Shown here piece after piece: positions 1-32,706 of a stretch of 32,706 bases of DNA (positions are counted from its first letter, which is position 1; the number at the start of each line of letters is the position of its first letter). The DNA is from a virus. The notes beneath the pieces were generated by a model that saw only the letters and a list, made by a program, of their open reading frames with translations, was not told the origin of the DNA and ran no database searches. A program made the position numbers and the translations under genes. The stretch is taken from positions 1 through 32,706 of the IMG/VR virus record IMGVR_UViG_3300018415_000021; one strand, given 5' to 3'.

Positions 1-1886
1 ACTGCAATGTGGGCTTCGTGATCTTGTTCTGGGAATGCTTTAATTGGCTTGCCATACATCACTGACATGTTCTCATCAATCGGGTCAGTGCGTGGTGCCT
101 CATCAGGCTTCTTCAAAACTTCGTCAATGTTGGGGATGCGGATCGCCTCATACATACGCTTGTAGGCTTCATACAAGTCATGTAGTTGGGGAGCTGAACG
201 AGCCATTTCAAGGATGGCCTGTGCTTGGGCGATCCGCTGTGCTGTGCTGAAAATGTTTGGATCTGACACAGGGATGATGTCAATCCGATCATTGAAGTCA
301 GCCGCATAGATTGTTTGTGTTGTGCCAGAAACAGCGAACTGGAAAGACTCTGGAAGATTTTCTGCATTGACCTGAGAAAGAAGTTTGAACTCTTGACCCT
401 GAGAATAATGCAGACGCTTGTGGATTGCGGAAAAGGCTTTGCTGCCCTGTTCAATCAGAGCCACTGTTGAACCGACTGGTGCATTCGGGTTGACATCACC
501 GACATTCATGTCAGATGTGCTTGCGAACCTTTGGCCAGACTCAACAATAAAGCCCATCAACTGGAACAGAGTGCTGCTTGGCTCTTTGAATGGGAGTGGC
601 ATGACTGCTTTGTTGACATCATCAACAGTTGCGTCTAGGTCAACGAACTCTCCAGGATTGACATCAATCTCGCCACCGCTGACTCTGCCTTTCAGTTTGA
701 AGCCACCTTGCATGTTGGCGAATGCAGCTGAGTCAAGCAATGCTCTCAATGAGCCTGTGGCTGCTTTGCCTAGACCACCAATCATGTGGTAAAGACCAAA
801 GCCATAAAAACCAACACCAGGAAGAAACTTGTAACTTATAAACCAATCCCTACGCTTTTTTCTTTCGTCATCTTCACGCCAGTTGCGTCTGACTGCAACG
901 ATCTTTTCAGAATCATAATCAATCGTAATGACATAAGGCAACATGACTAAGTTTTCGGTGTCTTCGTCTTCAATGCCGTCCAGACCTTCAAAAGCCTCAT
1001 AGACATGCATCTCAAGCAGAGTCATTACTGCGTCTTGTTCGTCATCTCCATATGGGTTGACACCTTCAATGTCCTCAGCTGTTGAGCCTGAGGGATCAAT
1101 GCCATCGCCATCATACTTAGTCGGTAAATACCAACCTGCCTCAACATATCTGTTATAATCATTTTTCGGGATGCGGATGACTTGGGTGTAGCGTGGGGAG
1201 GTGAAAAGATCTGTGCTTTCTGGTGCAACAACAAAGTCCTCAGCCTTCACAAACTTTGAACATTGCCGTTCAAGATTGGCGTCCCACCAGACCTTTTTGA
1301 AAGTTTGACCGACCAACGGAAGTTGAAACAACATCTGATCAAGGTCAGGAAAATACTCAGGCATCTCCTGAGTGATTTGATAATTCATAAAGTCTTTGAC
1401 ACGACGAGCCTGTTCTTCAGTTGCTTCGTCTGGCTCGCCAACAATGGTCGTTTTGACTGGACCACCTGCGGGATACAACTCTGCGATCGCTCTTGCATTG
1501 AATTGGGTTGCTGCTTCAGCGATGAGCGGATGAACAACTGTGCTCAAGCCACGTGTGGCTCGCTCCTCTTCAGACTCCTCAAGCCCACCATCTGGGTCAA
1601 GAGTCTTGAGTCCATTTTTGTATCGCTCTTCCCACTCGGAGCGAGCAGATCTGTCAGAGTCAAAATATTTAATTAGGGTTGATGCTTTGCGATCAAGTTC
1701 TCTTTCTTCAATTACCTCAGCCAAGTTTGCATCAAATGCTGTGCTGATCTCATCAACAAAATCAAGAGAAGGGTCGCCAATGAGAACTTCATCCTCTCCA
1801 AATGATTCAACCTGCAGGTCGTCTGCAGGTGCTGATTCCGCAAATGGGATTGCGTTGGGTTGAAATGGGATTGGTTCTCTAGCCAT
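1..1886 (-). CDS. Portal protein (3' end beyond the window)
   Basis: The minus-strand frame is open from an ATG at 1886 to the left edge, giving 628 visible residues with the C-terminus missing. The product begins MAREPIPFQPNAIPFAESAP. It has an acidic N-terminal region, then a segment with TRGLSTVVHPLIAEAATQFN and QLPLVGQTFKKVWWD. This matches large podovirus-type portals, the dodecameric ring at the head vertex that passes DNA into and out of the capsid. The visible length already approaches P22-class portals (about 725 residues). The start overlaps the terminase stop by 8 bp, and terminase-then-portal is the usual order. A GAGGGTGA stretch lies upstream of the ATG. Portal identity rests on remembered family resemblance plus position beside the terminase, so I am fairly sure of the role but not of the subfamily. 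Confidence 0.85.
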   Translation of the reverse strand, partial: MAREPIPFQPNAIPFAESAPADDLQVESFGEDEVLIGDPSLDFVDEISTAFDANLAEVIEERELDRKASTLIKYFDSDRSARSEWEERYKNGLKTLDPDGGLEESEEERATRGLSTVVHPLIAEAATQFNARAIAELYPAGGPVKTTIVGEPDEATEEQARRVKDFMNYQITQEMPEYFPDLDQMLFQLPLVGQTFKKVWWDANLERQCSKFVKAEDFVVAPESTDLFTSPRYTQVIRIPKNDYNRYVEAGWYLPTKYDGDGIDPSGSTAEDIEGVNPYGDDEQDAVMTLLEMHVYEAFEGLDGIEDEDTENLVMLPYVITIDYDSEKIVAVRRNWREDDERKKRRDWFISYKFLPGVGFYGFGLYHMIGGLGKAATGSLRALLDSAAFANMQGGFKLKGRVSGGEIDVNPGEFVDLDATVDDVNKAVMPLPFKEPSSTLFQLMGFIVESGQRFASTSDMNVGDVNPNAPVGSTVALIEQGSKAFSAIHKRLHYSQGQEFKLLSQVNAENLPESFQFAVSGTTQTIYAADFNDRIDIIPVSDPNIFSTAQRIAQAQAILEMARSAPQLHDLYEAYKRMYEAIRIPNIDEVLKKPDEAPRTDPIDENMSVMYGKPIKAFPEQDHEAHIA

Positions 1887-3384
1887 ATAATGTCACCCTC
1901 TTTTTCGGTAGGTCATCCTCGTCTTCGTAATCTTCAGAATGAGTAACAAACCAACCTTTTCTCAATCTGAGCCATGCCTGTGTGCAAGTATCAACTATAT
2001 CGTCATTATCCCCTGCTGGAAAGGCTGCACAAATGTCTATTAAATTTTTAGCCCATTTTTTGTCAGATGGAAAGTAAATTCTGCCATCTTCTAAAAGAGC
2101 AGAACTTGCATGGGCTCTTGCTTCCTTGTCTCTGTCAGGCATATACTCAATTACAGGTATTCCTGCAATTCTTAAATCTTGTAGCAAACTTTGGCCAGAA
2201 GCCTTCTTCTCAATCAAAACTGCATCTGGTTCGTAATCATAATATGCCTCTTGAGCAATGCGACGCAACTCTGGGTAAGTGACTCTGTCATACCACATAT
2301 CAATGACAATCGCATTCATTTGGCCATTCTTGCGGAACACTCCCCATGTTGTGCGAGCGGAATAAGATGTTTTCTCTTTTGTTGAGAATGCAGTATCCCA
2401 TGACTGAATTACATATTCAATCTCGGGCAGATCATTACTTTCCCATGGAACCCACCATTCAGCTCGCAAGATTCCCCCACCTTTCGGCATTGGGCGTTGC
2501 TGCAGTTGTCCCGCTGCGGCATATGAACCCAGTGACCGCTCAAGTTTGGATAGAGTTGTCTCGTCGATTCTTTCTGGCCAAAGGAGCTCGCCTTCTTTTG
2601 TGCGTGGGTCTGTGAAGTTGAGCCTTGATTGTGTTGGTGTTGGATGCCCGATTTCATATCGAGCAGGTAAGCATAAATGATCCCAATCATCGTATTCATT
2701 CGCCAATATGTGTCCTGTTAAATCATTTTCATGCACTCGCTGCATGATTATAACGAAAGCACCTGTCTTTGGGTCATTGAGTCGGGATTGCATGGCTTGA
2801 TCCCACCACTCAAGAACACCCTCACGAACTGCGGAGGATTCAGCCTCACGAACATTGTGCGGATCGTCAATGACAATAATGTCGCCACCTTCACCAGTCA
2901 AAGCACCATCAACCGATGTCGCAATCCTGTGGCCAGTCTTGTCGTTCTCAAATCTTTGCTTTTGGTTCTGGTCGCCTGTCAAAGCGAATGTTTCGCCGAA
3001 ATGTGCTTTATACCATGGACTGTCAATCAGGCGTCTGCATTTTACCGAATCTCTTACGGAAAGTGATGATGCGTATGACGCAAACAAAAACCGCTTCTGC
3101 GGCTGGATGGTCCAAGTCCAAGCAGGCAATGCAACAGCAACCGAAATAGACTTCATGTGTCTCGGTGGTATGTTGATGATCAATCTCCGAATGTCACCTT
3201 CAACAACTGCCTGCAAATGTTCACTGATAGCGTCAATATGCCAGTTGTCATGAAACTCTCGTCCTGGTTCAATTGTTGGCCAAGAGCTCTTGGTAAACTC
3301 CTTCAGTGATCTCCTCATCTTCTCCGCTCTCACTTCCGTCAATGACAGCGTGTTCAAGAACTCTTTCAATGGTGCTGAGGTCAT
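1879..3384 (-). CDS. terL: Terminase large subunit (DNA-packaging ATPase/nuclease)
   Basis: This is the motor that pumps DNA through the portal and cuts concatemers. The N-terminal ATPase carries a variant Walker A, PPRHMKS at about residues 73-79, Walker B IIVIDDPHNV with Asp at about 173-174, and the motif QRVHENDLTG near 217. The C-terminal RNase H-like nuclease has SWDTAF with its first metal-binding Asp near 330, then VLIEKKASGQSL and GDNDDIVDT. About 500 residues is normal for the family. I take the ATG at 3384, with a GTG two codons upstream at 3390 as an alternative. The conserved-looking segment EVRAEKMRRSLKEF precedes the only other good candidate, an ATG at 3318 that has a GGAG upstream. 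The gene then overlaps the previous one by about 116 bp and has no clear ribosome site of its own, so translation is probably coupled. Confidence 0.93.
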   Translation of the reverse strand: MTSAPLKEFLNTLSLTEVRAEKMRRSLKEFTKSSWPTIEPGREFHDNWHIDAISEHLQAVVEGDIRRLIINIPPRHMKSISVAVALPAWTWTIQPQKRFLFASYASSLSVRDSVKCRRLIDSPWYKAHFGETFALTGDQNQKQRFENDKTGHRIATSVDGALTGEGGDIIVIDDPHNVREAESSAVREGVLEWWDQAMQSRLNDPKTGAFVIIMQRVHENDLTGHILANEYDDWDHLCLPARYEIGHPTPTQSRLNFTDPRTKEGELLWPERIDETTLSKLERSLGSYAAAGQLQQRPMPKGGGILRAEWWVPWESNDLPEIEYVIQSWDTAFSTKEKTSYSARTTWGVFRKNGQMNAIVIDMWYDRVTYPELRRIAQEAYYDYEPDAVLIEKKASGQSLLQDLRIAGIPVIEYMPDRDKEARAHASSALLEDGRIYFPSDKKWAKNLIDICAAFPAGDNDDIVDTCTQAWLRLRKGWFVTHSEDYEDEDDLPKKRVTLYG

Positions 3385-3832
3385 TATCACTTAATCTGGA
3401 AATATCCAGAACCTTTCTCTCTTCAATTTGTGCTTTCACTTCTACTGCCTTTAGGTCTGGGACGCACTTGCCCAGAAGTGTCTTAGCAGCCATAACACGC
3501 AGTTCGGGATCTGCTGCAATTTTGCCAGCCTCAGTGGCCAATCCCTCTGCGTCCTTTGCATAAACAGGGAATATCTCTTTGCCCTGCATCACTGACGCAA
3601 GAAAACCAACAGGATCTGCTTGTCCCATGATCCAATTGATTGTTGCGTGGTGATTCCATTTGTATGGTTTTTGCCGAGCCTTTTTCTGGTGTTTCATTGG
3701 CTCAACTGATTTGAAACGACCATCCCATTTGTCTGGCTGGATGGGTGGGCCATCCTTGATTGGACGCTTTACGATCGTCTCAGGCTCCACAGGCTTCCGT
3801 GGACGACCAAGTTTTTTCTTCTCTTCTGACAT
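3269..3832 (-). CDS. Putative terminase small subunit
   Basis: A 187-residue protein directly upstream of, and overlapping, the large terminase gene, the usual place for the small subunit that recognises phage DNA. The N-terminus is basic with an AT-hook-like KKLGRPRKP at about residues 6-14. The middle has DPVGFLASVMQGKEIFPV followed by a helical stretch with RVMAAKTLLGKCVPDLKAVEV. The C-terminus is acidic (SESGEDEEITEG). Helical, charged proteins of this size fit small terminases, but I see no diagnostic motif, so the call is mainly from position. The start at 3832 has GAAAGG about 9 nt upstream. The gene lies just after the terminator of the neighbouring early operon, so the structural operon probably begins here. 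Confidence 0.55.
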   Translation of the reverse strand: MSEEKKKLGRPRKPVEPETIVKRPIKDGPPIQPDKWDGRFKSVEPMKHQKKARQKPYKWNHHATINWIMGQADPVGFLASVMQGKEIFPVYAKDAEGLATEAGKIAADPELRVMAAKTLLGKCVPDLKAVEVKAQIEERKVLDISRLSDNDLSTIERVLEHAVIDGSESGEDEEITEGVYQELLANN

Positions 3833-3867
3833 GTTTTCAGCCTTTCAACCTTAGTTTCTGTGGTCAG

Positions 3868-3882
3868 CAGTTAAACTAACTG
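3868..3882 (-). other. Small perfect inverted repeat before the packaging genes
   Basis: CAGTTA and TAACTG form a perfect 6-bp inverted repeat around a 3-nt loop, in the 59-bp gap between the zinc-ribbon gene and the candidate small terminase. It could be a leader hairpin, like those after the early promoters, or an operator. The surrounding AT-rich sequence could hold a late promoter, but I see no convincing -35/-10 pair. Confidence 0.35.
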
Positions 3883-3891
3883 TCATGATTA

Positions 3892-4110
3892 TTACTTATT
3901 TTTGCCAAAAAGAAAAGCCCAGCGTTGTGCTGGGCTAGTTAGGGAGGAGAAATATGAATAAAATCCTTGCTTCTTCTCTTTACGATCGCTCTCTTTGGCC
4001 ATAAAGTCAAGTTTTATGTTTGGTTGAATTTGATCAGGTCTTGACCATACAAAACCACAACAACTCCTGCTTCTTGACAATTTGTTATAGCACGATGGAC
4101 AAATGTTCAT
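3892..4110 (-). CDS. Small zinc-ribbon-like protein, 72 aa
   Basis: The product starts MNICPSCYNKLSRSRSCCGF. A CPSC knuckle at residues 4-7 and an adjacent Cys pair at 18-19 suggest a small zinc-binding fold, followed by a Lys/Arg-rich segment (MAKESDRKEKKQ). I choose the ATG at 4110 because it overlaps the stop of the preceding small gene as TAATG. The longer in-frame start at 4146 would lie deep inside that gene. The last 20 or so codons contain the stem and U-tract of an intrinsic terminator, so the operon ends within this reading frame. Function is unknown. Small zinc proteins in early phage operons often bind host factors, but that is only inference here. Confidence 0.55.
   Translation of the reverse strand: MNICPSCYNKLSRSRSCCGFVWSRPDQIQPNIKLDFMAKESDRKEKKQGFYSYFSSLTSPAQRWAFLFGKNK
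3905..3938 (-). terminator. Intrinsic terminator, leftward, inside the 3' end of a gene
   Basis: On the minus strand AGCCCAGC and GCTGGGCT (3929-3936 and 3916-3923) form an 8-bp GC-rich stem with a 5-nt loop. It is followed directly by TTTTCTTTTT. The plus-strand reading has no U-tract, so it acts leftward only. It closes the 5058-3892 operon and separates it from the packaging genes starting at 3832. Confidence 0.85.
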
Positions 4111-4271
4111 TAATCCAACCCCAACATCTGGCTCGGATAAACGCATGAGCTGGTTTCAGTCCAATAACTTTCATCCCAAGACTGGCAATTGAGCATGAAG
4201 TTGATCAGCGTAAAAGCCATCAACCAAGAAAATGCAACCAAAAAGACCGCACTCAATAAAAACTTAATCAT
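4110..4271 (-). CDS. Small single-pass membrane peptide, 53 aa
   Basis: A short frame starting MIKFLLSAVFLVAFSWLMAF. Residues 3-27 form one strongly hydrophobic helix, followed by a polar tail of about 26 residues with Cys29 and Cys43. It probably sits in the inner membrane with the tail on one side; the two cysteines could pair if that side is periplasmic. The ATG at 4271 overlaps the preceding stop as ATGA, and its own stop overlaps the next start as TAATG, which is strong support for a real gene. I cannot name a family. A role in altering the host membrane, excluding other phages or aiding lysis is possible but undecided. Confidence 0.65.
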   Translation of the reverse strand: MIKFLLSAVFLVAFSWLMAFTLINFMLNCQSWDESYWTETSSCVYPSQMLGLD

Positions 4272-4456
4272 TTTGTCCACCCTCCAATAACTGAATGAGC
4301 CAACATGTAGGCGAGGCGACCATTGGCCTCAAAACCCTCCACAACAGTATCAAAGCCAGTCTGCTCTGCAGCCTTTTTGGCTTCACCCAAATCCCTGAAC
4401 ACTTTGTCCTCGATGGACGCATGCGGGATGTTAACGAAACGCAACTTGTAAACCAT
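4268..4456 (-). CDS. Conserved-looking small protein, 62 aa, unknown function
   Basis: The product begins MVYKLRFVNIPHASIEDKVF and ends with a short helical region. It looks like a small alpha/beta fold: two strands, an amphipathic helix near residues 22-34 (GEAKKAAEQTG), then further strand and helix. The start at 4456 is fixed by the phage's GAGAAAGGA motif at 4471-4463, 15 nt upstream. A stable GCAA-loop hairpin lies just before that motif. It is the second gene of the leftward early operon and overlaps the next gene by 4 bp. Function is not recognisable. Confidence 0.75.
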   Translation of the reverse strand: MVYKLRFVNIPHASIEDKVFRDLGEAKKAAEQTGFDTVVEGFEANGRLAYMLAHSVIGGWTK

Positions 4457-4480
4457 AATATTTCCTTTCTCAAGAGTTGG

Positions 4481-4500
4481 AGGGGAGGTTGCCCTCCCCC
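4481..4500 (-). other. Stable intergenic hairpin with GCAA tetraloop
   Basis: On the minus strand GGGGGAGG and CCTCCCCT pair as 8 bp (one G-U) around a GCAA loop of the GNRA class. It lies in the 53-bp gap between the 182-aa and 62-aa genes and is followed by GAGAAAGGA. There is no U-tract, so it is not a normal terminator. A nearly identical hairpin occurs at 7710-7731 on the other strand. Confidence 0.75.
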
Positions 4501-4509
4501 AATGTTACC

Positions 4510-5058
4510 TTAAAAGTTGTAGTCGTAAAACTTTCTTGGCTGAGTTGACAGAACATGTTTGCCCATGGCTGACTTCCAACCTTTTTTACCGAGGCGAACT
4601 TTCATCACCTGACCCTCTGGGCAAGATCTGTATTTGTAAGTCTGCTTGTTTTGGTTAACGCAATGACCTGAAAAGCCACCAGGAATGATATCAGGCTTAA
4701 AATCCTCATCCAACTCAGCAATCATCGCTCTGACTTCAATGGTCTTTGGCGAAACAACACGGATGATCTCAAATGGATAAACATCCGACCAACCATGCAT
4801 GTTGCAATAGCTGTAATGGATCGGCTCAACCTCATAAGCATATTTTTCATTGTAAGTTGCACCACAACGCCCAACAGGCAACCCATCAATGATGGCTTGG
4901 GCTTCTTCAGATGTTTCAAAAGTTTGAACAACATGGGAATCAGTAATGAGACGATCACCACGAAAATCGCTGAAGTAACGAGGCTCACAATCAGCCTTGC
5001 GTCCGTCTTCACGAGAGATGATAGTTTCAAAAACTTTGATAGCGTAACGAATAAACAT
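4510..5058 (-). CDS. Conserved phage protein of unknown function, 182 aa
   Basis: First gene of the leftward early operon, reading MFIRYAIKVFETIISREDGR at the N-terminus. The middle has HYSYCNMHGWSDVYPFEIIR followed by VVSPKTIEVR. The C-terminus has GGFSGHCVNQ and ends in basic residues and KFYDYNF. I recognise this as a type often seen in phage and plasmid genomes, but know of no function. Cys and His residues are scattered rather than grouped as a metal site. The start at 5058 is supported by GAGAAAGGA 17 nt upstream and by a promoter and leader hairpin immediately before. First place behind a strong promoter suggests early expression, probably in host takeover or modulation (inference). 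Confidence 0.8.
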   Translation of the reverse strand: MFIRYAIKVFETIISREDGRKADCEPRYFSDFRGDRLITDSHVVQTFETSEEAQAIIDGLPVGRCGATYNEKYAYEVEPIHYSYCNMHGWSDVYPFEIIRVVSPKTIEVRAMIAELDEDFKPDIIPGGFSGHCVNQNKQTYKYRSCPEGQVMKVRLGKKGWKSAMGKHVLSTQPRKFYDYNF

Positions 5059-5081
5059 GATTTTTTTCCTTTCTCAGTGTC

Positions 5082-5132
5082 GTAGGTCATTTCCTACTCT
5101 GTTATTATCGGTGATTTTGACAAAAAAGGCAA
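5082..5132 (-). promoter_or_regulatory. Leftward early promoter with leader hairpin
   Basis: On the minus strand TTGCCT (5132-5127), a 17-nt spacer and GATAAT (5109-5104) form a sigma70-type promoter. The transcript would begin near 5098 and fold at once into a GTAGG/CCTAC hairpin (5097-5082, 6-nt loop). GAGAAAGGA (5075-5067) and the ATG at 5058 follow. The same layout recurs before the genes at 11244 and 18922. Confidence 0.8.
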
Positions 5133-5163
5133 CAAATAAATTGATTTTTATTATCAGTCAAAA

Positions 5164-5173
5164 CAAGGACTTA
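5164..5173 (-). promoter_or_regulatory. TAAGTCYTTG box (variant)
   Basis: On the minus strand this reads TAAGTCCTTG, about 32 nt upstream of the leftward -35. It matches the boxes upstream of the promoters at 11168 and 18848 with one change (C for T). It is a candidate activator or repressor site. Confidence 0.5.
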
Positions 5174-5203
5174 CAAATTTTTAAGAAGAAAGTTCCCAAA
5201 CAC

Positions 5204-5244
5204 TGGGTTGCGTTTCCCCATGTTTTTGAGTCTGGGAACGCCCA
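5204..5244. other. Imperfect inverted repeat in the divergent intergenic region
   Basis: TGGG at 5204-5207 pairs with CCCA at 5241-5244, and CGTTtCCC at 5211-5218 pairs with GGGAACG at 5234-5240 with small bulges and a loop of about 12 nt. A 7-bp inverted repeat, GTTCCCA/TGGGAAC (5192-5198 and 5233-5239), overlaps it and could give an alternative fold. It lies between the divergent transcription units, where an operator or replication origin is plausible. Confidence 0.4.
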
Positions 5245-5260
5245 ATTTCATTTTTCAATA

Positions 5261-5270
5261 CAAAGACTTA
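5261..5270 (-). promoter_or_regulatory. TAAGTCYTTG box (exact)
   Basis: On the minus strand this is TAAGTCTTTG, identical to the 10-mer upstream of both rightward promoters (11127-11136 and 18797-18806). It is further from the leftward promoter (about 129 nt) than the variant box at 5164, so it may serve the divergent region as a whole. Confidence 0.5.
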
Positions 5271-5289
5271 CGACCAACCGAAACCAACG

Positions 5290-5348
5290 AAACCACAAAT
5301 CTCAAAATTTTACACAACACAACAACAACCCAAAATATTCCCTTATAA
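5290..5348. other. G-free, A/C-rich tract in the non-coding control region
   Basis: The plus strand has no G for 59 bases, with runs such as ACACAACACAACAACAACCC. It is flanked by the hairpin region on the left and a T-rich stretch on the right. The 5133-5600 region holds no gene I can support, so this is candidate control or origin DNA: an easily melted or unstructured strand where a primase or single-strand binding protein could load (inference). Confidence 0.4.
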
Positions 5349-5479
5349 GAAAGAGGCCAAGGACGGGTCCAAAAACAGACGATGTTGAAAAGACTGGGAT
5401 CTTTGGTTTCGCAATTGTTTTTATTGAGGAAGAGTGGTTTCTTTGAAAAATTCTTCTTTTCTTTTGTTTTCGGTTCAGG

Positions 5480-5577
5480 CATAGTAACCTCGTGACTTGA
5501 GCGTGGACATCGTTCAGGACTGTTGGTGGCCTCAGTGCCATGATTAGTGACGCTACCTTGAGAAGCCTCAGTCACAC
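5480..5577 (+). promoter_or_regulatory. Possible rightward promoter and leader before the NrdR-like gene
   Basis: CATAGTAAC at 5480-5488 resembles the -10 regions of the clear promoters (CATACTAAC, GATACTAAC). No good -35 stands 17 nt upstream; the region is only T-rich. A leader fold is possible just before the ribosome site: GTGAC/GTCAC enclosing TGAG/CTCA (about 5547-5575). This is the weakest of the four promoter candidates, but a rightward start is needed somewhere here. Confidence 0.3.
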
Positions 5578-5600
5578 CATTGAGAAAGGATGCTATCATC

Positions 5601-5936
5601 GTGAATTGTATAAAGTGCAAGAAAAAGACATCAGTGCTTGACTCCCGCATGGACAAAGAGTCAAAAGGCACTCGTCGTAAACGCATTTGCGATTCATGTG
5701 GGCACACTTTCAGAACTCTTGAGACAGCGATACTTGAAGGTGCAACCCCACCTAAGAAAAAGGTAACAGCACCAAAAAAGCAACCGACCAGAAGGCAGAA
5801 AAAGATTCAAATGAATAAAAGGTTGCAAAAGTTTCGCCGTGAAGAGATCGCTCATCGCATTGATAATATGACGGATGATGAACTTGAAGAGGCAATTTTT
5901 TCAGGTGAAGATCTGAGGGAACTTGGCCTAGACTGA
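5601..5936 (+). CDS. NrdR-like zinc-ribbon protein, probable regulator
   Basis: The N-terminal 50 residues resemble the zinc ribbon of the bacterial regulator NrdR. A first CxxC (NCIKCKKK) is followed by VLDSR, a basic stretch TRRKRI, a second CxxC (CDSCGHTF) and RTLET. NrdR normally continues into an ATP-cone domain and represses ribonucleotide reductase genes. Here that domain is replaced by a Lys/Arg-rich linker (TPPKKKVTAPKKQPTRRQKK) and a short acidic helix ending GEDLRELGLD. DNA or RNA-polymerase binding is plausible; nucleotide sensing is not. The GTG at 5601 is chosen because it begins just before the ribbon and GAGAAAGGA lies 19 nt upstream. An upstream in-frame TTG at 5580 would overlap that motif. 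It is the first gene of the rightward arm, fitting an early regulator. Confidence 0.7.
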   Translation: MNCIKCKKKTSVLDSRMDKESKGTRRKRICDSCGHTFRTLETAILEGATPPKKKVTAPKKQPTRRQKKIQMNKRLQKFRREEIAHRIDNMTDDELEEAIFSGEDLRELGLD

Positions 5937-5943
5937 GAAAGGA
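5935..5943 (+). promoter_or_regulatory. GAGAAAGGA ribosome-site motif (representative of the series)
   Basis: Exact copies on the plus strand start at 5582, 5935, 6300, 9635, 11228, 13411, 13754, 18906 and 19438. One-base variants start at 7739 and 12752 (CAGAAAGGA) and 14875 (GAGGAAGGA). Minus-strand copies lie at 5075-5067 and 4471-4463. The first base stands 15-17 nt before the start codon in all but the NrdR-like gene (19 nt). The AAGGA part is a Shine-Dalgarno sequence; the fixed GAGA extension goes beyond it. Confidence 0.85.
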
Positions 5944-5949
5944 AAAAGG

Positions 5950-6318
5950 ATGCCTAAAGTTTATGTTGTGAATCGACCTGTGAAGAATAAGTTTGGTTGG
6001 GTGCCTGATTTGAGTGATGCCAGTAGGTATGGTGCACTTGAAGTTATTTTTGAGCCCAATGACAAACCCCAGTTTCTTCCTGGACCAAGCGTCCAGAAGG
6101 CTCGTCGAATCATGAAGGACTTCTCGTCAGAGGATTATCTCCTCTGGCCTGGAGGTGGTGACCCGATTGCTGTGATGATATCATGTATGATCGCTAGCGA
6201 AAAGGCCAACACAGTGCGTGTTCTCCGTTGGGAACGCAATATGGAAGAGGGTGAAAGGGATCGCCGTAAAGGTTGGTATATGCCTGTAGCCCTAGAACTG
6301 AGAAAGGAAAGCGTATGA
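5950..6318 (+). CDS. Conserved phage protein of unknown function, 122 aa
   Basis: Begins MPKVYVVNRPVKNKFGWVPD. A central segment has PQFLPGPSVQKARRIMKDF followed by the Gly/Pro-rich LLWPGGGDPIAVM. The C-terminus is rich in Arg and Glu (RWERNMEEGERDRRKG). It looks like a compact cytoplasmic alpha/beta protein with no membrane segment or metal site. I have an impression of relatives in aquatic phage genomes, without an assigned role. The start has GAGAAAGGA 15 nt upstream, and the stop overlaps the next start as ATGA. It therefore travels with the coiled-coil protein and the replication genes that follow. Confidence 0.75.
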   Translation: MPKVYVVNRPVKNKFGWVPDLSDASRYGALEVIFEPNDKPQFLPGPSVQKARRIMKDFSSEDYLLWPGGGDPIAVMISCMIASEKANTVRVLRWERNMEEGERDRRKGWYMPVALELRKESV

Positions 6319-6905
6319 CAGATATAGATCTGCTTGAGGACGTGGCACCAGCGTCCAATGAACTTGGTGCGATCGCTGACATGGCTCAAAGGATGCATGA
6401 TCTCGAAGATGAGATCAATCGTCTGGACGAGGCACTGAAAGCAAAGAAGCAGGATCTCAAGATGTTGGCAGAACAGGACTTGCCTGACTTAATGCAAGAA
6501 CTGAACATCAAGAACTTTACCCTGAGCAATGGTGCAAAGGTTGAAGTGAAAGATGTTATCCAAGCCTCCGTCCCATCCCAAGGTGCGATTGATCGTGTCA
6601 AGGATGAAGACGAGCGAGAGGCTATGCGGATACTCCAACAGCAGTGCTTTGAATGGTTAAGAGCCAATGGACTTGGCGACCTAATAAAAAGCAATGTTGA
6701 GGTTCAGTTTGGTCGTAATGAAGATGACGCATGCAACGCATTCACTGAAGAGTTGCGTGACCGAAAGATTTATTACAAGCGTGCAGTTGGGGTGCATCCG
6801 CAATCCCTCAATGCGACTCTTAAAGAGCGGTTGAGTGAAGGCAAAGATGTCCCTGTTGATTTGTTCCGTGTTTACATGGGACGCAGAGCCAACATAAGGA
6901 GATAG
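6315..6905 (+). CDS. Coiled-coil phage protein of unknown function, 196 aa
   Basis: Starts MTDIDLLEDVAPASNELGAI. Residues about 20-62 form a heptad-rich helix (MHDLEDEINRLDEALKAKKQ), followed by LMQELNIKNFTLSNGAKVEV, which looks like a small beta domain. The second half is mixed helix with a basic tail (GRRANIRR). The ATG at 6315 is preferred over an upstream in-frame start at 6273 because GAGAAAGGA lies 15 nt before it and the ATG overlaps the preceding stop (ATGA). A helix-then-beta architecture next to a likely DNA-binding protein and the primase suggests a replication or recombination accessory, but no motif proves it. Confidence 0.7.
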   Translation: MTDIDLLEDVAPASNELGAIADMAQRMHDLEDEINRLDEALKAKKQDLKMLAEQDLPDLMQELNIKNFTLSNGAKVEVKDVIQASVPSQGAIDRVKDEDEREAMRILQQQCFEWLRANGLGDLIKSNVEVQFGRNEDDACNAFTEELRDRKIYYKRAVGVHPQSLNATLKERLSEGKDVPVDLFRVYMGRRANIRR

Positions 6906-6906
6906 A

Positions 6907-7695
6907 ATGATGGCAAATGAAGTAGCAACTAAAAAAGAGTCCAATGTCGTAGCCTTTGATGAAAGCATCTTGCTTCAAGACGCAGGTGCAGGCCAAGAAG
7001 GCATGAACAAAGAGGACTTGATGATTCCTCGCCTAAGCATTTTGCAACAAATGTCACCACAAGTGAACAAGCGTGATGGTGCATATGTTCAAGGTGCAGA
7101 GCCAGGATTCATTCTTGACAATGTAGCCAACATAGCGACTGATGGCGAGAAAGGCATCACAGTGGTGCCAATCAGCTACAGACGTGCTCACATTGAGTGG
7201 AAGCCTGATAGAGGTGGCTTGGTCGCTGACCATGGACCTGACTCGGCTTGTCTTGAAAATTGCACTCGTGGAAGTCGTGGTGAATACCTGACAGACGAAG
7301 GCAACGAGATTGTCCCAACAGGTGAGTATTTTGTTTTCATAGTTGACGAAAACGGCTATACTCCCGCACTTCTTTCAATGGCAAAGTCACAATTAAAAAA
7401 GGCTCGCCAGTGGAACTCAATGATGAACAGGCTTATGGTTCAAGTCGGGGATCAAAAAATTAACCCTGCCATGTTCTGGACTGCCTATGATCTGACGACA
7501 GTTCCTGAAGAAAATGACCAAGGATCTTGGTTTGGTTGGTCGATCAAAATGAAGTATGACGCCAAGTCTGGTGGCATTTTGAAGAACCACCCCATGGGCA
7601 AAGATATTTATCTTGCTGCTCGTGAGTTCAAATCTCAGGTCGCATCAGGTGAAGTGAAAGTTTCTCCTGAGTCACAAGATGATGATGTAATGTAA
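6907..7695 (+). CDS. Phage protein with acidic tail; possible ssDNA-binding/recombination accessory
   Basis: 262 residues. A charged N-terminus is followed by MIPRLSILQQMSPQVNKRDG and a beta-rich core with KGITVVPISYRRAHIEWKP. Later comes LSMAKSQLKKARQWNSMMNR, and the C-terminus is short and acidic (SPESQDDDVM). This layout is common in phages just before primase or helicase genes. An acidic C-terminal tail is typical of single-strand DNA-binding proteins, which use it to contact replication partners. That is the basis for the tentative role; no conserved OB-fold signature can be confirmed by eye. Two ATGs lie in tandem at 6907 and 6910 behind AAGGAGAT. A GCAA-loop hairpin follows the stop. 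Confidence 0.6.
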   Translation: MMANEVATKKESNVVAFDESILLQDAGAGQEGMNKEDLMIPRLSILQQMSPQVNKRDGAYVQGAEPGFILDNVANIATDGEKGITVVPISYRRAHIEWKPDRGGLVADHGPDSACLENCTRGSRGEYLTDEGNEIVPTGEYFVFIVDENGYTPALLSMAKSQLKKARQWNSMMNRLMVQVGDQKINPAMFWTAYDLTTVPEENDQGSWFGWSIKMKYDAKSGGILKNHPMGKDIYLAAREFKSQVASGEVKVSPESQDDDVM

Positions 7696-7709
7696 TCATT
7701 GCTCATCTA

Positions 7710-7731
7710 GGGGGAGGGGCAACTCTCCCCC
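7710..7731 (+). other. Stable intergenic hairpin with GCAA tetraloop
   Basis: GGGGGAGGG (7710-7718) and CTCTCCCCC (7723-7731) pair over 9 bp with one G-U around GCAA. It sits 8 nt before CAGAAAGGA, the ribosome motif of the primase gene. There is no U-tract, so RNA stabilisation, processing or partial attenuation is more likely than termination. It is the sister of the hairpin at 4481-4500. Confidence 0.75.
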
Positions 7732-7753
7732 GACGACTCAGAAAGGAACTGAA

Positions 7754-9292
7754 ATGGATTCTGCAATAACCAAAAGATTTATGCGTCTGTTCCGTGGCTA
7801 TGAAAAAGCCCATGGCGAATATCGTGTGCAGAAAAAAGAAGCAGACGGCAAAATGTCTGGTCGTGCAGTCACAGTGGCCGAACCAGCAACAACCGAACAT
7901 TTTGAAGCCCACCTCAAAGGTGGCGACTACATTCTTGGAATCATAATGTTGCGTGAAAACAACTCATGCAATTTTGGAGTTATTGATATTGACATCCGAG
8001 GCGAGGTAAAACTTAACGAGTCGCTTGAATCGTTGGAAAAGAAAATTGAAGATACGCCTCTTGTTTTGTGCCGCTCTAAGTCTGGTGGTGCTCATCTTTA
8101 TTTGTTTTGTGAACCTGCGATTGCCGCTATTGATATGGTGGCTAAACTTAACGAGTTCGCTGCAACATTAGGTTATGGTGGGGCTGAAATTTTCCCCAAG
8201 CAAATTTCTCGTGCCAATGAGCGTGACAGAGGCAACTGGATCAATCTCTGTTATTGGGATGGCGACGACTCTGAACGCCACGCAATCCACAAAGGCAAAA
8301 AACTTAACCTCAAGCAATTTTTAGATCTTGCTGAGAAAAAGCAAACCAACTACGAGTCTCTTGAAAACTTCACTCCAGAACTTATCAATATGTTTGAGGA
8401 TGGACCACCCTGCCTCCAACACATCATGACAATGGGCTTTCCAGAAGGTGGCCGAAACATTTCTTTGTTCAATGTGGGTGTTTATTACCGTAAGAAGAAT
8501 CCAGACGACTGGCAAGAAGATTTGATGCGATTCAACTATGAGCATCTGCCTGAGCCACTCCCCAGTGGTGAGGTCAATGGCCTAATCAAGTCTGTTTCAA
8601 AAAAGGATTACGCCTACACCTGCAAGCAAGCACCAATCTGCAACTATTGTGAAAAGTCCAAATGCATGAAGCGTGAATATGGCGTGGGTGGGGTTGGTGG
8701 TGGCCAAGCCATAGAGATTGATGCCATAACAAAATACGAAACTGAAAACCGATCATCAGTGCGTTGGTATATTGAAATACAAGGCGAGCGTATTGAGGTG
8801 ACCACTCAGCAACTTCTTGATCAGCGTCAGCTGCAAAAACTTTGTGTTGAGAAGTTGAACAAATGCCCAAGCACAATGCCAGCCCAACGCTGGGAGCAAC
8901 GTATCAATGAACTGTTGGGGTCTGTTGAAGTTGTTGTTGACCCAGATGATGCATCTCCGCAGGGTCAGTTTGAAAAGATGCTTGACTCATTCCTGACTGG
9001 TAAAGTGCAGGCTCGTCATCGTGATGAGATCATGAACGCCAAACCATGGCACGACTCTGATGAGGGCAAAGTCTATTTTCGCTCCGAAGACCTTTTTATA
9101 TATCTGGACGCCAGACGCTTCCGCTATCCCTCCCAACACCAAGTTTGGTCATGGCTAAGAAATCTCGGTGGTGACAGAAAAACCTTTCGGATTAAGTCAA
9201 AACCAGTTAAAGTATGGTCAGTCCCAGCACCTGAATTCTATGATGATGAAGATGACTTGGACATCCCAACAACTGTGACGGAGGAGTTTTAA
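7754..9292 (+). CDS. Archaeo-eukaryotic-type DNA primase (AEP/TOTE-like)
   Basis: 512 residues. The N-terminal half has the AEP primase signature: FGVIDIDI with metal-binding Asp78 and Asp80, RSKSGGAHLYLF at about 107-118 with His114 for nucleotide binding, and AEIFPKQ near 144-150. This matches the primase domain of TOTE-type elements and many phage primases. A primase C-terminal segment follows (residues about 215-310), ending in a Cys cluster, CKQAPICNYCEKSKC (Cys290, 296, 299, 304), that could hold a metal or Fe-S centre. The last 200 residues are a separate domain that I do not recognise, with an acidic stretch near the end (DDEDDLDIP). It would make primers for the DnaE-like polymerase encoded at 15986. 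The start has CAGAAAGGA 15 nt upstream, and the stop overlaps the next start as TAATG. Confidence 0.82.
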   Translation: MDSAITKRFMRLFRGYEKAHGEYRVQKKEADGKMSGRAVTVAEPATTEHFEAHLKGGDYILGIIMLRENNSCNFGVIDIDIRGEVKLNESLESLEKKIEDTPLVLCRSKSGGAHLYLFCEPAIAAIDMVAKLNEFAATLGYGGAEIFPKQISRANERDRGNWINLCYWDGDDSERHAIHKGKKLNLKQFLDLAEKKQTNYESLENFTPELINMFEDGPPCLQHIMTMGFPEGGRNISLFNVGVYYRKKNPDDWQEDLMRFNYEHLPEPLPSGEVNGLIKSVSKKDYAYTCKQAPICNYCEKSKCMKREYGVGGVGGGQAIEIDAITKYETENRSSVRWYIEIQGERIEVTTQQLLDQRQLQKLCVEKLNKCPSTMPAQRWEQRINELLGSVEVVVDPDDASPQGQFEKMLDSFLTGKVQARHRDEIMNAKPWHDSDEGKVYFRSEDLFIYLDARRFRYPSQHQVWSWLRNLGGDRKTFRIKSKPVKVWSVPAPEFYDDEDDLDIPTTVTEEF

Positions 9293-9513
9293 TGACTTCA
9301 CCCCACGATGATTTCAAGCAGAGGCAAAAAGTCAACTGCCATGAAAGAGTCAAAAAAATGACTGAGGCAAAGGCCAATGACATGGTTGACAGAACACTCG
9401 GGATCTTGCGTAACTGTGCAGTGCCAAAAGACTATTTCAAAGATGTTGAAAAAATGATTGAGCATTTTGAATATTTAAGAAACGGGAACACAGTTTATGT
9501 CGAAAGAGAATGA
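9292..9513 (+). CDS. Small hypothetical protein, 73 aa
   Basis: A charged, mostly helical protein beginning MTSPHDDFKQRQKVNCHERV, with a central helix (MTEAKANDMVDRTLGILRN) and an acidic C-terminus. It has no membrane segment or metal motif. The ATG overlaps the primase stop as TAATG, with GGAGGAG just upstream, and the stop overlaps the next gene by 17 bp. It is therefore translated with the primase and could be a small partner of it (inference). Confidence 0.65.
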   Translation: MTSPHDDFKQRQKVNCHERVKKMTEAKANDMVDRTLGILRNCAVPKDYFKDVEKMIEHFEYLRNGNTVYVERE

Positions 9514-9721
9514 ATACGAAAGACACTACGAAAGATTCATAGAGTGCGACTTTTGTGGCAAGATGACTCGTGGTCGCATTTGGCGTAATGAGCCGACAAA
9601 GGTAAAGTGTGGTTCATGCCACCACGTGCTAACTGAGAAAGGAACTGAACATGAGACGAGTGCAAATAATACTTGGACCACCAGGAACAGGCAAGACAAC
9701 AACCCTACTGAGGATCGTTGA
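9497..9721 (+). CDS. Small zinc-ribbon protein, 74 aa
   Basis: The product has a CDFCGK knuckle near residues 18-23 and a second CGSCHH near 38-43, a four-cysteine zinc ribbon spaced as in small nucleic-acid-binding or RNA-polymerase-like ribbons. The tail after residue 50 is low in structure. The frame runs 71 bp into the helicase gene, and the helicase's ribosome motif (9635-9643) lies within it. Such a long overlap is unusual here, where most overlaps are 1-17 bp. The ribbon itself ends before the overlap, so the tail may be incidental. The ATG at 9497 has only a weak upstream signal, consistent with coupled translation. Confidence 0.6.
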   Translation: MSKENEYERHYERFIECDFCGKMTRGRIWRNEPTKVKCGSCHHVLTEKGTEHETSANNTWTTRNRQDNNPTEDR

Positions 9722-11111
9722 AGATGCACTGAGCAGAGGCATCGCTCCTGAGCGGATAGCCTATTTGGCCTTCACTCGCAAAGCAGCATACGAGGCTCAA
9801 GAAAGAGCCATGGCACAGTTTGGTTTTGATGAAGGCAGATTCCCCTACTTCAGAACACTTCACTCTTTAGCCTTCAAAGAACTTGGCCTCCAAAGAGACG
9901 AGGTAATGACCAATGCACACTATCGCAAGTTGGGCAAGGCTTTGGGTGTTGAGTTCAAAGGCATTTATGATGAGAACCTTGGCATTCATGTTGGGGATGG
10001 GCTTGGTGACAAGTGCTCAAGAATTGAATCATTGGCAAGAGTTGGCCTCAGAGACTTGGAGTCTCAATATCAACTTACACAAATCAATGATCTGACTCTT
10101 CACGCAGTCAAGCAATATGACACTGCCCTCAGGACTTACAAGCATGACAATGGGCTTTTGGACTTCACAGACATGCTTGAAAAATTCTCAGCACCACTCC
10201 CAGTAGACATTTGCATCATTGACGAGGCTCAAGACCTCAGTTCGCTTCAATACAAAATGGCTATCATGGCCTCCCAAAATGCTGAGGAAGTCTACATTGC
10301 TGGCGATGACGACCAAGCCATCTTTGGTTGGGCTGGGGCTGATGTCAATAAGTTTTTAACCCTTAAAGGTGACCGAATGGTTCTGCCTCAGAGTTACCGC
10401 ATCCCTCGCTCAGTGCACAGATTGGCTGCAGAAGTTGTTGGCCGTATAAAACACCGCTATGTCAAGCCATGGCGACCAAAGAGCGAAGAAGGCTCTGTTG
10501 ATTATGTTGCGGATGAACAGCAGATTGATTTCTCAGGCGAGGGAACTTGGATGTGCTTGTCACGCAGTAAATATTTGATGAACAGATTTCAACAATCCGT
10601 GAGGCAACAGGGCTATGCCTACACCTACAACGGCAAGCACTCTCTTGAGTCTGAGGAGACTCGAGCCATACTGACTTGGGAAAGATTGCGCAAAGGCAAT
10701 AAGGTCTCTTTACACGAGGCCAAAAATGTTATACAATTTTTTGGATTCAATGTGAATCTAGTGAAACAAGAATCATATGGCTTGACTGATTTGGGTCTGC
10801 CTGAGGATGCAAAGAATTTTGATTGGATGACAATGTTGAGAGGGATAGCCCCAGACGAAAGAGAATATTTAAGGTCATGCTTGCGCAATGGTGAAAAGTT
10901 TTCAGACAAGCCAAGAATCAACATCTCAACCATCCACCAATCCAAATGTGGTGAGGCTGACAATGTTGTTTTGGCGACTGACATGGGTCGGCTGAGTTGG
11001 GAGAACTCTCACACAGATGAAGAGAACCGAGTCTGGTATGTTGCACTGACCAGAGCCAAGCAAAATCTCCTCATCGTGAGGCCAAGAAGTTTGAGGCACT
11101 ATGCAATTTAA
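9651..11111 (+). CDS. UvrD/Rep-like superfamily 1 DNA helicase
   Basis: 486 residues with the SF1A motifs in order. Motif I is GPPGTGKTTT at residues 9-18, Ia is IAYLAFTRKAAYEAQ, II is IIDEAQD near 190, III is IAGDDDQAIFGWAGAD, IV is LPQSYRIPRSVH, V is ISTIHQSKCGEADNVV, and VI is RVWYVALTRAKQNLLIV. It is shorter than bacterial UvrD (about 720 residues), with small inserted domains, as in phage Dda-like helicases. It would unwind DNA 3'-5' or displace proteins at the fork. Motif I lies so near the N-terminus that the ATG at 9651 must be the start, and GAGAAAGGA stands 16 nt before it. A promoter follows the stop, so this gene ends the first rightward unit. Confidence 0.92.
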   Translation: MRRVQIILGPPGTGKTTTLLRIVEDALSRGIAPERIAYLAFTRKAAYEAQERAMAQFGFDEGRFPYFRTLHSLAFKELGLQRDEVMTNAHYRKLGKALGVEFKGIYDENLGIHVGDGLGDKCSRIESLARVGLRDLESQYQLTQINDLTLHAVKQYDTALRTYKHDNGLLDFTDMLEKFSAPLPVDICIIDEAQDLSSLQYKMAIMASQNAEEVYIAGDDDQAIFGWAGADVNKFLTLKGDRMVLPQSYRIPRSVHRLAAEVVGRIKHRYVKPWRPKSEEGSVDYVADEQQIDFSGEGTWMCLSRSKYLMNRFQQSVRQQGYAYTYNGKHSLESEETRAILTWERLRKGNKVSLHEAKNVIQFFGFNVNLVKQESYGLTDLGLPEDAKNFDWMTMLRGIAPDEREYLRSCLRNGEKFSDKPRINISTIHQSKCGEADNVVLATDMGRLSWENSHTDEENRVWYVALTRAKQNLLIVRPRSLRHYAI

Positions 11112-11122
11112 TTTCTTAAAAA

Positions 11123-11222
11123 TTCATAAGTCTTTGAAAATGCTGAGAAAGAAAATCACTTTCTTTGTTGCCTTTTATGACAAATTGGCGCATACTAACA
11201 GGACAGTCAGAAAAATTCTGAC
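11123..11222 (+). promoter_or_regulatory. Rightward early promoter with upstream box and leader hairpin
   Basis: TTCATAAGTCTTTGAA (11123-11138) contains the TAAGTCTTTG box. TTGCCT (11168-11173), a 17-nt spacer and CATACT (11191-11196) follow as -35 and -10. The leader folds into GTCAGAA/TTCTGAC (11206-11222, 3-nt loop), followed by TTTTT and then GAGAAAGGA at 11228-11236. The hairpin plus short U-run also looks like a weak attenuator. Confidence 0.82.
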
Positions 11223-11243
11223 TTTTTGAGAAAGGAAAAAATC

Positions 11244-11822
11244 ATGAAAGCGTTTGCTATTGACTACAAACAAAACACCATCCGTGCCTTCAGCTCTAAG
11301 CGTATCGCTCAGAAAATGGGCAATGGCTTGGTTGTTTTCAGTTCCGTTGACGAGTTGCTTGAAAATCGCAACACCACCAATCAAGGTATCGTCAGAGTTT
11401 ACAACAACAACACCAAAGTCGCAGTGAAGAGATTCGCTGACACTCGCACAGGTGCAGCCAGACTTCTGAAACTGGCTCAAGAGATTCCTGTGGAGCAAAC
11501 ACCTTTTGAACACCTGAATGGAGAAAAGAAAATGAATGAGGAAATCCTCAATCAAGACGACAACAAAGCAGATGTTGAAGTTCATGTCAAGTCAGCCAAT
11601 GCCACAAAGAAGCGTGGACGCAAGGCTGGGTTTGAAGGCAAGATGATTCGTGCTCTTGTTGAAAAGAACCCTCGTCGTCAGAACACTCATGGCTTTCATT
11701 CCATGGGCATCCTCATCAATGCTGGCGAGCCAGTGAGTTATGAGTCATACATAGCTCAAGGTGGTCGTCGTCAAGATCTGGCTTGGGATATTCAAAAAGG
11801 CTATGCGGGGATTTTAGACTGA
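11244..11822 (+). CDS. Conserved phage protein of unknown function, 192 aa
   Basis: The N-terminal domain begins MKAFAIDYKQNTIRAFSSKR and contains VRVYNNNTKVAVKRFADTRT. A linker is followed by a basic KKRGRKAGF (residues about 122-130). The C-terminal domain contains GFHSMGILINAGEPVSYESY and DLAWDIQKGYAGI. I recognise the C-terminal part as recurring in unrelated phages, where the basic GRKA segment suggests nucleic-acid contact; no function is established to my knowledge. The ATG at 11244 is chosen because GAGAAAGGA lies 16 nt before it; an in-frame TTG at 11226 would put the motif inside the gene. As first gene behind a promoter it is probably abundant early. Its stop overlaps the flavoprotein start (TGATG). 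Confidence 0.75.
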   Translation: MKAFAIDYKQNTIRAFSSKRIAQKMGNGLVVFSSVDELLENRNTTNQGIVRVYNNNTKVAVKRFADTRTGAARLLKLAQEIPVEQTPFEHLNGEKKMNEEILNQDDNKADVEVHVKSANATKKRGRKAGFEGKMIRALVEKNPRRQNTHGFHSMGILINAGEPVSYESYIAQGGRRQDLAWDIQKGYAGILD

Positions 11823-12766
11823 TGATTATTTACGGAGCAGGGCTGGCAGGGTTGCTAGCAGGAAATATGATGCGCAGTTTCAAACCAGTGGTTTGTGAGG
11901 CTCAAAAAGAACTGCCGAACAATCATGGAGCTCTGCTCCGATTCCGCACCGACAAGGTTGGCACTGCTTGTGCCATCCCTTTCAAAAAGGTCAAAGTTCA
12001 AAAGGCTATCAAGTATGATGGCAAGATCACGACCACCCCAAATCTGTTCTTGAGCAATCTGTATTCTCAAAAGGTCACAGGTTCAATTCTGAACAGATCA
12101 ATCAACAACCTTGCTCCTGTTGAGCGATACATCGCACCATGGGACTTGATCAACCAGATGGCAGGAAACTGCAACATTGAATATTCAGCCAAGTTGACTC
12201 TCGGCGATCTTGAGGACACACGTGAGTGGGAGCCTAACCGACCAATCATATCAACCATACCCATGCCAGCACTCATGAAGATTGTGAAGTGGAAAGGCAT
12301 CCCTGAGTTCCCTGCCCAGCAGGTCTGGACGCAAAAAGGTCGCATTGATTCGCCAGAGTGTGATGTTTATCAAACCATTTATTATCCTGACCCGACTGTC
12401 CCATATTATCGCATATCTTTGATTGGTGACATTGTCATCTCTGAATTTGTGCGCAAGCCTGACGGAGCGATTGGTCCACACTTGATGAGTGTGTTGATGG
12501 ATGACTTTGGTATCAAGCCCAACTCAATCGTTGATCTGAAACAATCAGAGCAATATTACGGAAAGATCCGACCCATTAATGAGGATCTGCGTAAACAATT
12601 CATATTTGAAATGACAACCAAGTATGGCATCTACTCGCTGGGTAGGTTCGCAACTTGGCGTCAACTTTTACTTGATGATGTTGTGGATGACCTGCAGCAC
12701 ATTGAAGGATTCATACGAGCAAAGTCGGACTACGCTCGTTTGATGCACTCTCAGAAAGGAGAATAA
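11822..12766 (+). CDS. Rossmann-fold FAD/NAD(P)-dependent oxidoreductase-like protein
   Basis: 314 residues. The N-terminus MIIYGAGLAGLLAGNMM has the GxGxxG dinucleotide-binding loop of FAD-dependent enzymes, and VVCEAQKELP supplies the acidic residue that would bind the adenosine ribose. Later, RPIISTIPMPALMKIV resembles the second strand-turn region in amine-oxidase or UDP-galactopyranose-mutase-like flavoproteins. The catalytic region does not match a family I can name. It lies between the 192-aa protein and thyX, 1 nt from the thyX start, so a link with flavin-dependent thymidylate synthesis, flavin supply or base modification is possible but unproven. The ATG at 11822 overlaps the previous stop, and the GxGxxG begins five residues in, so upstream starts are unlikely. 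Confidence 0.7.
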   Translation: MIIYGAGLAGLLAGNMMRSFKPVVCEAQKELPNNHGALLRFRTDKVGTACAIPFKKVKVQKAIKYDGKITTTPNLFLSNLYSQKVTGSILNRSINNLAPVERYIAPWDLINQMAGNCNIEYSAKLTLGDLEDTREWEPNRPIISTIPMPALMKIVKWKGIPEFPAQQVWTQKGRIDSPECDVYQTIYYPDPTVPYYRISLIGDIVISEFVRKPDGAIGPHLMSVLMDDFGIKPNSIVDLKQSEQYYGKIRPINEDLRKQFIFEMTTKYGIYSLGRFATWRQLLLDDVVDDLQHIEGFIRAKSDYARLMHSQKGE

Positions 12767-12767
12767 C

Positions 12768-13412
12768 ATGAAAGTCCAATTGATAAGTTACACCGATGAT
12801 GCAGTTAATCTACTGCTATTCACAAAGAACACTCGTCTCATGAATGATGACGATGCCTATTCACAGATCGCTGAATGGCCTGACGAGAAAAAGCAGGAGG
12901 AGCTGGATTACATGCTTCAGACCATCCGCTCATCTTGGGAGTTCATTGACTACACATTTAACATCCGTGATGTCAGCAGAGGCTTCACTCACCAGTTCGT
13001 GCGGACTCGTCAGGCTTCATATGCCCAACAGTCTCAGCGAACAGTTGATATGAGTGGGTTCGGGTATTACACTCCACCACGCATCGCCGAGAATGAAGTT
13101 GCCAAGGCTCTGTATGATAAGGCTATGGCTGACATCAATGATTCGTATCAGGCATTGCGGGAGATTGTTCCTGCTGAAGATGCTCGTGGCGTTTTGCCAA
13201 CTAACATCCATACCAATATCGTCGCCAAATTCAACCTGCGCACACTGAGTGAGATGGCCAAGTCTCGTCTCTCTCCAAGAGCACAAGGTGAATACCAAGA
13301 GGTGTTCAAACTCATGGTGAGTGAAGTTGTCGCAGTCCATCCTTGGGCTGAGCCATTCTTGACCCCAACTGAGTGGGCAGCACCATCCATGTATAAAGCA
13401 CTCAACAAGTGA
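12768..13412 (+). CDS. thyX: Flavin-dependent thymidylate synthase ThyX
   Basis: ThyX makes dTMP from dUMP using methylene-tetrahydrofolate and reduced FAD. The 214 residues match the family's length (about 220). The signature RHRxxSxxxxSxR appears as RTRQASYAQQSQR at residues 79-91, with His replaced by Thr at position 80. IHTNIVAKFNLRTLSEMAKS near 164-183 fits the C-terminal substrate-binding helices. The start at 12768 has CAGAAAGGA 16 nt upstream and lies 1 nt after the flavoprotein stop. In a phage it supplies thymidine nucleotides during genome replication independently of the host enzyme. The family call is firm; the effect of the His-to-Thr change on activity is unknown. Confidence 0.93.
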   Translation: MKVQLISYTDDAVNLLLFTKNTRLMNDDDAYSQIAEWPDEKKQEELDYMLQTIRSSWEFIDYTFNIRDVSRGFTHQFVRTRQASYAQQSQRTVDMSGFGYYTPPRIAENEVAKALYDKAMADINDSYQALREIVPAEDARGVLPTNIHTNIVAKFNLRTLSEMAKSRLSPRAQGEYQEVFKLMVSEVVAVHPWAEPFLTPTEWAAPSMYKALNK

Positions 13413-13426
13413 GAAAGGAATGAATC

Positions 13427-13732
13427 ATGGCACGCAGAAAGATAAAGCAAATCACAGTTGATAAAGTTCATGCCCTGAGAAAAGATGGGCTGACAGCATC
13501 CGCAATATCAAAGAAAGTGAAGTTGCCTCTGAACACAGTCAACTACATCCTGTATCATAAAAAGCCCACATACACAAAGGCTCAGTTAGCAAAAGCACTT
13601 GAGCCAGGATTGAACGAACTTTTTGGCACAGAACAATCTTCTCTCGATGAAGTTTATGCTGAGGCAGACAAGGCTGTCAAAAACGCTGATTCAGTTTTGA
13701 AGCGTATAAAAAGGCTTTTGTTTGGATCGTAG
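13427..13732 (+). CDS. Small helix-turn-helix DNA-binding protein, 101 aa
   Basis: The N-terminus is basic (MARRKIKQITVDK). Residues about 14-40 read as a resolvase- or sigma-like helix-turn-helix: VHALRKDGLTASAISKKVKL, then PLNTVNYILYHKKP. The rest is helical and ends in basic residues (KRIKRLLFGS). It is a candidate regulator, perhaps of the TAAGTCYTTG boxes, though nothing in the sequence links the two directly. The start has GAGAAAGGA 16 nt upstream. A possible weak promoter for the next gene overlaps its 3' end. Confidence 0.7.
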   Translation: MARRKIKQITVDKVHALRKDGLTASAISKKVKLPLNTVNYILYHKKPTYTKAQLAKALEPGLNELFGTEQSSLDEVYAEADKAVKNADSVLKRIKRLLFGS

Positions 13733-13744
13733 ATAAGGTAAAAT
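13716..13744 (+). promoter_or_regulatory. Possible weak promoter
   Basis: TTTTGT (13716-13721), a 17-nt spacer and TAAAAT (13739-13744) make a weak sigma70-like pair before the gene at 13770. It lacks both the TAAGTCYTTG box and the leader hairpin of the clear promoters, so it may be chance in AT-rich DNA. Confidence 0.25.
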
Positions 13745-13769
13745 AACCCAACTGAGAAAGGAACAAACG

Positions 13770-14279
13770 ATGAATATATTTTACTTAGACAACGACCCTG
13801 TTGTCGCTGCACAATCCCATTGCGATGTGCACACCTACAAAATGATATCCGAGTCTGTGCTCATGCTTTGCTGTGCGCATAGGTTTTTGGATGGCGATGA
13901 GTATGCCGACGAGGTTGGCATGTTCCCGATGGGCTACGAGAATCATCCGTGCTCAAAGTGGGTCAGGCAGTCAGCAGCCAACTACAACTGGCTTCTGGTT
14001 ATGGTCACACAACTCGCCAAGGAATATTATCAGCGTTATGGCTCAAAGAAAAAAGAGCCAGTCAATCACAATCATGCTGCTCTGATTCCTGCCCTCAACA
14101 AGTTGCCAGACAACATCCCTTTCGGGAAGTTTACAGAGCCTCACTTGGGCATGCCTGATGAATACAAAGTTGATGACCCAGTTCAATCTTATCGCAACTA
14201 TTACATCGGTGAAAAGGTTGGCCACATTCAAAACGGCACATACAAATTTACGGAGGCACCATCATGGATAAACGCATAA
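13770..14279 (+). CDS. Conserved phage protein (MNIFYLDxDP family), unknown function
   Basis: 169 residues beginning MNIFYLDNDPVVAAQSHCDV. A helical region has YKMISESVLMLCCAHRF and NHPCSKWVRQSAANYNWLLV; later come LPDNIPFGKFTEP and MPDEYKVDDPVQSYRNYYI. I recall proteins with this start and the same later motifs in many phages, sometimes loosely annotated as pyrimidine-dimer glycosylases. I see no proof of that activity. The His, Cys and Asp residues near 17-24 could form a metal or active site. The start has GAGAAAGGA 16 nt upstream. The end overlaps the phosphatase gene by 16 bp, suggesting shared translation and perhaps a role in nucleotide or DNA repair. Confidence 0.7.
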   Translation: MNIFYLDNDPVVAAQSHCDVHTYKMISESVLMLCCAHRFLDGDEYADEVGMFPMGYENHPCSKWVRQSAANYNWLLVMVTQLAKEYYQRYGSKKKEPVNHNHAALIPALNKLPDNIPFGKFTEPHLGMPDEYKVDDPVQSYRNYYIGEKVGHIQNGTYKFTEAPSWINA

Positions 14280-14701
14280 TCATTTGTGATCTTGACGGAA
14301 CTCTGTCTGACTACACTCACCGCATCCGCTACTACAAACAGCGTGATTACGAGAAGTTCAATTCAGAGGGCATCAACGACAAGCCAATCCAAAACATCTG
14401 CAATATTGTCCGCATGCTTGCTGATGACGATGAGACTGAAATAGTCGTAATGACAGCTCGTAACGAACAACACCGCAAGGACACTGAAAAGTGGCTGAGG
14501 CTGAATGATGTTCCTTTCAATAGGTTGATCATGAGACCTGATGGTGACATGGCTTCTGATCCTGATTGCAAAAAGAAGTTGCTTGATGAGCACATAAATT
14601 ACAAAAATGTTTGGTTTGTGCTTGAGGACAGAAAGGTTGTTGTTGACATGTGGAGAGGCGAGGGTCTTACCTGCCTCCAAGTTGCTCCAGGAGACATATG
14701 A
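14264..14701 (+). CDS. HAD-superfamily phosphatase, Pnk 3'-phosphatase-like
   Basis: 145 residues with the HAD motifs. Motif I is CDLDGT with nucleophile Asp9 and acid/base Asp11; motif II is VVMTARNEQHRKDTEKWL with Thr64; a basic stretch near 103-105 gives motif III; and FVLEDRKVVVDMWR supplies the motif IV acids at 121-122 and 128. The TAR...R..T..WL run and EDRxxVVDMWR closely resemble the 3'-phosphatase domain of T4 polynucleotide kinase. It would remove 3'-phosphates from nucleic-acid ends, or act on nucleotides. No kinase domain is fused, unlike T4 Pnk. ACGGAGG precedes the ATG, which lies 16 bp inside the previous gene. Confidence 0.85.
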   Translation: MDKRIIICDLDGTLSDYTHRIRYYKQRDYEKFNSEGINDKPIQNICNIVRMLADDDETEIVVMTARNEQHRKDTEKWLRLNDVPFNRLIMRPDGDMASDPDCKKKLLDEHINYKNVWFVLEDRKVVVDMWRGEGLTCLQVAPGDI

Positions 14702-14958
14702 TGCTTGAGTTGAGATTACTTGGAAACGACATTGAGTTGGACAGGGAAAAGGTTGCTAGGGTGTTTGATGTCCGTGCAACTTTACGATGGGAACTTGAAC
14801 AAGCCATTGAGCGAGCGAATGTTAGTGATGACGACATTCAGTCTCGCATAGACGAAGCATATGAAAAAGGTTATGAGGAAGGAAAAGAATATGGTCTCGA
14901 AGAAGGACGCCAAGAAGGATATGAGCAACGAGAGTCTGAAGAACAGAAAGCCAATTGA
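14698..14958 (+). CDS. Small coiled-coil protein with Tyr-Glu-Gly repeats, 86 aa
   Basis: Begins MMLELRLLGNDIELDREKVA, then a charged helix. The C-terminal third is a short-period repeat of YEKGYEEGKEYGLEEGRQEG type, so that part is likely an extended helix or oligomerisation segment. The ATG at 14698 overlaps the phosphatase stop (ATGA) with CCAGGAG upstream; the adjacent ATG at 14701 is equally possible. The ribosome site and start of the next gene are embedded in its 3' part. Function is unknown. Confidence 0.65.
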   Translation: MMLELRLLGNDIELDREKVARVFDVRATLRWELEQAIERANVSDDDIQSRIDEAYEKGYEEGKEYGLEEGRQEGYEQRESEEQKAN

Positions 14959-15259
14959 GTGCATTGAAGAGGCTCTTGCCACTTTCAAACAACGCAACAA
15001 ACAATATGGCGACAACTATCTTCAGCATGGTCAGGTGATGACTGCTCTGTTCCCCAAAGGCATTAAGTTGGAAACAGTTGAAGACTGGAACAGATTCGGC
15101 ATCGTCAACATGGTCGTGGCTAAGTTGACTCGCTATGCTCAGGCTTGGCCTCAAGTCAACAAGAGCACAATTGATTCAGTTCATGACTTGGGTGTTTATG
15201 CATTCATGCTTGAGTCTTTGGATTCATTCAAGTGGGGAGCAGAAGATGATAGTGTTTGA
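14891..15259 (+). CDS. Phage protein resembling the DUF6378/MazG-like type, 122 aa
   Basis: After a Lys-rich N-terminus the core reads IEEALATFKQRNKQYGDNYL. Then come LETVEDWNRFGIVNMVVAKL and STIDSVHDLGVYAFMLESL. The order (EAL...RxxxYGD, a helix with KLxRY, then DSxxDLxxYAxML) is that of a phage protein type I associate with DUF6378 and, distantly, all-alpha nucleotide pyrophosphohydrolases. The key metal-binding Glu cluster of true MazG is not obvious, so enzymatic activity is uncertain. The start at 14891 is chosen because GAGGAAGGA lies 16 nt before it, a one-base variant of the phage's ribosome motif placed inside the preceding gene. It overlaps the exonuclease gene by 14 bp. Confidence 0.65.
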   Translation: MVSKKDAKKDMSNESLKNRKPIECIEEALATFKQRNKQYGDNYLQHGQVMTALFPKGIKLETVEDWNRFGIVNMVVAKLTRYAQAWPQVNKSTIDSVHDLGVYAFMLESLDSFKWGAEDDSV

Positions 15260-15779
15260 CCTAGAGACCACAGGTTTGCCCAAAGCGGAAGGTTCTGACC
15301 TAGACATTCAACCTCGCATCATTGAGTTCGGTGCAATCAAACTGGACGACAATCTTGAGGAGGTTGAGAGGCTTGAGTTCTTCTGCAATCCTGGGCACCC
15401 ACTTGACCCACAGATCATCAAGATCACAAACATCACCGACGACATGCTCAAAGATGAAAAGCCATTCATCGCGAACTACAAGCCTTTGTGTGAATTCTTC
15501 CTTGGTGAAAAATCAATTGTCGCTCATAACTTGCCTTTTGATAGGAAGATATTAAAATTTGAATTGGAGAGGCTTGACAAACTCACCAAGTTCCCATGGC
15601 CGTATGATCACATCTGCACAGTTGAGGTCGGAGAGTCAGTCTGGGGCAAAAAGCGTAAACTGGGCGACATCTATGAAGATCTGTTCGGTGAAAAGATAGA
15701 GGGAGCACACCGCTCAATCAACGATGTGGAAGCAACTGTCCGCATCATCCAATGGTATAAAAAGGAGGGACATATATAA
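15246..15779 (+). CDS. DnaQ-like 3'-5' exonuclease (DEDDh, proofreading type)
   Basis: 177 residues with the three exonuclease motifs. ExoI is VFDLETTGL with Asp5 and Glu7, ExoII is AHNLPFDRKI with Asp99, and ExoIII is GAHRSINDVEAT with His155 and Asp160. The histidine marks the DEDDh branch, as in the epsilon subunit of DNA polymerase III. Because the phage polymerase has lost the metal ligands of its PHP domain, this enzyme is a good candidate for its separate proofreader. The ATG at 15246 has GGGGAGCAGAAG upstream and starts only four residues before the first catalytic Asp. An upstream in-frame ATG at 15135 would sit inside another gene. The stop overlaps the next start as TAATG. Confidence 0.9.
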   Translation: MIVFDLETTGLPKAEGSDLDIQPRIIEFGAIKLDDNLEEVERLEFFCNPGHPLDPQIIKITNITDDMLKDEKPFIANYKPLCEFFLGEKSIVAHNLPFDRKILKFELERLDKLTKFPWPYDHICTVEVGESVWGKKRKLGDIYEDLFGEKIEGAHRSINDVEATVRIIQWYKKEGHI

Positions 15780-15850
15780 TGGATCCAGCAACTATCGGTT
15801 CAATCGTAGGTGCATTGGTTTTCATTCTTATCAAAGCAGCACTGCAATGA
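15779..15850 (+). CDS. Very small membrane peptide, 23 aa
   Basis: The product begins MDPATIGSIVGALVFILIKA and is nearly all one hydrophobic helix with a single Lys near the end. The ATG overlaps the exonuclease stop (TAATG), an AAGGAGG sits 9 nt upstream, and its stop overlaps the next ATG (ATGA). That combination supports a translated gene despite the length. It would sit in the inner membrane; its role is unknown. It could instead be only a coupling ORF that carries ribosomes to the next gene. Confidence 0.5.
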   Translation: MDPATIGSIVGALVFILIKAALQ

Positions 15851-16011
15851 CAGCGAATGAAATTCAAAGCCACATAGAAAAGATGATCCGCAGGTGGGAA
15901 GAAACCTACACAATCGCTCCTGCGGATTACATTTCAAAACATCAAATGTCAAGCGACATATTATTTTTAGTCAAACAGGTGAAAAATGCTGAACATAAGA
16001 ACCAGGACTGA
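15847..16011 (+). CDS. Small helical protein, 54 aa
   Basis: Begins MTANEIQSHIEKMIRRWEET and continues as amphipathic helix (ISKHQMSSDILFLVKQVKNA). It lies between the membrane peptide (ATGA overlap) and the polymerase gene (26-bp overlap), so it is probably translated with the polymerase. A longer in-frame start at 15724 would run inside the exonuclease gene and is less likely. No family recognised; a small replisome partner is one idea, without direct evidence. Confidence 0.55.
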   Translation: MTANEIQSHIEKMIRRWEETYTIAPADYISKHQMSSDILFLVKQVKNAEHKNQD

Positions 16012-18799
16012 ATACAGTTTCCGTAAAGCCTATGGACCAATCAACAAGGTCATTGAGGCTATCAGCGGAGAGGCTGTTGGCATTTGTGATTCTGGGACTT
16101 GGGGTCATGTGAATTTTGAGCACGCCTGTAAAAAAGCAAACATCAAGCCTCTGCTTGGGGTTGAGATTCCGATCGTGGGAGACGCAACAGATCGCTCAAA
16201 ACAACCAGCCAATGACATGGCATTCATAGCCAAGAACAATGATGGCTTGACAGAGATATATCAGTTGGTGACCAAGAGCACCGACAAAGATCATTTTTAT
16301 TATCATCCTCGTCTCAGTTACGAGGACTTATTTGATATCAGCGACAATGTTATAATTTTAAGTGGAACGAACCCAGATTGGGGATTGTTGCCTTTGACCA
16401 AAAAAGACACTCTTTATATTGAGTTGAATCCAATGAGCACCCGCAAGGCTCTGGACTTCGCAGAGAAAAAAGGCTTTCAAGTCGTGGCCACCTCTGACAA
16501 CTTTTATCCCAAGACCACAGACAAAAAGGCATACGAGGTGTTGGTCGGTCGCAACCGCACAGACCGCACAGCCCAGATGCACATCCTCAATGAGTGGGAG
16601 TGGAGAGACGCAGTGCCATGGGCACCAGAGTCAGCCATTGAGAACACCTACAAGATTGCTGAGATGTGCGACGCAAGTTTGCCAACCGCACAGATGGTTT
16701 CATTTCACGCTGAAAAGACTTTGCGCCAAATGTGTGAGGAAGGTGCACCACCACGCAACATTGACCTCACTGACCCAGTTTATGAGGCTCGTCTTGACCG
16801 AGAGTTGAAGTTGATTGCAGAAAAAGAGTTTGAGGACTATTTTTATGTCATCGCTGACATGATTAACTACGCCAAAGAACACATGCTCGTTGGACCAGCC
16901 AGAGGCTCATCATCAGGCTCACTAGTTTGCTACCTCACAGGCATCACAGACATTGACCCGATTCAGCATGACTTGCTGTTTGAGAGATTCATTGACATCA
17001 CTCGTGAAGACTTGCCTGATATTGATATTGATTTTCAGGACGACCGCAGAGAGATGGTGTTTGAATATCTAAGGCAAAAGTATGGTGCGGAAAAGGTTGC
17101 CCACTTAGGAACAGTCTCTCGCTACAAAGCCAAAAGCACAATCGCAGAAGTTGCCAAAGAACTTGGCATTCCAGCATGGGAAGTGAACGACCTCAAAGGT
17201 GCAATCATTGAACGCAGTTCTGGTGACTCTCGTGCAGCGTTTTGCATTCTTGACACATTCAACGAACTTGATGTTGGCAGAAAGGTGCTTGAGAAATATC
17301 CTCAGATCAAAGTTGCCGCAGACATGGAGAATCATGCCCGACACAATGGCGTTCATGCCGCAGGTATCATTGTCACTGAATATCCCGTCAGCCAATATTG
17401 TTCGGTGTCAGGCCAAACAGGTGCAGCCCAGATTGACAAAAAGGACGCAGAGGATCTTAATCTGCTGAAGATTGATGCTTTGGGCTTGAGGACTTTATCG
17501 GTGCTTCAAGATGTTCTTGATCAGGTTGGGTGGACTCGTGATCAGTTGATAAAATATCCTCTTGAGGATGAAGAGGCATTCAAAGTCCTGAACGACGAAA
17601 AATATGCAGGGATCTTTCAGTTTGAAGGCTACGCATTGCAGTCTGTGACTCGTCAGATGAAAGTGCATAAGTTTGAAGACATCGCAGCAATCACTGCTTT
17701 GGCTCGTCCTGGACCACTCAACTCAGGAGGCACAACTCAGTTCATCAAACGCCACACAGGTGCGGCACCAGTTGAGTATCTTCACCCAATGACTGAGGCC
17801 ATCACAAAGGTGACCAATGGGGTCGTGGTGTATCAGGAACAAGTGATGACAATAGCCAGAGATGTGGGTAAGTTGTCATGGGAAGATGTATCAACCCTCC
17901 GCAAAGCAATGTCCAAGTCATACGGCAAAGAATACTTTGACACATTCTGGGAAAGATTCAAAGTTGGTGCAGCTGAGAATGACATCCCTGAAGACCAAGC
18001 CCAACGCATTTGGGACAACATTAACACAATGGGCTCATGGGCATTCAACCGCTCACATGCAATCGCATATGGCCTAGTCAGCTATTGGTGTTGCGTTTTG
18101 AAGAGCAAGTTTCCTCTGGAGTTTGCTGCTGCTTGCCTCCGCAATGTGAAAGATGACGAACAAGCTGTCAGGCTTTTGCGTGAGGTTGTTAAAGAAGGAC
18201 TCAACTACAAGTCATTTGACAAATTCAAATCAAAGGCCAACTGGTCGGTGCAAGATGGTGAGTTGATCGGTGGTTTGATCGGTATCAAAGGTATCGGTCC
18301 AAAAATGGCTGAGGACATCGTTAACAGACGTGAGATGGCCCAACCTCTGACTCCTCGCCAAGAATCGCTCCTGGACAACGGGAGCACACCCTACGACGAT
18401 ATTTTTGAGTGTGAGAGAAGGTTCGGACACATCAAGGCTGACCCAGCCGCACACAAGATTGTTTCACCCATCACTGACATCATTGATTTGGACGCTGACA
18501 ATCCAGGAATGTTTGTGTTCTTCGGGAAGTTGAAAGAGAAGAACTTGCGGGACATGAATGAGACAGTCAATCTAGCCAAGCGTGGCGGTCGCAGAGTTGA
18601 GAACAATAACCTATGGCTGAATGTGACTTTTGAGGATGACACTGGCCCAATCATTTCAACCATTGATCGTTTCAAATATTCACGCATGGGCAAGCCCATA
18701 GTTGAGGATGGCAGACTTGGTGATTGGTATCTCGTGAAAGGCCAAATCAAAGCAGGATTCAGAAAGATTTATGTAGAAAAAATTCGTAAACTTTCATAA
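15986..18799 (+). CDS. dnaE-like: C-family DNA polymerase (DNA polymerase III alpha/DnaE-like)
   Basis: 937 residues. The catalytic PDIDIDF at 344-350 gives Asp345, 347 and 349. FVYL-like palm and finger regions follow, with ALARPGPLNSGG, VVYQEQVMTIAR and SWAFNRSHAIAYGLVSYW. A helix-hairpin-helix, GLIGIKGIGPKMAEDIV, lies near residue 770, and a C-terminal OB-like segment starts with MFVFFGKL. Bacterial DnaE is about 1160 residues, so the N-terminal PHP domain is reduced. The usual HSxxS and TDHG metal ligands appear as RTEYSF and CDSGTWG, so PHP exonuclease activity is unlikely. The separate DEDDh exonuclease encoded just upstream could supply proofreading. The polymerase probably replicates the phage genome with the AEP primase. 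The start at 15986 has only GGTGAAAA upstream and lies inside the preceding gene. Confidence 0.93.
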   Translation: MLNIRTRTEYSFRKAYGPINKVIEAISGEAVGICDSGTWGHVNFEHACKKANIKPLLGVEIPIVGDATDRSKQPANDMAFIAKNNDGLTEIYQLVTKSTDKDHFYYHPRLSYEDLFDISDNVIILSGTNPDWGLLPLTKKDTLYIELNPMSTRKALDFAEKKGFQVVATSDNFYPKTTDKKAYEVLVGRNRTDRTAQMHILNEWEWRDAVPWAPESAIENTYKIAEMCDASLPTAQMVSFHAEKTLRQMCEEGAPPRNIDLTDPVYEARLDRELKLIAEKEFEDYFYVIADMINYAKEHMLVGPARGSSSGSLVCYLTGITDIDPIQHDLLFERFIDITREDLPDIDIDFQDDRREMVFEYLRQKYGAEKVAHLGTVSRYKAKSTIAEVAKELGIPAWEVNDLKGAIIERSSGDSRAAFCILDTFNELDVGRKVLEKYPQIKVAADMENHARHNGVHAAGIIVTEYPVSQYCSVSGQTGAAQIDKKDAEDLNLLKIDALGLRTLSVLQDVLDQVGWTRDQLIKYPLEDEEAFKVLNDEKYAGIFQFEGYALQSVTRQMKVHKFEDIAAITALARPGPLNSGGTTQFIKRHTGAAPVEYLHPMTEAITKVTNGVVVYQEQVMTIARDVGKLSWEDVSTLRKAMSKSYGKEYFDTFWERFKVGAAENDIPEDQAQRIWDNINTMGSWAFNRSHAIAYGLVSYWCCVLKSKFPLEFAAACLRNVKDDEQAVRLLREVVKEGLNYKSFDKFKSKANWSVQDGELIGGLIGIKGIGPKMAEDIVNRREMAQPLTPRQESLLDNGSTPYDDIFECERRFGHIKADPAAHKIVSPITDIIDLDADNPGMFVFFGKLKEKNLRDMNETVNLAKRGGRRVENNNLWLNVTFEDDTGPIISTIDRFKYSRMGKPIVEDGRLGDWYLVKGQIKAGFRKIYVEKIRKLS

Positions 18800-18900
18800 G
18801 TCTTTGAATTTGTTGAATATAAAAAACACTTTCTTGTTATTTTTTTGTTGCCTTTTTACCCAGAAAGAGCGATACTAACAGAGTAAGGGAAATTGTTCCC
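18793..18900 (+). promoter_or_regulatory. Rightward early promoter with upstream box and leader hairpin
   Basis: TTCATAAGTCTTTGAA (18793-18808) is identical to the 16-mer at 11123. It begins within the polymerase's last codons. TTGCCT (18848-18853), a 17-nt spacer and GATACT (18871-18876) follow. The leader folds as GGGAA/TTCCC (18887-18900, 4-nt loop), followed by ATTTT and GAGAAAGGA (18906-18914). The hairpin sequence differs from the other two but its place is the same. Confidence 0.82.
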
Positions 18901-18921
18901 ATTTTGAGAAAGGAAAATATC

Positions 18922-19434
18922 ATGGAAAAACATACTCCAAATCGCCGTGCAATCACTGACTGGATCGGCAACAGTCGCAAAACTTGGTGTGGTCCATATG
19001 CCATCGCAGTTGCTTGCGGAACTTCATACGAGCCAGCCTATCAGGTTGCCAAAAAAGTTCGTGGCAAGCGTCATGCCAAAGGCATCACCAACACCGACCT
19101 CATGAAGTCATGCAAGGCTCTTGGCGTCAAAGGTGAATGGTTCCCGATCTCAAGTGTTGGTGCTGGCAACAAGTCAAAGATGAAGTTGGAAAATTTCCTC
19201 AAACTTCTTCTTCCTGGCAAGGTGTATGTGATCCAGATCACAAAGCATTTCATCGTTGTTGACACTCGTGACTTCACGACCATTGACAACCAGAACCCTG
19301 ACGCATGGATCGCCATGGAAGCGACTCCACACAAGAACAAACTCGTCCACAACTACTTTGTGGTTGAGAACCCGAAGTTCGATCCCAAGAGCGAAGACGC
19401 TTGGTTGATTGAGCCACTTGCAGCCTCTGCTTAA
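18922..19434 (+). CDS. Putative papain-like/C39-like cysteine peptidase
   Basis: 170 residues. RKTWCGPYAIAVACG at about 20-33 resembles the active-site cysteine (Cys23) at the start of a helix in C39 and papain-like peptidases. KHFIVVDTRDFTTIDNQ at 108-124 has the expected strand with His109 followed by an Asp/Asn (Asp122 or Asn123). MKSCKALGVKGEWFP fits the helix-strand between them. There is no signal peptide or transporter domain, so it would act in the cytoplasm. As first gene behind its own promoter it may be expressed strongly and early, perhaps to cut a host or phage protein or reverse a protein modification (inference). The ATG at 18922 follows GAGAAAGGA by 16 nt. The fold call rests on motif spacing only. 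Confidence 0.6.
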   Translation: MEKHTPNRRAITDWIGNSRKTWCGPYAIAVACGTSYEPAYQVAKKVRGKRHAKGITNTDLMKSCKALGVKGEWFPISSVGAGNKSKMKLENFLKLLLPGKVYVIQITKHFIVVDTRDFTTIDNQNPDAWIAMEATPHKNKLVHNYFVVENPKFDPKSEDAWLIEPLAASA

Positions 19435-19452
19435 TTGAGAAAGGAAAGAATC

Positions 19453-20232
19453 ATGAACTTCAAATGGATGACAGATTACGATCAGGAAATGTTCCGCAGC
19501 CTCAAAGGTCTTGTTAACAATGGTGGCTTTTTCAAGTCATCAGGTCAGGCTGCATTTTTTGAAAAGCGTGTTCGCACTGGCAGCCATCATGTTGGACCAT
19601 GCACTGCTTGGGACAATTCTGTTGATGTTGCTGAAGGCCAGTATGCAATCATTTGCGAAGGCCTGGTTGGGTCTGGTGAAGTCAACTATGTTGACAACTG
19701 GGGCAGTCGTGCTCGTCGTAAGGCATGGATCTTCGTGATTGATGAGGTTGGTGTTGTGGAGATGTTCATTGGTCGCTGCAAACACTACAGCGATGGCTCT
19801 GCCCCGAATGGTGAGAAAACTGTTCGCGAGTTCGTTCGCACTGACGAGGGTCGTGCGCATGACCTTGCTAAGTCTTTCGCCGACGAGCGTGCCGCAAAAG
19901 CCAAAGCCATTGGTGACAAGCGTGCAGCCTCCACTCATGTTGGTGAGGTTGGTGAGCGTATTGAGGTTGAAGGCTTTGCTCGGCTCATCACTTCTTTTGA
20001 TAATGATTTTGGTCGGTCATACATGTATATGATTGAGGACGCAGATGGCAATGCCTACAAGTTTATCGGAACAGGAATCCACACTTCTGAGCAGAGTGCT
20101 GATCGTCGCATCGCTTTCAAAATCAAAGCGAAGTTTACTGTGAAGGCTCACGACGAATACAACGGCCAGAAGCAGACTGTGGTCAACCGCCCAAAGATCA
20201 TCGAGCGGGAAAGCATGGGGGCAGCAGCATGA
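19453..20232 (+). CDS. Hypothetical protein with possible OB-like C-terminal domain, 259 aa
   Basis: The N-terminal 110 residues (start MNFKWMTDYDQEMFRSLKGL) are beta-rich, with aromatic and charged stretches such as KAWIFVIDEVGVVEMFIG. The middle is a helical region rich in Ala, Lys and Arg (SFADERAAKAKAIGDKRAAS). The C-terminal 90 residues look like a five-strand barrel, with GEVGERIEVEGFARL, YMYMIEDADGNAYKFIGTG and AFKIKAKFTVKAHDEY. That pattern suggests an OB or similar nucleic-acid-binding fold, but no family is recognised. The ATG at 19453 follows GAGAAAGGA by 15 nt and the stop overlaps the next start (ATGA). It may work with the SNF2-like helicase downstream. Confidence 0.65.
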   Translation: MNFKWMTDYDQEMFRSLKGLVNNGGFFKSSGQAAFFEKRVRTGSHHVGPCTAWDNSVDVAEGQYAIICEGLVGSGEVNYVDNWGSRARRKAWIFVIDEVGVVEMFIGRCKHYSDGSAPNGEKTVREFVRTDEGRAHDLAKSFADERAAKAKAIGDKRAASTHVGEVGERIEVEGFARLITSFDNDFGRSYMYMIEDADGNAYKFIGTGIHTSEQSADRRIAFKIKAKFTVKAHDEYNGQKQTVVNRPKIIERESMGAAA

Positions 20233-20447
20233 AGAAATATTCAGGCAGTGGCTCACCTTTTGTGCGTGGCGGGATGGATTCTTACTATCGTCGCCCACGC
20301 AACCCTCATTATTACATTGATGGGACTAACGAGTTCGGACACTATTGTCAAATCAGGATTGAAGAGTTGACGGAAGAAGAAACCGAGCAGTATTTTGCTG
20401 GTTACGAAGAAAACGAAGAAAACGGAGATAAGAAAGATTGGGGATGA
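20229..20447 (+). CDS. Small acidic-tailed hypothetical protein, 72 aa
   Basis: Begins MKKYSGSGSPFVRGGMDSYY with a Tyr/Arg/Pro-rich N-terminal part, and ends in a strongly acidic helix (EELTEEETEQYFAGYEENEE). It has ATGA overlaps with the genes on both sides, so it is translated with the 259-aa protein and the SNF2-like helicase. A protein with opposite charges at its two ends could be an adaptor or DNA mimic, but this is speculation; no family recognised. Confidence 0.6.
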   Translation: MKKYSGSGSPFVRGGMDSYYRRPRNPHYYIDGTNEFGHYCQIRIEELTEEETEQYFAGYEENEENGDKKDWG

Positions 20448-22138
20448 TTATTGAAAAGGCTCACGGCAAATATTGCCTAGCCAAAACGAAACTTGATGGC
20501 AACTCAATCCAAAAACTCTCTTCCCTCCCAGGATTCAAAAAGTGGGTGGGGAGGGATTTGCTTTTTGCACCGACTGGTGCCAACCTAGAGCACATTCATA
20601 AATTTTGGCCAGAGGCTGAATGGACTGAAGAGGCCAGTCCTATCCTTGATAATTATATCCAGACTTTGCGTGAGGCTGAAAAGAACAGAGAAGAAAAAGA
20701 CAAGCCAGCTGAAGATCTCGGCGACTTCATGTTCAAGACTCGTCCTTTTGGTCATCAGCGTAAAGCCTTTTATCTTTCCCGAGACAAAGACTCGTTTGCA
20801 CTTTTGATGGAGCAAGGCACAGGCAAAACAAAAGTCGTGATTGACAATGCGGCATATCTTTACGGCAAAGGCAAGATCACAGCCCTAGTCGTGATTGCCC
20901 CGAATGGTGTTCACCGAAACTGGTTGAGCAAAGAGATTCCCGATCACATGCCTGATTGGTGTCCGACCAGAGCAGTTTACTACCACGCAAGCATGCGCAA
21001 AAAAGAAATGGATGCTTTTGAGGATGTGTTGGCTGAAACAGAGACTCTCAAAGTCTTCAGCTTCAATGTTGAGGCTTTTGTCAGTGACAAAGCAACAAGG
21101 CTGATGAACAGAGTCCTGCTCAGCAATGATGTATTGTTAGTTGTTGACGAGAGTTCCCGCATCAAGCGTCCAGGAGCCAAACGAACAAAGATCATCACTC
21201 GTTTTTCAAAGATGGCTAAATATCGTCGCATAATGACAGGCACTCCAGTGACCAAAGGACCAGAAGATGTTTACAGCCAGTTCAAGTTTCTTGACCCTCA
21301 CATTTTAGGCTATGACAGTTTTTATTCTTTCCGAGCCAGATATTGTGTCATGGGTGGCTATGAGAACAAGCAGATAGTTTCCTATCAGAATGTTGATGAG
21401 TTGACAAAGAACATTGAAGGCCACTCATTCAGAGTTTTGAAAAAAGACTGCCTAGACTTGCCTGACAAAATATATCAGCGTCACCCTGTTGACTTGTCTC
21501 CGAAGCAACGCAAGTTGTATGATCAACTGCGTAAAGAGTTCATAGCCGAACTTGAAGGCGAACACATTGATGCACCAGAGACCATCACTCGGCTTTTGAG
21601 GCTTCAGCAGATTGTTTGTGGGTGGTTCCCGACTGAAGAAGAAGTCAAGCCCATTGACGAGAAAAATCCCAGAATGCAGGCTCTTTTGGATATTCTTAGC
21701 GACATTGACACCAAAGTAATCATCTGGGCACGATTTAAGGCTGATTTAAGAGCCATAGAGCGTGCTTTAGGTGACTTGGCTGTTGCTTACCACGGGGATG
21801 TGTCAAACGACCAACGAGCGATCGCCGTAGAGCGATTTCAGAATGACCCGAAAGTTCGCTACTTCATAGGTCAACCGCAATCAGGAGGAATTGGTCTGAC
21901 ATTGACTGCCGCAGAGTGTGCAATCTACTATTCAAATAGTTTTGACCTTGAGACTCGTCTTCAATCTGAAGACAGGTGCCACCGCATCGGAACAAAGAAC
22001 AATGTCACTTATATCGATATTGAGGCTCCAAAAACCATTGACAGCAAAATCATTAAAGCACTGCAAAGCAAAAAGAGCCTCGCAGATGTCGTCACCAAAG
22101 ATCCCATCTCGCTTTTCTTGACCGATGACGAAGAGTGA
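20444..22138 (+). CDS. SNF2-like superfamily 2 helicase/translocase
   Basis: 564 residues. Motif I is MEQGTGKTK (122-130) and Ia is VVIAPNGVHRNW. Motif II is DESS at 235-238 in place of the usual DEAH. Motif III is MTGTPVTKGPEDVY, followed by IIWARFKADLRAIERAL. Motif V is GGIGLTLTAAECAIYY, and motif VI is QSEDRCHRIGT. These define the Snf2 group, which moves along double-stranded DNA and remodels protein-DNA complexes. A 120-residue N-terminal domain precedes the motor. Phages use such proteins for replication restart or recombination; the exact task here is unknown. The ATG at 20444 overlaps the previous stop (ATGA); a TTG two codons upstream is unlikely. The gene lies near the end of the replication arm with a nuclease downstream. 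Confidence 0.9.
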   Translation: MIIEKAHGKYCLAKTKLDGNSIQKLSSLPGFKKWVGRDLLFAPTGANLEHIHKFWPEAEWTEEASPILDNYIQTLREAEKNREEKDKPAEDLGDFMFKTRPFGHQRKAFYLSRDKDSFALLMEQGTGKTKVVIDNAAYLYGKGKITALVVIAPNGVHRNWLSKEIPDHMPDWCPTRAVYYHASMRKKEMDAFEDVLAETETLKVFSFNVEAFVSDKATRLMNRVLLSNDVLLVVDESSRIKRPGAKRTKIITRFSKMAKYRRIMTGTPVTKGPEDVYSQFKFLDPHILGYDSFYSFRARYCVMGGYENKQIVSYQNVDELTKNIEGHSFRVLKKDCLDLPDKIYQRHPVDLSPKQRKLYDQLRKEFIAELEGEHIDAPETITRLLRLQQIVCGWFPTEEEVKPIDEKNPRMQALLDILSDIDTKVIIWARFKADLRAIERALGDLAVAYHGDVSNDQRAIAVERFQNDPKVRYFIGQPQSGGIGLTLTAAECAIYYSNSFDLETRLQSEDRCHRIGTKNNVTYIDIEAPKTIDSKIIKALQSKKSLADVVTKDPISLFLTDDEE

Positions 22139-22256
22139 GTTGAGACAAAGGCTGATTGAGATTCGGGATAGGGCAACAGATCCCGAAATAATAAGGCACA
22201 TAGAGCAAATGATAAAAATTATAACAAAACAACTGGAGAATGGTCGCTATGAGTGA
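22125..22256 (+). CDS. Very small helical protein, 43 aa
   Basis: A frame starting MTKSELRQRLIEIRDRATDP and continuing as a charged amphipathic helix ending ENGRYE. It begins 14 bp inside the helicase gene and ends 8 bp inside the nuclease gene, filling a gap of 110 bp that is otherwise empty. The helical heptad pattern and the overlaps at both ends support a real gene, although no good ribosome site is visible. It may be a partner of the helicase or nuclease. Confidence 0.5.
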   Translation: MTKSELRQRLIEIRDRATDPEIIRHIEQMIKIITKQLENGRYE

Positions 22257-22662
22257 AAAGAATTTTTGGGTATTGCTGAGGACTTCCCTCAAAGGCATGA
22301 AAATGTATCGTGTTGAAAACAGAGTTATGAAAGGCATGCCCGATGTTCATTACATCAAAGACGGCAAGTCTGGCTGGATTGAATTGAAGTATATGAAAGA
22401 CTGGCCACGCAGTCGCATGAGCACAGGCCTTAAATTGAATCAATCGCTTTGGCTAAAGGAATACGACGAACACAAAGGCCAATGCTGGGTGTTGTTGAGG
22501 GTAGGTCGGGACTTTGTTGGTCTCATTCATGGCCGAGATGCCAAGAGGCTTTTTGAGCGTCCATCCCGTCAAGACTTTTTCAATCTTCTTTCATACAAAA
22601 AACTTGGCAACATGAAGAAAGAAGACTGGGAAGAACTTCAATCTATCTTGACTGCTTCATGA
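22249..22662 (+). CDS. VRR-Nuc-like PD-(D/E)xK nuclease
   Basis: 137 residues. The core is KGMPDVHYI, a short turn, then GWIELKYMK. This gives the PD-(D/E)xK active site with Asp32, Glu45 and Lys47, and an upstream Glu23 that may complete the metal site. VRR-Nuc domains are stand-alone phage or Fan1-type nucleases that cut branched DNA, often found beside SNF2-like helicases, as here. The role would be resolving replication or recombination intermediates. I prefer the ATG at 22249, with GGAG 10 nt upstream, to the in-frame ATG at 22240. The stop lies 20 bp inside the convergent virion gene, and no terminator is visible between the two arms. Confidence 0.75.
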   Translation: MSEKNFWVLLRTSLKGMKMYRVENRVMKGMPDVHYIKDGKSGWIELKYMKDWPRSRMSTGLKLNQSLWLKEYDEHKGQCWVLLRVGRDFVGLIHGRDAKRLFERPSRQDFFNLLSYKKLGNMKKEDWEELQSILTAS

Positions 22663-23086
22663 TATAAAGCCACCAGAAGAATGCAACCACAACTGCAGCG
22701 ATAACAGTTATCAAGCCACCAACGGCTATTGCTTCAAGCAACTCTTCTCTTTTTCTTTTTGCCAACTCTTCTTGGACTCTGCGAGACTTGCGAGCCTCAG
22801 CCTGAAACCTCTGCCAGTCGTGCCACAATCCTGGACGACCTGTGTATATCATTATTTGCTTCAGTTGCTCTTCTTGTTCACGGATCTTTTCAAGAGCCAT
22901 AAACTCTTCAAGATCATGACCCCCAACACCTTTGCCTTTTTTCTTATTGCCTTTACGTTGGAGTTCTTCTTTGGCTGTTACGAAATTTGCTATCGCTGTG
23001 CCAGCTGCAGTCAACTCTCGCCCATTTTGGACGCACTGCTTTATAACTGCAAATGCGGCATTTGCAGCTGCTAACTCTGCAAGCAT
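22643..23086 (-). CDS. Virion-arm protein with C-terminal membrane segment, 147 aa
   Basis: The N-terminus is Ala-rich (MLAELAAANAAFAVIKQCVQ), followed by a Lys/Gly stretch (RKGNKKKGKGVGG) and a long charged coiled coil (LEKIREQEEQLKQ, then EARKSRRVQEELAKRKREEL). The C-terminal residues about 117-141 form a single membrane helix (AVGGLITVIAAVVVAFFWWL). A coiled coil plus one terminal membrane helix could suit an ejection-channel component or a lysis protein of spanin type. Neither is proven: the membrane helix is at the wrong end for an inner-membrane spanin, and no lipobox is seen. It is the last gene of the leftward virion arm and its start overlaps the preceding stop (TAATG). Confidence 0.6.
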   Translation of the reverse strand: MLAELAAANAAFAVIKQCVQNGRELTAAGTAIANFVTAKEELQRKGNKKKGKGVGGHDLEEFMALEKIREQEEQLKQIMIYTGRPGLWHDWQRFQAEARKSRRVQEELAKRKREELLEAIAVGGLITVIAAVVVAFFWWLYIMKQSR

Positions 23087-25350
23087 TACGGATACGCAGC
23101 TTCGTTCAACTTTTCAATCACTGACGCTGGTGCTGCATCAACGATTGATTTAATTGAAGGTGAAATCTGCTCCTCTGTCACTTCTTCTGTTACGACTTCT
23201 GGACGGATGCTTGATTGAATAACATCCGAGAAAAGAGGTCTGTTGACTCTGTTGAGGTATTGGCGAGTTGCGGCTCTTGCGGTTCCTGCGGCACCAATGT
23301 CTTGAATGCTCTCAACAGCCTCCCTGCCAACGATCGGTATGACCCGTGCATAGTTCAAAAGACCTTGCTGAGCCAAACCTGAAAGAACTGTGTAGCCTGA
23401 GCCTGATGGGTTAAGTTTGATCTCAGCCCAAAGCGTAGGCATTACATCATTGCGGAACTGTCCGATCCGAGCCAACTCTTTTTCATTGAACAACAGGCTT
23501 GTGATTGCTTTGTTTTTGACGAACACATCATTGTAGTTATTTACGATGTTTGTTCGGGTGACACCTGACTTGCCAGAGCCTGAGAATGCTTTCTCAAGAA
23601 CAGCGTCTTTGGCTAATGAAACCACTTCTTGATACTGTTCGGGTGGCAGGATGCCTTTCAACTTCTTCAGCACCAGACCCATTGATTGATTCGGGTTGAA
23701 TTTTGCATGACCGAAGAAAGAGTTTACCACCTGCTTGGGTGTAAAGTTCGGGTTGGTGATTTGCTCTAGGATTTTGTTTGCTGCTTTTTCTTGAGCATCC
23801 CTGCCTGTCATTTTGCCTGTGAGACCCATATACTGTCTGTAAAGATCTGTGGCTTCTTTCAGCGAGTTCAAGACTGATTCATCACCTGTTATCAAGCCTG
23901 TCTCAATGCCATTGAAGACTGCCTGATCAACTTGCTCTTTAATCTTCCCGAGAGCCAAAGCCTCTGGCGAACCTTGTTCAGCTGTTCGCACTGCTCTGTT
24001 AAGGCTTTTTTGGTAGCCATGAAGGATGTTGAGCGGAGAGCCTTTGAAGTTCGGATTTTGAGAGAGCCTGTTGATCTTCCTGAGGTAAGCAATTTCTTTG
24101 TTCAGGATTGGCATCCTGTCAAGTTCACGCTGAGTGATTCCGAGACCTTGTGGGCTGAGGACAGAATCCAATGCAGCCTGAGAAGTGTCCATAACACCTT
24201 GACGACCCATCACTGGCTGAACATCAGCACCTTGAACAACTTCATAGGCTTTGCTTGCTCTTTGTTTTAGGCTTTGGGCGGTTTTTGTAACACCTGCTTG
24301 GATCTCTTCTGCTGCAGCTGTTGGGATGTCTTCTGCACCCAGAACTCCTGCCTGACCTGAGCCAAATTCTTCTTGAAGTATTTTTGCGTCTGCACGAATC
24401 TGAGCCAACTGGTCTTCATCAAATGCTCGGATGATGCCTGTGGCTGTCGGTTGACTTGAAGCAGAGAATCGCATGATGTCTTCTTCTTCAAGCTGTGGTG
24501 TTGTCTTCTGACCTATCTGACCTGTTCTTGCATCAGGCAGTGCAGCTGTCCGCTGACCCTGAGTCAGTGGGTATTTTGATTCTTGTAAAATCTCTGGCTT
24601 GAAACGAGGGAACATTGTTCTGACACCCTCTGGGACTGCTTTGCCTGATGCCTTGGCAACAGTCTTGACACCTTTAGCGATAGGTGGCATCAAAACATCA
24701 ACACCCACGCCAATAGCCGTAGATGTGCCGACTTCACCTGCTAAGTCTTCAATTGACCTGTCTTTAGCTGCAGTTGTTTCAGGAGTAAGCATAGCCTCAC
24801 CAGCCTGACCTGCCAATTCAGTCGTGCCGTATGCACCAGTTCCACGCAAGATTGTTTGGCCTAGAGTTTTGGCTCCACCGACAAATTTTGTGGCTGGTGC
24901 GAACTTAATTATCTCGCCAGTAAATGTCCCGATGTCTTGGCCTGAAAATCCTGGTTTGTTGACATAATATGGTTTGCCATTCCAGACAATCATAGGGTTG
25001 TCAAATTTGTCGGTGTAAACTCCACCCCAGCGTTCGTCATCTTTGAAAGCATCTTGCATGATCTCAGCCTTACCGAAATCATCTCTGGCGAACATCAATT
25101 TGTTGTTCATCATGAATGCTTCAAAAAATCCTGGAGCATTGTCCCCCATCTCAGTTGTTTCGGGGATGTTGGGGAATTCAATCGGGATGCCTTCGCCAGT
25201 GGCTGCAGCATAAATCCCTCCAGGAAGAGAAGCAATCTGTTCCCAAAGGCTCTTTTCATTTGCCTCTGCGACTTGTTGACCTTCTGGTGTCGGGTTTGCA
25301 GACGGATTGCCGAGAGCTCCTGCTCCATCAGGTAATGCTATTCCACCCAT
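23086..25350 (-). CDS. Large candidate ejection/internal virion protein, 754 aa
   Basis: A long, mostly helical protein rich in Ala, Gly, Gln and Glu, starting MGGIALPDGAGALGNPSANP. Residues about 130-230 are Gly/Ala-rich with moderately hydrophobic stretches (GFSGQDIGTFTGEIIKF), and coiled helical segments fill the centre. I see no lysozyme or transglycosylase motif. Its size and position, in a run of three large proteins at the end of a podovirus-like structural operon, suggest an internal protein released through the portal on infection. The ATG at 25350 is chosen because it forms TAATG with the preceding stop; an in-frame ATG at 25362 is possible. Confidence 0.55.
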   Translation of the reverse strand: MGGIALPDGAGALGNPSANPTPEGQQVAEANEKSLWEQIASLPGGIYAAATGEGIPIEFPNIPETTEMGDNAPGFFEAFMMNNKLMFARDDFGKAEIMQDAFKDDERWGGVYTDKFDNPMIVWNGKPYYVNKPGFSGQDIGTFTGEIIKFAPATKFVGGAKTLGQTILRGTGAYGTTELAGQAGEAMLTPETTAAKDRSIEDLAGEVGTSTAIGVGVDVLMPPIAKGVKTVAKASGKAVPEGVRTMFPRFKPEILQESKYPLTQGQRTAALPDARTGQIGQKTTPQLEEEDIMRFSASSQPTATGIIRAFDEDQLAQIRADAKILQEEFGSGQAGVLGAEDIPTAAAEEIQAGVTKTAQSLKQRASKAYEVVQGADVQPVMGRQGVMDTSQAALDSVLSPQGLGITQRELDRMPILNKEIAYLRKINRLSQNPNFKGSPLNILHGYQKSLNRAVRTAEQGSPEALALGKIKEQVDQAVFNGIETGLITGDESVLNSLKEATDLYRQYMGLTGKMTGRDAQEKAANKILEQITNPNFTPKQVVNSFFGHAKFNPNQSMGLVLKKLKGILPPEQYQEVVSLAKDAVLEKAFSGSGKSGVTRTNIVNNYNDVFVKNKAITSLLFNEKELARIGQFRNDVMPTLWAEIKLNPSGSGYTVLSGLAQQGLLNYARVIPIVGREAVESIQDIGAAGTARAATRQYLNRVNRPLFSDVIQSSIRPEVVTEEVTEEQISPSIKSIVDAAPASVIEKLNEAAYP

Positions 25351-27038
25351 TATGACCCCCATCCTTTAATTATATATGGTGATTTGGAATCAAAGATCCC
25401 ATTGTTAATTACAACAGCACCATCATCAAGACTGTTATACCACTCAAGCACAGCAGCCTCGTCTTCTGGGTCTCCTGTGTATTTTTCAAAAATGCCTCGG
25501 TCAAATTTATTCAATTCTTCATTGACTGCTCTCATGTTTGTGTATTCGTTTGATGTCAGCATCTCTTGTTCAAGTTGATTCAGTCTGACACCATTTTCAG
25601 CCATTTTCTTGAAAGCATAAAGAGAGATGTAGTTGGCTTCAGGAGTGTTACCGAGATACAATGCTGCTTGTTGGTAGGCTTTGAATTCCATGTCGGAGGT
25701 TGAGCCTGACCCGACAGGACGCATTTTCGGAGCCAAGAAGTTTGATGTCGCTTGCAAAGTCTCAAGACCCACAATCTCAGGATCATTGATGCCGAAAGCC
25801 TGATTAAAGACTTGCTTGAATGGCATCATGACTTGTGTCAACTTGCCTGTTTCAACTTTGCCTGATTTCAAAAGCGTCAGTGCTTCGTCAACTCTCGGGA
25901 GAACCTCACGAGCAGTCGTATTGTAGGTGTCAGAAGCCTTGGCAATCAGCGGCAGACGCTTCTCAACATATGTCGTAAAGAATGGTGTTGCTGCAGTCTT
26001 TGATGGGGTTAACATGAGATTGATGACTTCATCACCTTTCATGAAAGGCACAACTTCTAGGAAAACGCCAGCATCTGAAATAGGTTGGCCAATTTGAGAA
26101 TCATTTTTGGCTGTGAGCCTATCAACGATAGTTTGAAAGTTCGGGGAAGTTTCTGGCAAATTAAGACCGATGACAAATTTCTTTGCATCTTCCGCAGACA
26201 TATATTTAGCCAAAGTTCCTGAGCCACTCGTTTTATATGTTTCTGTTTTTGGTGGCTCTGCTATCAAGTTGCTGAATGTGTTGGCTTGATCATTGTTCAG
26301 CAGAACTTCAGAACCTTTTTCATATTTCACACCGCCAAGATTCAATCCTTCATCAGAAGTGACTACATAAGTGCTCGGCTTGCTAGGAGTTTTAGGCTTG
26401 CTGGTCAAGAAGAACCCACCACCTTGTTCAGCATCTGAAGTCGCAGTTTTGTAGGCTTGTGTTCCTGGAGTGACCAGAACAGACTCGCCATCTTTATTAT
26501 ACAGTGTTATAGGCTTGGCAGCAGATGTTGGGTCTGGGAACTGTTGGGTCTGAACGACATTTCCTGCACCATCAACTTGTGCCCAGTTATAAACTGCAGC
26601 ACCAGTATTTTGATCCATCTTTACGGATCCATCTTCATTCGTGACTGGGTTTTGTTTTTTCCATTGTAAATTTACACCAGTGCCTTTGGCTGGCTTGATC
26701 AAGTTGGCGATCTGAAGAGCAGTGGCTGGAAGTTTTTCTTCTCTGTCACGCTGACGCTCATAATCTTTCATCAAGTATTGTGCTGGAGTCAATGCTGCAG
26801 TGCTGGCTGCACCCAGAGCAGTGGCTCCTGGCTTGGAGGCTTCTGCTGCCATTTGAGAGAAATATATAAATGAAAGCAATGCAGGATCAATAGGCTTTGG
26901 GGCTGGCTGAAGAGCCTGAGCGAGCTGCATAGCATTTTGAAAGTTCTCTTGACCACCGAGAGCCTTCAATGCACCTTGTGGGAGGTTGAGAATGTTTGTG
27001 CCTGATGCTCCTAAAACTTTGTTATCACCAATAGCCAT
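25350..27038 (-). CDS. Large candidate ejection/structural protein, 562 aa
   Basis: Begins MAIGDNKVLGASGTNILNLP. Residues 30-110 are helical and Ala-rich; residues 120-270 are beta-rich and low in complexity with Asn, Gln, Thr and Pro. The last 200 residues are helical and end FDSKSPYIIKGWGS. There are no Cys residues and no obvious enzyme motif. It is sandwiched between two other large virion-type proteins with 1-bp and 4-bp junctions, so a virion-internal role is likely. I cannot assign it to a named family by eye. Confidence 0.55.
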   Translation of the reverse strand: MAIGDNKVLGASGTNILNLPQGALKALGGQENFQNAMQLAQALQPAPKPIDPALLSFIYFSQMAAEASKPGATALGAASTAALTPAQYLMKDYERQRDREEKLPATALQIANLIKPAKGTGVNLQWKKQNPVTNEDGSVKMDQNTGAAVYNWAQVDGAGNVVQTQQFPDPTSAAKPITLYNKDGESVLVTPGTQAYKTATSDAEQGGGFFLTSKPKTPSKPSTYVVTSDEGLNLGGVKYEKGSEVLLNNDQANTFSNLIAEPPKTETYKTSGSGTLAKYMSAEDAKKFVIGLNLPETSPNFQTIVDRLTAKNDSQIGQPISDAGVFLEVVPFMKGDEVINLMLTPSKTAATPFFTTYVEKRLPLIAKASDTYNTTAREVLPRVDEALTLLKSGKVETGKLTQVMMPFKQVFNQAFGINDPEIVGLETLQATSNFLAPKMRPVGSGSTSDMEFKAYQQAALYLGNTPEANYISLYAFKKMAENGVRLNQLEQEMLTSNEYTNMRAVNEELNKFDRGIFEKYTGDPEDEAAVLEWYNSLDDGAVVINNGIFDSKSPYIIKGWGS

Positions 27039-27042
27039 TCAA

Positions 27043-28536
27043 TTATCTCCCCTGACTCATATAATATGCGGAGGCCAATGCCCCCAGACCACCAAGAGTC
27101 TGGCCGTAGATTGACGGAGTCTGAACATATTGCTGACCTTGCGAGAGCGAATATTGAGTCGTTTCATATGGGACACCTTTCAAAGCACCCATTGCAAAAT
27201 TCAACATCTGGAATGGATATTCTCTTTGCTCAACATAATCTGAATATGCGAGGTCAAGAGCCATCTGATCAAGTTTCCTGCGAGCCTCACCAGCCGAAAG
27301 CATGCCTGATGCTGCTTGTTCCTGAAGTCCTTGAACTAAAGGTGCATAAGACTGCAGTTGTTCTGCTTGACGGAGGCGAGAGGCTTCTTGAGTTTCGTAT
27401 GCGGCACGTTGTGCTGCTTCTGCTCCGAACCTAGCCTCACGATCTTGTTGGTATCTTTGACGGAGAACATCTTCAGCTCCAAAGCGTGCAGCCCGATCTC
27501 TTTCTCTTTGCGCCATACGAGTTTCGTATGCGGAACGACCAGCTTGTTCTGCACCGAATCTTGCTTGTCTATCACGCTCGGCTTGTTCCATACGAGCAGC
27601 TCTGTCTGCCATTGACATCTCTGCACCGAATGCTCTGTCTTGAGCGAATCTGCCATAGAGGTCTGATTCAGCTGCGAACCTTGCGGCACGATCTCTTTCT
27701 GCTTGTGCGGAAAGTGCTTGCTCAGCTCCAAAGCGTGCTGCTCTGTCTGCTTCAAATTGTTGTGCTGCGAACCCTAAGCCTTGTTGTGCTGCTTGAGAGC
27801 GGATGTCACCTGCTCTTGCTGCACCTTCAGAGGCAGTCAGAATGTCTGAGATTGCTGCTCTTGAGCCACCGAATGCACCTGCTCTTGCTGCTTGGGCTCT
27901 GTTTGCTGTTTGTTGTGCTGCTATTTGACGCTCAACTTCACGAACTGCTGGGTCTGCTGCACCTTGATAAATATCTAAAAATGGTTGTGCTGATTCAAGC
28001 GTAAATCCTGGACCAGTTAATTGTTCGCGAGTCGCACCTTGATAATCACCAACAAGTTCGCCTCTGGTCAAAGCACCTTGACGACCCATTTGGCCAGTGT
28101 AACCTGTTATGTCTGGGGCTTTTCCTATCAATTGACTAGAGGTCATGCCTCTGTATCCTGGAGCTGATCCGCCAGTGAGTTGACCACGAGTCGCACCGCC
28201 ATATCCTGGACCCATCAACTGAGACCTAGTGGCCGCATCATAACCACGACCAAGCCTTGTTGCTGCTTGATATGCTGTGTCAACATAAGGCTGATAACTT
28301 TCAGCCCCACTAGTCAAAAGATCAAAAGCCTGTCTTTCTTCGGGTGTTAATTTTTTCCCGTCATAACTAGCGATCCGTGCACCTTGATATCCTGGGTAAG
28401 GACTTTTGGCTAGCTCTCCTGCTTGCTCAAAAAGTATTTTGCCACCTGCTGAAACCCACTCAGGGATGTCTGTCCCTGTAAGGACATTTTCATAGGTAGG
28501 TAAATTTTCAGTGCCTGTTGTGCAAAAGCCACCCAT
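27043..28536 (-). CDS. Repeat-rich candidate internal virion protein, 497 aa
   Basis: The N-terminus (MGGFCTTGTENLPTYENVLT) is followed by two kinds of tandem repeat. Residues about 101-175 hold five copies of a GATRxQLxG type unit. Residues about 264-373 hold at least six copies of DRAARFGAE type, spaced irregularly (about 18-40 residues) in a very charged Ala/Arg/Glu helix. The C-terminal 90 residues are mixed and end ALASAYYMSQGR. Such Ala/Arg/Gln-rich helical proteins are frequent in marine podovirus-like genomes, next to tail-hub and ejection proteins, and may line the ejection channel (inference). GGAGG precedes the start, which follows directly after the acetyltransferase-like gene. 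The repeats also explain long open frames in other phases. Confidence 0.6.
   Translation of the reverse strand: MGGFCTTGTENLPTYENVLTGTDIPEWVSAGGKILFEQAGELAKSPYPGYQGARIASYDGKKLTPEERQAFDLLTSGAESYQPYVDTAYQAATRLGRGYDAATRSQLMGPGYGGATRGQLTGGSAPGYRGMTSSQLIGKAPDITGYTGQMGRQGALTRGELVGDYQGATREQLTGPGFTLESAQPFLDIYQGAADPAVREVERQIAAQQTANRAQAARAGAFGGSRAAISDILTASEGAARAGDIRSQAAQQGLGFAAQQFEADRAARFGAEQALSAQAERDRAARFAAESDLYGRFAQDRAFGAEMSMADRAARMEQAERDRQARFGAEQAGRSAYETRMAQRERDRAARFGAEDVLRQRYQQDREARFGAEAAQRAAYETQEASRLRQAEQLQSYAPLVQGLQEQAASGMLSAGEARRKLDQMALDLAYSDYVEQREYPFQMLNFAMGALKGVPYETTQYSLSQGQQYVQTPSIYGQTLGGLGALASAYYMSQGR
27382..27756 (-). repeat. Degenerate tandem repeat encoding DRAARFGAE units
   Basis: This stretch of the 497-aa gene encodes repeated DRAARFGAE, DRQARFGAE and DREARFGAE units, with variants such as DRAARMEQAE, irregularly spaced. 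The corresponding DNA reads GCWCCGAA-like words again and again on the plus strand. It creates open frames on both strands, which I treat as shadows. Confidence 0.75.
28009..28242 (-). repeat. Degenerate tandem repeat encoding GATRxQLxG units
   Basis: Five units (AATRSQLMG, GATRGQLTG, GMTSSQLIG, ALTRGELVG, GATREQLTG) separated by Gly/Tyr/Pro-rich linkers of 4-16 residues. Irregular spacing and sequence drift suggest old duplications kept by selection rather than recent slippage. Confidence 0.7.
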
Positions 28537-28977
28537 TTATGCCTCCACGAATACTGAGCCAGCCTTGGTCATTCCTAGACGCTCAAAAAATTTGTCTTTA
28601 CGCTCAAGATCGCCAGAGAAGATGTGACCCAGTCTCACAGTTAGTTTAGCGTCATTTGCTGTTTCGATAAAGTTTTTAATTAGTTTTAGTGCTATTGTTC
28701 CTTTCCGATGCTTCGGTGAAACATAAAACCAAAGGTCTGCAAGATAAGGTTGATCAGACCACCAGTCTTGACCTACCATCCCTCCAACAGAACCCATCAA
28801 TTCATTTCCTTCATCTAATGCCACAAATACAACACCTCTGTGTATGACCTCATTGATTTTATTTATCATCTTTTCGCTATTGATTGGTGGAGTCGGTATT
28901 TCAGTTTGCTCATGCATTTCTGCTAACATACCAATCAAAGCACTCAAATCAAGTGGGCCAGCTCTCCTTATTTCCAT
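28537..28977 (-). CDS. GNAT-family acetyltransferase-like protein
   Basis: 146 residues starting MEIRRAGPLDLSALIGMLAE, the usual strand-helix opening of GNAT enzymes. VVFVALDEGNELMGSVGGMV gives the central strands. YVSPKHRKGTIALKLIKNFI is motif A, the acetyl-CoA pyrophosphate loop (RKGTIA for the usual RxxGxG/A). The end, KFFERLGMTKAGSVFVEA, is the typical GFxxxG-like closing strand. It would transfer an acetyl group from acetyl-CoA to an unknown amine. GNAT genes inside virion operons are common in podovirus-like genomes; the substrate could be a virion or host protein, or it could be a structural exaptation. The downstream gene begins at the next base, and its own start is joined TAATG to the preceding gene. 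Confidence 0.8.
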   Translation of the reverse strand: MEIRRAGPLDLSALIGMLAEMHEQTEIPTPPINSEKMINKINEVIHRGVVFVALDEGNELMGSVGGMVGQDWWSDQPYLADLWFYVSPKHRKGTIALKLIKNFIETANDAKLTVRLGHIFSGDLERKDKFFERLGMTKAGSVFVEA

Positions 28978-29300
28978 TACATGTTACCAAGAGCACCCAT
29001 CTCACGAGGCATACCGCCAGCTGGTGCTCTACGCTGTTGCTGCATTTGTGCACCTTGACCTGCTACTGCTTCAACGAGTTCTTGCAACTCAGGCAACAAC
29101 TTCATCAAAACACGAGCAACTTCTGGGGTGATTGCTGAATCAAGCATCCGCAACTCTTCTGGACCCATATTTGCTAACCGAGCCATCAGAACAGCACGGA
29201 TGCTTTCAGACGACTTCATTAAATTTTCACGACCTTGAGCAGGCATTGCAGCCAGAGGATTGGCAGTCGCACCATCCATTTTCATTGGTTCACGAGCCAT
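28977..29300 (-). CDS. Small virion-arm protein, 107 aa
   Basis: Begins MAREPMKMDGATANPLAAMP, then a helical core (LMARLANMGPEELRMLDSAI, VARVLMKLLPELQELVEAVA) and a Gln/Pro/Gly/Met-rich tail. The MAREPM start resembles the portal N-terminus by chance or composition only. It may be a small structural or assembly protein. GGAGATTTTATA precedes the ATG, and both ends are joined to neighbours as TAATG, so it is a firm member of the operon without a known role. Confidence 0.65.
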   Translation of the reverse strand: MAREPMKMDGATANPLAAMPAQGRENLMKSSESIRAVLMARLANMGPEELRMLDSAITPEVARVLMKLLPELQELVEAVAGQGAQMQQQRRAPAGGMPREMGALGNM

Positions 29301-30637
29301 TATAAAATCTCCTTTGGCTTGTAGAGTGATGACCAGTCTGTGGTCTTACAAAATGCACCGATGACCCAACAAGTTGGCTCGAAGATGCGACGATAAACTT
29401 TGCCTAGATAATCAGGCTTGTTTCGCTCTCCGTAAATGTAAGCGATCTCATTAGCCCTGTGACAAGCAACATGTTTCCAGAAATTAACAAGTTTCCCTTT
29501 ACGCATTTGCTTGACCATCCAGACAGCCCAAACATGATAACCATTAACATGCTGTGGGGTTAGGTAGTCACGAGTGAATCGGTAATCAAGAACAACTTGC
29601 TTACGAGTCATCATGCCTTGACGGCACAACTCATTACAAATAACTCGGCCACCTACAATTCCACCAAGAACACCACCGATAACTCCTCCGATTCCAGGAA
29701 GCAGAGCATTACCGACTGCTGTTCCGATTGCTGAAGCACCTGCAGACTTTGCTGCCTTTTCAGGATCCTCGCCCATAGCGAGCTGAACACCAAAGTTGAT
29801 AATTCCAGCACCTGCGGCACCTGACCAGTTGGCTTTTGCTGCTTCAGTCCCATAAAGCCTATCACCAACCTGTTCAAGATAAGTCGGTGTTGAAGAGCTG
29901 GCTGTGATTGCTTCGGAGGTGATATTTCCTTTTGCTCCTTCGCTTAGGGTTGCTTTGCCTGCTTTATCAACAGTGACACCTGCCTTTGAAAGTTCGTCTG
30001 CGGTGTAAGAAGTTACATTATCACCGATTGATTTTCCTGCATCATCACCCAATGCATTGAAAAGGTCTAAGTTGCCTGTGGCTTCTGCTACTTTTCTGTT
30101 TGCTAGTTCTGGAACAACAATATTGTTTTTAGGCAATTCGGAAAGATTTGAGAATGCTGAACTTTGAGTTGAAGAAACAAGCTGTGATGGCGTAGATCCA
30201 AAAGTTTGTCCAACACCTGCCAAAAGTTTGTCTGTTGTGCTGCCTGCTAAGTAAGGATCAAAAAGTGCGGCACCTGCTTGAGATGCTGCTTGTTGACCGA
30301 CTTGGCTGGCTACGCCTATTACTGCTTGCTTGCCGATCTCTGACCAATCAGGAAGTCCTGGAGGAGCACCTTGTTCTTCAGTCAGCCTACGGTATTCCTC
30401 AAGCATCTCCCTGTCAGAGTCGCTGTTGGGATTATAACTTCTGGTTCCTGTTTGGATTGTGCGAACCCAGTTGAATACAGGCATCGCAGAAGTTCCATAA
30501 ACATTCTGCAAATTGCTCAAATCCATTTGTGGCGTTTGAGACCTTGTTTGATAAACACCATAAATAACAGGCTTATCTGATTCTTCCTCTAGGGTCAGGC
30601 CTGTCAATGCTCCTGGTTGTCCTGTTACGTCTGCCAT
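29300..30637 (-). CDS. Virion protein with glycine zipper and conserved C-terminal domain, 445 aa
   Basis: The N-terminal 150 residues are polar (start MADVTGQPGALTGLTLEEES), followed by a Ser/Thr/Ala-rich region. Near residues 300-332 a glycine zipper, LPGIGGVIGGVLGGIVGG, could insert into or pack against a membrane. The C-terminal 110 residues form a distinct compact domain beginning ICNELCRQGMMTRKQVV and containing GYHVWAVWMVKQMRKGK. I recall this C-terminal domain type at the ends of various phage tail or ejection proteins. It may take part in tail-tip assembly or membrane passage (inference). AAAGGAG precedes the ATG, which overlaps the preceding stop as TAATG. Confidence 0.6.
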   Translation of the reverse strand: MADVTGQPGALTGLTLEEESDKPVIYGVYQTRSQTPQMDLSNLQNVYGTSAMPVFNWVRTIQTGTRSYNPNSDSDREMLEEYRRLTEEQGAPPGLPDWSEIGKQAVIGVASQVGQQAASQAGAALFDPYLAGSTTDKLLAGVGQTFGSTPSQLVSSTQSSAFSNLSELPKNNIVVPELANRKVAEATGNLDLFNALGDDAGKSIGDNVTSYTADELSKAGVTVDKAGKATLSEGAKGNITSEAITASSSTPTYLEQVGDRLYGTEAAKANWSGAAGAGIINFGVQLAMGEDPEKAAKSAGASAIGTAVGNALLPGIGGVIGGVLGGIVGGRVICNELCRQGMMTRKQVVLDYRFTRDYLTPQHVNGYHVWAVWMVKQMRKGKLVNFWKHVACHRANEIAYIYGERNKPDYLGKVYRRIFEPTCWVIGAFCKTTDWSSLYKPKEIL

Positions 30638-30885
30638 TAGCTGATTACTCCTTTCCCTTTTAAGTCTTCTATGAGAGTGCCAAGAACATCGGCAACCTCA
30701 GCTAAAGTTGTTGAATCTGCATCTAAAACATAATCTTTTGTGACATTTGATGTTTGAAATGGGGTTGTGTTTGCTGCTGAGTTGATCTCAGACAACTGCA
30801 ACTCCAAAGTGGAGATCGTCCTTTGTGCCCAGCCTTGCTCGTAGGCTCTTGGTGGTTGTGGCAATCTTACATTTATTCTACTCAT
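30637..30885 (-). CDS. Small virion-arm protein, 82 aa
   Basis: Begins MSRINVRLPQPPRAYEQGWA and continues with a helix (RTISTLELQLSEINSAAN), then an Asp/Thr/Ser region and a terminal helix (LAEVADVLGTLIEDLKGKG). The size and place between the tail-hub-like protein and the zipper protein suggest a minor structural or adaptor protein. Its start overlaps the preceding stop by ATGA and its stop overlaps the next start by TAATG. Confidence 0.65.
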   Translation of the reverse strand: MSRINVRLPQPPRAYEQGWAQRTISTLELQLSEINSAANTTPFQTSNVTKDYVLDADSTTLAEVADVLGTLIEDLKGKGVIS

Positions 30886-32706
30886 CTCAAGCCATCCTGC
30901 CTTGCGTTAACTCTGAAATCACCAACCAGCCAACTATCTCCGACTGAGGAACTTTCCAATTTGAATCCTATCTGGCGACCACGAGCTCGCAGACTTACTT
31001 TAGTTGAATTTGACGAAATAGTAAATGGTCCTTTTGTAATATCAACATCTTGAGGATATTTTCTTGACTTTACAGTCATATTCAAAGAACCTGTCATTGT
31101 TGCATCAGGCACAACTTTATCAACAAGCATCAAATCATCACCAGTTTGAGAAACTTCCATTGGTGAAGTTTCAATGAATGCAGTCATAGCAGCACCATCA
31201 GCGTCTGTTCCAGTTTCGTGATTGTAAAGATCTCCGTCTTCATCATAAGCAAAAGGAACTTTCCGGAAGCCAAATGCATCTTCCCATGCGGTTCTTGACA
31301 TTGACCCGATTGACCAAGCATTATCTCTGTAATTATATGTTACATAAGAATCAGGCTCTGGGTCAGGAGTTGTTGCTGAGACGTCAGTGCTGACATAGAA
31401 CCAAGTAACTTCATCAAAATCTTTATTCAGTGCGCAGAAAAATTTATCTGAATAGTTCTTTTGCATTCTGTCAAATACATAGTGCTTAACTGGGCATGGC
31501 AACTCTTGAACAGCACCATTGTAAATGAAGAATGTTTCATTAGACATCCAGTAAACATCCCCATCAACATTCCCCATAACACCCATGCCTATGGCTCCGC
31601 AGTTCGTAGCCAACAAACGGAATGCAAAAGTGAATGGTGGGCCAACAAATGACATCCCGTAAACTGCTTCATCCGTAGAGATGAATGTTTCATCACGAGT
31701 TGATATCACGTCTGTTATCTTTGTCCCGACAACAAGCCTCTGATCACCTGCTGTGTTGGTTGCTGATGGCGTCCAGTTTGCATAATCTTCTTGGTCAGAC
31801 CAACGCACAAGCATCGGGTCAATGTCCGAACCACCCAAAGGTGTGCACCCGCAAGAAACCAAATGCCTATCAGGGAAAGAAACAGTCGTCATCCTGTTTT
31901 CATCAGGAACATCAGAAGCACCACCAAGACTAGAAACTGCAACAGCTCTGCTTCCAACGCCTGTGGAAGTGTCCCAATAATATATAGCACCACTGCGAAC
32001 AGTTGCTATTATGTCTTCACCCCATTGGTTCAAAGTCCATTGTGAGTTTTCCAAACGCAGACTCGTAGAGATTGTCCGAGGAGTTCCCCAAGTTCCTAAT
32101 CCCCATCCACCAGCACCCCAACCGAGTGCAGCATTTGATGTTTGAGTTCCTAATCCAGCAGCCGCACCAATTAAATAATCAATATTGACTGTTCCACCAC
32201 CTGTTCCTGTGCTGGTTGCTGCTGTTCCTACATCAATTGTGTAAGTGTTCGCATCAATGTAAGATATTTGATAGCCATAGGCTGCATTGATAGTGTCTGC
32301 GAGAATGCCATTGGTCGCACTGGCACCTCTTATTCTTACCCAGTCTCCGTCCAATGCACCATGGGCTGTATCCGTAACAGTTATGACGGAACTAGTGTCA
32401 ACAGTCGCAAATGGATTTGACAGACTGGATGAAGTTTTACGCAGAGGAGTTATATCGTATAAGGCTTGGTTCTCGTTAACCATCAAGTGATTGTGAGTTC
32501 CGAGTGCCAAATAGTCTTCACCATCTGTTATGGCACGCCAATAAAGCATGCTGAGAACAAAACCTATGGCAGTTGCTGTAATTGTGTAGTTTGCATTGCC
32601 ATCGGAGGAAAGGCCATATTGTGTTTCTTTTTCCCAGCCACCAATCTTTGTTGGGAATCCGTCTCTGAATCTTACTTTGTCTCCGTCAATATAAAATGGA
32701 CCATTC
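30882..32706 (-). CDS. Tail-hub/head-closure-like protein (5' end beyond the window)
   Basis: The frame is open to the right edge; 607 residues are visible and the start is missing. The first visible part reads NGPFYIDGDKVRFRDGFPTK, then IGGWEK, which normally lies shortly after the start of this family, so few residues should be missing. A beta-propeller-like body follows with LALGTHNHLMV, SWDQ-type repeats such as RLVVGTKITDVISTRDETFI, and Trp-rich GWGAGGWGLGTWG. It resembles the podovirus tail or DNA-stabilisation proteins (P22 gp10 and T7 gp12 type) that close the portal below the head. The ATG at 32549 is internal, since the conserved segment lies upstream of it. Family assignment is by recognition of these segments, not by search. 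Confidence 0.75.
   Translation of the reverse strand, partial: NGPFYIDGDKVRFRDGFPTKIGGWEKETQYGLSSDGNANYTITATAIGFVLSMLYWRAITDGEDYLALGTHNHLMVNENQALYDITPLRKTSSSLSNPFATVDTSSVITVTDTAHGALDGDWVRIRGASATNGILADTINAAYGYQISYIDANTYTIDVGTAATSTGTGGGTVNIDYLIGAAAGLGTQTSNAALGWGAGGWGLGTWGTPRTISTSLRLENSQWTLNQWGEDIIATVRSGAIYYWDTSTGVGSRAVAVSSLGGASDVPDENRMTTVSFPDRHLVSCGCTPLGGSDIDPMLVRWSDQEDYANWTPSATNTAGDQRLVVGTKITDVISTRDETFISTDEAVYGMSFVGPPFTFAFRLLATNCGAIGMGVMGNVDGDVYWMSNETFFIYNGAVQELPCPVKHYVFDRMQKNYSDKFFCALNKDFDEVTWFYVSTDVSATTPDPEPDSYVTYNYRDNAWSIGSMSRTAWEDAFGFRKVPFAYDEDGDLYNHETGTDADGAAMTAFIETSPMEVSQTGDDLMLVDKVVPDATMTGSLNMTVKSRKYPQDVDITKGPFTISSNSTKVSLRARGRQIGFKLESSSVGDSWLVGDFRVNARQDGLR

Follow-up and report, generated by a model that had tools for sequence, protein, structure and literature searches.

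Optional, apparently interchangeable leader hairpins and a phased upstream box in a promoter family of uncultured marine phages

The window, a 32.7-kb virus record that forms part of a marine tailed phage genome, contains three promoters (P1, P2 and P3) with homologues in related phages. Comparison across these relatives reveals a common promoter, an upstream box at phased distances, leaders that carry either a hairpin or nothing, and hairpin changes that preserve pairing. A tentative and somewhat unlikely reading is that the leader hairpins behave as interchangeable cassettes: phages would gain, lose and swap them at one fixed position between promoter and ribosome site, under selection for pairing (perhaps also for difference within a genome), and an upstream activator site moving in whole helix turns would tune the promoter family. 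The best explanation overall, to which we give slightly less than an even chance, is that the promoters are used by host sigma-70 polymerase, probably assisted by IHF, and that an interchangeable 5′-terminal stem would protect the RNA end and insulate the ribosome site.

The phage, its relatives and the promoter core

The large terminase subunit of the window is 78% identical to those of the Roseobacter phages CRP-901 and CRP-902, its closest cultured relatives by this protein, whose host is a CHAB-I-5 Roseobacter strain (PMC10149686). Other genes encode a DNA polymerase III alpha subunit (PolIII-alpha), ThyX, UvrD-type and SNF2-type helicases, a polynucleotide kinase phosphatase domain and Pam3 gp32/33/34-like proteins. 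Unlike the window phage, CRP-901 and CRP-902 are without a match to its PolIII-alpha, and ahead of their early-region genes stands a different repeated element (TTGTAATCTGTGACAGATGTCATATAT...GAGAGAGAGG) and no promoter of the window type.

Relatives were gathered by pattern scans of IMG/VR and by protein searches with the three genes downstream of P1, P2 and P3. Most IMG/VR records with the same promoters carry relatives of the terminase (77–95%) and the polymerase (76–94%). A relaxed scan also picked up unrelated low-G+C phages, which were filtered out on their −35 type, their ribosome site and their start codon. Among the matches listed, the survey comprises 64 distinct promoters and 46 non-redundant leaders (<80% alike); these counts are not population frequencies, because two scans demanded leaders of at least about 12–15 nt and the matches listed are a partial set. 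Against named phages, neither a DNA search with positions 10500–13500 nor tblastn with the P3 protein gave a match, and a search with the P3 promoter gave just short matches at chance level. The exact cassette pattern has 0 occurrences in a cellular genome contig collection, and an Rfam 15 scan of the window gave 0 matches above the gathering score. In the literature on roseophage leader stems and on leader hairpins of phage early promoters, no description of this module was found.

The core promoters, the ribosome-binding sites and the first genes they precede are as follows.

5104–5132, minus strand: P1 core promoter, TTGCCT-17-GATAAT (exact sequence match)
11168–11196, plus strand: P2 core promoter, TTGCCT-17-CATACT (exact sequence match)
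18848–18876, plus strand: P3 core promoter, TTGCCT-17-GATACT (exact sequence match)
5067–5075, minus strand: ribosome-binding site of the P1 gene, GAGAAAGGA (sequence)
11228–11236, plus strand: ribosome-binding site of the P2 gene, GAGAAAGGA (sequence)
18906–18914, plus strand: ribosome-binding site of the P3 gene, GAGAAAGGA (sequence)
4510–5058, minus strand: first gene after P1, 182 aa, no Pfam match (Pfam, relatives)
11244–11822, plus strand: first gene after P2, 192 aa, no Pfam match (Pfam, relatives)
18922–19434, plus strand: first gene after P3, 170 aa, no Pfam match (Pfam, relatives)

All three cores lie exactly where the sequence-only reading had placed them. They have sigma-70-type −35 and −10 hexamers at 17-nt spacing (TTGCCT-17-NATANT), and the pattern TTGCCT N14–20 ATANTAAC gives 3 matches in 32.7 kb against 0.00 expected from 100 dinucleotide shuffles. 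The TAAC described as following the −10 is in part the −10 itself: AAC follows in all three, and the first T is the last T of the hexamer. In relatives, a −35 of TTGCCT, TTGCTT, TTTACT or TTTCTT is paired with NATANT. P1, P2 and P3 thus appear to be copies of one phage promoter module, and host sigma-70 RNA polymerase is the favoured candidate reader. A PF00940 search for a phage-encoded T7-type RNA polymerase gave no match, and the controls likewise gave none. Early timing of the three promoters is suggested by gene content only. A hairpin promoter of the N4 type was considered on sequence inspection and dropped, because the stems follow a complete −35/−10 and have no loop in common.

The ribosome site GAGAAAGGA, presumably a complement of the 16S rRNA 3′ tail in alphaproteobacteria, is present after all three stems, as the sequence-only reading held. 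It is the general ribosome-binding site of this phage and is not specific to the promoters: GAGAAAGGAAA at ≤1 mismatch occurs 13 times in the window against 1.24 expected, mostly without a promoter.

An upstream box at phased distances

The conserved part of the module also reaches some 80 bp farther upstream and includes a TAAGTCNTTG box, which was absent from the earlier description and is the more unexpected part of the module, compared with the stems. TAAGTCNTTG lies upstream of P1, P2 and P3 and has 4 occurrences in the window against 0.28 expected.

5164–5173, minus strand: P1 upstream box, TAAGTCCTTG (IHF-like), starting 41 bp upstream of the −35
11127–11136, plus strand: P2 upstream box, TAAGTCTTTG (IHF-like), starting 41 bp upstream of the −35
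18797–18806, plus strand: P3 upstream box, TAAGTCTTTG (IHF-like), starting 51 bp upstream of the −35 and overlapping the stop codon of the PolIII-alpha gene

Across promoters the box consensus is YAAGTNNTTGATW, which resembles an IHF site, and [TC]AAG[TC]N2–3TTG occurs in 24 of 44 non-redundant promoters among the matches listed (0.57 expected). Its distance from the −35 is strongly clustered: the box starts 31–33, 41 or 51–52 bp upstream in 27 of 30 matches (≤1 mismatch). In a strict search, box and core promoter were the sole requirements and the distance could take any of 23 values; it gave 21 matches in 25 records, 20 of them at these same distances, and the reversed pattern gave 0. Between orthologous promoters the distance shifts by 10 bp (P1 at 41 and L041 at 51; P2 at 41 and L050 at 51; P3 at 51 and L027 at 41), and a fourth locus does so too (L024 at 41; L013 and L023 at 51). 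Because distances cluster and orthologues differ by 10-bp indels, a helix-face constraint on the box is the simplest reading, with periods from 9 to 10.5 bp fitting the clustering alike.

IHF is a plausible ligand. The reverse complement of the box consensus, TATCAATGACTTA, matches WATCAANNNNTTR, which we take to be the IHF consensus; this likeness was noticed post hoc, and WATCAANNNNTTR is exact in many relatives and has one mismatch in each window box. No IHF or HU gene was found in the phages searched, so host IHF would act. The IHF-like box would keep to a single helix face, with its centre some 60, 70 or 80 bp ahead of the transcript start, and it would probably act as an activating site at which the DNA is bent toward the polymerase. 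The phage early promoter lambda pL is activated by IHF. The references given in PMC3820752 point to IHF at a second such promoter, Mu Pe. The window phage resembles both in having a sigma-70-type promoter with an IHF-like box upstream; it differs in that the box of its clade stands at three helix-phased distances and is a candidate site, with one mismatch per window copy.

The box might instead be the site of a phage-encoded or another host activator, a less probable but serious alternative. It would account for conserved letters beyond the IHF consensus (G at position 4) and for the one base by which each window box departs from it, but the nine constrained IHF positions are exact in many relatives, and the lack of an IHF or HU gene in the phages searched is consistent with use of the host protein.

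Leader hairpins as an option between promoter and ribosome site

Each window promoter is followed by a short hairpin.

5082–5097, minus strand: P1 leader hairpin, GTAGG-AAATGA-CCTAC (sequence, predicted fold)
11205–11223, plus strand: P2 leader hairpin, AGTCAGAA-AAA-TTCTGACT (sequence, predicted fold)
18887–18900, plus strand: P3 leader hairpin, GGGAA-ATTG-TTCCC (sequence, predicted fold)

The stems GTAGG/CCTAC, GTCAGAA/TTCTGAC and GGGAA/TTCCC of the sequence-only reading are all present; they start 6–10 nt after the −10 and precede GAGAAAGGA. Singly they are weak evidence: the full-leader fold scores z −2.38 against shuffles for P1, −1.44 for P2 and −0.22 for P3, the last being no better than shuffles. 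The case for the stems comes from comparison across relatives.

The lengths of the leaders, measured from the −10 to TGAGAAAGGA, have a bimodal distribution: among the matches listed, 22 of the 46 are 7–14 nt long, 3 are 17–20 nt and 21 are 23–33 nt. Each of the 21 leaders of 23–33 nt forms one hairpin and none of the 25 shorter ones does (among the matches listed; Fisher p about 1e-19, with leaders treated as independent although they are related). The hairpins of these 21 listed leaders have 4–11 bp, start 0–6 nt from the inferred +1 and end 0–4 nt before TGAGAAAGGA. Without its hairpin a leader averages 8.8 nt, near the 10.6 nt of bare leaders (among the matches listed). About half of the promoter copies sampled among these matches carry a hairpin.

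The halves of the long leaders among the matches listed fit only their own partners: when 5′ and 3′ halves were swapped, the chimeras matched the mean energy of the true leaders in none of 1000 permutations. Against mononucleotide shuffles 20 of the 21 listed long leaders fold better at p<0.05, and against dinucleotide shuffles 15 of 21 do (combined p about 1e-19); these tests too take related leaders as independent.

Compensatory changes in related phages, which the sequence-only reading had proposed to look for, were sought in the IMG/VR relatives with stem arms aligned by hand, and pairing-preserving changes were found. In L132, L138 and L134 one pair is G-C, G-U or A-U, and another changes from G-C to C-G. 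In window P2, L057 and L071 three inner pairs differ just by G-U-tolerant steps, and at the outer end of the stem one pair is gained and one lost. Together with the half-swap permutations, these changes point to conservation of pairing, not of sequence.

Stems are also replaced outright. At the P3 locus, upstream of proteins that are 90–92% identical, the window has GGGAA/TTCCC, L022 has GTAGGA/TTCTAC and L023 has GGGA/TCCC. Elsewhere they are absent: the P2 orthologues L050–L056 retain the promoter, the box and the ribosome site, and their leader is a bare 7 nt (AACAAGA); at P3, L024/L025 have a leader reduced to 18 nt that forms no stable stem, and L029 has one of 11 nt with no stem. Before the P3 gene of L028, L031 and L033–L035, neither a window-type promoter nor a stem was found. 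Relatives lacking both features, which the sequence-only reading had named as refuting it, thus do exist in part of the clade, since these five lack both and CRP-901/902 use another promoter.

The claim that conserved structure implies selection for a 5′ stem is therefore narrowed. It stands for the long leaders, which fold and show compensatory changes; it fails as a general rule, the stem being optional and lost or swapped between orthologues. These comparisons support selection on pairing if a leader insert exists, not for a stem always, and on them the stem is best described as a conserved option, not a constant.

What the stem may do

In the host-sigma-70 explanation, the transcript would start 6–7 nt after the −10; the hairpin, where present, would therefore begin no more than about 6 nt from the 5′ end. 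The stem would most likely be a generic 5′-terminal shield that hinders 5′-end-dependent RNA decay, and it would stop the ribosome site from pairing with sequence farther upstream. Stem sequences could drift and stems could be replaced because only pairing would matter, and the stem would be optional because in bare leaders of 7–14 nt the ribosome site is already very close to the 5′ end. Counting against this explanation are the many promoters in the family that have no stem, the stems that occur between genes, the P3 stem, which is not significant on its own, and the one base by which each window box misses the IHF consensus.

Work on the 5′-terminal stem-loops of ompA and papA mRNA is reportedly due to Emory 1992, Bouvet and Belasco, and Bricker 1999. 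These stems are a precedent, as indicated by the references listed in PMC3997798. As in those mRNAs, the stem would stand at or near the 5′ end, it lies upstream of the ribosome site, and pairing matters rather than sequence; unlike there, the stems belong to phage leaders, are replaced between orthologues and are often absent, and their stabilising role is putative.

The stem could also be a pure translation insulator that keeps the adjacent ribosome site open and has no part in RNA decay, which we regard as unlikely though a genuine contender. Promoter stems end 0–4 nt before TGAGAAAGGA among the matches listed, and the stem with GAGAAAGGA also occurs between genes without a promoter, as in the following case and its orthologues.

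4481–4500, minus strand: intercistronic hairpin, GGGGGAGG-GCAA-CCTCCCCT, before the ribosome site at 4471–4463, with no promoter recognised

This stem is stronger than the leader stems; at the same locus L040, L041 and L044/L045 have other stems and L014 has none. Hairpins at p<0.05 occur at 10 of 51 control ribosome sites that lack a promoter, roughly fourfold the expected number. The module of stem and ribosome site is thus not strictly tied to a transcription start; a 5′-end role for stems lying between genes would need RNA processing, and the intercistronic stems appear to favour a share for insulation. Against insulation as the whole answer, the gap to the ribosome site is wider between genes, and a bare leader of 7–14 nt has nothing to insulate from, so that a stem at the 5′ end needs another reason.

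Control of the downstream genes by an RNA-binding protein, of phage or host, that binds the stems is improbable. ATTGG-like loops occur in the window P3, L044, L045, L103 and L091, and GGGA/TCCC stems recur, but loops and stems are otherwise unconserved, which makes a specific protein unlikely. The T4 gene 43 translational operator has a conserved loop, to which gp43 binds, and the operator overlaps the ribosome site (PMC3014915); the window-clade hairpins likewise stand upstream of a phage ribosome site, but they have no conserved loop and do not overlap that site.

Still less probable is a role for the stems as attenuators or terminators close to the promoter, under the control of translation or of an antitermination protein. 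P2 (GTCAGAA/TTCTGAC then TTTTT) and L073 (CCTCTTTTTT) resemble weak terminators. However, a GC-rich stem with a U-run is not found in all members, the U-run being absent after the P1 stem and the TTGGGA-type stems; no alternative fold or conserved sequence is apparent, and stems are freely lost. The antitermination role raised by the sequence-only reading is accordingly not favoured, as neither a sequence nor a U-run is conserved, and attenuation is unlikely for the latter reason.

Chance folding of the variable part of a duplicated promoter cassette is very improbable: the promoters are clearly homologous copies and the P3 stem alone is not significant, but 21 of 21 long leaders among the matches listed fold where half-swaps do not, unrelated stems occupy the same locus, and homologous stems have compensatory pairs.

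The promoter family offers a sequence-based view of how an uncultured marine phage group may start gene expression. It amounts to a natural comparative experiment, in which dozens of homologous promoters vary in the presence of a 5′ stem and in the number of helix turns between box and core. The stems bear on why a structured 5′ end is needed by some phage mRNAs and not by others, and stem and box features make predictions for reporter assays.

Non-coding stretch upstream of P1

P1, one of the window's three TTGCCT promoters, carries an IHF-like box upstream of its -35, and two further elements lie upstream of that box:

5261-5270, minus strand: TAAGTCTTTG box, the fourth copy in the window, without a recognisable TTGCCT promoter
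5195-5207, minus strand: stem CCCAGTGTTTGGG, immediately upstream of the P1 box

The fourth box, separated from the P1 box by ~100 bp, is part of a long non-coding stretch containing palindromes. Related phages retain the stem in altered form (CCCAGACTCTGGG in L014; CCCAGAGTCTGGG in L044); it may be the terminator of the preceding transcript.

P1 gene cluster and Pam3-like genes

3916-3936, minus strand: strong, terminator-like stem AGCCCAGCACAACGCTGGGCT with a T-run
5950-9292, plus strand: genes like Pam3 gp32, gp33 and gp34, then a gene whose product has a TOTE-type archaeo-eukaryotic primase domain

The AGCCCAGCACAACGCTGGGCT stem separates the P1 gene cluster from the terminase genes. The genome that encodes the TOTE-type primase domain protein also carries a PolIII-alpha gene.

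Promoters and stems in related phages

Further strong stems lie immediately 5' of GAGAAAGGA sites, without a promoter, in two related records (L057:2387 and L071:6729). In the cultured relatives, Roseobacter phages CRP-901 and CRP-902, a recurrent promoter-like element, unlike the window promoters, consists of TTGTAATCTGTGACAGATGTCATATAT followed by GAGAGAGAGG.

Genes preceded by the TTGTAATCTGTGACAGATGTCATATAT/GAGAGAGAGG element
CRP-901: gp24, gp25, gp27, gp29
CRP-902: gp25, gp26, gp28, gp29

Its spacer holds the palindrome TGACANNTGTCA, which looks as if the element were under repressor control.

In the window, the MNF... gene (19437, plus strand), 3' of the first gene after promoter P3, is preceded by a ribosome site alone, whereas in three relatives (L013, L023 and L024) it has its own promoter, of the same family as P1-P3; entire promoter modules are thus gained and lost between genes.

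Follow-up and report, generated by a model that had tools for sequence, protein, structure and literature searches.

What does a small cysteine-peptidase-like protein do among the replication genes of a phage? The window analyzed here, a virus record of 32,706 bases, combines a rightward replication block (primase, helicases, ThyX, polynucleotide-kinase-like genes, exonuclease and DNA polymerase) with leftward structural genes. A megablast search with 20 kb of the window against a phage collection returned no close isolate, and the closest isolate polymerases, ~43% identical to the DNA polymerase of the window, come from Vibrio and Cronobacter phages. The gene in question (18922-19434, + strand) stands between the DNA polymerase gene directly upstream (15986-18799, +; phrog_405) and a phrog_2319 gene (19453-20232, +). 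It opens a replication operon that also contains a helicase (20438-22138, +; phrog_62), which occupies the same slot in relatives; a phrog_2165 gene, listed as a DNA helicase, lies at 22240-22662 (+). Elsewhere in the window, a 262-aa protein (6907-7695, +) matches Pfam Pam3_Gp34 (E 1.6e-57), a family that takes its name from a Pam3 phage protein, and imperfect short direct repeats (27390-27753) lie within a leftward gene of 497 aa (27043-28536) for which no PHROG match was found.

Predicted fold and active site of the enzyme

The open reading frame begins with ATG and encodes a free-standing protein of 170 aa. Translation confirmed the residues on which a first-pass annotation had built its C39/papain-like reading: Cys23 within TWCGPYAIA, His109 within KHFIVVD, and Asp122 and Asn123 within TIDNQ. 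The structure prediction and fold search which that annotation proposed point the same way. The AlphaFold2 model (28-sequence alignment; pLDDT 86.4, pTM 0.81) has a papain-like fold in which residue 23 opens helix 1 and residue 109 opens a strand, the canonical papain-like places, and its top PDB matches in Foldseek are the C39 domains of AMS/PCAT and ComA. With VIA-align, ComA (rmsd 3.2, 121 aligned) and PCAT1 (rmsd 3.1, 121 aligned) both reached Z 10.1, followed by Josephin (Z 9.6, rmsd 4.2, 135 aligned) and staphopain (Z 9.4, rmsd 3.2, 123 aligned). In a weak profile alignment of the family to ComA (E 0.13), Cys23 and His109 fall on a Cys and a His of ComA; this alignment and the positions in the fold suggest that the two residues are adjacent. 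The predicted model and the conservation described below thus provide the core-helix Cys, the strand His, the third polar residue and the fold of the papain-like superfamily.

We scanned IMG/VR with the enzyme protein and then with its alignment, which yielded 16 and then 80 loci, and separately with the neighboring DNA polymerase, for which the best 80 of 303 loci were kept. The first-pass annotation had staked its reading on the key residues persisting in relatives, and they do: Cys23 is kept in 80/80 distinct related ORFs, and His109 and Asp122 in all 76 that extend far enough. Conservation of the Cys in the 80-locus search is biased, since TWCGPYA served as a search pattern; the polymerase-anchored set removes this bias, and among its 33 distinct proteins (new loci L113-L182) the Cys is present in 33/33 and the His and Asp in the 30/30 that extend. 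For the third residue the annotation had named Asp122/Asn123, of which the first stands and the second falls away: Asp122 is invariant, whereas Asn123 is kept in 72 of the 76 long-enough ORFs (the remainder having Ser), and we therefore take Asp122 as the third residue. Gapped alignments (MAFFT, hhalign) place this residue differently, so that we relied on the ungapped His+11 spacing common to the relative L085 and the wider phrog_3754 family. The enzyme is under purifying selection (omega 0.09-0.17 in four comparisons, versus 0.05-0.085 for the polymerase), and no export signal is visible by eye at its N terminus. We regard it as a papain-fold protein with an intact predicted Cys23-His109-Asp122 site, which is probably catalytic.

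Family membership and likeness to known enzymes

A free-standing peptidase had seemed unusual in a phage, an impression that the database comparisons overturn. The enzyme matches the phrog_3754 profile (E 1.6e-6), as do 27/28 relatives; the match spans the Cys-to-His core, and the Cys-His-Asp is shared. BFVD also contains numerous small uncharacterised phage proteins with the fold of the enzyme, some of them in named phages. Given the spread of phrog_3754 and these BFVD neighbors, free-standing papain-fold proteins are common in phages. Like the enzyme, phrog_3754, with ASD50550.1 of Acidovorax phage ACP17 as a named member, keeps Cys-His-Asp in free-standing proteins of mostly 120-200 aa. The two differ in motifs: the window clade has TWCGPY and TIDNQ, the wider family ETNDCTV and GKxxD, and the window clade usually has two residues more between His and Asp.

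A further IMG/VR scan collected 80 wider phrog_3754 relatives. In 44/44 wider-family proteins His and Asp are invariant, with a spacing of 11 in the reference. A regular-expression search for the His-Asp motif hit 58/65; by eye four of the seven misses have the motif and three are cut or false ORFs. Aligned with hhalign, the window clade matches the 44 wider members with a probability of 98.6 (E 8.9e-16). The model of the wider family shows the same kind of fold (pLDDT 86.8) with weaker PDB matches, namely Josephin first (Z 8.9), then the pseudomurein endoisopeptidase PeiR (8.4) and C39 domains (8.2), and no Foldseek match under E 0.001.

Named relatives of the enzyme sit among small hypothetical genes, and tblastn against the phage collection with four queries (P0001, L085, L079 and L104) returned no isolate close to the window clade. 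In bacteria, the 274 genomes from the class to which G006 belongs gave a single phrog_3754 match, which is the phage-like contig itself; a second, weak match, within a frame of 707 aa in G003 and G004, was ascribed to chance. The relative L104 (8001-8423) lies on a phage-like contig, with terminase-like genes by eye, that was assigned to the MAG of an uncultured Glaciecola, which hints weakly at the host of that one phage only.

Searches of Pfam and NCBIfam gave no usable family for the enzyme, which also has no match to PF03412 (Peptidase_C39) up to E 10. Its relatives do match PF03412, in 15/16 cases at E up to 1 and in 17/28 at E up to 0.1 (best E 3.1e-5). Among PADLOC anti-phage defence profiles, no family matched the enzyme, and the 28 relatives gave three stray CRISPR matches.

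How close, then, is the enzyme to characterized peptidases? It resembles C39 (PF03412; the peptidase domains of ComA and PCAT1) in its fold and, by the weak profile match, in the positions of Cys and His; the third catalytic residue of C39 is likewise an Asp. However, C39 is the N-terminal domain of an ABC exporter, whereas the enzyme is not fused to an ABC transporter. The C39 family also carries an oxyanion-hole Gln about six residues before the Cys, which the enzyme lacks: Gln is absent from this place in 80/80 related ORFs, position 17 (Cys-6) being N in 34, K in 32, R in 4, T in 4, I in 3, V in 2 and S in 1. Lacking both the transporter fusion and this Gln, the enzyme is no canonical C39 peptidase. 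Its overall fold is also shared with staphopain and other papain-like proteases, at 6% identity for 1pxv and with no sequence match; the staphopain-type proteases matched here are secreted, larger enzymes. By description alone, the enzyme can also be likened to gp34 of Pelagiphage HTVC027P (Pdase_C33_assoc), which has a different Pfam assignment and which the available part of its report presents as a predicted marine-phage cysteine peptidase, highly expressed early to middle (PMC12753301). The enzyme thus belongs to a known phage family of uncharacterised function, for which the literature searched, mostly without subscription papers, yielded no functional study; what we infer about its function follows from its expression signals, its evolution and its fold.

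A dispersed promoter-leader module

The enzyme gene had been described as standing behind its own strong promoter, with a leader hairpin and a consensus ribosome site. The ribosome-binding site is as described (GAGAAAGGA, 18906-18914, +), and this sequence occurs 11 times in the window against 0.53 expected. Ownership of the promoter does not hold: it belongs to a module that recurs across the phage, with three copies in the window, and the operon behind it includes the helicase. The module, ~120-128 nt long and dispersed over the window, consists of a -35-like TTGCCT, ~17 nt, GATACT or a variant, a hairpin and GAGAAAGGA. Its copies lie before the enzyme and its operon (18797-18924, +), before rightward genes of which the first, of phrog_4730, starts with ATG at 11244 (11127-11246, +), and before leftward genes from 5058 (5056-5173, -). 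Local alignment of the copy at the enzyme with the leftward copy scored 50.5, versus a maximum of 21.5 in 500 shuffles. The gene behind the leftward copy (4510-5058, -) encodes a 182-aa phrog_19789 protein and is probably another early gene. Related modules are found in phage relatives, some of which have a second copy after the enzyme gene.

As to its strength, the promoter (TTGCCT-17 nt-GATACT, 18848-18876, +) is sigma70-like, early-type and conserved ahead of the gene in relatives, where the -10 is in some cases TATAAT. By hand count it agrees with 8/12 sigma70 consensus positions, which falls below the cut-off of the promoter scan and explains why the scan did not list it. The hairpin (GGGAA-ATTG-TTCCC, 18887-18900, +) can pair, but taken alone the window copy does not exceed chance (z -0.86; z -2.0 on a 45-nt cut, an analysis that misplaced the -10 for at least L010 and L181), and we rejected it as a strong feature in itself. 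It is recurrence only that speaks for it: stem sequences differ among the three copies with pairing preserved in each, and pairing with a different sequence is also seen in many, not all, leaders of phage relatives. A stem with p < 0.05 was found in 9 of the 26 leaders of at least 18 nt (8 shorter ones of 34 in all being left out), the leaders being related to one another and the shuffle mononucleotide. Because a host-type promoter fronts replication genes, the enzyme is likely to be expressed early.

Divergence, exchange and function

The enzyme sits beside the polymerase in 41 of the 46 polymerase loci, from the best 80 of 303, that extend 1.3 kb or more downstream; the loci with no adjoining enzyme are L132, whose contig carries one elsewhere, L159, L170, L171 and L174. 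The slot order polymerase-enzyme-helicase is kept in most loci examined. Identity to the window was compared at 18 distinct loci, drawn from 24 that carry all three genes and whose polymerase is < 90% identical; the enzyme has a median of 52%, the polymerase of 81% and the helicase of 76%. This speed alone is no proof of an arms race, since other genes of the window diverge about equally fast (median identity 56% for PNK1, 59% for the gene at 22240-22662 and 40% for the phrog_2319 gene). The last of these (19453-20232, +) is among the fastest of the operon, with 39-43% identity in four loci and omega 0.19-0.24 in three comparisons. Discordant histories of neighboring genes point to allele exchange: relative to the window, L120 has a polymerase of 85% and an enzyme of 31% identity, and L003 a polymerase of 81% and an enzyme of 90%. 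These sequence comparisons suggest that enzyme alleles have been exchanged between phages. In eight loci from other phages (L079, L081, L083, L085, L092, L099, L102 and L104) none of 21 other queried window genes matched, and no constant neighbor that might be a substrate or partner was found across 90 loci, the largest recurring cluster covering 10/90.

Taken together, the invariant site, early-type expression, fast divergence, exchange and the lack of a constant partner fit an effector acting on a host protein. We tentatively favor, at slightly below even confidence, an early host-directed papain-fold enzyme at the head of its operon that cuts a host protein in trans. It would be transcribed early from a module that serves the phage in at least three places, and the cytoplasmic stand-alone enzyme would then reach its host target in trans. 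Cleavage would be the most likely mode of action, and it might disarm a defence or redirect the cell. Work on jumbo phages considers patchy phage peptidases to be probably aimed at host proteins, in the part of the text available (PMC7824862). Near-constant retention beside the polymerase could instead reflect a role in replication.

Would the enzyme have to cut at all? Since the oxyanion residue is missing, deamidation or acyl transfer is a serious rival: a papain-fold transferase, deamidase or transglutaminase would act through a Cys thioester and modify either a host protein or a small molecule. According to the available part of PMC10318531, deamidase and transglutaminase clusters almost always lack the oxyanion element whose canonical Gln is absent from all 80 ORFs here. 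The fold comparison also matched phytochelatin synthase (Z 8.4, rmsd 3.5, 127 aligned), and the acyltransferase profile BtrH_N matches 3/28 relatives (best E 8e-4). The peptidases C39 and staphopain score better as folds, however, and Peptidase_C39 matches more of the same relatives than BtrH_N does. The C39-type fold matches favor proteolysis, and we consider a protease more likely than a transferase, which is not probable but deserves weight. The first-pass annotation had offered three roles: inactivating a host defence protein, processing a phage polyprotein, or reversing a protein modifier. Of these, the host-directed role fits best, while modifier reversal and ordinary proteolysis cannot be told apart by the predicted fold. 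An isopeptidase that strips ubiquitin-like proteins attached by bacterial defence systems to phage or host proteins would agree with the fold matches to Josephin, UfSP and a herpes tegument deubiquitinase (Z 9.6 to 7.7) and with Josephin ranking first for the wider family; those Z values are tied with or below those of C39 and staphopain, and the literature searched contained no such phage enzyme, which leaves this reading improbable.

Slightly more improbable is a protease that processes a phage protein or peptide, be it a polyprotein, a scaffold or a double-Gly leader. C39 domains cut double-Gly leaders (PMC10318531, available part), and the window clade retains the gene next to the polymerase almost throughout, yet it lies among replication genes and not head genes, occurs also in phages with no shared neighbor, and has no candidate substrate among the neighbors at the 90 loci. 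Polyprotein processing and cell-wall hydrolysis are both unsupported, given the placement among replication genes and the lack of an export signal by eye. A pseudo-enzyme with a pure binding role, comparable to HlyB's C39-like domain, would share the fold (3zua, Z 9.1), but it is very hard to reconcile with Cys, His and Asp invariant in 76/76 complete relatives and with the His and Asp of the wider family, and we give it hardly any credence.

In conclusion, an early enzyme that cuts a host protein is our preferred reading, and an invariant Cys-His-Asp on a papain-like fold gives a widespread family of 'unknown function' a testable active site. More speculatively, and rather doubtfully, phrog_3754 and its relatives may be a phage-wide class of early, stand-alone effectors with a papain fold that pass between unrelated phages and act on a broadly conserved protein of the host or of a defence system, by cleavage or deconjugation; if so, they would represent a general cysteine-protease weapon of tailed phages. 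If host proteins are indeed targeted, proteomics with a C23A control would offer a route to the bacterial target, and the early cysteine proteases of phages would be comparable to those of animal and plant viruses.
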